NCBI GenBank assembly: GCA_963969495.1
Contig: OZ018329.1
Location: 143,014,021 to 143,078,020 of the forward strand
Direction of reading: 5' to 3'
Source of the DNA: Ceratothoa steindachneri
Taxonomy: Eukaryota > Arthropoda > Malacostraca > Isopoda > Cymothoidae
Length of the DNA: 64,000 nt
The notes under the pieces were generated by a model. The model saw nothing but the letters and a program-made list of their open reading frames with translations. It ran no database searches and was not told the origin of the DNA. The position numbers were made by a program, and so were the translations under genes. Below are positions 1-64,000 of the stretch, one piece after another. Positions within the stretch are counted from its first letter, which is position 1, and each line of letters opens with the position of its first letter.

Positions 1-641
1 ACATATCAAAATAAGGATTTTCACTACATCACCCTTTTCTCTCTGCATTTTTTCTCTTTTAATTACAATCTATTTCATCAAATTTTACTCGAGTTCTTAA
101 AATTTTGCTCATCGTTTTACGTGCGCACTGAAGATGTGCCAATATCCTTCTGGGAATGATGTTTTGAAAACGTGAATCTCTAGTCTCTAGTAAATGTCGA
201 GAACTGCTTAAATTACCTTCCAAATTCAGCTTACAGTTTTTACGATAATACCATATGTACTACAGTTACTGCATTATTATATTTACTGTTATAATAGCAA
301 TAGCGTAGTTTCTCATGAGTGTGTCTTAAAGCAGTAGTTTCACCGTCCCAGCCGTTTGTCCTGTTTTATGCTTTCTTTATTCTGTCCAACCTAAAGTTAC
401 ATCCTCTTGACAATACCCCGTCATTGTTCTCTCTGTCTTTTACTTAGTATATCTTCCTCTGCATGGCACATCAGAGTAAAAATAAAAGTTACGATGTGGA
501 CATGTTTCAATTACATCCTTACATGAATAGTTGCAGCATTGGTATGGTTATTACATTGCATATAAATGTTAAAATGATGACAAGTGTTTATCCTGGCCGA
601 GAAAATTTGCCTTACCGAATATCGAATGAAATTTGCTAAAA
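1..641. other. No gene seen
   Basis: AT-rich sequence with no supported reading frame, RNA gene or element boundary. The equivalent in B is 25179-25820. Confidence 0.6.
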
Positions 642-884
642 TTAAACTTCGTTAGCCAAGAACGAAGCTAGAGTATAACAACATTTTGCTAAATCTGTCA
701 CAAACTGGGAAATACACTTAACTGAACGGAAAAACGAGTAGGATTTATTTGGAGTATTGTGACTAAGACCATAATTTACTGAGGCTGAAGTGTCATGGAC
801 CATTATATACGTTTCACTAATAGGTACGGTAAAATAAAAGTTGGAAGAGTGGTAAAAATGCAGGCAAAACATTTGTAGATACAT
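642..884 (-). pseudogene. Unrecognised coding relic, paralogue of 4536-4705
   Basis: An 80-residue frame, kept in copy B (25821-26063) with one residue change. Its N-terminal half resembles at protein level a second frame at 4536-4705: both have the pattern PI-x-E-x-YI-x-V followed by S-x-SV-x-YG-x-S. This similarity between two loci suggests both derive from one former coding sequence. The 4536-4705 frame runs into a piggyBac transposase relic, so the source may be a piggyBac-type element. The product is not recognised. The frame begins exactly at the TTAA where a MITE is inserted (884-887), so the insertion truncates it. Confidence 0.4.
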
Positions 885-887
885 TAA

Positions 888-1357
888 CCCTTAAAATACC
901 ACACTTTGGAAACTCAAAGCTTATTCATTACTCAAAGAATTTAATTTATAAAAGTCAGTTGAATTTCACTTATTTCAAAAGAAAATTTCTTTATCATAAA
1001 AAATATAAAATATTTACATAGTTATCTTACCCGTCTTTTGGAAATTTCATTGAAAGATGAGCTTTAAAAAGGCATTTAAATACATGGATTTAAGTTCGGA
1101 TGTAGGGTGTGGCAACAACGCATTGTTTTCCTCTTGTCTGCCCCAACATTCCCACCAAGTGGCTAACCTAGCAGTCTTTTTCATGACCGCAAGCAATTCC
1201 TTATGAACGCGCAAATGTACACATAACAAAAAAGTATTTTATAAATAAAGATATTGTTCTTAAAGTTCGGAGAGTATTAAACGCAAATATAATAGTCGTG
1301 GCATTAATAAAATGAAAGAAATATTTAAGGAATTATACTTTTTAGTTATTTTTAGGG
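888..1357. mobile_element. piggyBac-type MITE with TTAA target sites (copy A)
   Basis: The element is bounded by TTAA at 884-887 and 1358-1361. Its ends read CCCTTAAAATA and, on the opposite strand, CCCTAAAAATA, matching at 10 of 11 positions. TTAA duplications with ends starting CCC are the hallmark of piggyBac elements. At 470 bp it cannot encode a transposase, so it would be non-autonomous. The interior holds a 60-residue minus-strand frame (1047-1229) kept in B but not recognised. A paralogue of the left flank at about 4700 has an intact TTAA at the matching place, consistent with an empty site. The TIR match is short, so a chance pairing of TTAA sites is possible. Confidence 0.55.
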
Positions 1358-1551
1358 TTAAAAAAATAGAATTTAGTATGTATGTATGTACGGATATGTC
1401 TTAAAATATATACACACTCCTTTTACATGCTTCCTTTTCACATTTCTTGGATTGTATGGCATTTGTAGAAACATGAAACTAAATTAGCCGTTATCACACA
1501 GAATTTCTCTGGTCAAGACAGATCAACGCAGCTGTGCTTGATTTGAGGTGC

Positions 1552-2734
1552 TTTATTACCTTCTTCCCCCAGTTTAATAACGCTGCCCCGCGTCCAGGTG
1601 GCAGCCGTGTCCATCTTCTCCCTCGTGGAGTAAAAGAGAATCTCTCTTATTCGCCTCGACGATGCCTAAACTTATCAAGGTTCATATTTATTTACGCCGC
1701 GTCCGATATACCTTGGGAATCTCTCATAATTTCCTTCGTCTCGTCGATACCAAAAATATCAAGGTCCATGTTTGCTTAAGCCACGTCCGGTATTCCCTTG
1801 GGAGGCCATCGTGCGCGGAGCCCACTCTCGACCATGGCTGTGGCTTCTATTTAAGGTGATGTCTACAAATCATAAGCAGATAGAGAGAACCCGAGCTTCT
1901 TGCCGTCCAGATCTTAGTATCTGTCTCCCGTGAAGTGATCCCTTCGTCCTTGTGATCTTATCAGCAGATCATCCTCGTGTAATTCGCTCTGATCAGAGGA
2001 ATATTAAGGAAACCCGTTTATACCCCGGAAGATTGTCCGGGGTTTCTCTCGTCTCACTACATTGATTGATACTTCCTGCCATCCGCAGACGAATCTCCAT
2101 TTCGTGATTACTTCTCCCTGGAGCTGAGGTAATCTAAACCTCCTTCGGAGTCTCTCTGGACTCCTTCGCATCGAGAGCCCATCGACGAAGACCAGGCCAT
2201 TGGTCTTCTTGTTTCCAGTCCTAAGAAGAATTCCACATTTGGTGTAACGCCAATAGACTTGCTAAATATTTCATTCAATCTAACATATTGGATCATTTAT
2301 ATATTTTTCCTGACCAAGTTTACTTATTTTTGCCGGTCATGATATTCTTTTGTCGTACTATTAGTATATAAATTTCCATATTTATCTGTGCCCTTTTTCT
2401 TACTAATTGTATTAAAGTTTATTTTTGTAGAGGTGTTTATCTTTTGAATAACACTTGAGACGAACCAGGCAAGCGTATTCCCTTTTAAAGAGCCAACCTA
2501 TACTATAGCACTCTAAGTAGAAGGTCTTACCATTTTTTCCAATTCAATTGTGCCCGAGCGCAGCTCCGATAGTTGCTGTCTTGCGTACAGTAGTTTGTAT
2601 CTTTAGAGACCTTTTGGTCACACGCTTTCGTTCCTCGACACTATTGATAAAAGCAGGTCTCTATGCACAGTGGCACTTGACAATGCTGGCACCATACTGT
2701 TTTGTGTGTTTTAATATATATTTTAGCCGAGTTC
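1552..2734 (+). other. A-only segment with LTR-like features
   Basis: These 1183 bp are present in copy A and absent from B at 26730/26731. The junction shows only a CT microhomology and no target duplication, which favours deletion from B over insertion into A. Inside are two imperfect repeats of about 65-70 bp (about 1657-1725 and 1742-1806), both with 'atcaaggt', a 'cgtccg' core and 'ccttggga'. A TATA-like 'ctatttaagg' follows at about 1848. Upstream repeats followed by a TATA box fit a retrotransposon LTR, but no TG/CA ends, primer-binding site or coding region could be placed. Copy C is cut before this region. Confidence 0.35.
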
Positions 2735-2928
2735 TGTTCGTCCACAGCTTGCATTGAAGCTATATAATACTTCTATGAAATACCTATTTCTTGTAGTCCA
2801 TCAAAATAATTTACCGAAGATCGTGTTCATAGTTGATTTGAAGCATTATTCACTGAGTAACTAATGCCTGAGGAATAATTGTTTTGTCACTTCCATTGAA
2901 ATTTCTTTGAAAGAAGGCATATTTTGTA

Positions 2929-3738
2929 TACAGTCGACCCCACATACTCGCGGGAGATAGGGACCACGAACCCCTGCGAATATTGAAAAACCGCATATAG
3001 TTGACGCTAACCCCAAAACACCCCAAACCCTTCCCAAACATCGTAATAAGCTCCCCATATTAATTCAAGAAGTTATGTTTTGTCATGTTCATGAACACAT
3101 ACAATACGAAATAAAGTATTAGAAAACATTAAATTATTTTATTGTATGTTTACGCACCTGGAGATAGTTTTATTTTGATTGAAAAATTATGATTAATGAA
3201 TGATGATTGTAGATAATGCTGCCCCTGCAGTTCAATGATGACGATGGCAATGATGATGATATAACTGCACAGGGAAGCTGAGGAGGTTCTAATTATCCTC
3301 AAACTCCTGCTCAGTAAATACCTGAGGAGGAGGAGAAAAAGTTTCTCTAGAGGTGGAAGGAGTAGTTTGAGGGGTGGTTAGGGTTTCAGGCTTTTACTTG
3401 GGGTGAATAACACTGTAATAGGCAATTGCGATCGTTGCTCTTTCATGTTCTTTAGCATGTCCCAGTAAGGGCCCATAGCAAGATCGAGGCAATTTTGTGC
3501 CTTCATGGAACGAACCATGTGAGGGTCCAATCATTCCAAATCTGCCTGAACACTTTTAATTCTTCTCTAAAGATCGGCTAGCCTTAGTCAACCAACAGTT
3601 ATTTTTTACGACTATGTATGAAGGTTTCTGCGGATGTCTAGAAATGGCGCAAACTTTGAATTTTAAGGCATCCCAAAATTTTTCGCGGAGAGTTGAAAGC
3701 GCCGATGACGAATCGCGAATAGCCGAGGGTCGGCTGTA
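2929..3738 (-). mobile_element. Non-autonomous pogo/Tigger-type transposon (copy A)
   Basis: The element spans 2931-3736 and is flanked by TA at 2929-2930 and 3737-3738. The left end reads cagtcgaccc and the inverted right end cagccgaccctcgg, each followed by tcgcg or ttcgcg motifs typical of Tigger-like TIRs. TA duplications fit the Tc1/mariner-pogo superfamily. On the minus strand, two short frames remain: one with AMGPYWDMLKNMKEQ, and one ending FSPPPQVFTEQEFEDN and a stop, like the low-complexity C-terminal tail of a transposase. The catalytic domain is missing, so this is an 806-bp internally deleted copy that needed a transposase from elsewhere. Confidence 0.7.
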
Positions 3739-3856
3739 CAATCTAAATTTATCAGATGCTTGTTAAATGCATTGAGCATAGTAAGACTGCTAAAAGGCTT
3801 TTTTCACCATTTCATAGATTTTCTAAAACAGGTTTATATTGTAATCGATTATCGTA

Positions 3857-4535
3857 TCAGATTTCTTTATTTTTTGTCTGGTTCTGAGTTTTTGGCCCAA
3901 GTTTACTAACTTGCCTTCGTTTCGGTGGTACTCGTAATAATCTAATCTTTACACGTATCAAGTTGAGCATATTTTTGCCGTTTCTTTTTATTGTTCTACA
4001 CAGCTTCTTATTCTGATCAAGAAGGAAAGAGCACAAATCCAAGAATGTGTACGAATTATATGTATATAAAATACCCCAGATGGGCTTTTAAATTTAAAAG
4101 AAAATCATTTGAGGAATTAAAAGGACGTGGGAAATAAAAACGTAAAGCTCTCTTACTGATAAATTCTTCCATCTAAGAACTTTGTTCCGACTAGCGATTT
4201 GTCTCCATGCATATGTCTCATAGGATTTTTTAATTAAGAAAATATTCAAAATACTCATAAGGTTTACTTTCCGAGTTTAGAGCGACGTGCGCTTGGATGC
4301 CTGAACGGGCATTGTGAAATATGATTACGGGGAAGAAATTGGAGCTGCCATGCCTCGTTTCATCAATTAGATGATTTTCATAAATCATCGACTCTAATTC
4401 GTCATCGGATGAGTCTGAACTATTATTATCACTATCAGTTATTTCCAAATGAGAATCAAGTTCATAGTAGATATCCGAAGTTTTAGACGGGGTCGAACTA
4501 TTAGCGTTAATATACTTTTCTTTCGTATTCTTTAG
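3857..4535 (-). pseudogene. piggyBac transposase relic (copy A)
   Basis: Read on the minus strand, this begins with an acidic serine-rich stretch (SDSDNNSSDSSDDELES, 4390-4448) and ends its first frame with PYEYFEYFLN at 4230, resembling the start of the DDE_Tnp_1_7 domain (aromatic-rich 'yFelFfd'). After a frameshift, KVLRWKNLSVRELYVF (about 4135-4185) fits the 'RW-x-x-vTveElkaF' block that follows in the family. A third piece (3857-4042) has TIKRNGKNML, which may match the family's conserved 'NRKG' area. The catalytic aspartates were not found and most of the domain is missing. One stop codon separates this frame from an open frame upstream (4536-4705). Confidence 0.6.
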
Positions 4536-4574
4536 TTATTCACCTTGCACACATTGTACTTTTGGATTTGTGGG
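4498..4574. repeat. Direct repeat, left unit
   Basis: About 77 bp starting 'ctattagcgttaat' recurs with few changes at 4957-5034. The two lie about 460 bp apart and flank the frame at 4536-4705 and its upstream region. Equivalent pairs occur in B (from about 28493 and 28952) and in C. Confidence 0.75.
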
Positions 4575-4705
4575 ACTACGACCATAATATACTGAGAGTG
4601 AAGCGTCATAGACCCTAATATACATCTCACCGATAGGTCCTTTAAATGAAGGTTGGATGACTGGTAAAAATGGAAGCAAAACCTTTATAGCTACATTAAT
4701 ACGCA
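4536..4705 (-). pseudogene. Open frame upstream of piggyBac relic (copy A)
   Basis: A frame carrying EMYIRVYDA and then YYGRS-x-T-x-PKVQCVQGE ends at a stop (4536-4538) and continues in the same phase into the piggyBac relic. In B the equivalent is 28531-28719, in C 63590-63766. It is related to the frame at 642-884. Product unknown; it may be the extreme N-terminus or leader of the same element. Confidence 0.35.
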
Positions 4706-4956
4706 CATGTAATCATTTATCCAATCACCAGATATCCTATATACAGTATGTTAAGGTTTGGAAACTACTTTATTGCGGATTATAATTTTAAGATATGGGA
4801 ATCAAGGATTAAACTGAGTAATTCCTATTTGTATTTCCTTATTGAAACACTATTTCTGTTTAACAATTCGTTATATAATATTAATGAAATATTCAATATA
4901 TTGATTTTTCATCTTTGCAAAAGTAACACCACCTTGTTTTCTAGGACGCGGTCGCG

Positions 4957-5034
4957 CTATTAGCGTTAATGTACTTTTCTTTCGTACTCTTTAGTTATTC
5001 ACCTTGCACACATTGTACTTTTTGATGTGTGGGT
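4957..5034. repeat. Direct repeat, right unit
   Basis: Second unit of the pair described at 4498-4574. Such a pair can arise from a small tandem duplication or from two related element ends. Confidence 0.75.
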
Positions 5035-5308
5035 GCATTATATTTGAGCAGATTGTGTAATAATTAAAAAGAAGCAGTGATTTTAGTCCCTGCATTAACA
5101 CTAGATTAATAACTACGATCGAAATTCTAATTGCTAGTAAGATTGAATGGTGACATATAATGAAGGGAAGTGTTATGTGGCCAGCTAATGAATGGAAGAG
5201 AGGTAGGATTAGCTAATGAAAGAAAAAGCTGTGTGACTAAACACCATTCCATCATCTCAGAAGCATTGAATATTAATTCTGGTCTACATGCGTTTCTTAG
5301 GCCAAATC

Positions 5309-5715
5309 TTATTTGGTTGCTGATGGGTTATCCCGGGGAGTTGTATCAATCCTTATGTTCTTTTCTTTTTTCTCCCACGTAAGTTTTGAACCTTCTGCAT
5401 ACCACTTTGTATATTCAACGTACAAATATCTTTCAATGTATGTGTACCCTTTCCTAACATTTCCATATTGTTTAGAATTCACCGAATCCAAATCGTCTGG
5501 CAAAATGTACCTTTTCGTCTTTGCATCATTAAAAAAAAGAAAGAAATATTGTGATATTTGAAATCTTTTCGATTTTTAAAAATTCTTTCACTAAAGTCCT
5601 TTTCTACTATGAACCTATTTACCTTGCCCTGAGAATCACTGATGTAGATGTTTAACCTAGGGGCTCTCGATTCTATGTCCTTTACGGCAGCTGCCATAGG
5701 ATATAGCTGATACAC
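5309..5715 (-). pseudogene. Unrecognised coding relic with one frameshift (copy A)
   Basis: Two overlapping minus-strand frames join through a frameshift near an A/T run at about 5520-5535. The first (5479-5715) includes YPMAAAVKDIESRAPRL and NIYISDSQGKVNRF; the second continues with RYILPDDLDSVNS and GYTYIERYLYVEYTKW. Both are retained in all three copies, with most copy differences outside these blocks. The hydrophobic/charged pattern looks like a real former protein, roughly 130 residues. No family is recognised. It might belong to an adjacent transposon or be a processed fragment of a host gene. Confidence 0.4.
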
Positions 5716-6134
5716 GAGGGTAGGATCTCAGGTAGTCTCGACGTAAAAGAAAACGAATCTTAGATGAGATTAAATGGTGATAAAAGCTGTACCACGTTTT
5801 TGATTAGTAAATACCATTATTCTTTCTGATCTCTCGTTGTCAACATGTCAGGACATTTCAAAATGTAAATATTTAGAGATTAAATAACTTACCTTGATTT
5901 ATTACCTAATGTCCATGGGGCTTGATTCCCATCTAGAAACTGGAGATGCCTCTAATCACGAATATCCGAGAGCCGTGTTTGTTTTTTTGGCATCACTAAG
6001 ATGACATAAAGAACTACTATTAAACTCATAAAAAATAAAATTTGACTTAGCAGGCAGCATTGGCTGTCGAGAGTGGCAATTATGAATAAATAGTAAGCAA
6101 TCTAACCAGCAACAGCCATACATAGGAGAAATTA
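5716..6134. other. No gene; probable 3' flank of the LINE relic
   Basis: This lies downstream of the LINE reverse-transcriptase stop on the minus strand and may be its former 3' untranslated region. No poly(A) or microsatellite tail was located. Equivalents are 29711-30128 and 62171-62588. Confidence 0.3.
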
Positions 6135-6430
6135 CTAGTCAAAATCGCACCAAATCTTACCCAGATCTGAGTGAAGATGACGTTTAAAGGTGGTAACAAA
6201 TTCAGCGGATACAGCATATTCAGGCATCCCATTCCTAATATCAATGACTCTCACTGAGAAGAAACGTGTTCTAATATCAATGTTATCACGAGAAACGAAC
6301 AGCTTGAGAGAATGTCCCCTATTGTCTCTAATTAAATTTCTCACAGGTAGGTGATCGAGGTGAGGGTAAACCCTTTAAAACTTTCTCCCCCTAATCAGGT
6401 TAGCTCTAATCAATCTGCTTTTAATAGAGG
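6135..6430 (-). pseudogene. LINE reverse transcriptase, C-terminal fragment (copy A)
   Basis: The minus strand encodes the conserved tail that follows the reverse-transcriptase domain in many animal non-LTR retrotransposons. RGHSLKLF is followed by IDIRTRFFSVRVIDIRNGMP and then VTTFKRHL, fitting the usual pattern 'RGHslKLfk - R-x-FFs-RVid-WN-lP - svnsFK-rL'. Just upstream (about 6345-6430), SRLIRANLIRG in a shifted frame fits the preceding 'RRlRGDLI' block. Catalytic motifs are absent, so only the 3' end of a 5'-truncated LINE remains, as is usual for these elements. A CR1/L2- or Jockey-like source is likely. Confidence 0.8.
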
Positions 6431-6967
6431 CTAAGACTTAGTAGTTATCATTAGTTTCATACCTATAGTAAATCGTAAATACCAGCTATTTAATGTAGTT
6501 TAGCACTTGCTTTATCACTCCTCGTTGCATGTTCGTATTCTTCTCACACCTTGAACATTAACTTATCTCTTTGAATTGTTCTGACTATTGTGTTTCTTTT
6601 CTTATACTAGTGTGTCACTTTCATAAATTGATGTTCGCTTCAAAACACTCTCATGCCTAGTCAGGTAACCTGGCAAATATTGTTTGTGAATTAGTGGATA
6701 TAATGCTGCTATTAATGGTGATCTGATTTGGAATATATCGGAAAAGGGAAGCTCTCAAGGCTATTTTAAAGTGGAATTTTTTTCCTTCGACTGATAACGG
6801 AAATATTTTATCGAGAGCGAGACAGCCCAAATTTATTCAGCGAAAGCTCTACAGCTCTCCGTTTTCAGATTTTAATGTGATTCTATCCAACCTATTTCAT
6901 TTGCAAATAAACACCAGATATGCAGACTTCCTAAGAGTCAGTTAATTGCGCGATAAATAAATAAAAT
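6431..6967. other. No gene seen
   Basis: AT-rich. Upstream parts of the minus-strand LINE reverse transcriptase would be expected here, but no motif could be read, so the LINE is taken as 5' truncated. Confidence 0.4.
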
Positions 6968-7201
6968 TTGGCACGAAGTACCAAGCGTTTATTGGATGCA
7001 TCCAGGCTTCTAAATCACCACAAACAATACATTCGTCGAATATGTGACAACAATATGCTAAGGGGATCCCATGTTTCTTTTGGAAGGAAGAACCATGCTT
7101 ACACACATAAAATCTTCAAACTTCTTCTTCACCTTGCGAGATTGTACGAAGGAAGCTTTCAGCTTAGGAATTGCCCAGGAAAAGCGTGTAAAATAAATTA
7201 A
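6968..7201 (+). other. Unrecognised 77-residue frame (copy A)
   Basis: A basic frame open in A and in C (61098-61331, minus strand), but stopped in B by a CAA-to-TAA change. No family was recognised. Loss in one copy without other change suggests it is not under selection and may be chance. Confidence 0.2.
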
Positions 7202-8366
7202 TACATATAGCTTCAATTATAACAAGAATATGTATATTATACATAAAGATAAATTGTACATATAATTTACTTGTGTGGGCAATTATACTCCTTGTTATAT
7301 TACAGAGAGAATTTCTTTCTTGGTTCCTTAATTACCGAACATGAGCAGGCAACATAACTGAATACATTAAGGAGTAAAACCTGGACTTAATTTCTCTTGG
7401 TTATGTGGAAAATACTCGTAAAAGGGAAGATTGATATTCAATTTTCCATACATTTAGAGCTGATTTGGAGTGAGAGATCTCTTCCTCATTTACCCAACAA
7501 CGCTGTGATTAAGAGAGATGTGTGGATCTACAGCCTGTGTTATTTAATGTAGAAAACGAGTTGGACTGCAATAAAAAGGACTCTATGTCTAGGAGATTAG
7601 GAGAGCATCTCTTCTAAATTCGCCTCAATCGTGCTCTTATAAATGTGATTAATAGAGGTGTGCTTTCCGAAAGGATGGAAATGTTTACATTCCTGTTTGT
7701 TTTTAAGAGAAGATAGGGCATAATAAAAATATTTCTAACGATGAAGCAGGATACAATAATCAGAATAAAAGTTAACCTCAAAAAACAACATTAGTATTTT
7801 GTTATTTATTATAGAGTATATAAAAACAGAACTACCCGTTCACCATCTTACCTACTTCATAATTTGTGCAAATTCGAGCCAAATTATATCAATTACATGG
7901 TATACAACTGCATGTAATTTATGAAGGACATACTACTTATCGGCACTTTTAACGAAGGAGAGAATCAGAATTACTCAGGAGTAAGATCGATGTAGATCTA
8001 ACAAATCACAGATCAAAATTTAAGGAAAAAGAGAGCGAACACCATGAATCTTGACGCGCTAGGTAAAATAAATGCCTCCTAGAGTTTAGTAGCAAAATAG
8101 TGAAATGAAACTTATGATTAAATCAGGGAATGTAGAATGTAAAACTACAAAATTAATATATAAGTAACTAATTTACAATATGCAAATTTTGAAAAATAAA
8201 ATAAGGCAAAAGCATCAAAACATCCATATGTTACTTTAGCTCTAACGAATTTTAGACGAAAAGCGAAAAACAATTCGATCTTGGCTAATAATAATATTTT
8301 TTAATGATTATGCTGTTCAAGTTCATGAGTCTTCACATTAAACCTGTCCTTTCCCTAAGGTAAACC
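7202..8366. other. No gene seen
   Basis: AT-rich sequence with no supported gene, RNA or repeat boundary. Equivalents are about 31196-32360 in B and 59996-61097 in C. Confidence 0.5.
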
Positions 8367-9511
8367 TTGAGAAACGAGGTCAATTGTATATACAGATATT
8401 TCTTGGTAAATTTACGCCAACAAATTGGGAGAGGAAGATATAATGCAAATCTAATGAAAATCTCTTTTAAAACTCAAAGCGCTAAAAGGGATAAAACAAG
8501 AACAAATCGGAGACAGCAAATTATAACAATAAAAGATATACTAAAAAGAAGCAGAAAAATGATCATTAAGAGATTTAAGAAATTATATCAGTAATTATGA
8601 TACTCAATAAACCAGGATGTCTGCGACAAGTTATAAGAAAAAACATTATAAATTTTGAAAGCTTGATATATAATAAATCAAGTAAAAAAGATTTGTTAAC
8701 AATTGGGTTTATAAATGCTTGAGAGACTCGTCTTGGTAAACTTATAGGTGTGTTTAGAAAATGGTTCAGTTCAAATTAGAGAAAATCTCAAAGGCATAAT
8801 TCGATTTAATTATTTTTTTAAGTAACAAGGAAGACTTTACTAACCATAGATATTTAATATCTTATTAGCAACTGAAAATTTCCTTACATAGGTAGAGATA
8901 ATAAAGTCTTTTTATTAGCGACATGAAACATATTTATCTAAATCTAACAGCACTCGTTCCAGGCAAAGCTCGGAGATATCAATATTACTTATAATTAATT
9001 GATTGTTTAAATTTTATTTTAGGATCTACGGAAATATAATTTTTGTCTTAATAAACTTTGATTCGGTTCAAAGAGCCCTACTGAAAGAAGGAACTATATT
9101 AAATGCACTTGTACATAACTATAGAGTTATGCATATAGTCATTTATGCTGCACTTTCCCTTGTATCAAATACAAATATAAACGGAGGAAAAAAGCGCATA
9201 CCATCTGCTTGAAATTGTTGATAGAAGTCGCTCAGAAGATTTTCAACACCCATGTTAGCAACAGTCGGGAATTATACTTAATGGGAATGTTAAAGGCACC
9301 TTTTTTTTCTTATGATCCGTAGTTTTTGCCTGAAATCAAAAGAATTTGTACTAATATTATCCCAAACTTATTCTATCCTAACACAAGAAAGTCGCACATC
9401 CTGAAAAGGAAAAGTTTAAAGACTCAAATAATTAGCAACTCTCTTGCTGATCGATCAAATTTGGAAACAAGTACAGCAATAGGTAGAGCTAGGAGAGATT
9501 TTATCTCCTGA
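8367..9511 (+). pseudogene. LINE linker and reverse transcriptase relic (copy A)
   Basis: Three fragments lie in the order and spacing of an RTE-like or endonuclease-reverse-transcriptase LINE. At 8367-8594, RGRYNANLMK followed by RRQQIITIKDI and IIKRFKKLYQ fits the linker before the RT domain ('rnYn-nlI-... -qI-klkd-...-FYe-LYs'). About 147 codons later, FDSVQR (9003-9212) fits RT motif A, followed by a YRVMHIVIYAALS helix like 'yI-lik-iY'. At 9326-9511, AIGRARRDF fits the 'eI-rRIg-A--aF' block after the catalytic core. Between them F-S-Y-D near 9310 may be the eroded FADD box. Many stops and frameshifts are present. Single matches are weak; the colinear order is the main support. Confidence 0.5.
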
Positions 9512-9718
9512 CAAGTTCATTTATAAACTACAATAACAGAACAAATTTGCATGGAGAGAGTGGTAATAGAAGCGATATTCATCTAAGGTAAAAATAAACA
9601 GTATTTAATCATTGCATCTCACTAGGTTTAACTTAAACGTAGTCAAACTTAATAAAGGAATATTTTAGGAAACTGAGTAATACATGTTAGGAAGATCTTT
9701 CCTGAGTCTGAAAATTTG

Positions 9719-9772
<54 letters not shown>
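9719..9772. repeat. (TA)n(GA)n compound microsatellite (copy A)
   Basis: A TA tract runs directly into a GA tract. Length differs strongly from the B and C copies, as expected for slippage. Any reading frame through it is a translation artefact (alternating Y/I and R/E). Confidence 0.95.
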
Positions 9773-10339
9773 GCCCAAATTTCTTAAATAGAAATAGGAA
9801 ATACATAATCCTAGAAAAAGGAAAACTGATGGAAGAGAGGGAAAATTATCTTGACGGTATGGTTCATCCACTTGTTAGAGACTACCGATTGCGTCTTAAC
9901 TCGAGATACATTATATGGCCAGGAGATAGCCACTGATGTCGTCTAAGAAAGTCCGATCTACCAAGGTTCACGCAGTTTTCCTGCCCTGCAGCGGTGCAAA
10001 TGGCTAGAAGTCAAGAATCTGCCCAAGGTGCTGCAGGATAGAAGCTCGTTACGAAGTAAGATTCCTGGCTTCCATTTAAGTACTCGGCACTCGGGTCGGT
10101 CTTGCTCTTTCCATACCTAAATTCTAGAGAGTGAATCATCTAGCTAGTACTGCTATCACCAGAAGTTCAAGTGTGAAGTACAACGCATTGTGGCTTCCGT
10201 ATGAATAGAAGCAAATAACCTAAGCTCGTGTTTCCTCTAAGGGGGATCTTTAGTCTAATATCCGCACTTTCTGCTTAAAGCAACCCAAGAGCCTCCTGGT
10301 AAAGCCCGGTCCCTTACGGCAGCTAATAGTCTCACAACT
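9773..10339. other. GC-richer stretch, no gene assigned
   Basis: Base composition rises here relative to the flanking AT-rich DNA and stays raised to about 12.9 kb. No coding similarity was recognised on either strand. Equivalents are about 33782-34350 and 58045-58610. Confidence 0.4.
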
Positions 10340-10717
10340 GTGCTTAATCCGGCCAGTTCTGGAATTTTTTCATACTACAACTTTATAATTAACCATTCGG
10401 CATATGTACAAAAATGGCATCGTCTAGTTTGCAACAAAATTAAGAAAAACGTAACCTTATCTCATCAGAATTGTCAATACTCACTCCTGAAACACTATCC
10501 AGCCCCGTCTGGCCAAAATTGCAAACGGAATATAATAGATGCCATTCAAGCCTATGCCATCACTCGATGTCATATTTTCGACCACACCTATTATTTTCTT
10601 TTCTTTAACAGCTACAAGGGTTTATATTTCTTCTTTTTTTCCATTTGCCATCTCTCTGTTCGTTCATTCCTAATCTATGAATGCTCTAGGTTTAGTTTTA
10701 TAACTAAGGCGATATGA
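10340..10717 (+). other. Unrecognised 125-residue open frame (copy A)
   Basis: The longest open frame of the unit, also open in B (34351-34728). In C it is cut to 75 residues at 57817-58044. The second half is a run of aromatic residues encoded by TTT/TTC-rich DNA, as expected from composition rather than a membrane protein. No domain is recognised. Probably a chance frame. Confidence 0.2.
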
Positions 10718-11210
10718 TCTAGTAAACCTGCAGCAATAAAATGACCAAAGTATATACCTAGTAACTAAGTGCCTCCATCTGTTAGTCAGCGAAATCAGAT
10801 TTGGAGTCCGAAACTTCATTTCCCCTTTGAAACATTAATTTGAGCTCAAATCTCTTAAAATGGACGATTTAGCAACCCTAGCCACTAGGTGGTGCCATCT
10901 GATGGTCAACTGATATCATATTTGAACTCACTGACCTCAATTATCTTTGGTAGCATTAGTTTTATCTAGCTACATTAAACCGGCAACTCGTTGAGGAGGT
11001 GAAGAACAAAGCAACACGAGATTTGCATGACCTATAGATCTGCTTGCTTTGCCGCAGTTAAAAAGACATAATCGCAAGTCAATCATCTTTACTTATTTAG
11101 TGAATCTCTGAACTTCCATAGGTCAATAGGTCCATAGATCCTCGGCCAGGGGAATATGAGCGTCAGAATCTATTATCAGGCAGTTAGTACACAAGGACAT
11201 CTGCTACTAC
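10718..11210. other. No gene seen
   Basis: Non-coding in all frames examined. Two short stretches (around 10765-10800 and 10885-10915) share a 'tagt/tagc-act-agg/aag tgg/tgc ccatctg' pattern, suggesting a small local duplication. Equivalents in B begin at about 34729. Confidence 0.35.
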
Positions 11211-11447
11211 TCACACAATATGCAAAAAGATCAGCTTCTGTTGCAACGGAAGAAGAGCAAACGGTATTATTGTGCTGGATTTCTTGTGAACGAACGGAAC
11301 CATCATCACCAAGCCTGGTATTATTTGGTTCTTTTCAGACGAAAAGAATTTCACTAGGCTAACATGGTTAACTTGCCAAACAAAGCCTGGATTGCTGTCT
11401 CCACCAAAGATGCACCGATAGTTATAATGACCAACTTCCATATCCAT
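11211..11447 (-). other. Overlapping short frames retained in three copies (copy A)
   Basis: A 78-residue minus-strand frame is open in A, B (35222-35458) and C (56938-57174). On the opposite strand a 96-residue frame is open in B (35231-35521) but broken by stops in A and C. Differences between copies on the minus frame are mostly amino-acid changing, which argues against purifying selection. A TATAAAA lies upstream on the same strand at 11725-11731. No protein family is recognised. Confidence 0.25.
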
Positions 11448-11724
11448 CTAATGGTATCTGGTTTGGCTAATAGGGGGAGTCACGTACTGCTCACGTTTAT
11501 TTCCCCTTAGGGCTAATCAGAGGACTGGATGAATTAGTGTCACCCTTGATCTTTAAAGATGAATTTGGGAGACCCTACCTTTGGCAGCCTGTCTTTGAAA
11601 TATGCGACACAAGAAGGAGAACGCAGTCTTGGCTGTCAGACAATTATTTGCCAACATGATTCAGAAACTCTAACAATTTAACTCCCAAGACTACAACCAC
11701 CAGCACTTTTATGTGCGAGGCGTG

Positions 11725-11731
11725 TTTTATA
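11725..11731 (-). promoter_or_regulatory. TATA-like box, minus strand (copy A)
   Basis: TATAAAA on the minus strand within a GC-richer context (followed by cacgcctcgc). It is unchanged in B (35736-35742) and C (56653-56659). It faces away from the plus-strand TATA box about 500 bp to the right, so the pair could form a divergent promoter or belong to one LTR-like element. No transcript evidence is available. Confidence 0.35.
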
Positions 11732-12233
11732 GAGAGAGAGACAGAATAAAAGTCCGCTTGAAACAACAAGGTCGAGCTTAGGACCATGATCAATGTAGAC
11801 TAATTACAACATAAAGCCTCCCGGAGGGCCAGGCTGACATATACATTAAAGTCCCCCGCCCCATTGCAAAGGAAGAAAAAGAATCGAGCCTACATGAGGA
11901 GAGTCGTGGGAATGTTAGCTGTCGAATAACAGTCTAACTGCCTACCAGGTTTGATCTCCCCACCACCTAGGTAGTCGGAGCGAGCCGCGGTTGCTAAACT
12001 GACCACCAAAGCCCCTTAAATGGCGCTCAAAAGATCCAATTACCTACGAGATCAGTAGGTCCGTGGCTAAATCTCCAAAAAGCAGTGCCAGTCAAAGGGC
12101 ACTCCAAGGATGGTAAGGTTGGTCGTGTCTCTAATTAACAAGCCGACTTCGCCATCGCGGTGCTAACGTCCTCCCCCTCGCTCTCCCAGATGCAGCTTCG
12201 TCCCTTCCCCCTTAGATGGGGCGGGCGCCAGTC

Positions 12234-12241
12234 TATAAATA
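12234..12241 (+). promoter_or_regulatory. TATA box before tandem repeats (copy A)
   Basis: TATAAATA preceded by a G/C-rich stretch (gatggggcgggcgcc) that includes a GC-box-like motif. The first 74-bp repeat starts 20 bp downstream. Repeat units carry 'attcagtgag', which includes the arthropod initiator TCAGT; the first unit of B has it about 36 bp after the TATA box. This is the best core-promoter candidate in the window and may be the U3/R part of an LTR. Confidence 0.5.
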
Positions 12242-12260
12242 AGCCCCTAAAGGAAAGAGA

Positions 12261-12480
12261 GAAGATAATTCGGTGAGAGACGATAGAGGACCAGTTCGAC
12301 AAGATCGGTCCTTCGCCCACTTTCGATATAACTAGAAGATTATTCAGTGAGAGACGATAGAGGAACAGTTCGAGAAGATCGGTCCTTCGCCCACTTTCGA
12401 TATAACTAGAAGATTATTCGAGGAGAGACGATAAAGGATCAGTTCGAGAATATCGATCCTTCAACCAGCGTCGAATTAAC
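12261..12480 (+). repeat. 74-bp tandem repeat, three units (copy A)
   Basis: Units begin at 12261, 12335 and 12409, each starting 'gaagat'. The first two are nearly identical; the third is more diverged toward its end. Each contains 'gagagacgat', 'cagttcga' and 'gatcggtcctt' (or a close variant). They start just downstream of the TATA box, which is where R/U5 repeats or a promoter-proximal array would lie. Confidence 0.9.
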
Positions 12481-12483
12481 TCA

Positions 12484-12726
12484 AAACGTCACGTTTGGTA
12501 TCGGTACCAGACTGAACCATCCGGTACAGACTTAGAAGTCTGACTGGATTACCATTTCTAGTGCCAAACCAGGAAATTCGGCAGCAAGAGAAGTAGGATT
12601 ATTTCGGTGCTAGCCCGCAGCATCCTGCAAAGGTTTATTAAGAAGCTTAGCAGGACGAATATTCCTAGTGCCAAACACGAATTTCGCAAGTAAGAAAATC
12701 GAAGAACCAGTCACTCTCGAGTGACT
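12484..12726. repeat. Cluster of short palindromes and a diverged direct repeat (copy A)
   Basis: Perfect or near-perfect palindromes occur at 12484-12496 (AAACGT-C-ACGTTT), 12528-12541 (AGACTT-AG-AAGTCT) and 12709-12726 (AGTCACTC-TC-GAGTGACT). Two related stretches with 'ctagtgccaaac' lie at 12551-12592 and 12659-12701. In B one arm of the last palindrome has a mismatch. The cluster directly follows the 74-bp array. Possible roles are hairpins in a transcript leader or protein-binding sites; neither is shown. Confidence 0.6.
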
Positions 12727-12729
12727 CTC

Positions 12730-13290
12730 AGATTGCGATCTTAAAACTGGAGAATTAGAAATTAGATTCCTTTACCTCCATCCCTTCTCGAAGAAAATCT
12801 ACCATCAGCCACTCCAACTCTCCGAAGCGCGAGAAAAGCCCTCCAGTGACATCCGGCAACCCCTGATCCTATCTGTCCTCTAAGTTAGAATGACCAATTA
12901 TATTCGTATTGCATTAGTATGAGTTTATTACGGTAGTCAATTTAAATGAAGTAGAAACAATTGAGCGTGAACCCCGCCATATATACTCGTAGAAGAGTGT
13001 AATTTAAATTGATGTTTAACGCAAAGTTAAAAGGGTCAGGCTAAAATAACTAATCGGCAATTGGTCGTTTACGTGGATCCTATTTTTTTATTTTTGTAAT
13101 GAATAGATATTGTAATAGGCCCAGTTGCAAGCTTTTTTAGCCTCGCTTAACTTATGAGGTAAATATAAACATTTTTACTGTTTTTTTTGTAGTTAATAGT
13201 TAAATTTAAAATCTATGTTCATTTTAGGATAATTCCTGGGCGTTTCACTAAATCCTTACGTGTTTGAGACGGCTCTTCCTAAAACAACAA
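12730..13290. other. No gene seen; right edge of GC-richer block
   Basis: GC content falls back to background by about 12900. No reading frame or RNA gene is supported. The 239-bp segment of B and C is missing at 13290/13291. Equivalents are about 36740-37302 and 55094-55660. Confidence 0.5.
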
Positions 13291-15782
13291 TACACCTACT
13301 GTAGCCCCTTCTGGTGAAAAAGAATAACTACGGTGCGTCCCTTTTGATCAAGATTAAGAATGATCCCCTGAGTGTGTCCTCACTCAGTAAAAGCCAGTCA
13401 TGGGTGGACTTGTGTAATATTGAGATTTAAGTCGAGTGTATTGCTTATTAATTCTCAAAGGATCGTCTAAAATAGTTAAACACACAGTTACAAAAATAAT
13501 CTTTAATATACATTAATTAGAAATATGAAACAGCGTATATAGGTATAAAATAGGATTAATCTTCGCACTGAATAAGTAAATCTATATAATGTCGTGGGGA
13601 TTACACTTGAATTCTACGAACTAGGATGCTTGCTTCTTTATTCCCATCGACAGAATGAATTGAATAATATTCTGAAATTAGGCACTATTCAGGAAAAATA
13701 GAACTTTTAATTGTATTATCAACCCTTTTTCCTTTACTATATTACTAAGTTAAAAAAATGATCTTGTACCTAAGAGGGTCGGATGAGTAAATGTTATATC
13801 TCTCCCTTTTATAATTATGTTTCTCTTAGTCATTTTTATTCCTCTTGGCCTTTCTCAATATCGAAAACGATTCTTGCCAATTTTTATTCAAGATTACCTT
13901 TGAGAAGTGAAAATTAATGACTTTTGGTTCTAGTTCAATGTAAGAATTCAATACCGAATTTGTTATGCATAAAAGTAAACAAGGTAGTTATGATGGAAAA
14001 TATATCTTACTTAAGTAGCAAACAAATGAATTTAGACGTATATTAAAGTAAACACCATGGTAAGTACATATTCTAGCAACCTCTAAAAATTTAATAGGAT
14101 TAAGCAAATGTTTTGATTAACATAATGAAGATGTGCTAAAGATTATATTTTAAAAGTAGACATCTAAATCAGCATTATAACCTATTCAGTTCGTTTTTAT
14201 AAACAACGCAAATTACCCCATGAAATGTATTTCATGCCATGTTTCTATTCTATGAGCGAGTAATTCATCAGGTCAAAATAATTCATGAGATTTAAGAAGG
14301 CGCAGGTCAAAAGAAATGCTGCGCTATAAGAAAATATCTGTGTTCCTGACGTAAGGCTTTATTCTTTATTCAACTAGGGAAGTTAAGGTAAGCCAACTCT
14401 TTACACATATTCACTTTTTTAACATACTACTAACGATGAAATAATATCCCAATTCCGTCACAAATAAAGACAACATAAGCTTCTAAACCAAAATGAGCAC
14501 AAACATGGAACACGGAAGTAAATACACACTATCAGAGGGTTCACTCTTCGATATGGTTGTGCCCTCTCTTCAGCATTCTTGTGATTTTCAGGGGGTTTTT
14601 TTGCAGATAAGACACTATGGGTAGTTTGTCCTCTTTCATTGCCCTATTTTGAAAGGAATTTAACTGTTTAAATAAAATTTAAGAATATATTTTACGACTG
14701 ATTTTCTTCGGCTATTAGTAGTTTTATTTTTCACCATTTTTTAGGACTACTAATATTGCAATGCAAGGAAAAACCTCGTCGGTTTTCGGACGTCAATATA
14801 AAGGTCTAAAATCATTGCTAACTTGTGACGCTCATTTGCAATCCTATCTATATCTTCACGGTACAATCATAAATTCAAAATCTTCTTCGTTCACTAAGTA
14901 AGTATATAGTCTCCACTTTTATTCTCACACCTACTGCACCATGGGATGTAGTGGTGACTGTATCATGGTCAATCATAACGTTACTCGTTATCTCGGTCTT
15001 AAGTAACCGCGGTCTACTGCCAATCTAGTGATTATTCCATGGCCCTACGAAATATTCACTTTTAATTCAAACCTATTAACTGCTTTTCATTTACTTCACT
15101 CACCACAACGAGCTGAGTAATTTTAATGGAACAGTGATATTTGCTCCATTAAGCTATTTAGCATCTTATGTATACCCTTACAATGAAAAAAGGGCAGTAT
15201 TTAACTAATTGAGAGATTTAATGCTTCATGTTCATGAGTTTCAGATGAAAAAGAAATCGAAAAGGGAATTTAATCTCCCAAGATAAATCTTCATCAACTA
15301 TAGTTAAAGACGAGAATCTTCTCTTTACTGAGCAGGACTAAGACTCCGATCAGCTAGTAGTAGATCAAGGGCTGTACCATAATTATATACAAATTACATT
15401 TTTGCGAGATATATTATAAACTCTTTGGCAATTTGTCATGAAAATCGATATGCAAAAAGTAATTTTACATAGAAAGGATCTTTTTTTAAATTGAAGCTAT
15501 ACCAGAGGAAAATCTAATATGCCACCATTTCCCACTGTATATGCAAATTATAAGCAAAAATAGTGTACACAATAATCAGTGAATGAAGTTTATGAATACA
15601 CATTTGAATTTAAAGGGTGAGCTTAATAGGTGACGTATTTGAAATAAATTGGTATGCTGAAAATTAACTCATTTATATTTGATGTCAGAAATTCAATTAT
15701 CAGAAAGGATTCGATTTTCAGTATATATTCGACCATGGAGTAAACATTTATTTGGGACATAATCCAGAATTTTGTATTTTGT
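13291..15782. other. AT-rich, no gene seen
   Basis: No supported reading frame, RNA gene or element end. Equivalents are 37542-40040 in B and about 52381-54854 in C. Confidence 0.5.
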
Positions 15783-16075
15783 TCAACTCGGAGTGGAAGT
15801 CACCCTAACACCAATGTGGCTTCTATTTCCCAGGTCATCTTTATTTGAATGCTCCAAAGTAACATTTGTAAAGATGAATTGATCGTTCTCCCGAATGAAA
15901 TTTAATTTCCTTCGATAGGACAAACTCTTTCTTTTACCATGACATATAGTGTTTATGTAGGAATTGTATAATAGGAACCTCATTAATTTCGACCATTTTA
16001 ACACTGAAGTTGCTAACTATCTCATCTCCAACACCAGCCACCAACTTCTCCTTGTACTATTGTTATGACAACAAC
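15783..16075 (-). pseudogene. Unrecognised coding relic (copy A)
   Basis: The minus-strand frame contains LSYRRKLNFIRENDQFIF, TLEHSNKDDLGNRSHIGVRV and, upstream, VKMVEINEVPIIQF after a small frame break in A. In B (40041-40301) it is open for 86 residues without that break. In C (about 52096-52380) it is interrupted. Charged and hydrophobic residues alternate as in a real protein and the stretch is less AT-rich than its surroundings. The source is not recognised. Confidence 0.35.
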
Positions 16076-19000
16076 CACTCTTCCTCCAGTGAACCATTCA
16101 GGGCGGCTTTAGACTACTCTGTCAATTCAAAAAATTCAGACTACAAATATTTTTAGTAATATTCTTACAACGATTTCTAATTAATCTTCTTCTTGACAGG
16201 CGAAGAACTAGTGTATTACCTCATTTTTATGGACATTGACGTTGACCTATTATTTAAATATTGAACATGCCTGGATGACGAACAGCGTTGATAATTGTCT
16301 TAGACATGGATTTGTAAGCTAGTTCAAAGATTCATGTGTGATGAAAACTATGTTATGACATGAAACTCGGAATTCTTAGGTGATTTTACCTTGTTTTTCG
16401 TTCTAATAAGTAAAAATTATTAGAAAAAGAAAATTTCCCTACCATGGTATAATAATATTTTTACAATATCTATACAATTTTTAACTTTTTATTAAGTTCC
16501 ATCAGAATTATAGCTAAAAATATTTTAAACCTGATTGTAGGAAAACGTATAAAGGCTGTTCTTCCGATGAATATTATTTCGGATAGCTCCAAATATTTGC
16601 TCATTCTGGCAGATAAGTCACTAACTCAAATGCTAATGCTTACATAGGGGCATTAACTAAAACCCCCTATATATATATATATATATATCTAACCTATTTA
16701 ATCAAGCTATTAGAATTTATCATATTATTCATAAATTTATACGATACAAAATGTATATTTCGCTTAAATATTCGATTATTTCACTAATATATTTGAATTG
16801 CTTATTATTTTACTAATTGGTGTTATCAATAGGATATTAGATTTTTTCAAATAAGAAATTAACCAATATTTCCTAAGTTTAGGTTAAATTTATAATTAAT
16901 GTGTACTCAATAACGTTCGAAGTAATTAATAAAACTAAAACTAAAGAACTTACAGATCATCTGTAAGTTCTATTCAATATATCGTGTCCAAACCACTATA
17001 AACGATAGTTAGAGACAAAGAGCTTAGGATAAAAGAAGAAGATTCGCGTAAAATGTCTTACAACACCTCGTCAAGACATAGTTTATATTTAGCTTCACTC
17101 AATAACCTCAGAAGCAATCGGAACTTGCTTGGGAGTTTAAAAAAGATTAGAATCAAGAAATAACTCTTAGAATAGTTAGAGTCAGAATTCAACTTCAAAC
17201 TCTCAGAGGAGCCTAGCAGAGAAACAAGCAATAGCTCTTTTTGGTCAAGAGAAATCAACGTCTTCAGGGGGCTACATATCATAAAAGAATAGTCTGAAGT
17301 AATCTACTCAGATGAAAGTAATTATATCCTATGTAAGAAACATTATTTCATTATTGTTTAACATATAGTATGAATAATTCCATTTAACGAAATCTTCTCT
17401 TAAAAATAGTTAAATGATTAACTTTTATGTAACAAGTTCACTGATCTTTAGCACTCCCTTTGTGACACGAAAAGATGAAGAGGCATGTGTGCCTGCTTGT
17501 TGGTATCAGCCGTGACCCATGGCTGTGTTTCTATGTTAGTATGCGGTTCCCTTTTTTCATCAAGGCAAATAGAGATGTTTTTATGAGAGGCTAAAATATA
17601 CTCCACAACTTAAACTAGCATGTTTTCCCAAGTTTTTTTTACCATCTATCGGGAAATTTCATCGCACAAAACGAGGACATAAAGTTATGTTTTATGATTT
17701 AAACTTTACCAGGAAATGTGAAACTTTCCAACTGGAAAGTTATGATTGCTTTTCTGACATGATGGACTTTTGTCACCTTTGTTTTACTTGTTCAACAAAT
17801 ATGTGAGTCTGCATTTATTACACGCATATGTGTATATTTTGAGGTTCGAATTATGGAGGAAAATATTTGTAAAATTAAAATAAAGATAGAATAAAAAAAA
17901 TATATATTTTTGGCCTTTGTGTTTACCTAAGTAGATTTCATGAAACCTCAGGTGGTGCTTATGGTAAGGCACTCTGAACCAAGGATGTTTAGGAGTGAGT
18001 GGGTATAGGTTATTGCGACTTGTTGTTTGTTTTACGGTATTTAATTCTTAATTTGAACCTAGGGTAGACCGTGGAATCATAGCCAAGAGGCTGAAATATT
18101 GAATTGCTTCGAGCATCACTACTTTATATATGAAGCCGTGGCATATAAATCCGATTTAAAAACCTGTTTGTACTCGTACTGGTTATCAGCAGGAACACAT
18201 CACTTTTGCTAATTTCTAAATATCATTAGGTGAAAAATGGAAACCCTAGATAACGATTTGCTTCTTAATTTAAATATTCAGTCACAATTAATTTATTTTT
18301 AACCTTTTATGGGAAAGGGTCATAAAATCTATAAAACATGTCGTTATGTTTTCGATTTTCGGGTGATTATCGCAGGAACTCCTGAAAGGTGCAATTAATA
18401 ATCTGAACTATTTAATCTTCGGACTCTAAACTTGTCCTCTGCGAAGAATTAGAATACATTCCTCAACCTCTGTCTTCTTCAAATCTCCATACCTTTATCA
18501 AATATATATATATATATATATATTAAGGAAGCCGATGTTACACCCTACCTAGAGTTAACACAAATTAATATATCAATTAACCTTCGAGAATAGTCGAAAA
18601 ATCTTATAATTTCGCCCTCTTCCATCCAGCTGAATTTAATCCCTGCTTTGGGCAGATCATTGGCAAACTGCTTTAAACAGGGACATTTATTTTGAGAGAT
18701 TTATTTAGTTACATTTATTTTTTATTGATGATGCGATGGTACCAGGGTTGATGAATATGATAAGATAATATGATTCATATTTCTGATATTATGGCGGTTA
18801 ACATTAATTGTTGTCAGGGAATTGCATAATGAGGCTGATACCACGCCCATCTAATCACCCAGTTGGATTGGCTGATAATGATAATGAATAGAAATCGATA
18901 AAAAAATCAATTCAAAAGGTAAACAATAGATAAGATTGGGATTCGCGAAGTATATAACATAATAAGAATATTTGACCTAATAATAATATATTTTCCTGAA

Positions 19001-19729
19001 CTTTGACTGGACTCTTTTTATTGAAAAAAAAGAAGAAATCTACCGCATTTTACTCAAATGGAAAAGAATTAAATGATGGGGAGATAAAAAGGAAAACTGG
19101 GGACAAAAGAAGAAAGAACCAACGCAAAAGTAAGTTCTGGATCGCAAAATATCTCAAAGATGAGCTTAATGTTCTGTCTTAAGTTTTGTGTCAAAGATGT
19201 TTTTTTATCATGAGCTTATAAAAACACAGTTAAACGTTTTTTTTTTAATTTTTTCATTTGCCTTTAATTTTTATTGCTTTATTTCCTGTTTATTAGCTTA
19301 TTATTTATTTTCATAATTTTATGCTTTAAAGAGATTCCAGCTGCATAATCATCCATATTAACCATATTGAATCCTATAATTTGTATCTCGCATCAATCTC
19401 CGTAGACCTGCAAGTTGCTGAAGATCAACTACAATTCCCTACGATTTAAAAGGGTCTTACCGAGTCATTAATCATCCTTTTTATTAAAAAAACAGAACAT
19501 TTGATTGATAAAAATAATTAAAAAATAATCTTAGAATTTAACAACAAAAGCCTTAGTCTTCCTTTTAGTTGCCCTAAACTTTTTTATCTAGATAAGAATA
19601 TAATATTCTTTTCTGTATTATACTTTACATGCTCTACCTCTCTAGATCGAGTGAGAGAAGCAGGAGAATTCTAGAGAGTTAGAGGTTTAAACTTTGTGGG
19701 TTCAACAGGAATTACAATTTCCGAGTTTC
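16076..19729. other. AT-rich, no gene; contains TA microsatellites
   Basis: Only low-complexity and one palindrome are visible: TA tracts at about 16669-16688 and 18500-18523 and the 27-bp palindrome at 16945-16971. A 74-residue minus-strand frame at 17058-17282 (also open in B, 41287-41511) is leucine/serine-rich and not recognised. TA lengths differ among copies. Equivalents are 40302-43952 and 48445-52095. Confidence 0.5.
16945..16971. repeat. 27-bp perfect palindrome (copy A)
   Basis: Arms of 13 bp (AGAACTTACAGAT) around a single central base. It could form a cruciform or a hairpin with almost no loop. It is perfect in all three copies while neighbouring bases vary. Confidence 0.9.
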
Positions 19730-19920
19730 AACTGTGGGGGGATACATAGCCCAGTATATAATCATAATTGTTTATAAAATAATGTTCTAACGTTTTTATT
19801 TTACTAAACGCGCATGAATATTCATTCACGGGTGAACGAAACATCAACGCAACTTAGTGTCGTTTCGGCTGAAGAAAATACACTTTTTCGGGCGCACTGC
19901 CGATCTTCAGGTTTACCAAA

Positions 19921-20045
19921 GTAGGCTCTACTATGCTAGGTTATACTAGGCTAGGTAGATTATACTAAGCTAGGCTAGGTTAGGCCCGGTACAGCTAGGC
20001 TATTTTATTTTAGGCTAGACAATCCTATGTTTAGCTAGGCTTGGC
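19921..20045. repeat. Degenerate CTAGG/TTAGG-type array
   Basis: Irregular repetition of ctagg, taggc and ttagg motifs over about 120 bp. It resembles arthropod TTAGG telomeric sequence only loosely; the dominant unit is CTAGG with frequent errors. It lies between the end of copy A and a LINE endonuclease relic. Confidence 0.7.
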
Positions 20046-20069
20046 GTATCATATGGAGATCCCCCCTAC

Positions 20070-20345
20070 CCAACCTACTTGAGGAAAAGGATCTTCATAT
20101 GATCCGTTTTGTCGTATTGCCAGCATGTTACTTTGAATTTGAATTGCATTATAGTCACTATTACTAAATTCGTATCCTACAGCCAGGTTTAAAATCGAAT
20201 CAACGTCCGTCATTAAAACTATAGGTAAGCTATTTTCAACTCTTGTACGTTCTCGAACACACTGGTTTAAAAGGTTCTTATCTCTCAAATTGAGTAAAAT
20301 GTGCCCTTCAGTGTCAGCGGTTTTCGTTGACCAATTAACTCGTCG
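20070..20345 (-). pseudogene. LINE AP-endonuclease domain fragment
   Basis: The minus strand reads VNW, then ADTEGHILLNLRDKNLLNQC, then VRERTR, then LMTDVDSILNLAVGYEF and SNSDYN. This matches in order the C-terminal half of the APE-type endonuclease of CR1-like and related LINEs: 'd-nW ... egr-Ll-f--d--L-Qcv-ePTR--n-LDlvltt-p-lv--v-vg--f-nSDH'. The catalytic histidine of SDH is tyrosine here and the expected LD before VL is LP, so the domain is inactive. Upstream motifs were not recovered. No matching RT part lies nearby, and downstream the sequence ends at the CTAGG-rich array. Confidence 0.75.
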
Positions 20346-20413
20346 GCGTTTACAATTTTTGTTCCTGGCAGTTAAATGTTATTTTCCAACGCTTTTATTG
20401 CAAAACCAAAAAA

Positions 20414-20896
20414 ATAGCAATTTTTATATTATACTTTGCCTTTGTGGCTTTTACCATGAAATATTTAAGAAAATAGGCAAATCTTTCATCCATTAGAGGG
20501 CTAAAAAAATTTTATTTTTTAATTTTTAGGGATACTTCCACAAAAAATATATTACAACAACTAAAAGCAAGTTAGAAGTGAACTGTTTGCCTTAATTTCT
20601 TTTTTTTAGGCACATCACATTCCCGTACAAGCCCACAAATTTAGTCTCCATTCATATTATCCTTGTATACTCCTTGGCATCTATGATCAAAGTTTAGTAA
20701 TCTTGATGGCAACGCACCCCTTGCTCCTATGAGCATGCTCCCATATTCTCCTTGAACCTTTCAGCATGGGCATCAAGGATGCGTACCTTCAGGGATATCC
20801 TGCAGCCCATTTTTCCACAACTTTTTACTAAGTGCTCCTCCAGTTACACATAATTGTTAGCTGTGTGGTGGTTCCAAATTCCATGACACACCCGAA
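20414..20896. other. No gene seen
   Basis: Between two minus-strand relics. May include more of the uncharacterised protein relic's 3' end, but no motif was recognised. Confidence 0.4.
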
Positions 20897-21455
20897 TCAA
20901 AAATATTTCGGGCTTCTACTTTTTAGTAAGCTTTTCAGGGTATTTTTCAACACTCTATGATTTTCATGAGTTACAAGCTTAACAAACTGCTTTGTGAGGA
21001 CTAGTTTCAAATGAAATGGAAGGAAAAACGCCTTTTGATTGCCTATCAATTGCTCATGCTTGACACTGCCCGGCAACAGAGAACTCGATCCTTTATTACA
21101 GGTACCGGGTTTGTAAATGTGCTGTGTCTTGCCTACTGTTCCATAGACACATATAAAATGGAATTTGGTAAATGTTCCCTCATTACCAATGATGGAGTAC
21201 AGATTTAATGCTTCTTGAAGAGCAGTCATTAAAGAGACTCTAATCATCTGGATTAAATGTGATTCCAATTGTATCACTCAGAGCGGATACAATATTCCAG
21301 TAGCATAGCCAAGCTTGATAAGTTAGTAATTTAAGAAATGTTTTTGATGTTTATTTTGGATTGCATATTTCCATCCAGCCAATTCGATTATTTCAGCCGG
21401 AAATCAAGAGCTCAGCATTTGTCTTTCGCAAGCCGAAATCTCTCGATAGTATGGA
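20897..21455 (-). pseudogene. Relic of a repetitive uncharacterised animal protein family
   Basis: Minus-strand blocks match, in order, a protein family found in many copies in arthropods and other invertebrates. RDFGLRKTNAELL (about 21405-21452) fits 'RDL-L-K-KAELLgSRL'; GITFNPDD then stop then R fits 'lGi-ynPddWR' with tryptophan changed to stop; GNEGTFTKFHFICVYGT fits the 'G-QGG-TKfpCFLC-WDSR' block; VKHEQLIGNQKAFFLPFHLK and LVLTKQFVK fit the 'PPLHIKLGLMKqFVKa' block. The cysteine and tryptophan residues of the CFLCxWD block are partly lost. About 40 residues appear deleted after the PDD block. Family function is unknown to me; its dispersed copy number suggests a mobile origin. Confidence 0.7.
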
Positions 21456-23667
21456 TTCATTTTAACGGCATAATTCTGACCTTGTTGTCTACATCCTCAC
21501 TCATCTTTTCAGCTTTTCAAATGCTGCTTTCTTCTGAGAGTGAATTATTTATTTCTGGCGGAGAAAGTATTGAAAAATCAGCACTAAGTTTTAACTAGGG
21601 TATAGAGAATGGAAGATCTAGTAGTTACTTGAGTCGTCAGTGGGTTCACGACAAATCCTGGGAATCGACAAATTCATAGTTCTACTCTATCTTCTATACC
21701 ATCAATAAAAATGATCAAATATACTTTATTATCATTTTGGCTTACAAATATATATAATAGCTTAAATACCAGTGGCATATATTATTTTATTCTTTAGAGC
21801 AAACCATTTTCTTACGTTTCAAGGCTTTTTTGCATTGTTCCCAAGCAAATTAAGTTAACAAGTTTTGTCTTGGTCTCCAACTGAAAAATGTTTGCAACCT
21901 CTTGATGCCATTTCTTTACTGATGTTTTAACTCTGTTAGCTAAAGCTGAAATGATGGCAGATTTGTGAATCCATGTTTAAATATTTTTGCTTAACTCCAA
22001 TTAATTTGAATTCTTAACATATATTACTGTCTATATGATGGAGATTATTTTGAAAATATGAAAACACTTATCCACCCTGTTTTTCAATGCGGTTTTTATG
22101 AAATTTTTTTTCATATTTCCTTGCAATTAAAATTCGCTACTAAATTGTCATGAGGAGCAATTAACCCACATCGAGGTGTTGCCTATTACGTCATATGTTT
22201 CTAATGATACCAGGGCTATTGGATCGTAAATTTGATTACCAATAGATATGGCATTAAACAAAGCAGAGTTTAGGTGAGGTACTTGATTACCTGCAATCAT
22301 ATTCTGGGGTGGGAGCAAACCTGCTTAATTTGGTCTTCCTGTTCTTTCTTCTCTAAAAATATCAGTCAAAGTATGCACCGGTGATTAGGAGTATTATACC
22401 GTTTGCTTGAAGCTTGCAATGTTTGGCCTTTTAAATTAAATTTGATCTATAGTAACTTTGGCTGATATAGCTTCCTTTTCATATGTTGATTTGTTTAAGC
22501 ATGAGGTAGAAAAATTGAACATAACATGAGCAAAGAGCATGATAAATGATTGGCTTACCTTGAGAAAAGGACTAATACTGTATCCAGGGATTTATGATAT
22601 TTCGTTCCAGAGAATATCGTTGCCGTCTGGAGTAGTTTATTCCTCTCGTTAGTATTTTGGGTAAACTATCATTAACTTCCACTTGTAAAAATGGATTTAC
22701 TGAAAAAGACGTCCAGAACAGCTTTTGTTAACAATACGATGAATTTGACCTCTTTGAGAGAACTGAGAGAGCCGACGCCTTTTCTTTTGAGCCGGAGCAA
22801 TTATCATGAGTCACGCGATGTTAAATTTTAGTGAAAAATGTAACACCCGGTTAGCATCAAAGTTTAGCCCAGCCAAATTATCATTCTCTATAAAATTACT
22901 GAATATTTTATCTCTATATTAATGATCATTGAAATATATAAATTAACGAAAATGACAATGAAATCAAACATAAATTATTATATTAGAGCCTGGCTACAGT
23001 AATTTAGTGGTGTTATTTTCACAAATCTTACAGGAATTTCCAACAAAAGCGCTCCAAACCATTTCACAACTTCGATGTCCTATGTAGTATTAAAGACCTG
23101 AACAGATATATTATACCATACCGTGTCAGAGGATTTTCTTTGGAACCTCTTTAAAAAGATAATTACTTGAATTAGCGGAAACGCCAAAATAATACCACTT
23201 TACGTTTACTTCTCTAGTTTCCTGCTGCAATATTTTTGGTGTAGATAATGTTGCTATGCTTATGGTAGCCAAGCTTTAATCCCTTTTTGTCTACCAGACC
23301 TATTACGATAAAACTCTCGGGAACCTCCATCGTGGTCTGTTAAATTGCATGCGTTAAATTTCGGTCCGGCGTAACGACGGCAAACAAACTTAAAAAAAGG
23401 AGTTACTTCCTAATATATCCATCCGCTCACACTGCTCAATTTCGAGCTGCGGCCTTTGAGGAACCAACCCTCTGAGATCATGTTTGCTAACGACCATGGA
23501 CTTGGTAATTTCCGATCGTTTTTGTATTTGAGTTCGGTGCGAAACACATTAGTAACGTAACCAGGTAGAAAAACCTATAAACTTTTCATATCGAAGACTA
23601 TACATTATACTTTACCGTACACTAATATTTACACAATCTCGCTAACCCTTGTTCTCAGGGGAATGAG
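21456..23667. other. AT-rich, no gene seen
   Basis: No recognised coding relic, RNA gene or element boundary on either strand. Confidence 0.5.
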
Positions 23668-24000
23668 ATGGGATACGATACCCTTTTTCGGGTCAAGGGC
23701 CTCCTATGCGAAAGGGGCTTCCCTTTCATCATTTATAATGCTGAAGCGCTTCCGAGTGGCTCCTTTTCTAGGAATCGAAATTTCTCTTACTATCCTTTAT
23801 CAGGGCTTCCCTTTACAATTCTTATCCTTTGTTATCCTTTGGAGAAGCCTAGAATTAAAGCGTTATTTAACATGGAGATAGCCTTACCTAAATTGGTTCA
23901 GAGGTATCTCAATAAGGCTATTAGTGGAATAAGGAAGCTTGCACGATTTAAGCAGAGAAATAAGGGGAAAACAGCGCCATTCTTCCAAAAACTAATATGA
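23668..24000 (+). other. Unrecognised 110-residue frame
   Basis: A single-copy frame beginning at an ATG, with a basic C-terminal third. It overlaps repeated 'ggcttccctt' and 'tatccttt' motifs, so the frame partly reflects low-complexity DNA. No domain is recognised. Confidence 0.2.
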
Positions 24001-25178
24001 ATAATGGAAGAGAAAATAGGATTGAATAATTCAATATCGCTGATTGTGCTGCTTCCGCCCGCCTGTGAGTTCGTGGCTTCAAAGCGAATTTCACTCTTTC
24101 ACGCGATTGATTGAACGACTTTGCCTCAAGGACACATTTTCAAGCAGTAGAATAAACTAGATGGCTTCATTAGGAGGGAAACAAAGACCACCCTTTCTCG
24201 GATGACATCCTTTTGTTTCATTTGGCCAACCCTGCTCCTCGGACACTCACCTGCACATCTGTGGTGGTAACTCAGTAACTTATAATAAAATTTTAAAATG
24301 GGCAATGTATACCAAAGAACTGGTCGACTTTTCTGTTGATATTAGTGAAGAGGTTGCTGAAAAAGGTGGCGGTTAGTCTTAATTAAGTGAGGAAGAATCA
24401 GTGCGTGATAGATATGCCAAGAAGAATGTAAAGCAACATAAGTGTTCTAAATTTTGTTAGAAAGCCGAATAGTTATGATGTGATTGGAAAATAATTCTCC
24501 GTCAAACCTTGGGAGGAGTTTGGCAATTATCTCATTTAAAAGAGAATATAAAACAACATAAGTTTTTCAATTTTCGTTAGAATTAGCCGAATAGTTACAA
24601 TGTTATTACTAAAACATAAAAAATGAAAACGAGGATCGACGGATCGATCGACATCGTAAGATATAGAGTCACACGCGACTAAAAAACATATTTTTAGGTG
24701 GTATTTTTTTTTAATGGCGTTGACTCGTACCCTCTCAACATTATGGTAAATTTTGATTTGTAGAAGTCCTGTCCTTAAGTTTTATGAATGTATAAAAATC
24801 TCTTTTAATGGATGTTAATCTGGTTAATTTAGTTAGTGTAGCTTTTACTCTCTTCTTTATAAGTCTGCCCTTGATTATGTAGAATCAAGGCGCTTTAATC
24901 TGTTGTTCTGTTGGATCACTTTTTTTTAACCTGACTCAACGATATATAATTTTTTTCTCCTTTTTCTTAAATCCTGTCAATTTTCGGGAAATAAGATAGG
25001 GATGAAATAACGAATTTATGTCAATTCAATTATAGGAGCAGAATTTCGGACGGAAGATTACAAAACCAGGAGGGGAGATGTATGAGGGGAGAAATGGCGA
25101 CGAAATTTACAGTAATTTAAGGAAGGACTATACACAGAAAATAACTTTAAAATTGTGTAAATTAGTGAAAATTTTGCC
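24001..25178. other. No gene; junction region before copy B
   Basis: Contains the local duplication at 24424-24601. Because copy A is cut at the window edge, part of this stretch could be the unseen left end of the repeated unit. Confidence 0.4.
24424..24601. repeat. Imperfect local duplication
   Basis: A stretch of about 57 bp at 24424-24480, with 'caacataagt' and 'gccgaatagtta', recurs at 24544-24601 with substitutions, spaced 120 bp. Confidence 0.75.
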
Positions 25179-25820
25179 ACATATCAAAATAAGGATTTTC
25201 ACTACATCACCCATTTCTCTCTGCATTTTTTCTCTTTTAATTACAATCTATTTCATCAAATTTTACTCGAGTTCTTAAAATTTTGCTCATCGTTTTACGT
25301 GCGCACTGAAGATGTGCCAATATCCTTCTAGGAATGATGTTTTGAAAACGTGAATCTCTAGTCTCTAGTAAATGTCGAGAACTGCTTAAATTACCTTCCA
25401 AATTCAGCTTACAGTTTTTACGATAATACCATATGTACTACAGTTACTGCATTATTATATTTACTGTTATAATAGCAATAGCGTAGTTTCTCATGAATGT
25501 GTCTTAAAGCAGTAGTTTCACCGTCCCAGCCGGTTGTCTTGTTTTATGCTTTCTTTATTCTGTCCAACCTAAAGTTACATCCTATTGACAATACCCCGTC
25601 ATTGTTCTCTCTGTCTTTTACTTAGTATATCTTCCTCTGCATGGCACATCAGAGTAAAAATAAAAGTTACGATGTGGACATGTTTCCATTACATCCTTAC
25701 ATGAATAGTTGCAGCATTGGTATGGTTATTACATTGCATATAAATGTTAAAATGATGACAAATGTTTATCCTGGCCGCGAAAAATTTGCCTTACCGAATA
25801 TTGAATGAGATTTGCTAAAA

Positions 25821-26063
25821 TTAAACTTCGTTAGCCAAGAACGAAGCTAGAGTATAACAACATTTTGCTAAATCTGTCACAAACTGGGAAATACACTTAA
25901 CTGAACGGAAAAACGAGTAGGATTTATTTGGAGTATTGTGACTGAGACCATAATTTACTGAGGCTGAAGTGTCATGGACCATTATATACGTTTCACTAAT
26001 AGGTACGGTAAAATAAAAGTTGGAAGAGTGGTAAAAATGCAGGCAAAACCTTTGTAGATACAT
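25821..26063 (-). pseudogene. Unrecognised coding relic, copy B
   Basis: Counterpart of 642-884, with the same 80-residue frame and a single residue difference near the N-terminus. It lies directly beside the TTAA of the B copy of the MITE. Confidence 0.4.
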
Positions 26064-26066
26064 TAA

Positions 26067-26536
26067 CCCTTAAAATACCACACTTTGGAAACTCAAAGCT
26101 TATTCATTACTCAAAGAATTTAATTTAAAAAAGTCAGTTGAATTTCACTTATTTCAAAAGAAAATTTCTTTATCATAAAAAATATAAAATATTTACATAG
26201 TTATCTTACCCGTCTTTTGGAAATTTCATTGAAAGATGAGCTTTAAAAAGGCATTTAAATACACGGATTTAAGTTCGGATGTAGGATGTGGCAACAACGC
26301 ATTGTTTTCCTCTAGTCTGCCCCAACATTCCCACCAAGTGGCTAACCTAGCAGTCTTTTTCATGACCGCAAGCAATTCCTTATGAACGCGAAAATGTACA
26401 CATAACAAAAAAGTATTTTATAAATAAAGATATTGTTCTTAAAGTTCGGAGAGTATTGAACGCAAATATAATAGTCGTGGCATTAATAAAATGAAAAAAA
26501 TATTTAAGGAATTATACTTTTTAGTTATTTTTAGGG
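26067..26536. mobile_element. piggyBac-type MITE with TTAA target sites (copy B)
   Basis: Same element as 888-1357, also 470 bp, with TTAA at 26063-26066 and 26537-26540. Both end sequences are unchanged, so the insertion predates the duplication of A and B. Confidence 0.55.
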
Positions 26537-26924
26537 TTAAAAAAATATAATTTAGTATGTATGTATGTACGGATATGTCTTAAAATATATACACACTCCT
26601 TATACATGCTTCCTTTTCACATTTCTTGGATTGTATGGCATTTGTAGAAACATGAAACTAAATTAGCCGTTATCACACAGAATTTCTCTGGTCAAGACAG
26701 ATCAACGCAGCTGTGCTTGATTTGAGGTGCTGTTCGTCCACAGCTTGAATTGAAGCTATATAATACTTCTATGAAATACCTATTTCTTGTAGTCCATCAA
26801 AATAATTTACCGAAGATCGTGTTCATAGTTGATTTGAAGCGTTAGCGACTGAGTAACTAATGCCTGTCGAATAATTTTTTTTTCACTTCCATTGAAATTT
26901 CTTTGAAAGAAGGCATATTTTGTA

Positions 26925-27734
26925 TACAGTCGATCCCCCATACTCGCGGGAGATAGGGACCACGAACACCTGCGAATATTGAAAAACCGCATATAGTTGA
27001 CGCTAACCCCAAAACACCCCAAACCCTTCCCAAACATCGTAATAAGCTCCCCATATTAATTCAAGAAGTTATGTTTTGACATGTTCATGAACACATACAA
27101 TACGAAATAAAGTATTAGAAAACATTAAATTATTTTATTGTATGTTTACGCACCTGGAGATAGTTTTATTTTGATTGAAAAATTATCATTAATGAATGAT
27201 GATTGTAGATAATGCTGCCCCTGCAGTTCAATGATGACGATGGCTATGATGATGATATAACTGCACAGGGAAGCTGAGGAGGTTCTAATTATCCTCAAAC
27301 TCCTGCTCAGTAAATACCTGAGGAGGAGGAGAAAAAGTTTCTCTAGAGGTGGAAGGAGTAGTTTGAGGGGTGGTTAGGGTTTCAGGCTTTTACTTGGGGT
27401 GAATAACACTGTAATAGGCAATTGAGATCGTTGCTCTTTCATGTTCTTTAGCATGTCCCAGTAAGGGCCCATAGCAAGATCGAGGCAATTTTGTGCCTTC
27501 ATGGAACGAACCATGTGAGAGTCCAATCATTCCAAATCTGCCTGAACACTTTTAATTCTTCTCTAAAGATCGGCTAGCCTCAGTTAACCAACAGTTAGGT
27601 TTTACGACTATGTATGTAGGTTTCTGCGGATGTCTAGAAATGGCGCAAACTTTGAATTTTAAGGCATCCCAAAATTTTTCGCGGAGAGTTGAAAGCGCCG
27701 ATGACGAATCGCGAGTAGCCGAGGGTCGACTGTA
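26925..27734 (-). mobile_element. Non-autonomous pogo/Tigger-type transposon (copy B)
   Basis: Counterpart of 2929-3738, with an element of 806 bp (26927-27732) and TA on both sides. The TIRs differ from copy A by a few substitutions. Presence at the same place in A and B dates the insertion before duplication. Confidence 0.7.
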
Positions 27735-27851
27735 CAATCTAAATTTATCAGATGCTTGTTAAATGCATTGAGCATAGTAAGACTGCTAAAAGGCTTTTTT
27801 CATATTTCATAGATTTTCTAAGACAGGTTTATATTGTAATCGATTATCGTA

Positions 27852-28530
27852 TCAGATTTCTTTATTTTTTGTCTGGTTCTGAGTTTTTGGCCCGAGTTTA
27901 CTAACTTGCCTTCGTTTCGGTGGTACTCGTAATAATCTAATCTTTACACGTATCAAGTTGAGCATATTTTTGCCGTTTCTTTTTATTGTTCTACACAGCT
28001 TCTTATTCTGATCAAGAAGGAAAGAGCACAAAGCCAAGAATGTGTACCAATTATATGTATATAAAATACCCCAGATGGGCTTTTAAATTTAAAAGAAAAT
28101 CATTTGAGGAATTAAAAGGACGTGGGAAATAAAAACGTAAAGCTCTCTTACTGATAAATTCTTCCATCTAAGAACTTTGTTCCGACTAGCGATTTGTCTC
28201 CCTGCATATGTCTCATAGGATTTTTTAATTAAGAAAATATTCAAAATACTCATAAGGTTTACTTTCCGAGTTTAGAGCCACGTGCGCTTGGATGCCTGAA
28301 CGGGCATTGTGAAATATGATTACGGGGAAGAAATTGGAGCTGCCATGCCTCGTTTCATCAATTAGATGATTTTCATAAATCATTGACTCTAATTCGTGAT
28401 CGGATGAGTCTGAACTATTATTATCACTATCAGTTATTTCCAAATGAGAATCAAGTTCATAGTAGATATCCGAAGTTTTAGACGAGGTCGAGCTTTTAGC
28501 GTTAATATACTTTTCTTTCGTATTCTTTAG
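27852..28530 (-). pseudogene. piggyBac transposase relic (copy B)
   Basis: Counterpart of 3857-4535. The acidic serine-rich N-terminus (28225-28443) and the downstream basic fragment (27852-28037) are both retained with one or two residue changes. The same frameshift and stops are present, so the gene was already dead before duplication. Confidence 0.6.
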
Positions 28531-29303
28531 TTATTCACCTTGCACACATTGTACTTTTGGATGTGTGGGACTACGACCATAATATACTGAGAGTGAAGCG
28601 TCATAGACCCTAATATACATCTCACCGATAGGTCCTTTAAATGAAGGTTGGATGACTGGTAAAAATGGAAGCAAAACCTTTATAGCTACATTAATACGCA
28701 CATGTAATCCTTTATCCAATCACCAGATATCCTATATACAGTATGTTAAGGTTTGGAAACTACTTTATTGCGGATTATAATTTTAAGATATGGGAATCAA
28801 GGATTAAACTGAGTAATTCCTATTTGTATTTCCTTATTGAAACACTATTTCTGTTTAACAATTCGTTATATAATATTAATGAAATATTCAATATATTGAT
28901 TTTTCATCTTTGCAAAAGTAACACCACCTTGTTTTCTAGGACGCGGTCGCGCTATTAGCGTTAATGTACTTTTCTTTCGTACTCTTTAGTTATTCACCTT
29001 GCACACATTGTACTTTTTGATGTGTGGGTGCATTATATTTGAGCAGATTGTGTAATAATTAAAAAGAAGCAGTGATTTTAGTCCCTGCATTAACACTAGA
29101 TTAATAACTACGATCGAAATTCTATTTGCTAGTAAGATTGAATGGTGACATATAATGAAGGGAAGTGTTATGTGGCCAGCTAATGAATGGAAGAGAGGTA
29201 GGATTAGTTAATGAAAGAAAAAGCTGTGTGACTAAACACCATTCCATCATTTCAGAAGCATTGAATATTAATTCTGGTCTACATGCGTTTCTTAGGCCAA
29301 ATC

Positions 29304-29710
29304 TTATTTGGTTGCTGATGGGTTATCCCGGGGAGTTGTATCAATCCTTATGTTCTTTTCTTTTTTCTCCCACGTAAGTTTTGAACCTTCTGCATACCAC
29401 TTTGTATATTCAACGTACAAATATCTTTCAATGTATGTGTACCCTTTCCTAACTTTTCCATACTGTTCAGAATTCACCGAATCCAAATCGTCTGGCAAAA
29501 TGTACCTTTTCGTCTTTGCATCATTAAAAAAAAGAAAGAAATATTGTGATATTTGAAATCTTTTCGATTTTTAAAAATTCTTTCACTAAAGTCCTTTTCT
29601 ACTATGAACCTATTTACCTTGCCCTGAGAATCACTGATGTAGATGTTTAATCGAGGGGCTCTTGATTCTATGTCCTTTACGGCAGCTGCCATAGGATATA
29701 GCTGATACAC
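29304..29710 (-). pseudogene. Unrecognised coding relic with one frameshift (copy B)
   Basis: Counterpart of 5309-5715. The 78-residue frame (29474-29710) has the same translation as in copy A; the second frame (29304-29498) differs by two residues. Confidence 0.4.
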
Positions 29711-30128
29711 GAGGGTAGGATCTCAGGTAGTCTCTACGTAAAAGAAAACGAATCTTAGATGAGATTAAATGGTGATAAAAGCTGTACCACGTTTTTGATT
29801 AGTAAATACCATTATTCTTTCTGATCTCTCGTTGTCAACATGTCAGGACATTTCAAAATGTAAATATTTAGAGATTAAATAACTTACCTTGATTTATTAC
29901 CTAATGTCCATGGGGCTTGATTCCCATCTAGAAACTGGAGATGCCTCTAATCACGAATATCCGAGAGCCGTGTTTGTTTTTTTGGCATCACTAAGATGAC
30001 ATGAATAACTACTATTAAACTCATGACAATAAAATTTGACTTAGCAGGCAGCATTGGCTGTCGAGAGTGGCAATTATGAATAAATAGTAAGCAATCTAAC
30101 CAGCAACAGCCATACATAGGAGAAATTA

Positions 30129-30424
30129 CTAGTCAAAATCGTACCAAATCTTACCCAGATCTGAGTGAAGATGACGTTTAAAGGTGGTAACAAATTCAGC
30201 GGATACAGCATATTCAGGCATCCCATTCCTAATATCAATGACTCTCACTGAGAAGAAACGTGTTCTAATATCAATGTTATCACGAGAAACGAACAGCTTG
30301 AGAGAATGTCCCCTATTGTCTCTAATTAAATTTCTCACAGGTAGGTGATCGAGGTGAGGGTAAACCCTTTAAAACTTTCTCCCCCTAATCAGGTTAGCTC
30401 TAATCAATCTGCTTTGAATAGAGG
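30129..30424 (-). pseudogene. LINE reverse transcriptase, C-terminal fragment (copy B)
   Basis: Counterpart of 6135-6430 with one residue difference near the C-terminus. All recognised blocks are present. Confidence 0.8.
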
Positions 30425-32360
30425 CTAAGACTCAGTAGTGCTTCATTAGTTTCATACGTATAGTAAATCGTAAATACCAGCTATTTAATGTAGTTTAGCA
30501 CTTGCTTTATCACTCTTCGTTGCATGTTCGTATTCTTCTCACACCTTGAACATTAACTTATCTCTTTGAATTGTTCTGACTATTGTGTTTCTTTTCTTAT
30601 ACTAGTGTGTCACTTTCATAAATTGATGTTCGCTTCAAAACACTCTCATGCCTAGTCAGGTAACCTGGCAAATATTGTTTGTGAATTAGTGGATATAATG
30701 CTGCTATTAATGGTGATCTGATTTGGAATATATCGGAAAAGGGAAGCTCTCAAGGCTATTTTAAAGTGGAATTTTTTTCCTTCGACTGATAACGGAAATA
30801 TTTTATCGAGAGCGAGACAGCCCAAATTTATTCAGCGAAAGCTCTACAGCTCTTCGTTTTCAGATTTTAATGTGATTCTATCCAACCTTTTTCATTTGCA
30901 AATAAACACCAGATATGCAGACTTCCTAAGAGTCAGTTAATTGCGCGATAAATAAATAAAATTTGGCACGAAGTACGAAGCATTCATTGGATGCATCCAG
31001 GCTTCTAAATCACCACAACTAATACATTCGTCGAATATGTGACAACAATATGCTAAGGGGATCCCATGTTTCTTTTGGAAGGAAGAACCATGCTTACACA
31101 CATAAAATCTTCAAACTTCTTCTTCACCTTGCGAGATTGTACGAAGGAAGCTTTCAGCTTAGGAATTGCCCAGGAAAAGCGTGTAAAATAAATTAATACA
31201 TATAGCTTCAATTATAACAAGAATATGTATATTATACATAAAGATAAATTGTACATATAATTTACTTGTGTGGGCAATTATACTCCTTGTTATATTACAG
31301 AGAGAATTTTTTTCTTGGTTCCTTAATTACCGAACATGAGCAGGCAACATAACTGAATACATTAAGGAGTAAAACCTGGACTTAATTTCTCTTGGTTATG
31401 TGGAAAATACTCGTAAAAGGGAAGATTGATATTCAATTTTCCATACATTTAGAGCTGAGTTGGAGTGAGAGATCTCTTCCTCATTTACCCAACAACGCTG
31501 TGATTAAGAGAGATGTGTGGATCTACAGCCTGTGTTATTTAATGTAGAAAACGAGTTGGACTGCAATAAAAAGGACTCTATGTCTAGGAGATTAGGAGAG
31601 CATCTCTTCTAAATTCGCCTCAATCGTGCTCTTATAAATGTGATTAATAGAGGTGTGCTTTCCGAAAGGATGGAAATGTTTACATTCCTGTTTGTTTTTA
31701 AGAGAAGATAGGGCATAATAAGAATATTTCTAACGATAAAGCAGGATACAATAATCAGAATAAAAGTTAACCTCAAAAAACAACATTAGTATTTTGTTAT
31801 TTATTATAGAGTATATAAAAACAGAACTACCCGTTCACCATCTTACCTACTTCATAATTTGTGCAAATTCGAGCCAAATTATATCAATTACATGGTATAC
31901 AACTGCATGTAATTTATGAAGGACATACTACTTATCGGCACTTTTAACGAAGGAGAGAATCAGAATTACTCAGGAGTAAGATCGATGTAGATCTAACAAA
32001 TCACAGATCAAAATTTAAGGAAAAAGAGAGCGAACACCATGAATCTTGACGCGCTAGTTAAAATAAATGCCTCCTAGAGTTTAGTAGCAAAATAGTGAAA
32101 TAAAACTTATGATTAAATCAGGGAATGTAGAATGTAAAAGTACAAAATTAATATATAAGTAACTAATTTACAATATGCAAATTGGAAAAATAAAATAAGG
32201 CAAAAGCATCAAAACATCCATATGTTACTTTAGCTCTAACGAATTTTAGACGAAAAGCGAAAAACAATTCGATCTTGGCTAATAATACTATTTTTTAATG
32301 ATTATGCTGTTCAAGTTCATGAGTCTTCACATTAAACCTGTCCTTTCCCTAAGGTAAACC
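30425..32360. other. No gene in copy B interval
   Basis: Equivalent of 6431-8366 in A. The 77-residue frame of A is interrupted here by a stop. Confidence 0.5.
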
Positions 32361-33505
32361 TTGAGAAACGAGGTTAATTGTATATACAGATATTTCCTGG
32401 TAAATTTACGCCAACAAATTGGGAGAGGAAGATATAATGCAAATCTAATGAAAATCTCTTTTAAAACTCAAAGCGCTAAAAGGGATAAAACAAGAACAAA
32501 TCGGAGACAGCAAATTATAACAATAAAAGATATACTAAAAAGAAGCAGAAAAATGATCATTAAGAGATTTAAGAAATTATATCAGTAATTATGATACTCA
32601 ATAAACCAGGATGTCTGCGACAAGTTATAAGAAAAAACATTAAAAATTTTGAAAGCTTGATATATGATAGATCAAGTAAAAAAGATTTGTTAACAATTGG
32701 GTTTATAAATGCTTGAGAGACTCGTCTTGGTAAACTTATAGGTGTGTTTAGAAAATGGTTCAGTTCAAATTAGAGAAAATCTCAAAGGCATAATTCGATT
32801 TAATTATTTTTTTAAGTAACAAGGAAGACTTTACTAACCATAGATATTTAATATCTTATTAGCAACTGAAAATTTCCTTACATAGGTAGAGATGATAAAG
32901 TCTTTTTATTAGCGACATGAAACATATTTATCTAAATCTAACAGCACTCGTTCCAGGCAAAGCTCGGAGATATCAATATTACTTATAATCAATTGATTGT
33001 TTAAATTTTATTTTAGGATCTACGGAAATATAATTTTTGTCTTAATAAACTTTGATTCGGTTCAAAGAGCCCTACTGAAAGAAGGAACTATATTAAATGC
33101 ACTTCTAAATAACTATAGAGTTATGCATATAGTCATTTATGCTGCACTTTCCCTTGTATCAAATACAAATATAAACGGAGGAAAAAAGCGCATACCATCT
33201 GCTTGAAATTGTTGATAGAAGTCGCTCAGAAGATTTTCAACACCCAGGTTAGCAACAGTCGGGAATTATACTTAATAGGAATGTTAAAGGAACCTTTTTT
33301 TTCTTATGATCCGTAGTTTTTGCCTGAAATCAAAAGAATTAGTACTAATATTATCCCAAACTTATTCTATCCTAACACAAGAAAGTCGCACATCCTGAAA
33401 AGGAAAAGTTTAAAGACTCAAATAATTAGCAACTCTCTTGTTGATCGATCAAATTTGGAAACAAGTACAGCAATAGGTAGAGCTAGGAGAGATTTTATCT
33501 CCTGA
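32361..33505 (+). pseudogene. LINE linker and reverse transcriptase relic (copy B)
   Basis: Counterpart of 8367-9511 with the three frames at 32361-32588, 32997-33206 and 33320-33505. The linker frame has the same translation as in A. The same breaks are shared. Confidence 0.5.
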
Positions 33506-33713
33506 CAAGTTCATTTATAAACTACAATAACAGAACAAATTTGCATGGAGAGAGTGGTAATAGAAGCGATATTCATCTAAGGTAAAAATAAAAAGTATTT
33601 AATCATTGCATCTCACTAGGTTTAACTTAAACGTAGTTAAACTTAATAAAGGAATATTTTAGGAAACTGAGTAATACATGTTAGGAAGATCTTTCCTGAG
33701 TCTGAAAATTTGT

Positions 33714-33717
33714 ATAC

Positions 33718-33781
<64 letters not shown>
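33714..33781. repeat. (TA)n(GA)n compound microsatellite (copy B)
   Basis: Counterpart of 9719-9772 with a shorter TA part and a longer GA part, interrupted once by an AA. Confidence 0.95.
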
Positions 33782-36245
33782 GGGCACAAATTTCTTAAAT
33801 AGAAATAGGAAATACACAATCCTAGAAAAAGGAAAACTGATGGAAAAGAGGGAAAATTATCTTGACGGTATGGTTCATCCACTTGTTAGAGAATACCGAT
33901 TGCGTCTTAACTCGAGATACATTATATGGCCAGAAGATAGCCACTGATGTCGTCTAAGAAAGTCCGATCTACCAAGGTTCACGCAGTTTTCCTGCCCTGC
34001 AGCGGTGCAAATGGCTAGAAGTCAAGAATCTGCCCAAGGTGCTGCAGGATAGAAGCTCGTTACGAAGTAAGATTCGTGGCTTCCATTTAAGTACTCGGCA
34101 CTTGGGTCGGTCTTGCTCTTTCCACACCTAAATTCTAGAGAGTGAATCATCTAGCTAGTACTGCTATCACCAGAAGTTCAAGTGTGAAGTACAACGCATT
34201 GTGGCTTCCGTATGAATAGAAGCAAATAACCTAAGCTCGTGTTTCCTCTAAGGGGGATCTTTAGTCTAATATCCGCTCTTTCTGCTTAAAGCAACCCAAG
34301 AGCCTCCTGGTGAAGCCCGGTCCCTTACGGCAGCTAATAGTCTCACAACTGTGCTTAATCCGGCCAGTTCTGGAATTTTTTCATACCACAACTTTATAAT
34401 TAACCATTCAGCATATGTACAAAAATGGCATCGTCTAGTTTGCAACAAAATTAAGAAAAACGTAACCTTATCTCATCAGAATTGTCAATACTCACTCCTG
34501 AAACACTATCCAGCCCCGTCTGGCCGATATTGCAAACGGAATAAAATAGATGCCATTCAAGCCTATGCCATCACTCGATGTCATATTTTCGACCACACCT
34601 ATTATTTTCTTTTCTTTAACAGCTACAAGGGTTTATATTTCTTCTTTTTTTCCATTTGCCATCTCTCTGTTCGTTCATTCCTAATCTATGAATGCTCTAG
34701 GTTTAGTTTTATAACTAAGGCGATATGATCTAGTAAACCTGCAGCAATAAAATGACCAAAGTATATACCTAGTAACTAAGTGCCTCCATCTGTTAGTCAG
34801 CGAAATCAGATTTGGAGTCCGAAACTTCATTTCCCCTTTGAAACATTAATTTGAGCTCAAATCTCTTAAAATGGACGATTTAGCACCCCTAGCCACTAGG
34901 TGGTGCCATCTGATGGTCAACTGATATCATATTTGAACTCGCTGATCTCAATTATCTTTGGTAGCATTAGTTTTATCTAGCTACATTAAACCGGCAACTC
35001 GTTGAGGAGGTGAAGAACAAAGCAACACGAGATTTGCATGACCTATAGATCTGCTTGCTTTGCCGCAGTTAAAAAGACATAATCGCTAGTCAATCCTCTT
35101 CACTTCTTTAGTGAATCTCTGAACTTCCATAGGTCAATAGGTCCATAGATCCTCGGCCAGGGGAATATGAGCGTCAGAATCTATTATCAGGCAGTTAGTA
35201 CACAAGGACATCTGCTACTACTCACACAATATGCGAAAAGATCAGCTTCTGTTGCAGGGGATGAAGAGCAAACGGTATTATTGTGCTGGATTTCTTGTGA
35301 ACGAACGGAACCATCATCACCAAGCCTGGTATTATTTGGTTCTTTTCAGACGAAAAGAATTTTACCAGGCTCACATGGTTAACTTGCCAAACAAAGGCTG
35401 GATTGCTGTCTCCACCAAAGATGCACCGATAGTTATAATGACCAAGTTCCATATCCATCTAATGGTATCTGGTTTGGCTAATAGGGGGAGTCACGTACTG
35501 CTCACGTTTATTTCCCCTTAGGGCTAATCAGAGGACTGGATTAATTAGTGTCACCCTTGATCTTTAAAGATGAATTTGGGAGGCACTACCTTTGGCAGCC
35601 TGTCTTTGAAATATGCGACACAAGAAGGAGAACGCAGTCTTGGCTGTCAGACAATTATTTGCCAACATGATTCAGAAACTCTAACAATTTAACTCCCAAG
35701 ACTACAACCACCAGCACTTTTATGTGCGAGGCGTGTTTTATAGAGAGAGAGACAGAATAAAAGTCCGCTTGAAACAACAAGGTCGAGCTTAGGACCATGA
35801 TCAATGTAGACTAATTACAACATAAAGCCTCCCGGAGGGCCAAGCTGACATATACATTAAAGTCCCCCGCCCCATTTGAAAGGAAGAAAAAGAATCGAGC
35901 CTACATGAGGAGAGTCGTGGGAATGTTAGCTGTCGAATAACAGTCTAACTGCATACCAGGTTTGATCTCCCCACCACCTAGGTAGTCGGAGCGAGCCGCG
36001 GTTGCTAAACTGACCACCAAAGCCCCTTAAATGGCGCTCAAAAGATCCAATTACCTACGAGATCAGTAGGTCCGTGGCTAAATCTCCAAAAAGCAGTGCC
36101 AGTCAAAGGGCACTCCAAGGATGGTAACGGTTGGTCGTGTCTCTAATTAACAAGCCGACTTCGCCATCACGGTGCTAACGTCCTCCCCCTCACTCTCCCA
36201 GATGCAGCTTCGTCCCTTCCCCCTTAGATGGGGCGGGCGCCAGTC

Positions 36246-36253
36246 TATAAATA
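36246..36253 (+). promoter_or_regulatory. TATA box before tandem repeats (copy B)
   Basis: Counterpart of 12234-12241, identical box. Here the first downstream repeat carries the TCAGT initiator (36282-36286). Confidence 0.5.
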
Positions 36254-36272
36254 AGCCCCTAAAGGAAAGAGA

Positions 36273-36492
36273 GAAGATAATTCAGTGAGAGACGATAGAG
36301 GACCAGTTCGACAAGATCGGTCCTTCGCCCACTTTCGATATAACTAGAAGATTATTCAGTGAGAGACGATAGAGGAACAGTTCGAGAAGATCGGTCCTTC
36401 GCCCACTTTCTATATAACTAGAAGATTATTCGAGGAGAGACGATAAAGGATCAGTTCGAGAATATCGATCCTTCAACCAGCGTCGAATTAAC
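36273..36492 (+). repeat. 74-bp tandem repeat, three units (copy B)
   Basis: Counterpart of 12261-12480 with the same number of units and few substitutions. Confidence 0.9.
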
Positions 36493-37302
36493 TTAAAACG
36501 TCACGTTTGGTATCGGTACCAGACTGAACCATCCGGTACAGACTTAGAAGTCTGACTGGATTACCATTTCTAGTGCCAAACCAGGAAATTCGGCAGCAAG
36601 AGAAGTAGGATTATTTCGGTGCCAGCTCGCAGCATCCTGCAAAGGTTTATTAAGAAGCTTAGCAGGACGAATATTCCTAGTGCCAAACACGAATTTCGCA
36701 GGTAAGAAAATCGAAGAACCAGTCAATCTCGAGTGACTCTCAGATTGCGATCTTAAAACTGGAGAATTAGAAATTAGATTCCTTTACCTCCATCCTTTCT
36801 CGAAGAAAATCTACCATCGGCCACTCCAACTCTCCGAAGCGCGAGAAAAGCCCTCCAGTGACATCCGGCAACCCCTGATCCTATCTGTCCTCTAAGTTAG
36901 AATGACCAATTATATTCGTATTGCATTAGTATGAGTTTATTACGGTACTCAATTTAAATGAAGTAGAAACAATTGAGCGTGAACCCCGCCATATATACTC
37001 GTAGAAGAGTGTAATTTAATTTGATGTTTAACGCAAAGTTAAAAGGGTCAGGCTAAAATAACTAATCGGCAATTGGTCGTTTACGTGGAGCCTATTTTTT
37101 TATTTTTGTAATGAATAGATATTGTAATAGGCCCAGTTGCAAGCTTGTTTAGCCTCGCTTAACTTATGAGGTGAATATAAACATTTTTACTGTTTTTTTT
37201 GTAGTTAATTGTTAAATTTAAAATCTATGTTCATTTTAGGATAATTCCTGGGCGTTTCACTAAATCCTTACGTGTTTGAGACGGCTCTTCCTAAAACAAC
37301 AA

Positions 37303-37541
37303 AATAGCATTCTTCGACAATCGACACAGTTTGCAGATCATAAAGAGAACCTGAAACAGGTTTCGACGCCACCCAGAGGCCGTGGTTGGGGCCAACTCCG
37401 ATTTTGATTCATCGGAAAACTATAATTCTTCAAGTGTGTAGTATCTATGGTGAGGTTTAGTGAGTGGGTAATCCCAGTCCCACTTCCTAGGCATATATTA
37501 TAATCCCACACCAAGGTGGAGTGGAAGTAAAGTGTAGCCAA
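37303..37541 (-). repeat. 239-bp segment absent from copy A (copy B)
   Basis: Present in B and C, absent from A. The A junction shows a CAA microhomology, fitting deletion from A by end-joining, though an insertion with a very short target duplication is possible. A minus-strand frame of 67 residues (37338-37541) is open through most of it and kept in C. No similarity to a known SINE or protein was recognised. Confidence 0.75.
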
Positions 37542-40040
37542 TACACCTACTGTAGCCCCTTCTTGTGAAAAAGAATAACTACGGTGCGTCCCTTTTGATC
37601 AAAATTAAGAATGATCCTCTGAGTGTGTCCTCACTCAGTAAAAGCCAGTCATGGGTGGACTTGTGTAATATTGAGATTTAAGTCGAGTGTATTGCTTATT
37701 AATTCCCAAAGGATCATCTAAAATAGTTAAACACACAGTTACAAAAATAATCTTTAATATACATTAATTAGAAATATGAAACAGCGTATATAGGTATAAA
37801 ATAGGATTAATCTTTGCACTGAATAAGTAAATCTATATAATGTCGTGGGGATTACACTTGAATTCTACGAACTAGGATGCTTGCTTCTTAATTCCCATCG
37901 ACAGAATGAATTGAATAATATTCTGAAATTAGGCACTATTCAGGAAAAATAGAACTTCTAATTGTATTATCAACCCTTTTTCCTTTACTATATTACTAAG
38001 TTAAAAAAATGATCTTGTACCTAAGTGGGTCGGATGAGTGAATGTTATATCTCTCCCTTTTATAATTATGTTTCTCTTAGTCATTTTTATTCCTCTTGGC
38101 CTTTCTCAATATCGAAAACGATTCTTGCCAATTTTTATTCAAGATTACCTTTGAGAAGTGAAAATTAATGACTTTTGGTTCTAGTTCAATGTAAGAATTC
38201 AATACCGAATTTGTTATGCATAAAAGTAAACAAGGTAGTTATGATGGAAAATATATCTTACTTAAGTAGCAAACAAATGAATTTAGACGTATATTAAAGT
38301 AAACACCATGGTAAGTACATATTCTAGCAACCTCTAAAAATTTAATAGGATTAAGCAAATGTTTTGATTAACATAATGAAGATGTGCTAAAGATATTATT
38401 TTAAAAGTAGACATCTAAATCAGCATTATAACCTATTCAGTTCGTTTTTATAAACAACGCAAATTACCTCTAGAAATGTATTTCATGCCATGTTTCTATT
38501 CCATGAGAGAGTAATTCATCAGGTCAAAATAATTCATGAGATTTAAGAAGGCGCAGGTCAAAAGAAATGCTGCGCTATAAGAAAATATATGTGTTCCTGA
38601 CGTGAAGCTTTATTCTTTATTCCACTAGGGAAGTTAAGGTAAGCCAACTCTTTACACATATTCACTTTTTTAACATACTACTAACGATGAAATATTATCC
38701 CAATTCCGTCACAAATAAAGACAACATAAGCTTCTAAACCAAAATGAGCACAAACATGGAACACGGAAGTAAATACACACTATCAGAGGGTTCACTCTTC
38801 GATATGGTTGTGCCCTCTCTTCAGCATTCTTGTGATTTTCAGGGGGGTTTTTTGCATATAAGACACTATGGGTAGTTTGTCCTCTTTCATTGCCCTATTT
38901 TGAAAGGAATTTAACTGTTTGAATAAAATTTAAGAATATATTTTACGACTGATTTTCTTCGGCTATTAGTAGTTTTATATTTCACCATTTTTTAGGACTA
39001 CTAATATTGCAATGCAAGTAAAAACCTCGTCGGTTTTTGGACGTCAATATAAAGGTCTAAAATCATTGCTAACTTGTGACGCTCATTTGCAATCCTATCT
39101 ATATCTTCACGGTACAATCATAAATCCACAATCTTCTTCGTTCACTAAGTAAGTATATACTCTCCACTTTTATTCTCACACCTACTGCACCATGGGATGT
39201 AGTGGTGACTGTATCATGGTCAATCATAACGTTACACGTTATCTTGGTCTTAAGTAACCGCGGTCTACTGCCAATCTAGTGATTATTCCATGGCCCTACG
39301 AAATATTCACTTTTAATTCAAACCTATTAACTGCTTTTCATTTACTTCACTCACCACAACGAGCTGAGTAATTTTAATGGAACAGTGATATTTGCTCCAT
39401 TAAGCTATTTAGCATCTTATGTATACCCTTACAATGAAAAAAGGGCAGTATTTAACTAATTAAGAGATTTAATGCTTCATGATCATGAGTTTCAGATAAA
39501 AAAGAAATCGAAAAGGGAATTTAATCTCCCAAGATAAATCTTCATCAACTATAGTTAAAGACGAGAATCTTCTCTTTACTGAGCAGGACTAAGACTCCGA
39601 TCAGCTAGTAGTAGATCAAGGGCTGTACCATAATTATATATGCAAATTACATTTTTGCGAGATATATTATAAACTCTTTGGCAATTTGTCATGAAAATCG
39701 ATATGCGAAAAGTAATTTTACATAGAAAGGATCTTTTTTTAAATTGAAGCTATACCAGAGGAAAATCTAATATGCCACCATTTCCCACTGTACAGTATAT
39801 GCAAATTATAAGCAAAAATAGTGTACACAATAATCAGTGAATGAAGTTTATGAATACACATTTGAATTTAAAGGGTGAGCTTAATAGGTGACGTATCTGA
39901 AATAAATTGGTATGCTGAAAATTAACTCATTTATATTTGATGTCAGAAATTCAATTATCAGAAAGGATTCGATTTTCAGTATATATTCGACCATGGAGTA
40001 AATATTTATTTGGAACATAATCCAGAATTGGGTATTTTGT

Positions 40041-40301
40041 TCAACTCGGAGTGGAAGGCACCCTAACACCAATGTGGCTTCTATTTCCCAGGTCATCTTT
40101 ATTTGAATGCTCCAAAGTAACATTTGTAAAGATGAATTGATCGTTCTCCCGAATGAAATTTAATTTCCTTCGATAGGACAAACCCTTTCTTTTACCATGC
40201 CTATAGTGTTTATGTAGGAATTGTATAATAGGAACCTCATTAATTTCGACCATTTTAACACTGAAGTTGCTAACTATCTCATCTCCAACACCAGCCACCA
40301 A
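40041..40301 (-). pseudogene. Unrecognised coding relic, most complete copy (copy B)
   Basis: Counterpart of 15783-16075, open for 86 residues starting VAGVGDEIVSNF. Two of the three copies are broken, so it is treated as a relic. Confidence 0.35.
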
Positions 40302-41173
40302 CTTTTCCTTGTTCTAGTGTTTTGACAACAACCACTCTTCCTCCAGTGAACCATTTAGGGCAGCTTTAGACTACTCTGTCAATTTAAAAAATTCAGACTA
40401 CAAATATTTTTAGTAATATTCTTACAACGATTTCTAATTAATCTTCTTCTTGACAGGCGAAGAACTAGTGTATTACCTCATTTTTATGGACATTGACGTT
40501 GACCTATTATTTAAATATTGAACATGCCTGGATGACGAACAGCGTTGATAATTGTCTTAGACATGGATTTGTAAGCTAGTTCAAAGATTCATGTGTGATG
40601 AAAACTATGTTAAGACAAGAAACTCGGAATTCTTAGGTGATTTTACCTTGTTTTTCGTTCTAATAAGTAAAAAAAATTAGAAAAAGAAAATTTCCCTACC
40701 ATGGTATAATAATATTTTTAACTTTTTATTAAGTTCCATCGGAATTATAGCTAAAAATAATTAAAACCTGATTGTAGGAAAACGTATAAAGGCTGTTCTT
40801 CCGATGAATATTATTTCGCATAGCTCCAAATATTTGCTCATTCTGGCAGATAAGTCACTAACTCAAATGCTAATGCTTACATAGGGGCATTAACTAAAAC
40901 CCCCTATATATATATATCTAACCTATTTAATCAAGCTATTAGAATTTATCATATTATTCATAAATTTATACGATACAAAATGTATATTTTGCTTAAATAT
41001 TCGATTATTTCACTAATATATTTGAATTGCTTATTATTTTACTAATTGGTGTTATCAATAGGATATTAGATTTTTTCAAATGAGAAATTAACCAATATTT
41101 CCTAAGTTTAGGTTAAATTTATAATTAATGTGTACTCAATAACGTTCGAAGTAATTAATAAAACTAAAACTAA

Positions 41174-41200
41174 AGAACTTACAGATCATCTGTAAGTTCT
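41174..41200. repeat. 27-bp perfect palindrome (copy B)
   Basis: Same palindrome as 16945-16971, unchanged. Confidence 0.9.
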
Positions 41201-43952
41201 ATTCAATATATCGTGTCCAAACCACTATAAACGATAGTTAGAGACAAAGAGCTTAGGATAAAAGAAGAAGATTCGCGTAAAATGTCTTACAACACCTCGT
41301 CAAGACATAGTTTATATTTAGATTCACTCAATAACCTCAGAAGCAATCGGAACTTGCTTGGGAGTTTAAAAAAGATTAGAATCAAGAAATAACTCTTAGA
41401 ATAGTTAGAGTCAGAATTCAAGATCAAACTCTCAGAGGAGCCTAGCAGAGAAACAAACAATAGCTCTTTGTGGTCAAGAGAAATCAACGTCTTCAGGGGG
41501 CTACATATCATAAAAGAATAGTCTGAAGTAATCTACTCAGATGAAAGTAATTATATCCTATGTAAGAAACATTATTTCATTATTGTTTAACATATAGTAT
41601 GAATAATTCCATTTGACGAAATCTTCTCTTAAAAATAGTTAAATGATTAACTTTTATGTAACAAGTTCACAGATCTTTAGCACTCCCTTTGTGACACGAA
41701 AAGATGAAGAGGCATGTGTGCCTGCTTGTTGGTATCAGCCGTGACGCATGGCTGTGTTTCTATGTTAGTATGCGGTTCCCTTTTTTCATCAAGGCAAATA
41801 GAGATGTTTTTATGAGAGGCTAAAATATACTCCACAACTTAAACTAGCATGTTTTCACAAGTTTTTTTTACCATCTATCGGGAAATTTCATCGCACAAAA
41901 CGAAGACATAAAGTTATGTTTTATGATTTAAACTTTACCAGGAAATGTGAAACTTTCCAACTGGAAAGTTATGATTGCTTTTCTGACATGATGGACTTTT
42001 GTCACCTTTGTTTTACTTGTTCAACAAATATGTGAGTCTGCATTTATTAAACGCATATGTGTATATTTTGAGGTTCGAATTATGGAGGAAAATATTTGTA
42101 AAATTAAAATAATGATAGAATAAAAAAAATATATATTTTTGGCCTTTGTGTTTACCTAAGTAGATTTCATGAAACCTCAGGTGGTGCTTATGGTAAGGCA
42201 CTCTGAACCAAGGATGTTTAGGATTAAGTGGGTATAGGTTATTACGACTTGTTGTTTGTTTTACGGTATTTAATTCTTAATTTGAACCTAGGGTAGACCG
42301 TGGAATCATAGCCAAGAGGCTGAAATATTGAATTGCTTCGAGCATCACTACTTTATATATGAAGCCGTGGCATATAAATCCGATTTAAAAACCTGTTTGT
42401 ACTCGTACTGGTTATCAGCAGGAACACATCACTTTTGCTAATTTCTAAATATCATTAGGTGAAAAATGGAAACCCTAGATAACGATTTGCTTCTTAATTT
42501 AAATATTCAGTCACAATTAATTTATTTTTAACCTTTTAGGGGAAAGGGTCATAAAATCTATAAAACATGTCGTTATGTTTTCGATTTTCCGGTGATTATC
42601 GCAGGAACTCCTGAAAGGTGCAATTAATAATCTGAACTATTTAATCTTCGGACTCTAAACTTGTCCTCTGCGAAGAATTAGGATACATTCCTCAACCTCT
42701 GTCTTCTTCAATTCTCCATACCTTTATCAAATATATTATATATTAAGGAAGCCGATGTTATACCCTACCTAGAGTTAACACAAATTAATATATCAATTAA
42801 CCTTCGAGAAAATTCGAAAAATCTTATAATTTCGCCCTCTTCCATCCAGCTGTATTTAATCCCTGCTTTGGGCAGATCATTGGCAAACTACCTTAAACAG
42901 GGACATTTATTTTGAGAGATTTATTTAGTTACATTTATTTTTTATTGATGATGCGATGGTACCAGGGTTGATGAATATGATAAGATAATATGATTCATAT
43001 TTCTGATATTATGGCGGTTAACATTAATTGTTGTCAGGGAATTGCATAATGAGGCTGATACCACGCCCATCTAATCACCCAGTTGGATTGGCTGATAATG
43101 ATAATGAATAGAAATCGATAAAAAAATCAATTCAAAAGGTAAACAATAGATAAGATTGGGATAGCGAAGTATAGAACATAATAAGAATATTTGACCTAAT
43201 AATAATATATTTTCCTGAACTTTGACTGGACTCTTTTTATTGAAAAAAAAAAAAAAGAAATCTACCGCATTTTACTCAAATGGAAAAGAATTAGATGATA
43301 GGGGAGATAAAAAGGAAAACTGGGGACAAAAGAAGAAAGAACCAACGCAAAAGTAAGTTCTGGATCGCAAAATATCTCAAAGATGAGCTTAATGTTCTGT
43401 CTTAAGTTTTGTGTCAAAGATGTTTTTTTATCATGAGCTTATAAAAACACAGTTAAACGTGTTTTTTTTAATTTTTTCATTTGCCTTTAATTTTTATTGC
43501 TTTATTTCCTGTTTATTAGCTTATTATTTATTTTCATAATTTTATGCTTTAAGGAGATTCCAGCTGCATAATCATCCATATTAACCATATTGAATCCTAT
43601 AATTTGTATCTCACATTAATCTCCGTAGACCTGCAAGTTGCTGAAGATCAACTACAATTCCCTACGATTTAAAAGGGTCTTACCGAGTCATTAATCATCC
43701 TTTTTATTAAAAAAACAGAACATTTGATTGATAAAAATAATTAAAAAATAATCTTAGAATTTAACAACAAAAGCCTTAGTCTTCCTTTTAGTTGCCCTAA
43801 ACTTTTTTATCTAGATAAGAATATAATATTCTTTTCTGTATTATACTTTACATGCTCTACCTCTCTAGATCGTGTGAGAGAAGCAGGAAAATTCTAGAGA
43901 GTTAGAGGTTTAAACTTTGTGAGTTCAACAGGAATTACAATTTCCGAGTTTC

Positions 43953-44238
43953 GACGTGGAGGCGTTGAGTCGGTAGTTATGGGCCCCAGTTACCCTGTGC
44001 AAACTTGGAATTGACCGCAAGAATGACAGCGAACCTTCGACCGTGGCTGATCTGGCCTCTTGAATGAGTCCTGCCAGGCAGGCAATCAAGAGCTGAGGTC
44101 AACTGTTCCATTCTGGTTCCCTGGCAGCTCACCCGAGACATCCAAGTCTGAGTTTGCTAGTAATAGTTGATGGAGAGATTTGCGATTTTCAGTTTTAGTT
44201 TCTGACCAGGGAGAAAGTGATTTTACGGTTTGTTTAGA
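43953..44238 (+). repeat. Arm extension shared only by B and C (B copy)
   Basis: These 286 bp continue the homology of B with C beyond the point where A diverges. The sequence is richer in GC than its surroundings. It contains a perfect 13-bp palindrome at 44070-44082 (CCTGCC-A-GGCAGG). No reading frame was recognised. It ends where B and C diverge into the spacer, without visible target duplication. Confidence 0.85.
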
Positions 44239-44499
44239 GTAAAATTGAGGGTAATTTTGATGACCAGTACTTTTATCCTCTGAATAGCTCTGAATTTCCT
44301 GAATTATATTTTATACCAAATCCTGGTAAGAAAAGCTCCCTACTAGTATATTTGGAAAATATTTAGTAGATTTATCTATTGCATTTGCTAAGTTAATTAT
44401 GATGTGGTTTACTTTGCTTATTCCCGTTTCAAGAAGATCACTGCGAGAGTAAAAGGCAACGGGTATGAAACTTTTGTTAGGCAGGAAATGACCTACAGC

Positions 44500-44947
44500 A
44501 CAAAGGGCAGGGCTTATGTAAAGAGCCAGAGGAAAGCAATATACAAATGACTTATATCATAATGTTGCGATGGATCTGCGGAGTGTCGAGGATAGATAAA
44601 ATTCAGAATTAGTGAATAAGAGGGAGAATAAAAGTAGCCGAAGTATCGAAGTAGTTACAAAAGAGATGAACAAGAATAGGAAAGTTATTATAATGGATAA
44701 GGAGAACGTTGGCAGAAAAATGATGAATATAAGTATGAAGAGAAAGAGAAGGAGATGAACACCAATATTAAAGTGGAAAGATGGGGTAACACAAGATCTG
44801 TACGAGTGTGGATTAGTGGAAGCGACGATGCTAGATCAGAGTGAGTAGAAGCGGCTGGTAATAAACAGCGACTTCAGACAAAGAGATGAAAAGGTTGTAG
44901 TGGCAAAGAAGGAGATGCCTATGAAAGGGAAGAACCCTAGTGGACCC
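44500..44947 (+). pseudogene. LINE 3' end: C-terminus of an RTE/endonuclease-RT type polyprotein
   Basis: On the plus strand, KEPEESNIQMTYIIMLRWIC (44521-44577) leads into GVSRIDKIQN, two stops, then IRGRIKVAEVSK. This matches the widespread 'E-kML-RWm-GVtR-DkirN-yiRG-lkVapv-eK' segment at the C-terminus of many animal LINEs. Further on come MKRKRRR, a stop, TPILKWKDGVT and ECGL, fitting 'GkRrrGRpk-rW-D-v--Dl---gl'. KNPSGPERPPQEF at the end fits the usual terminal 'GKNPSGP'. At least eight in-frame stops make it a pseudogene. It lies about 260 bp inside the palindrome spacer, so it is younger than, or was spared by, the inversion event. Confidence 0.75.
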
Positions 44948-46472
44948 GAACGCCCTCCCCAAGAATTCCCTGCTCGCAGTTCTCCACCTTCCAGGGCCTA
45001 TTAACTGCATGAGGACCTTTTAGTCTATATCTTCAACTATTTTCGCTACAGATCTTCCCCTACTAACTTCTGCATGATGCGGCTACTTTGTTATTCTGCT
45101 TTATAATTCGCTAAAAATCATCCCCTAATTTAACTTCTGTCCTTTTTAATTTGAATTTTGTGGTAGAACCGTCATTGTCATATTTTTTTTTTATTTTTCA
45201 TAAAGAAATTTAAAAAATAGTTTGGTTCTAAATAATTATTTTTAATTGATAATAGTATGGTAGATGTATGAGGAGGAAGACGACTGAGAATGTGTTTTAT
45301 AAAAACGGAAACAATTAACTCAAATGCGAGTGGTAGGTAGAAATAAATGGAAGTAATTTTAAATCGAGTGTGGCAAAACAAGAAGGAAAACAACAGTTGA
45401 TAAAAAACGCAACCTTAAATGGAGCCTAAAGTGGTAAAAGGAAACAAAGAATAGGAACAACAAAAATGGCAGTAAATAGGAATAGCGTGTGGATAATGGC
45501 GACGGAGCGAAGGCGAATTGTTAACTCTGTCCAATGATAAGTTGAATAGTTAGCAGTAAATAAAAAGGAATAAATAAAGTATTCTGTAATTGGTGAAAAA
45601 AACATTTTCCAGAGGGACAAAAGATAATTTTACATAAGTTAGTCCTTTAGTGGAAGAACAAATCTCCGAGAAAAATTAAGATAATTCTCTTTTACCTTCC
45701 GAGGCTTCAGTCCAAGTTTGATCCTTTTTGAGTGGTAGGATGCATCCTTAATATCTGCATTCGGGTTAAACGAGATTAATCCTCTTGTGAGCCCACTGTG
45801 TTAGGGGAAATAAATTAAAGAGTGTATGATTCTCACTTTCATGTCATTAATAGGTCCAATGACCTTTTATATTCTTAAGACTATGTGATGTTTATTAAAA
45901 GTGATCTTGGCTAAGGTCAAGAGCCTCGATGAACTCTCCGGACCCAAACAAAATCTTCCACAATTCAAGTATTCTATGTAAGATTAGGTTTTGCTTAGTT
46001 CTGCATGTGTTGTGCATGTTGCGAATATTTATATGGTGATCTGTGTGGTTATTGGTAACAATGACAGCCAATATATTTATCAGTCAGGCTACCGAGTCAT
46101 TTGTATATGTTTAGGTTTGGTCGGTCAGAGGTTAAATATTGCTGGGGTATTGAGTTAGATTCATAGATTTAATGTTATTTTGTGTTATGTAGGTGTATTG
46201 TTTGTGAGTAATGATTCCATGTGTAATGAGAGGAGATATACCTTAGTATAACAGTATTTCTTATGAACTTGGAATTTTGCCTAAATTTCTTGGAGAAGGG
46301 AAAATGTTTATCATATCATAGGATCAGTGACCTGGCTTACTCTGAAAAATTTCTGTTTTACAGAGCTAAATAATGGCTGTATAAGCCACTAGGATCTTGG
46401 TGGTACTTGATGTTGCGAGGTAGTGTTCTGTTCTAGGGAGATTTAGGTATCCAAAGATGAGTCGATTCAAGA
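44948..46472. other. No gene seen
   Basis: AT-rich part of the palindrome spacer. Two short minus-strand frames (45178-45393 and 45426-45620) are hydrophobic by composition and not recognised. Confidence 0.5.
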
Positions 46473-46540
46473 TTAATAATAATAATAATAAAAAATTTAT
46501 AATGCGCTCTTCAAGGCTGGAAGCTTTCACAGAACGCACA
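46473..46540. repeat. (TAA)n tract with repeat-like flank
   Basis: About six TAA units (46473-46491) are followed by 'atttataatgcgctcttc' and an 'aaggctggaagctttcac' stretch. TAA tracts joined to 'TTTATA-GCGCTTTTC' sequences are a common dispersed repeat tail in marine animals; this assignment is from memory and not tested. Confidence 0.45.
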
Positions 46541-47511
46541 GATTAGATGCCCAGCATGTAATGACATAAGCAAGGGTGATGATATATTGCTCGTAAATAT
46601 GTGTGATTGGGAAACTCAGAAGCTTTATTCAGCATTACCAGAGTAGTATTAGTTCACTCAATAAAGCCCACCTGCCTTTTTACACGCGCATATGAGATAT
46701 ACATGAGAAGAATGTGGAGTGGTGTGGATTGAAAAGAGGACAATCTTACACTAAAGATTAAATAAAGGGTTTAAGGGCAAGTGCCAGTGTGGCAGCTAAC
46801 ATCCTTTCTAGCTCCTACAAAAGTATAATTCCCCGTCTGAGAGATTACTCATCTCGCTTCCATTAATTCATATTCATGTACGACAATTCCAATCATATAT
46901 AGCTCGTACGATTTTCAACAAAATTTAGCCTACCTATCTTCCGATTATAATTATCCTATACGTTGTACGATAATTATTTCAACCAATCCAAATACTTGTC
47001 TGACGTATTTTAAACCGACAAATCAGCATCACCTTCCTCGCCCCCAAAGTTCGCTGACAATTTTAGTTGACTCGTATTCTCGTTATCGCCAGACCAAGTC
47101 CCCTTGAGATTATAATTCGAGCAATTATTCTGTCCCCAAAACTATTCCCAAATCCATCCATTCATACATTAAATATATCATATATCCTGTAAATTATATA
47201 ATTCCATAATTAATAACTCGAATTTATATAAATATTTACTCTAAACCTACACTTATATTCGATAAAATTAATTATTCTCAATTTGTGTATTTCCCATTTT
47301 CTCCTTGCTCTTTGTTTGACTTCTATATATTTCTCGTTAATTTATAAATAAATATAGGAATATACCACTCTTAGTTTCCCCTGAAATTGCCGGATGCCTA
47401 TTCTCATTTTTACTCAATTAGAATCTAACACGTCATTCCTCTATTCAAATTTCTCATTATTATAAAGCAATGGTTGGTGAAGATCTAGCCTTTACATTCC
47501 CGTTAATTAGA
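46541..47511. other. No gene seen
   Basis: AT-rich part of the palindrome spacer with no recognised feature. Confidence 0.5.
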
Positions 47512-47555
47512 GTGTATATATATATATCACCCATCTCTCCATATATATATATACA
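47512..47555. repeat. TA-rich inverted repeat
   Basis: A tgtatatatatatat arm and an atatatatatataca arm surround a 13-base non-TA loop. It can fold into a hairpin; such TA arms also arise from a split microsatellite. Confidence 0.6.
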
Positions 47556-48158
47556 TTCCGCTTTACCAGCATCACTTGGCATGGTCAAAATGTTGAAAGT
47601 CCACTCAGTAAAACAGCAATAACTTACAGGCACTAAGACTTAGAGGATATGCCTGATCATTAGGCGCCACGTATAGATAGCTACATATGGAACCCCATTG
47701 AAGGAGAAGATGGTATCATTACCCTTGAAAACAGCAGCTCTATTCGAGTCCATCTGGTTAAATCAGGTAACATCGATCGTAGAAGGTATCCAGAAAGTTA
47801 AAATAAATGTGTTCCTTCATCTTGACAAAGAATTTCCACACATTATTATTATGCATTTCCCACTTTAATAAAAACTATGTATTTCAGCATTATACAAATA
47901 AGAATATCCTTTTTATAAATAACCGTAATTTCACAGTAGTTGATCGCTGCGCGCCGGAGGTTCCTCTAACCTGATTAATAAAACATTTTCACTTGTTCCT
48001 GAATAATATAAACTTTATCTTGGGTGCCTCCGTTCATGAAATAGTCGTTATAATTCATCATATTCTAAACTCTACTTCAAGAAGAGTAATTTATTCTTAT
48101 CCGTGTTGTCTTCATTTATTAAAATTTCTCTAGTTACCTCCTAGTAATAGAGTCTGAA
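47556..48158. other. No gene seen; right side of palindrome spacer
   Basis: AT-rich, ending where copy C homology begins. No element end or target duplication was found at the junction. Confidence 0.5.
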
Positions 48159-48444
48159 TCTAAACAAACCGTAAAATCACTTTCTTCCTGGTCAGAAACT
48201 AAAACTGAAAATCGCAAATCTCTCCATCAACTATTACTAGGAAACTCAGACTTGGATGTCTCGGGTGAGCTGCCAGGGAACCAGAATGGAACAGTTGACC
48301 TCAGCTCTTGATTGCCTGCCTGGCAGGACTCATTCAAGAGGCCAGATCAGCCACGGTCGAAGGTTCGCTGTCATTCTTGCGGTCAATTCCAAGTTTGCAC
48401 AGGGTAACTGGGGCCCATAACTACCGACTCAACGCCTCCACGTC
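48159..48444 (-). repeat. Arm extension shared only by B and C (C copy)
   Basis: Reverse-complement counterpart of 43953-44238, the same length. It marks the inner end of the right palindrome arm. Copy A has unrelated sequence at the equivalent place. Confidence 0.85.
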
Positions 48445-51199
48445 GAAACTCGGAAATTGTAATTCCTGTTGAACCCACAAAGTTTAAACCTCTAACTCTC
48501 TAGAATTTTCCTGCTTCTCTCACACGATCTAGAGAGGTAGAGCATGTAAAGTATAATACAGAAAAGAATATTATATTCTTATCTAGATAAAAAAGTTTAG
48601 GGCAACTAAAAGGAAGACTAAGGCTTTTGTTGTTAAATTCTAAGATTATTTTTTAATTATTTTTATCAATCAAATGTTCTGTTTTTTTAATAAAAAGGAT
48701 GATTAATGACTCGGTAAGACCCTTTTAAATCGTAGGGAATTGTAGTTGATCTTCAGCAACTTGCAGGTCTACGGAGATTAATGTGAGATACAAATTATAG
48801 GATTCAATATGGTTAATATGGATGATTATGCAGCTGGAATCTCCTTAAAGCATAAAATTATGAAAATAAATAATAAGCTAATAAACAGGAAATAAAGCAA
48901 TAAAAATCAAAGGCAAATGTAAAAATAAAAAAAACACGTTTAACTGTGTTTTATAAACTCACGATAAAAAAACACCTTTGACACAATACTTAAGACAGAA
49001 CATTAAGCTCATCTTTGAGATATTTTGCGATCCAGAACTTACTTTTGCGTTGGTTCTTTCTGCGTTTGTCCCTAGTTTTCATTTTTATCTCCCCTATCAT
49101 CTAATTCTTTTCCATTTGAGTAAAATGCGGTAGATTTCTATTTTTTTCAATAAAAAGAGTCCAGTCAAAGTTCAGGAAAATATATTATTATTATTAGGTC
49201 AAATATTCTTATTATGTTCTATATTTCGCTATCCCAATCTTATTTATTGTTTGCCTTTTGAATTGATTTTTTATCGATGTCTATTCATTATCATTATCAG
49301 CCAATCCAACTAGGTGATTAGATGGGCGTGGTATCAGCCTCATTATGCAATTCCCTGACAACAATTAATGTTAACCGCCATAATATCAGAAATATGGATC
49401 ATATTATCTTATCATATTCATTAACCCTGGTACCATCGCATCATCAATAAAAAATAAATGTAACTAAATAAATCTCTCAAAATAAATGTCCCTGTTTAAG
49501 GCAGTTTGCTAATGATCTGCCCAAAGCAGGGATTAAATGCAGCTGGATGGAAGAGGGCGAAATTATAAGATTTTTCGACTATTTTCGAAGGTTAATTGAT
49601 ATATTAATTTGTGTTAACTCTAGGTAGGGTGTAACATCGGCTTCCTTAATATATATATATATATATATATTTGATAAAGGTATGGAGATTTGAAGAAGAC
49701 AGAGGTTGAGGAATGTATCCTAATTCTTCGCAGAGGACAAGTTTAGAGTCCGAAGATTAAATAGTTCAGATTATTAATTGCACCTTTCAGGAGTTCCTGC
49801 GATAATCACCCGAAAATCGAAAACATAACGACATGTTTTATAGATTTTATGACCCTTTCCCATAAAAGGTTAAAAATAAATTAATTGTGACTGAATATTT
49901 AAATTAAGAAGCAAATCGTTATCTAGGGTTTACCATTTTTCACCTAATGATATTTAGAAATTAGCAAAAGTGATAGGTTCCTGCTGATAACCAGTACGAG
50001 TACAAACAGGTTTTTAAATCGGATTTATATGCCACGGCTTCATATATAAAGTAGTGATGCTCGAAGCAATTCAATACTTCAGCCTCTTGGCTATGATTCC
50101 ACGGTCTACCCTAGGTTCAAATTAAGAATTAAATACCGTAAAACAAACAACAAGTCGCAATAACCTATACCCACTCACTCCTAAACATCCTTGGTTCAGA
50201 GTGCCTTACCATAAGCACCACCTGAGGTTTCATGAAATCTACTTAGGTAAACACAAAGGCCAAAAATATATATTTTTTTTATTCTATCTTTATTTTAATT
50301 TTACAAATATTTTCCTCCATAATTCGAACCTCAAAATATACACATATGCGTGTAATAAATGCAGACTCACATATTTGTTGAACAAGTAAAACAAAGGTGA
50401 CAAAAGTCCATCATGTCAGAAAAGCAATCATAACTTTCCAGTTGGAAAGTTTCACATTTCCTGGTAAAGTTTAAATCATAAAACATAACTTTATGTCCTC
50501 GTTTTGTGCGATGAAATTTCCCGATAGATGGTAAAAAAAACTTGTGAAAACATGCTAGTTTTAGTTGTGGAGTATATTTTAGCCTCTCATAAAAACATCT
50601 CTATTTGCCTTCATAAAAAAAAGGAACCGCATACTAACATAGAAACACAGCCATGCGTCACGGCTGATACCAACAAGTAGGCACACATGCCTCTTCATCT
50701 TTTCGTGTCACAAAGGGAGTGCTAAAGATCTGTGAACTTTTTACATGAAAGTTAATCATTTAACTATTTTTAATAGAAGATTTCGTCAAATGGAATTATT
50801 CATACTATATGTTAAACAATAATGAAATAATGTTTCTTACATAGGATATAATTACTTTCATCTGAGTAGATTACTTCAGACTATTCTTTTATGATATGTA
50901 GCCCCCTGAAGACGTTGATTTCTCTTGACCACAAAGAGCTATTGCTTGTTTCTCTGCTAGGCTCCTCTGAGAGTTTGATCTTGAATTCTGACTAACTATT
51001 CTAAGAGTTATTTCTTGATTCTAATCTTTTTTAAACTCCCGAGCAAGTTCCGATTGCTTCTGAGGTTATTTAGTAAAGCTGAATATAATCTATGTCTTGA
51101 GGAGGTGTTGTAAGACATTTTACGCGAATCTTCTTCTTTTATCCTAAGCTCTTTGTCTCTAAATATCGTTTATAGTGGTTTGGACACGATATATTGAAT

Positions 51200-51226
51200 A
51201 GAACTTACAGATGATCTGTAAGTTCT
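51200..51226. repeat. 27-bp perfect palindrome (copy C)
   Basis: Same palindrome as 16945-16971, unchanged apart from the central base being read on the other strand. Confidence 0.9.
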
Positions 51227-54200
51227 TTAGTTTTAGTTTTATTAATTACTTCGAACGTTATTGAGTACACATTAATTATAAATTTAACCTAAACTTAAGA
51301 AATATTGGTTAATTTCTCATTTGATAAAATCTAATATCCTATTGATAACACCAATTAGTAAAATAATCGAATATTTAAGAAAAATATACATTTTGTATCG
51401 TATAAATTTATGAATAGTATGATAAATTCTAATAGCTTAATTAAATAGGTTAGATATATATATATATATATATATATATGGGGTTTTAGTTAATGCCCCT
51501 ATGTAAGCATAAGCATTTAAGTTAGTGACTTATCTGCCAGAATGAGCAAATATTTGGAGCTATGCGAAATAATGTTTATCGAAAGAACAGCCTATATACG
51601 TTTTCTTAAAATCAGGTTTTAATTATTTTTAGCTATAATTCTAATGGAACTTAATAAAATGTTAAAAATGTATAGATATTGTAAAAATATTATTATACCA
51701 TGGTAGGGAAATTTTCTTTTTCGAATTATTTTTACTTATTAGAACGAAAGACAAGGTAAAATCACCTAAGAGTTCCGAGTTTCTAGTCTAAACATAGTTT
51801 TCATCACAAATGAATCTTTGAACTGGCTTACAAATCAGTGGGTAAGAAAATTATCAACGCTGTTCGTCATCCAGGCATGTTCAATATTTGAATAATAGGT
51901 CAACGTCAATGTCCATAAAAATGAGGTAATACACTAGTTCTTCGCCTGTCAAGAAGAAGATAATTAGAAATCGTTGTAAGAATATTACTAAAAATATTTT
52001 TAGTCTGAATTTTTTTAATTGACAGAGTAGTCTAAAGCCGCCCTGAATGGTTCACTGGAGGAAGAGTGGTTGTTGTCAAAACACTAGAATAAGGAGAAGT
52101 TGGTGGCTGGTGTTGGAGATGAGATAATTAGCAACTTGAGTGTTAAAATGATCGAAATTAATGAGGTTCCTATTATAGAATTCCTACATATACACTATAT
52201 GTCATGGTAAGAGAAAGAGTTTGTCCTATCGAAGGAAATTGAATTTCATTTTGGGAGAACGATCAATTCATCCTTACAAATGTTACTTTGGAGCATTCAA
52301 ATAAAGATGACCTGGGAAATAGAAGCCACATTGGTGTTAGGGTGCCTTCCACTCCGAGTTGAACAAAATACAAAATTCTGGATTATGTTCCAAATAAATG
52401 TTTACTTCATGGTCGAATATATACTGAAAATCGAATCCTTTCTGATAATTGAATTTCTGACATCAAATATAAATGAGTTAATTTTCAGCATACCAATTCA
52501 TTTCAGATACGTCACCTATTAAGCTCACCATTTAAATTTAAATGTGTATTCATAAACTTCATTCACTGATTATTGTGTACACTATTTTTGCTTATAATTT
52601 GCATATAAAGTGGGAAATGGTGGCATATTAGATTTTCCTCTGGTATAGCTTCAATTTTTAAAAAGATCCTTTCTATGTAAAATTACTTTTCGCATATCGA
52701 TTTTCATGACAAATTGCCAAAGAGTTTATAATATATCTCGCAAAAATGTAATTTGTATATAATTATGGTACAGCCCTTGATCTACTACTAGCTGATCGGA
52801 GTCTTAGTCCTGCTCAGTGAAGAGAAGATTCTCGTCTTTAACTATAGTTGATGAAGATTTATCTTGGGAGATTAAATTCCCTTTTCGATTTCTTTTTCAT
52901 CTGAAACTCATGATCATGAAGCATTTATTCTCTCAATTAGTTAAATACTGCCCTTTTTTCATTGTAAGGATATACATAAGATGCTAAATAGCTTAATGGA
53001 GCAAATATCACTGTTCCATTAAAATTACTCAGCTCGTTGTGGTGAGTGAAGTAAATGAAAAGCAGTTAATAGGTTTGAATTAAAAGTGAATATTTCGTAC
53101 CGCCATGGAATAATCACTAGATTGGCAGTAGACCGCGGTTACTTAAGACCGAGATAACGAGTAACGTTATGATTGACCATGATACAGTCACCACTACATC
53201 CCATGGTGCAGTAGGTGTGAGAATAAAAGTGGAGAGTATATACTTACTTAGTGAACGAAGAAGATTTTGGATTTATGATTGTACCGTGAAGATATAGATA
53301 GGATTGCAAATGAGCGTCACAAGTTAGCAATGATTTTAGACCTTTATATTGACGTCCGAAAACCGACGAGGTTTTTACTTGCATTGCAATATTCGTAGTC
53401 CTAAAAAATGGTGAAAAATAAAACTACTAATAGCCGAAGAAAATCAGTCGTAAAATATATTCTTAAATTTTATTCAAACAGTTAAATTCCTTTCAAAATA
53501 GGGCAATGAAAGAGGACAAACTACCCATAGTGTCTTATCTGCAAAAAAACCCCCTGAAAATCACAAGAATGCTGAAGAGAGGGCACAACCATATCGAAGA
53601 GTGAACCCTCTGATAGTGTGTATTTACTTCCGTGTTCCATGTTTGTGCTCATTTTGGTTTAGAAGCTTATGTTGTCTTTATTTGTGACGGAATTGGGATA
53701 ATATTTCATTGTTAGTAGTATGTTAAAAAAGTAAATATGTGTGAAGAGTTGGCTTACCTTAACTTTCCTAGTTGAATAAAAAATAAAGCTTCACGTCAGG
53801 AACACAGATATTTTCTTATAGCGCAGCATTTCTTTTGACCTGCGCCTTCTTAAATCTCATGAATTATTTTGACCTGATGAATTACTCGCTCATGGAATAG
53901 AAACATGGCATGAAATACATTTCTAGAGGTAATTTGCGTTGTTTCTATAAACGAACTGAATAGGTTATAATGCTGATTTAGATGTCTACTTTTAAAATAT
54001 AATCTTTAGCACATCTTCATTATGTTAATCAAAACATTTGCTTAATCCTATTAAATTTTTAGAGGTTGCTAGAATATGTACTTACCATGGTGTTTACTTT
54101 AATATACGTCTAAATTCATTTGTTTGCTACTTAAGTAAGATATATTTTCCATCATAACTAACTTGTTTACTTTTATGCATAACAAATTCGGTATTGAAAT

Positions 54201-54854
54201 CTTACATTGAACTAGAACCAAAAGTCATTAATTTTCACTTCTCAAAGGTAATCTTGAATAAAAATTGGCAAGAATCGTTTTCGATATTGAGAAAGGCCAA
54301 GAGGAATAAAAATGACTAAGAGAAACATAATTATAAAAGGGAGAGATATAACATTCACTCATCCGACCCACTTAGGTACAAGATCATTTTTTTAACTTAG
54401 TAATATAGTAAAGGAAAAAGGGTTGATAATACAATTAAAAGTTCTATTTTTCCTGAATAGTGCTTAATTTCAGAATATTATTCAATTCATTCTGTCGAAG
54501 GGAATTAAGAAGCAAGCATCCTAGTACGTAGAATTCAAGTGTAATCCCCACCACATTATATAGATTTACTTATTCAGTGCAAAGATTAATCCTATTTTAT
54601 ACCTATATACGCTGTTTCATATTTCTAATTAATGTATATTAAAGATTATTTTTGTAACTGTGTGTTTAACTATTTTAGACGATCCTTTGGGAATTAATAA
54701 GCAATACACTCGACTTAAATCTCAATATTACACAAGTCCACCCATGACTGGCTTTTACTGAGTGAGGACACACTCAGGGGATCATTCTTAATTTTGATCA
54801 AAAGGGACGCACCGTAGTTATTCTTTTTCACCAGAAGGGGCTACAGTAGGTGTA

Positions 54855-55093
54855 TTGGCTACACTTTACTTCCACTCCACCTTGGTGCGGGATTATAATA
54901 TATGCCTAGGAAGTGGGACTGGGATTACCCACTCACTAAACCTCACCATAGATACTACACACTTGAAGAATTATAGTTTTCCGATGAATCAAAATCGGAG
55001 TCGGCCCCAACCACGGCCTCTGGGTGGCGTCGAAACCTGTTTCAGGTTCTCTTGATGATCTGCAAACTGTGTCGATTGTCGAAGAATGCTATT
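54855..55093 (+). repeat. 239-bp segment absent from copy A (copy C)
   Basis: Inverted counterpart of 37303-37541, also 239 bp. The reading frame (54855-55055) is kept with three residue changes and one residue shorter at the end. Confidence 0.75.
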
Positions 55094-55902
55094 TTGTTGT
55101 TTTAGGAAGAGCCATCTGAAACACGTAAGGATTTAGTGAAACGCCCCGGAATTATCCTAAAATAAACATATATTTTAAATTTAACAATTAACTACAAAAA
55201 AACAGTAAAAATATTTATATTCACCTCATAAGTTAACCGAGGCTAAACAAGCTTGCAACTGGGCCTATTACAATATCTATTCATTACAAAAATAAAAAAT
55301 AGGCTCCACGTAAACCAACCATTTGCCGATTAGTTATTTTAGCGTGACCATTTCAAATTTGCGTTAAACATCAAATTAAATTACACTCTTCTACGAGTAT
55401 ATATGGCGGGGTTCACGCTCAATTGTTCCTACTTCATTTAAATTGAGTACCGTAATAAACTTATACTAATGCAATACGAATATAATTGGTAAATCTAACT
55501 TAGAGGACAGATAGGATCAGACGTTGCCGGATGTCACTGGAGGGCTTTTCTCGCGCTTCGGAGAGTTGGAGTGGCCGATGGTAGATTTTCTTCGAGAAGG
55601 GATGGAGGTAAAGAAATCTAATTTCTAATTCTTCGGTCTTAAGATGGAAATCTGATAGTCACTCGAGAGTGACTGGTTCTTCGATTATCTTACTTGCGAA
55701 ATTCATGTTTGGCACTAAGGAATATTGGTCCTGCTAAGCTTCTTACTAAACCTTTGCAGGATGCTGCGGGCTAACACCGAAATAATCCTTCTTCTCTTGC
55801 TGCCGAATTTCCTGGTTTGGCACTAGAAATGGTAATCCAGTCAGACTTCTAAGTCTGTACCGGATGGTTCAGTCTGGTACCGATACCAAACGTGACGTTT
55901 TA

Positions 55903-56123
55903 AGTTAATTCGACGCTGGTTGAAGGATCGATATTCTCGAACTGATCCTTTATCGTCTCTCCTCGAATAATCTTCTAGTTATATAGAAAGTGGGCGAAGG
56001 ACCGATCTTCTCGAACTGTTCCTCTATCGTCTCTCACTGAATAATCTTCTAGTTATATCGAAAGTGGGCGAAGGACCGATCTTGTCGAACTGGTCCTCTA
56101 TCGTCTCTCACCGAATTATCTTC
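55903..56123 (-). repeat. 74-bp tandem repeat, three units (copy C)
   Basis: Inverted counterpart of 12261-12480; again three units. Unit number has not changed since duplication, although the nearby microsatellite has. Confidence 0.9.
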
Positions 56124-56142
56124 TCTCTTTCCTTTAGGGGCT

Positions 56143-56150
56143 TATTTATA
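56143..56150 (-). promoter_or_regulatory. TATA box before tandem repeats (copy C)
   Basis: Inverted counterpart of 12234-12241, identical box, reading toward lower coordinates. Confidence 0.5.
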
Positions 56151-58610
56151 GACTGGCGCCCGCCCCATCTAAGGGGGAAGGGACGAAGCTGCATCTGGGA
56201 GAGCGAGGGGGAGGACGTTAGCACCGTGATGGCGAAGTCGGCTTGTTAATTAGAGACACGACCAACCTTACCATCCTTGGAGTGCCCTTTGACTGGCACT
56301 GCTTTTTGGAGATTTAGCCACGGACCTACTGATCTCGTAGGTAATTTGATCTTTTGAGCGCCATTTAAGGGGCTTTGGTGGTCAGTTTAGCAACCGCGGC
56401 TCGCTCCGACTACCTAGGCGGTGGGGAGATCAAACCTGGTAGGCAGTTAGACTGTTATTCGACAGATAATATTCCCACGACTCTCCTCATGTAGGCTCGA
56501 TACTTTTGCTTCCTCTGCAATTGGGCGGGGGACTTTAATGTATATGTCAGCTTAGCCCTCCGGGAGGCTTTATGTTGTAATTAGTCTACATCGATCATGG
56601 TCCTAAGCTTGAACTTGTTGTTTCAAGCGGACTTTTATTCTGTCTCTCTCTCTATAAAACACGCCTCGCACATAAAAGTGCTGCTGGTTGTAGTCTTGAG
56701 AGTTAGATTGTTAGATGTTCTGAATCATGTTGGCAAATAAATTGTCTGACAGCCAAGACTGCGTTCTCCTTCTTGTGTCGCATATTTCAAAGACAGGCTG
56801 CCACAGGTAGGGCGTCCCAAATTCAACCTTAAAGATCAAGGGTGACACTAATTCATCCAGTCCTCTGATTAGCCCTAAAGGGAAATAAACGTTAGCAGTA
56901 TGTGACTCTCCGTATTAGCCAAACCAGAAACCATTAGATGGATATGAAAGTTAGTCATCATAACTATCGGTGCATCTTTGGTAGAGACAGCAATCCAGCC
57001 TTTGTTTGGCAAGTTAACCATGTGAGCCTGGTGAAATTCTTCTCGTCTGAAACGAACCAAATAATACCAGATTTGGTGGTGATGGTTCCGTTCGTTCACA
57101 AGAAATCCAGCACACTAATTCCGTTTGCTCTTCATCCCCTGCAACAGAAGCTGGTCTTTTTGCATATTGTGTGAGTAGTAGCAGATGTCCTTGTGTACTA
57201 ACTGCCTGATAATAGATTCTGACGCTCATATTCCCCTGGCCAAGGATATATGGACATATTGACCTATGGAAGTTCAGAGATTCACTAAATAAGTAAAGAT
57301 GATTGACTAGCGATTACGTCTTTTTAACTGCGGCAAAGCAAGCAGATCTATAGGTCATGCAAATCTCGTGTTGCTTTGTTCTTCACCTCCTCAACGAGTT
57401 GCCGGTTTAATGTAGCCAGATAAAACTAATGCTACCAAAGGTAATTGAGGTCAGTGAGTTCAAATATGAGATCAGTTGACCATCGATGGCACCACCTAGT
57501 GGCTTGGAGTGCTAAATCGTCCATTTTAAGAGATTTGAGCTCAAATTAATGTTACAAGGGGTAAATGAAGGTTCGGACTCCAAATCTGATTTCGCTCACT
57601 AACAGATGGAGGCACTTAGTTACTAGGTATATACTTTGGTCATTTTATTGCTGCAGGTTTACTAGATCATATCGCCTTAGTTATAAAACTAAACCTAGAG
57701 CATTCATAGATTAGGAATGAACGAAAAGAGAGATAGCAAATAGAAAAAAAGAAGAAATATAAACACTTGTAGCTGTTAAAGAAAAGAAAATAATAGGTGT
57801 GGTCGAAAATATGACATCAAGCGATGGCATAGGCTTGAATGGCATCTATTTTATTCCATTTGCAATATTGGCCAGATGGGGCTGGATAGTGTTTCAGGAG
57901 TGAGTATTGACAATTCTGATGAGATAAGGTTACGTTTTTCTTAATTTTGTTGCAAACTAGACGATGCCATTTTTGTACATATGCTGAATGGTTAATTATA
58001 AAGTTGTGGTATGAAAAAATTCCAGAACTGGCCGGATTAGGCACAGTTGTGAGACTATTAGCTGCCGTAAGGGACCGGGCTTCACCAGGAGGCTCTTGAG
58101 TTGCTTTAAGCAGAAAGAGCGGATATTAGACTAAAGATCCCCCTTAGAGGAAACACGAACTTAGGTTATTTGCTTCTATTCATACGGAAGCGACAATGCG
58201 TTGTACTTCACACTTGAACTTCTGGTGATAGCAGTACCAGCTAGATGATTTACTCTCTAGAATTTCGGTGTGGGAAGAGCAAGACCGATCAAGTGCCGAG
58301 TAATTAAATGGAAGCCAGGAATCTTACTTCGTAACGAGCTTCTATCCTGCAGCACCTTGGGCAGATTCTTGACTTCTAGCCATTTGCACCGCTGCAGGGC
58401 AGGAAAACTGCGTGAACCTTGGTAGATCGGACTCTCTTAGACGACATCAGTGGCTATCTCCTGGCCATATAATGTATCTCGAGTTAAGACGCAATCGGTA
58501 GTCTCTAACAAGTGGATGAACCATACCGTCAAGATAATTTTCCCTCTCTTCCATTAGTTTTCCTTTTTCTAGGATTGTGTATTTCCTATTTCTATTTAAG
58601 AAATTTGGGC

Positions 58611-58653
<43 letters not shown>
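58611..58653. repeat. (CT)n(AT)n compound microsatellite (copy C)
   Basis: Inverted counterpart of 9719-9772, the shortest of the three. Confidence 0.95.
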
Positions 58654-58860
58654 CAAATTTTCAGACTCAGGAAAGATCTTCCTAACATGTATTACTCAGT
58701 TTCCTAAAATATTCCTTTATTAAGTTTGACTACGTTTAAGTTAAACCTAGTGAGGTGCAATGATTAAATACTTTTTATTTTTACCATAGATGAATATCGC
58801 TTCTAATACCACTCTCTCCATGCAAATTTGTTCTATCATCGTAGTTTATAAATGAACTCG

Positions 58861-59995
58861 TCAGGAGATAAAATCTCTCCTAGCTCTACCTATTGCTGTA
58901 CTTGTTTCCAAATTTGATCGATCAACAAGAGAGTTGCTAATTATTTGAGTCTTTAAACTTTTCCTTTTCAGGATGTGCGACTTTCTTGTGTTAGGATAGA
59001 ATAAGTTTGGGATAATATTAGTACTAATTCTTTTGATTTCAGGCAAAAACTACGGATTATAAGAAAAAAAAGGTGCCTTTAACATTCCCATTAAGTTTTA
59101 TTCCCGACTGTTGCTAACCTGGGTGTTGAAAATCTTCTGAGCGACTTCTATCAACAATTTCAAGCAGATGGTATGCGCTTTTTTCCTCCGTTAATATTTG
59201 TATTTGATACAAGGGAAAGTGCAGCATAAATGACTATATGCATAACTCTATAGTTATGTAGAAGTGTATTTAATATAGTTCCTTCTTTCAGTAGGGCTCT
59301 TTGAACCGAATCAAAGTTTATTAAGACAAAAATTATATTTCCGTAGATCCTAAAATAATATTTAAACAATCAATTGATTATAAGTAATATTGATATCTCC
59401 GAGCTTTGCCTGGAACGAGTGCTGTTAGATTTAGATAAATATGTTTCATGTCGCTAATAAAAAGACTTTATCATCTCTACCTATGTAAGGAAATTTTCAG
59501 TTGCTAATAATATATTAAATATCTATGGTTAGTAAAGTCTTCCTTGTTACTTAAAAAAATAATTAAGACGTGTCTTTCAAGCATTTATAAACCCAATTGT
59601 TACCAAATCTTTTTTACTTGATCTATCATATATCAAGCTTTCAAAATCTTTAATGTCTTTTCTTATAACTTGCTACAGACATCCTGGTTCATTGAGTATC
59701 ATAATTACTGATATAATTCTTTAAATCTCTTAATGATCATTTCTCTGCTTCTTTTTAGTATATTTTTTATTGTTATAATTTGCTGTCTCCGATTTGTTAT
59801 TGTTTTTTCCCTTTTAGCGCTTTGAGCTTTAAAAGAGATTTTCATTAGATTTGCATTATATCTTCCTCTCCCAATTTGTTGGCGTAAATTTACCAGGAAA
59901 TATCTGTATATACAATTAACCTCGTTTCTCAAGGTTTCCCTTAGGGAAAGGACAGGTTTAATGTGAAGACTCATGAACGTGAACAGCATAATCAT
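58861..59995 (-). pseudogene. LINE linker and reverse transcriptase relic (copy C)
   Basis: Inverted counterpart with frames at 59705-59995, 59160-59369 and 58861-59046. The linker frame is open further upstream here (96 residues), showing that the coding sequence once extended beyond the start visible in A and B. Confidence 0.5.
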
Positions 59996-61879
59996 TAAAA
60001 AATATTATTATTAGCCAAGATCGAATTGTTTTTCGCTTTTCGTCTAAAATTTGTTAGAGCTAAAGTAACATATGGATGTTTTGATGCTTTTGCCGTATTT
60101 TATTTTTCAAAATTTGCATATTGTAAATTAGTTACTTATATATTAATTTTGTAGTTTTACATTCTACATTCCCTGATTTAATCATAAGTTTCATTTCACT
60201 ATTTTGCTACTAAACTCTAGGAGGCATTTATTTTAACTAGCGCGTCAAGATTCATGGTGTTCGCTCTCTTTTTCCTTAAATTTTGATCTGTCATTTGTTA
60301 GATCTACATCGATCTTACTCCTGAGTAATTCTGATTCTCTCCTTCGTTAAAAGTGCCGATAAGTAGTATGTCCTTCATAAATTACATGCAGTTGTATACC
60401 ATGTAATTGATATAATTTGGCTCGAATTTGCACAAATTATGACGTAGGTAAGATGGTGAACGGGTAGTTCTGTTTTTATATACTCTATAATAAATAACAA
60501 AATACTAATGTTGTTTTTTGAGGTTAACTTTTATTCTGATTATTGTATCCTGCTTCATCGTTAGAAATATTCTTATTATGCCCTATCTTCTCTTAAAAAC
60601 AAACAGGAATGTAAACATTTCCATCCTTTCGGAAAGCACACCTCTATTAATCACATTTATAAGAGCACGATTGAGGCGAATTTAAAAGAGATGCTCTCTT
60701 AATCTCCTAGACATAGAGTCCTTTTTATTGCAGTCCAACTCTTTTTCTACATTAAATAACACAGGCTGTAGATCCACACATCTCTCTTAATCACAGCGTT
60801 GTTGGGTAAATGAGGAAGAGATCTCTCACTCCAACTCAGCTCTAAATGTATGGAAAATTGAATATCAATCTTCCCTTTTACGAGTATTTTCGACATAACC
60901 AAGAGAAATTAAGTCCAGTTTTTACTCCTTAATGTATTCAGTTATGTTGCCTGCTCATGTTCGGTAATTAAGGAACCAAGAAAGAAATTCTCTCTGTAAT
61001 ATAACAAGGAATATAATTGCCCACACAATTAAATTATATGTACAATTTATCTTTATGTATAATATACATATTCTTGTTATAATTGAAGCTATATGTATTA
61101 ATTTATTTTACACGCTTTTCCTGGGCAATTCCTAAGCTGAAAGCTTCCTTCGTACAATCTCGCAAGGTGAAGAAGAAGTTTGAAGACTTTATGTGTGTAA
61201 GCATGGTTCTTCCTTCCAAAAGAAACTTTGGATCCCCTTAGCATATTGTTGTCACATATTCGACGAATGTATTGTTTGTAGTGATTTAGAAGCCTGGATG
61301 CATCCAATGAATGCTTCGTACTTCGTGCCAAATTTTATTTATTTATCGCGCAATTAACTGACTCTTAGGAAGTCTGCATATCTGGTGTTTATTTACAAAT
61401 GAAAAAGGTTGGATAGAATCACATTAAAATCTGAAAACGGAGAGCTGTAGAGCTTTCGCTGAATAAATTTCGGCTGTCTCGCTCTCGATAAAATATTTCC
61501 GTTATCAGTTGGAGGAAAAAAAAATTCCACTTTAAAATAGCCTTGAGAGCTTCCCTTTCCCGATATATTCCAAATCAGATCACCATTAATAGCAGCATTA
61601 TATCCACTAATTCACAAACAATATTTGCCAGGTTACCTGACTAGGCATGAGAGTGTTTTGAAGCGAACATCAATTTATGAAAGTGACACACTAGTATAAG
61701 AAAAGAAACACAATAGTCAGAACAGTTCAAAGAGATAAGTTAATGTTCAAGGTGTGAGAAGAATACGAACATGCAGCGAGGAGTGATAAAGCAAGTGATA
61801 AACTACATTAAATAGCTGGTATTTACGATTTACTATACGTATGAAACTAATGAAACACTACTGAGTCTTAGCCTCTATT

Positions 61880-62170
61880 ATAAGCAGATTGATTAGAGCT
61901 AACCTGATTAAGGTGTTTCAAAGTTTTGGAAGGTTTTACCCTCACCTCGATCACCTATCTGTGAGAAATTGAATTAGGGACAATAGGGGACATTCTCTCA
62001 AGCTTTTCGTTTCTCGTGATAACATTGATATTAGAACACGTTTCTTCTCAGTGAGAGTCATTGATATTAGGAATGGGATGCCTGAATATGCTGTATCCGC
62101 TGAATTTGTTACCACCTTTAAACGTCATCTTCACTCAGATTTGGTTCAGATTTTGTGCGATTTTGACTAG
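61880..62170 (+). pseudogene. LINE reverse transcriptase, C-terminal fragment (copy C)
   Basis: Inverted counterpart. A stop codon just before the RGHSLKLF block shortens the open frame, but the RVIDIRNGMP and FKRHLHSDL blocks are unchanged and the frame ends at the same stop (62168-62170). Confidence 0.75.
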
Positions 62171-62588
62171 TAATTTCTCCTAAGTATGGCTGTTGCTGGT
62201 TAGATTGCTTACTATTTATTCATAATTGCCACTCTCGACCGCCAATGCTGCCTGCTAAGTCAAATTTTATTGTCATGAGTTTAATAGTAGTTCTTTATGT
62301 CATCTTAGTGATGCCAAAAAAACAAACACGGCTCTCGGATAGTCGTGATTAGAGGCATCTCCAGTTTCTAGATGGGAATCAAGCCCCATGGACATTAGGT
62401 AATAAATCAAGGTAAGTTATTTAATCTCTAAGTATTTACATTTTGAAATGTCGTGACATGTTGACAACGAGAGATCAGAAAGAATAATGGTATTTACTAA
62501 TCAAAAACGTGGTAGAGCTTTTATCACCATTTAATCTCATCTAAGATTCGTTTTCTTTTACGTAGAGACTACCTGAGATCCTACCCTC

Positions 62589-62994
62589 GTGTATCAGCTA
62601 TATCCTATGGCAGCTGCCGTGAAGGACATAGAATCGAGAGCCCTTCGGTCAAACATCTACATCAGTGATTCTCAGGGCAAGGTAAATAGGTTCATAGTAG
62701 AAAAGGACGTTAGTGAAGAATTTTTAAAAATCGAAAAGATTTCAAATATCACAATATTTCTTTCTTTTTTTTAATGATGCAAAGACGAAAAGGTACATTT
62801 TGCCAGACGCTTTGGATTCGGTGAATTCTGAACAATATGCAAATGTTAGGAAAGGGTACACATACATTGAAAGATATTTGTACGTTGAATATACAAAGTG
62901 GTATGCAGAAGGTTCAAAACTTACGTGAGAAAAAAAAGAAAAGAACATAAGGATTGATACAACTCCCCGGGATAACCCATCAGCAACCAAATAA
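62589..62994 (+). pseudogene. Unrecognised coding relic with one frameshift (copy C)
   Basis: Inverted counterpart of 5309-5715. The first frame is shortened to 61 residues (62589-62774) and the second runs to a stop at 62992-62994. A further small indel changes the frame near the middle. Confidence 0.4.
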
Positions 62995-63589
62995 GATTGG
63001 GCCTAAGAAACGCATGTAGACCAGAATTAATATTCAACGTTTCTGAAATGATGGACTGGTGTTTAGTCACACAGCTTTTTCTTTCATTAGCTAATCCTAC
63101 CTCTCTTCCATTCATTAGCTGGCCACATAACACTTCCTTTCATTATATGTCACCATTCAATCTTACTAGCAATTAGAATTTCGATCGTAGTTATTAATCT
63201 AGTGTTAATGCAGGGACTAAAATCACTGCTTCTTTTTAATTATTACACAATCTGCTCAAATATAATGCACCCACACATCAAAAAGTACAATGTGTGCAAG
63301 GTGAATAACTAAAGAGTACGAAAGAAAAGTACATTAACGCTAATAGCGCGACCGCGTCCTAGAAAACAAGGTGGTGTTACTTTTGCAAAGATGAAAAATC
63401 AATATATTGAATATTTCATTAATATTATATAACGAATTGTTAAACAGAAATAGTGTTTCAATAAGGAAATACAAATAGGAATTACTCAGTTTAATCCTTG
63501 ATTCCCATATCTTAAAATTATAATCCGCAATGAAGTAGTTTCAAACCTTAACATAGTGTATATAGGATATCTGGTGATTGGATAAATGA
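62995..63589. other. No gene in copy C interval
   Basis: Equivalent of about 4706-5308 in A. It includes the inverted form of the direct repeat described at 4957-5034. Confidence 0.5.
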
Positions 63590-63766
63590 TTACATGTGCG
63601 TATTAATGTAGCTACAAAGGTTTTGCCTCCATTTTTACCAGTCATCCAACCTTCATTTAAAAGACCTATCGTTGAGATGTATATTAGGGTCTATGACGCT
63701 TCATTCTCAGTATATTATGGTCGTAGTCCCACACATCCAAAAGTACAATGTGTGCAAGGTGAATAA

Positions 63767-64000
63767 CTAAAGAGTACGAAAGAAAAGTATATTAACGCTA
63801 ATAGCTCGACCTCGTCTAAAACTTCGGATATCTACTATGAACTTGATTCTGATTTGGAAATAACTGATAGTGATAATAATAGTTCAGACTCATCCGATGA
63901 CGAATTAGAGTCACTGATTTATGAAAATCATCAAATTGATGAAACGAGGCATGGCAGCTCCAATTTCTTCCCCGTAATCATATTTCACAATGCCCGTTCA
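63767..64000 (+). pseudogene. piggyBac transposase relic (copy C, cut by window)
   Basis: Inverted counterpart of the relics at 3857-4535 and 27852-28530. Only the N-terminal acidic serine-rich part and the following FFPVIIFHNARS stretch lie inside the window. Confidence 0.55.

Follow-up and report, generated by a model that had tools for sequence, protein, structure and literature searches.

Two long inverted arms around a spacer, in a window of 64,000 bases (the whole stretch of DNA analysed), raise the question of what kind of locus this is. An earlier note placed it beside the palindromes of sex, B and germline-restricted chromosomes; the alternatives range from an ordinary cluster of duplications to copies joined by the assembler or scattered by a mobile element. 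The copies are referred to as A (direct), B (left arm) and C (right arm); their positions and those of associated features are given in Table 1.

Table 1. Copies, connecting stretches, length differences and one degenerate reading frame in the window
Feature	Positions	Strand	Remarks
Copy A, direct to B	1..19737	+	From self-comparison and three-way alignment; cut by the left window edge
A-B link stretch	19738..25178		Single in the window (self-comparison)
Copy B, left arm	25179..44238	+	Extent covered by matches to A or C, those to C beginning at 28297
Spacer	44239..48158		3,920 bases; single in the window, no second copy (self-comparison)
Copy C, right arm, inverted	48159..64000	-	Cut by the right window edge at 64000
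End block of B	43960..44238	+	279 bases; common to C (2 differences), missing from A
239-base block	37301..37539	+	In B and C (3 differences), not in A; CAA at both edges
Block of about 71-73 bases	32729..32799	+	Present in B and A, missing from C
Block of about 1.18 kb	1553..2730	+	In A, not in B; insertion and deletion not separable since C ends short
Degenerate frame	6138..6374	-	79 codons, stop-free; one 74% identical relative, P0001

Inverted copies and their spacer

In a self-comparison of the window, 28297-32728 pairs with 64000-59565 (97.3% BLAST identity) and 32800-44238 with 59566-48159 (96.2%), both in inverted orientation and with gaps counted. With gaps ignored, the three-way alignment has 420 differences between B and C in 15,787 aligned bases (2.66%), i.e. 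the arms are about 97.3% identical, and chance as the source of the match is out of the question. The earlier note had described 28297-44238 and 48159-64000 as reverse complements along all of their visible extent, with a spacer of about 3.9 kb between them; both statements hold, and the measured spacer is single within the window. Homology ends sharply at 44238 and sets in again, equally sharply, at 48159, and the visible length of C is a minimum only, the arm being cut at 64000. Segmental duplications are defined by a length of at least 1 kb and an identity of at least 90%, and the copies of this locus lie within both limits.

A fold-back read chimera would show near-perfect arms without a unique spacer. 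The inverted pair is unlike such a long-read product, with a difference of 2.66% between B and C, 3,920 unique bases between them and no N in the window, and it is very unlikely that the whole arrangement, including the inverted copy, is a misassembly of copies located elsewhere. The worry that B and C are joined haplotypes is weak, as the pair is inverted and its spacer unique.

A third, direct copy

The palindrome view of the locus is incomplete: the inverted pair represents two of three moderately diverged copies, and all three are observed directly, as are their ends within the window and their identities. In the 15,268 columns common to all three, the pairwise difference amounts to 1.44% (A-B), 2.72% (B-C) and 2.82% (A-C); the closest relative of B is the direct copy A, rather than the opposite arm C. 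Private differences number 117 in A, 101 in B and 312 in C, with 2 columns in which all three differ, and these counts identify A-B as the youngest pair, with similar rates on A and B. When columns within 15 of a gap are dropped, the remaining 14,165 columns contain 99 (A), 97 (B) and 273 (C) private differences, besides 2 in which all differ. Outside the reach of C, 54 of 3,118 bases differ between A and B, as do 275 of 18,501 over all aligned bases up to position 19726 of A. Their homology extends to the first base of the window (25179 in B) and presumably continues leftward.

Homogenisation from arm to arm is ruled out as the main force, since A and B are closer to each other than B and C. 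That B and C are the arms of an ampliconic palindrome, kept alike by conversion on a sex, B or germline-restricted chromosome, is a reading we regard as quite improbable. The inverted arms and the unique spacer agree with it, as do the willow W arms, which have a similar size and include a pair of 96 to 99% identity (PMC7023750), but the arms here share just 97.3% identity (2.66% difference over 15,787 bases) and lie below the near-identity of >99%, a direct copy is nearer to B than the opposite arm, no gene was seen, and nothing points to sex linkage. Identity alone does not decide against a sex chromosome, since the willow W account itself includes that single pair of only 96 to 99% (PMC7023750). 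Of the earlier interpretation, the geometry is upheld (two long inverted arms, a unique spacer, no visible gene); the suggested kind of chromosome (sex, B or germline-restricted) is not, given arms of 97.3% identity and an A that is nearer to B.

For the direct pair, a real rival of low but appreciable probability takes A and B as two haplotypes of one locus joined by the assembler (a false heterotype duplication), with B-C as a true inverted duplication. The two copies are direct, adjacent and 1.44% different, a value plausible between alleles of a variable invertebrate, and a haplotype switch at 19737/19738 would look just like a tandem duplication in its geometry. False duplications are described as stemming mainly from heterotype duplications, with gaps between the copies as one mark of those on one scaffold (PMC9516828). 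The present pair resembles the cases of that account in orientation, adjacency and a difference plausible for alleles, but differs from them in that no gap exists at the A-B junction (0 N in 64,000 bases) and that the inverted C is not readily explained.

Proposed order of duplications

The locus is most likely an ordinary duplication cluster, or in some part an artefact of assembly, instead of a sex-chromosome palindrome of a special kind. On the pattern of the aligned copies, we consider it fairly probable that it represents three locally clustered segmental duplications, inverted then tandem and with occasional conversion, in the genome of a eukaryote that is probably an invertebrate. We infer the following order of events. 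An older inverted duplication would have given rise to B and C around the unique spacer. A tandem duplication would have followed within the left arm and produced A, its junction lying at roughly 19737/19738. The patchiness of the differences on C would probably go back to gene conversion that now and then linked this copy with the lineage of A and B. Such a tandem event would entail that A ends at the junction while B retains the old flank, i.e. the 279 bases common to C; it also predicts that 19738-25178, the putative left part of the unit of B, has a counterpart beyond the left edge of the window. The copies, without visible gene and presumably without function, would have diverged much like neutral DNA. 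We consider it very improbable that the window belongs to a more extensive array, free of genes and composed of direct and inverted 20-25 kb units, on a non-recombining or supernumerary chromosome with patchy ectopic conversion of non-coding DNA.

Patchy differences on the right arm

Differences private to C are overdispersed, with a variance/mean ratio of 3.53 per 500 columns (3.10 after the gap filter), as high in none of 2000 random placements in either case. The ratios of A and B per 500 columns are 0.87 and 0.83 unfiltered (1293 and 1427 of 2000 placements as high) and 1.34 and 1.13 gap-filtered (218 and 529 of 2000). Per 250 columns, B is slightly clustered without the filter (62 of 2000 placements as high), and slight clustering appears in both A and B with it (140 and 108 of 2000, respectively). 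Adjacent variable sites agree in type 271 times, against a shuffle mean of 228 (0 of 5000 shuffles as high). A two-state model of the C-private differences, with rates of 0.52% and 3.79% and a mean tract of about 160 columns, gains 35.5 log units over a single rate.

The counts on C show no significant correlation with those on A plus B (r 0.08, 0.26 and 0.35; p 0.52, 0.17 and 0.20 for 250, 500 and 1000 columns), so that local mutation rate or constraint is a poor account of the C patches, although the correlations, positive though non-significant, leave some room for rate variation. The patches would most likely stem from conversion acting here and there between C and the lineage of A and B; clustered mutation on C and recombination among ancestral alleles are less likely. 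The longest difference-free runs are 432 (B-C, p 0.001) and 467 (A-C, p 0.0005) under uniform rates, p values that probably lose force given the two rates of C, by estimate. The 500 columns adjacent to the spacer contain only 3 B-C differences, as conversion would allow, but low tracts are present throughout the arm. The patchiness of C and these 3 differences both speak for the ampliconic palindrome.

Length differences and copy ends

Indel runs between positions 4302 and 19725 of A, the two large ones counted, have C as the odd copy in 24 instances, B in 12 and A in 6. The 239-base block is read as a deletion in A with 3 bases of microhomology, which is simpler than an insertion and compatible with the tree; as an insertion, its presence in B and C and not in A would contradict the tree. 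An insertion moved between the arms by conversion is disfavoured by the CAA at both edges and by the ends, which display no inverted repeat by eye. The gap of C at 32729-32799 looks like a deletion with 2 bases of microhomology (TT) and is likewise compatible with the tree.

The copy ends bear on a very improbable reading, three insertions (A, B and C) of one very large non-coding mobile element. Both orientations occur and B and C share one end exactly, as such an element would have it, but A ends 279 bases earlier, the frames scanned contain no convincing transposase domain, and the outer ends and any target duplications lie outside the view.

Gene content

No intact gene is visible in the arms, in agreement with the earlier note, and the stop-free frames are within chance, a result that genes with short exons could escape. 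The longest stop-free frame has 152 codons in both A and B, a length attained in 8 of 100 order-2 Markov simulations for either copy; the corresponding values are 103 codons in C (81 of 100), 126 in the link (13 of 100) and 92 in the spacer (67 of 100). Searches of the window yielded no tRNA and no Rfam family at the gathering score. Of 143 stop-free frames with 50 codons or more in A, link and spacer, 136 were scanned, and none contained a convincing Pfam domain, a result that short exons may escape. Fourteen families matched these 136 frames at E up to 0.1, each in one frame; the best, YmgM (5.9e-4), and the others are taken as chance over 136 scans. Of ten selected frames searched against Pfam at E up to 10, two gave matches, all under curated cut-offs.

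The degenerate frame on the minus strand has P0001, from a 525-base public contig, as its sole relative in the protein collection (1 of 1 candidates). The frame presumably resembles the end of a LINE protein, although none of the searches bears this out: its best Pfam match is DnaG_helical (E 0.095, below cut-off), and PDB yields one weak match, a DNA primase (E 0.78). Phage records yielded nothing for this frame, and the pattern matches in viral (7) and prokaryote contigs (61) did not lead to a confirmed match. P0001 itself has one Pfam match, RRP12_HEAT (E 0.0032, below cut-off). Two further minus-strand frames, 4233-4535 and 4097-4276, presumably resemble the beginning of a piggyBac transposase, an unsupported lead; neither matches a Pfam family, and 4233-4535 has no PDB match and no homologue.

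Comparison with known systems

Among known systems, intrachromosomal segmental duplications share with this locus multi-kilobase local copies of >95% identity, both orientations and indels, and differ in nothing essential, although no gene was found in the unit here. Human Y palindromes have arms of >99.9% identity (PMC3723533), which carry gene families (PMC7023750). The present arms resemble them in being inverted around a unique spacer, with some conversion possible, but differ in their 97.3% identity, the absence of a visible gene and the closer, direct third copy.

On the willow W, four palindrome arms are described as >99% alike on average, with five shared genes and in a female-specific region; the arms measure about 20 kb and the spacer 3,586 bases in Table 2 of that paper, 2.6 kb in its text (PMC7023750). 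Arm length, a spacer of a few kb, more than two copies and the less similar pair are points of likeness to the present locus; the genes in the willow arms, against none seen here, and the four arms >99% alike are points of difference. Palindromes occur elsewhere in the genome as well, according to the same source (PMC7023750).

The locus illustrates a caution: a pairwise view yields a striking palindrome, whereas the three-way comparison reveals a direct copy as the nearer relative. If the arrangement is true, it would offer a small case, in which no gene is visible, for measuring ectopic conversion tracts under little coding selection.

Repeats and base composition

The window has a G+C content of 35% and a CpG observed/expected ratio of 0.78. 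Such a ratio at this G+C content is unlike vertebrate genomes and suggests that the host is an invertebrate, which disfavours a bird germline-restricted chromosome.

A repeat of about 140 bases is present twice per unit (748-887 and 4561-4699, 79% identity), and one of about 95 bases occurs at 4481-4574 and 4938-5033 (91% alike); both are also found in B and C where these copies extend over them, and are probably old interspersed repeats. A 74-base tandem repeat of 2.7 copies has equal length in all three copies (12260-12462, 36272-36474 and 55922-56124). The left side of the spacer (44001-46000) is purine-rich on the plus strand (GC skew 0.18, AT skew 0.08), and the A-B link stretch contains degenerate short repeats of the CTAGGCTAGG type at 19937-20041.
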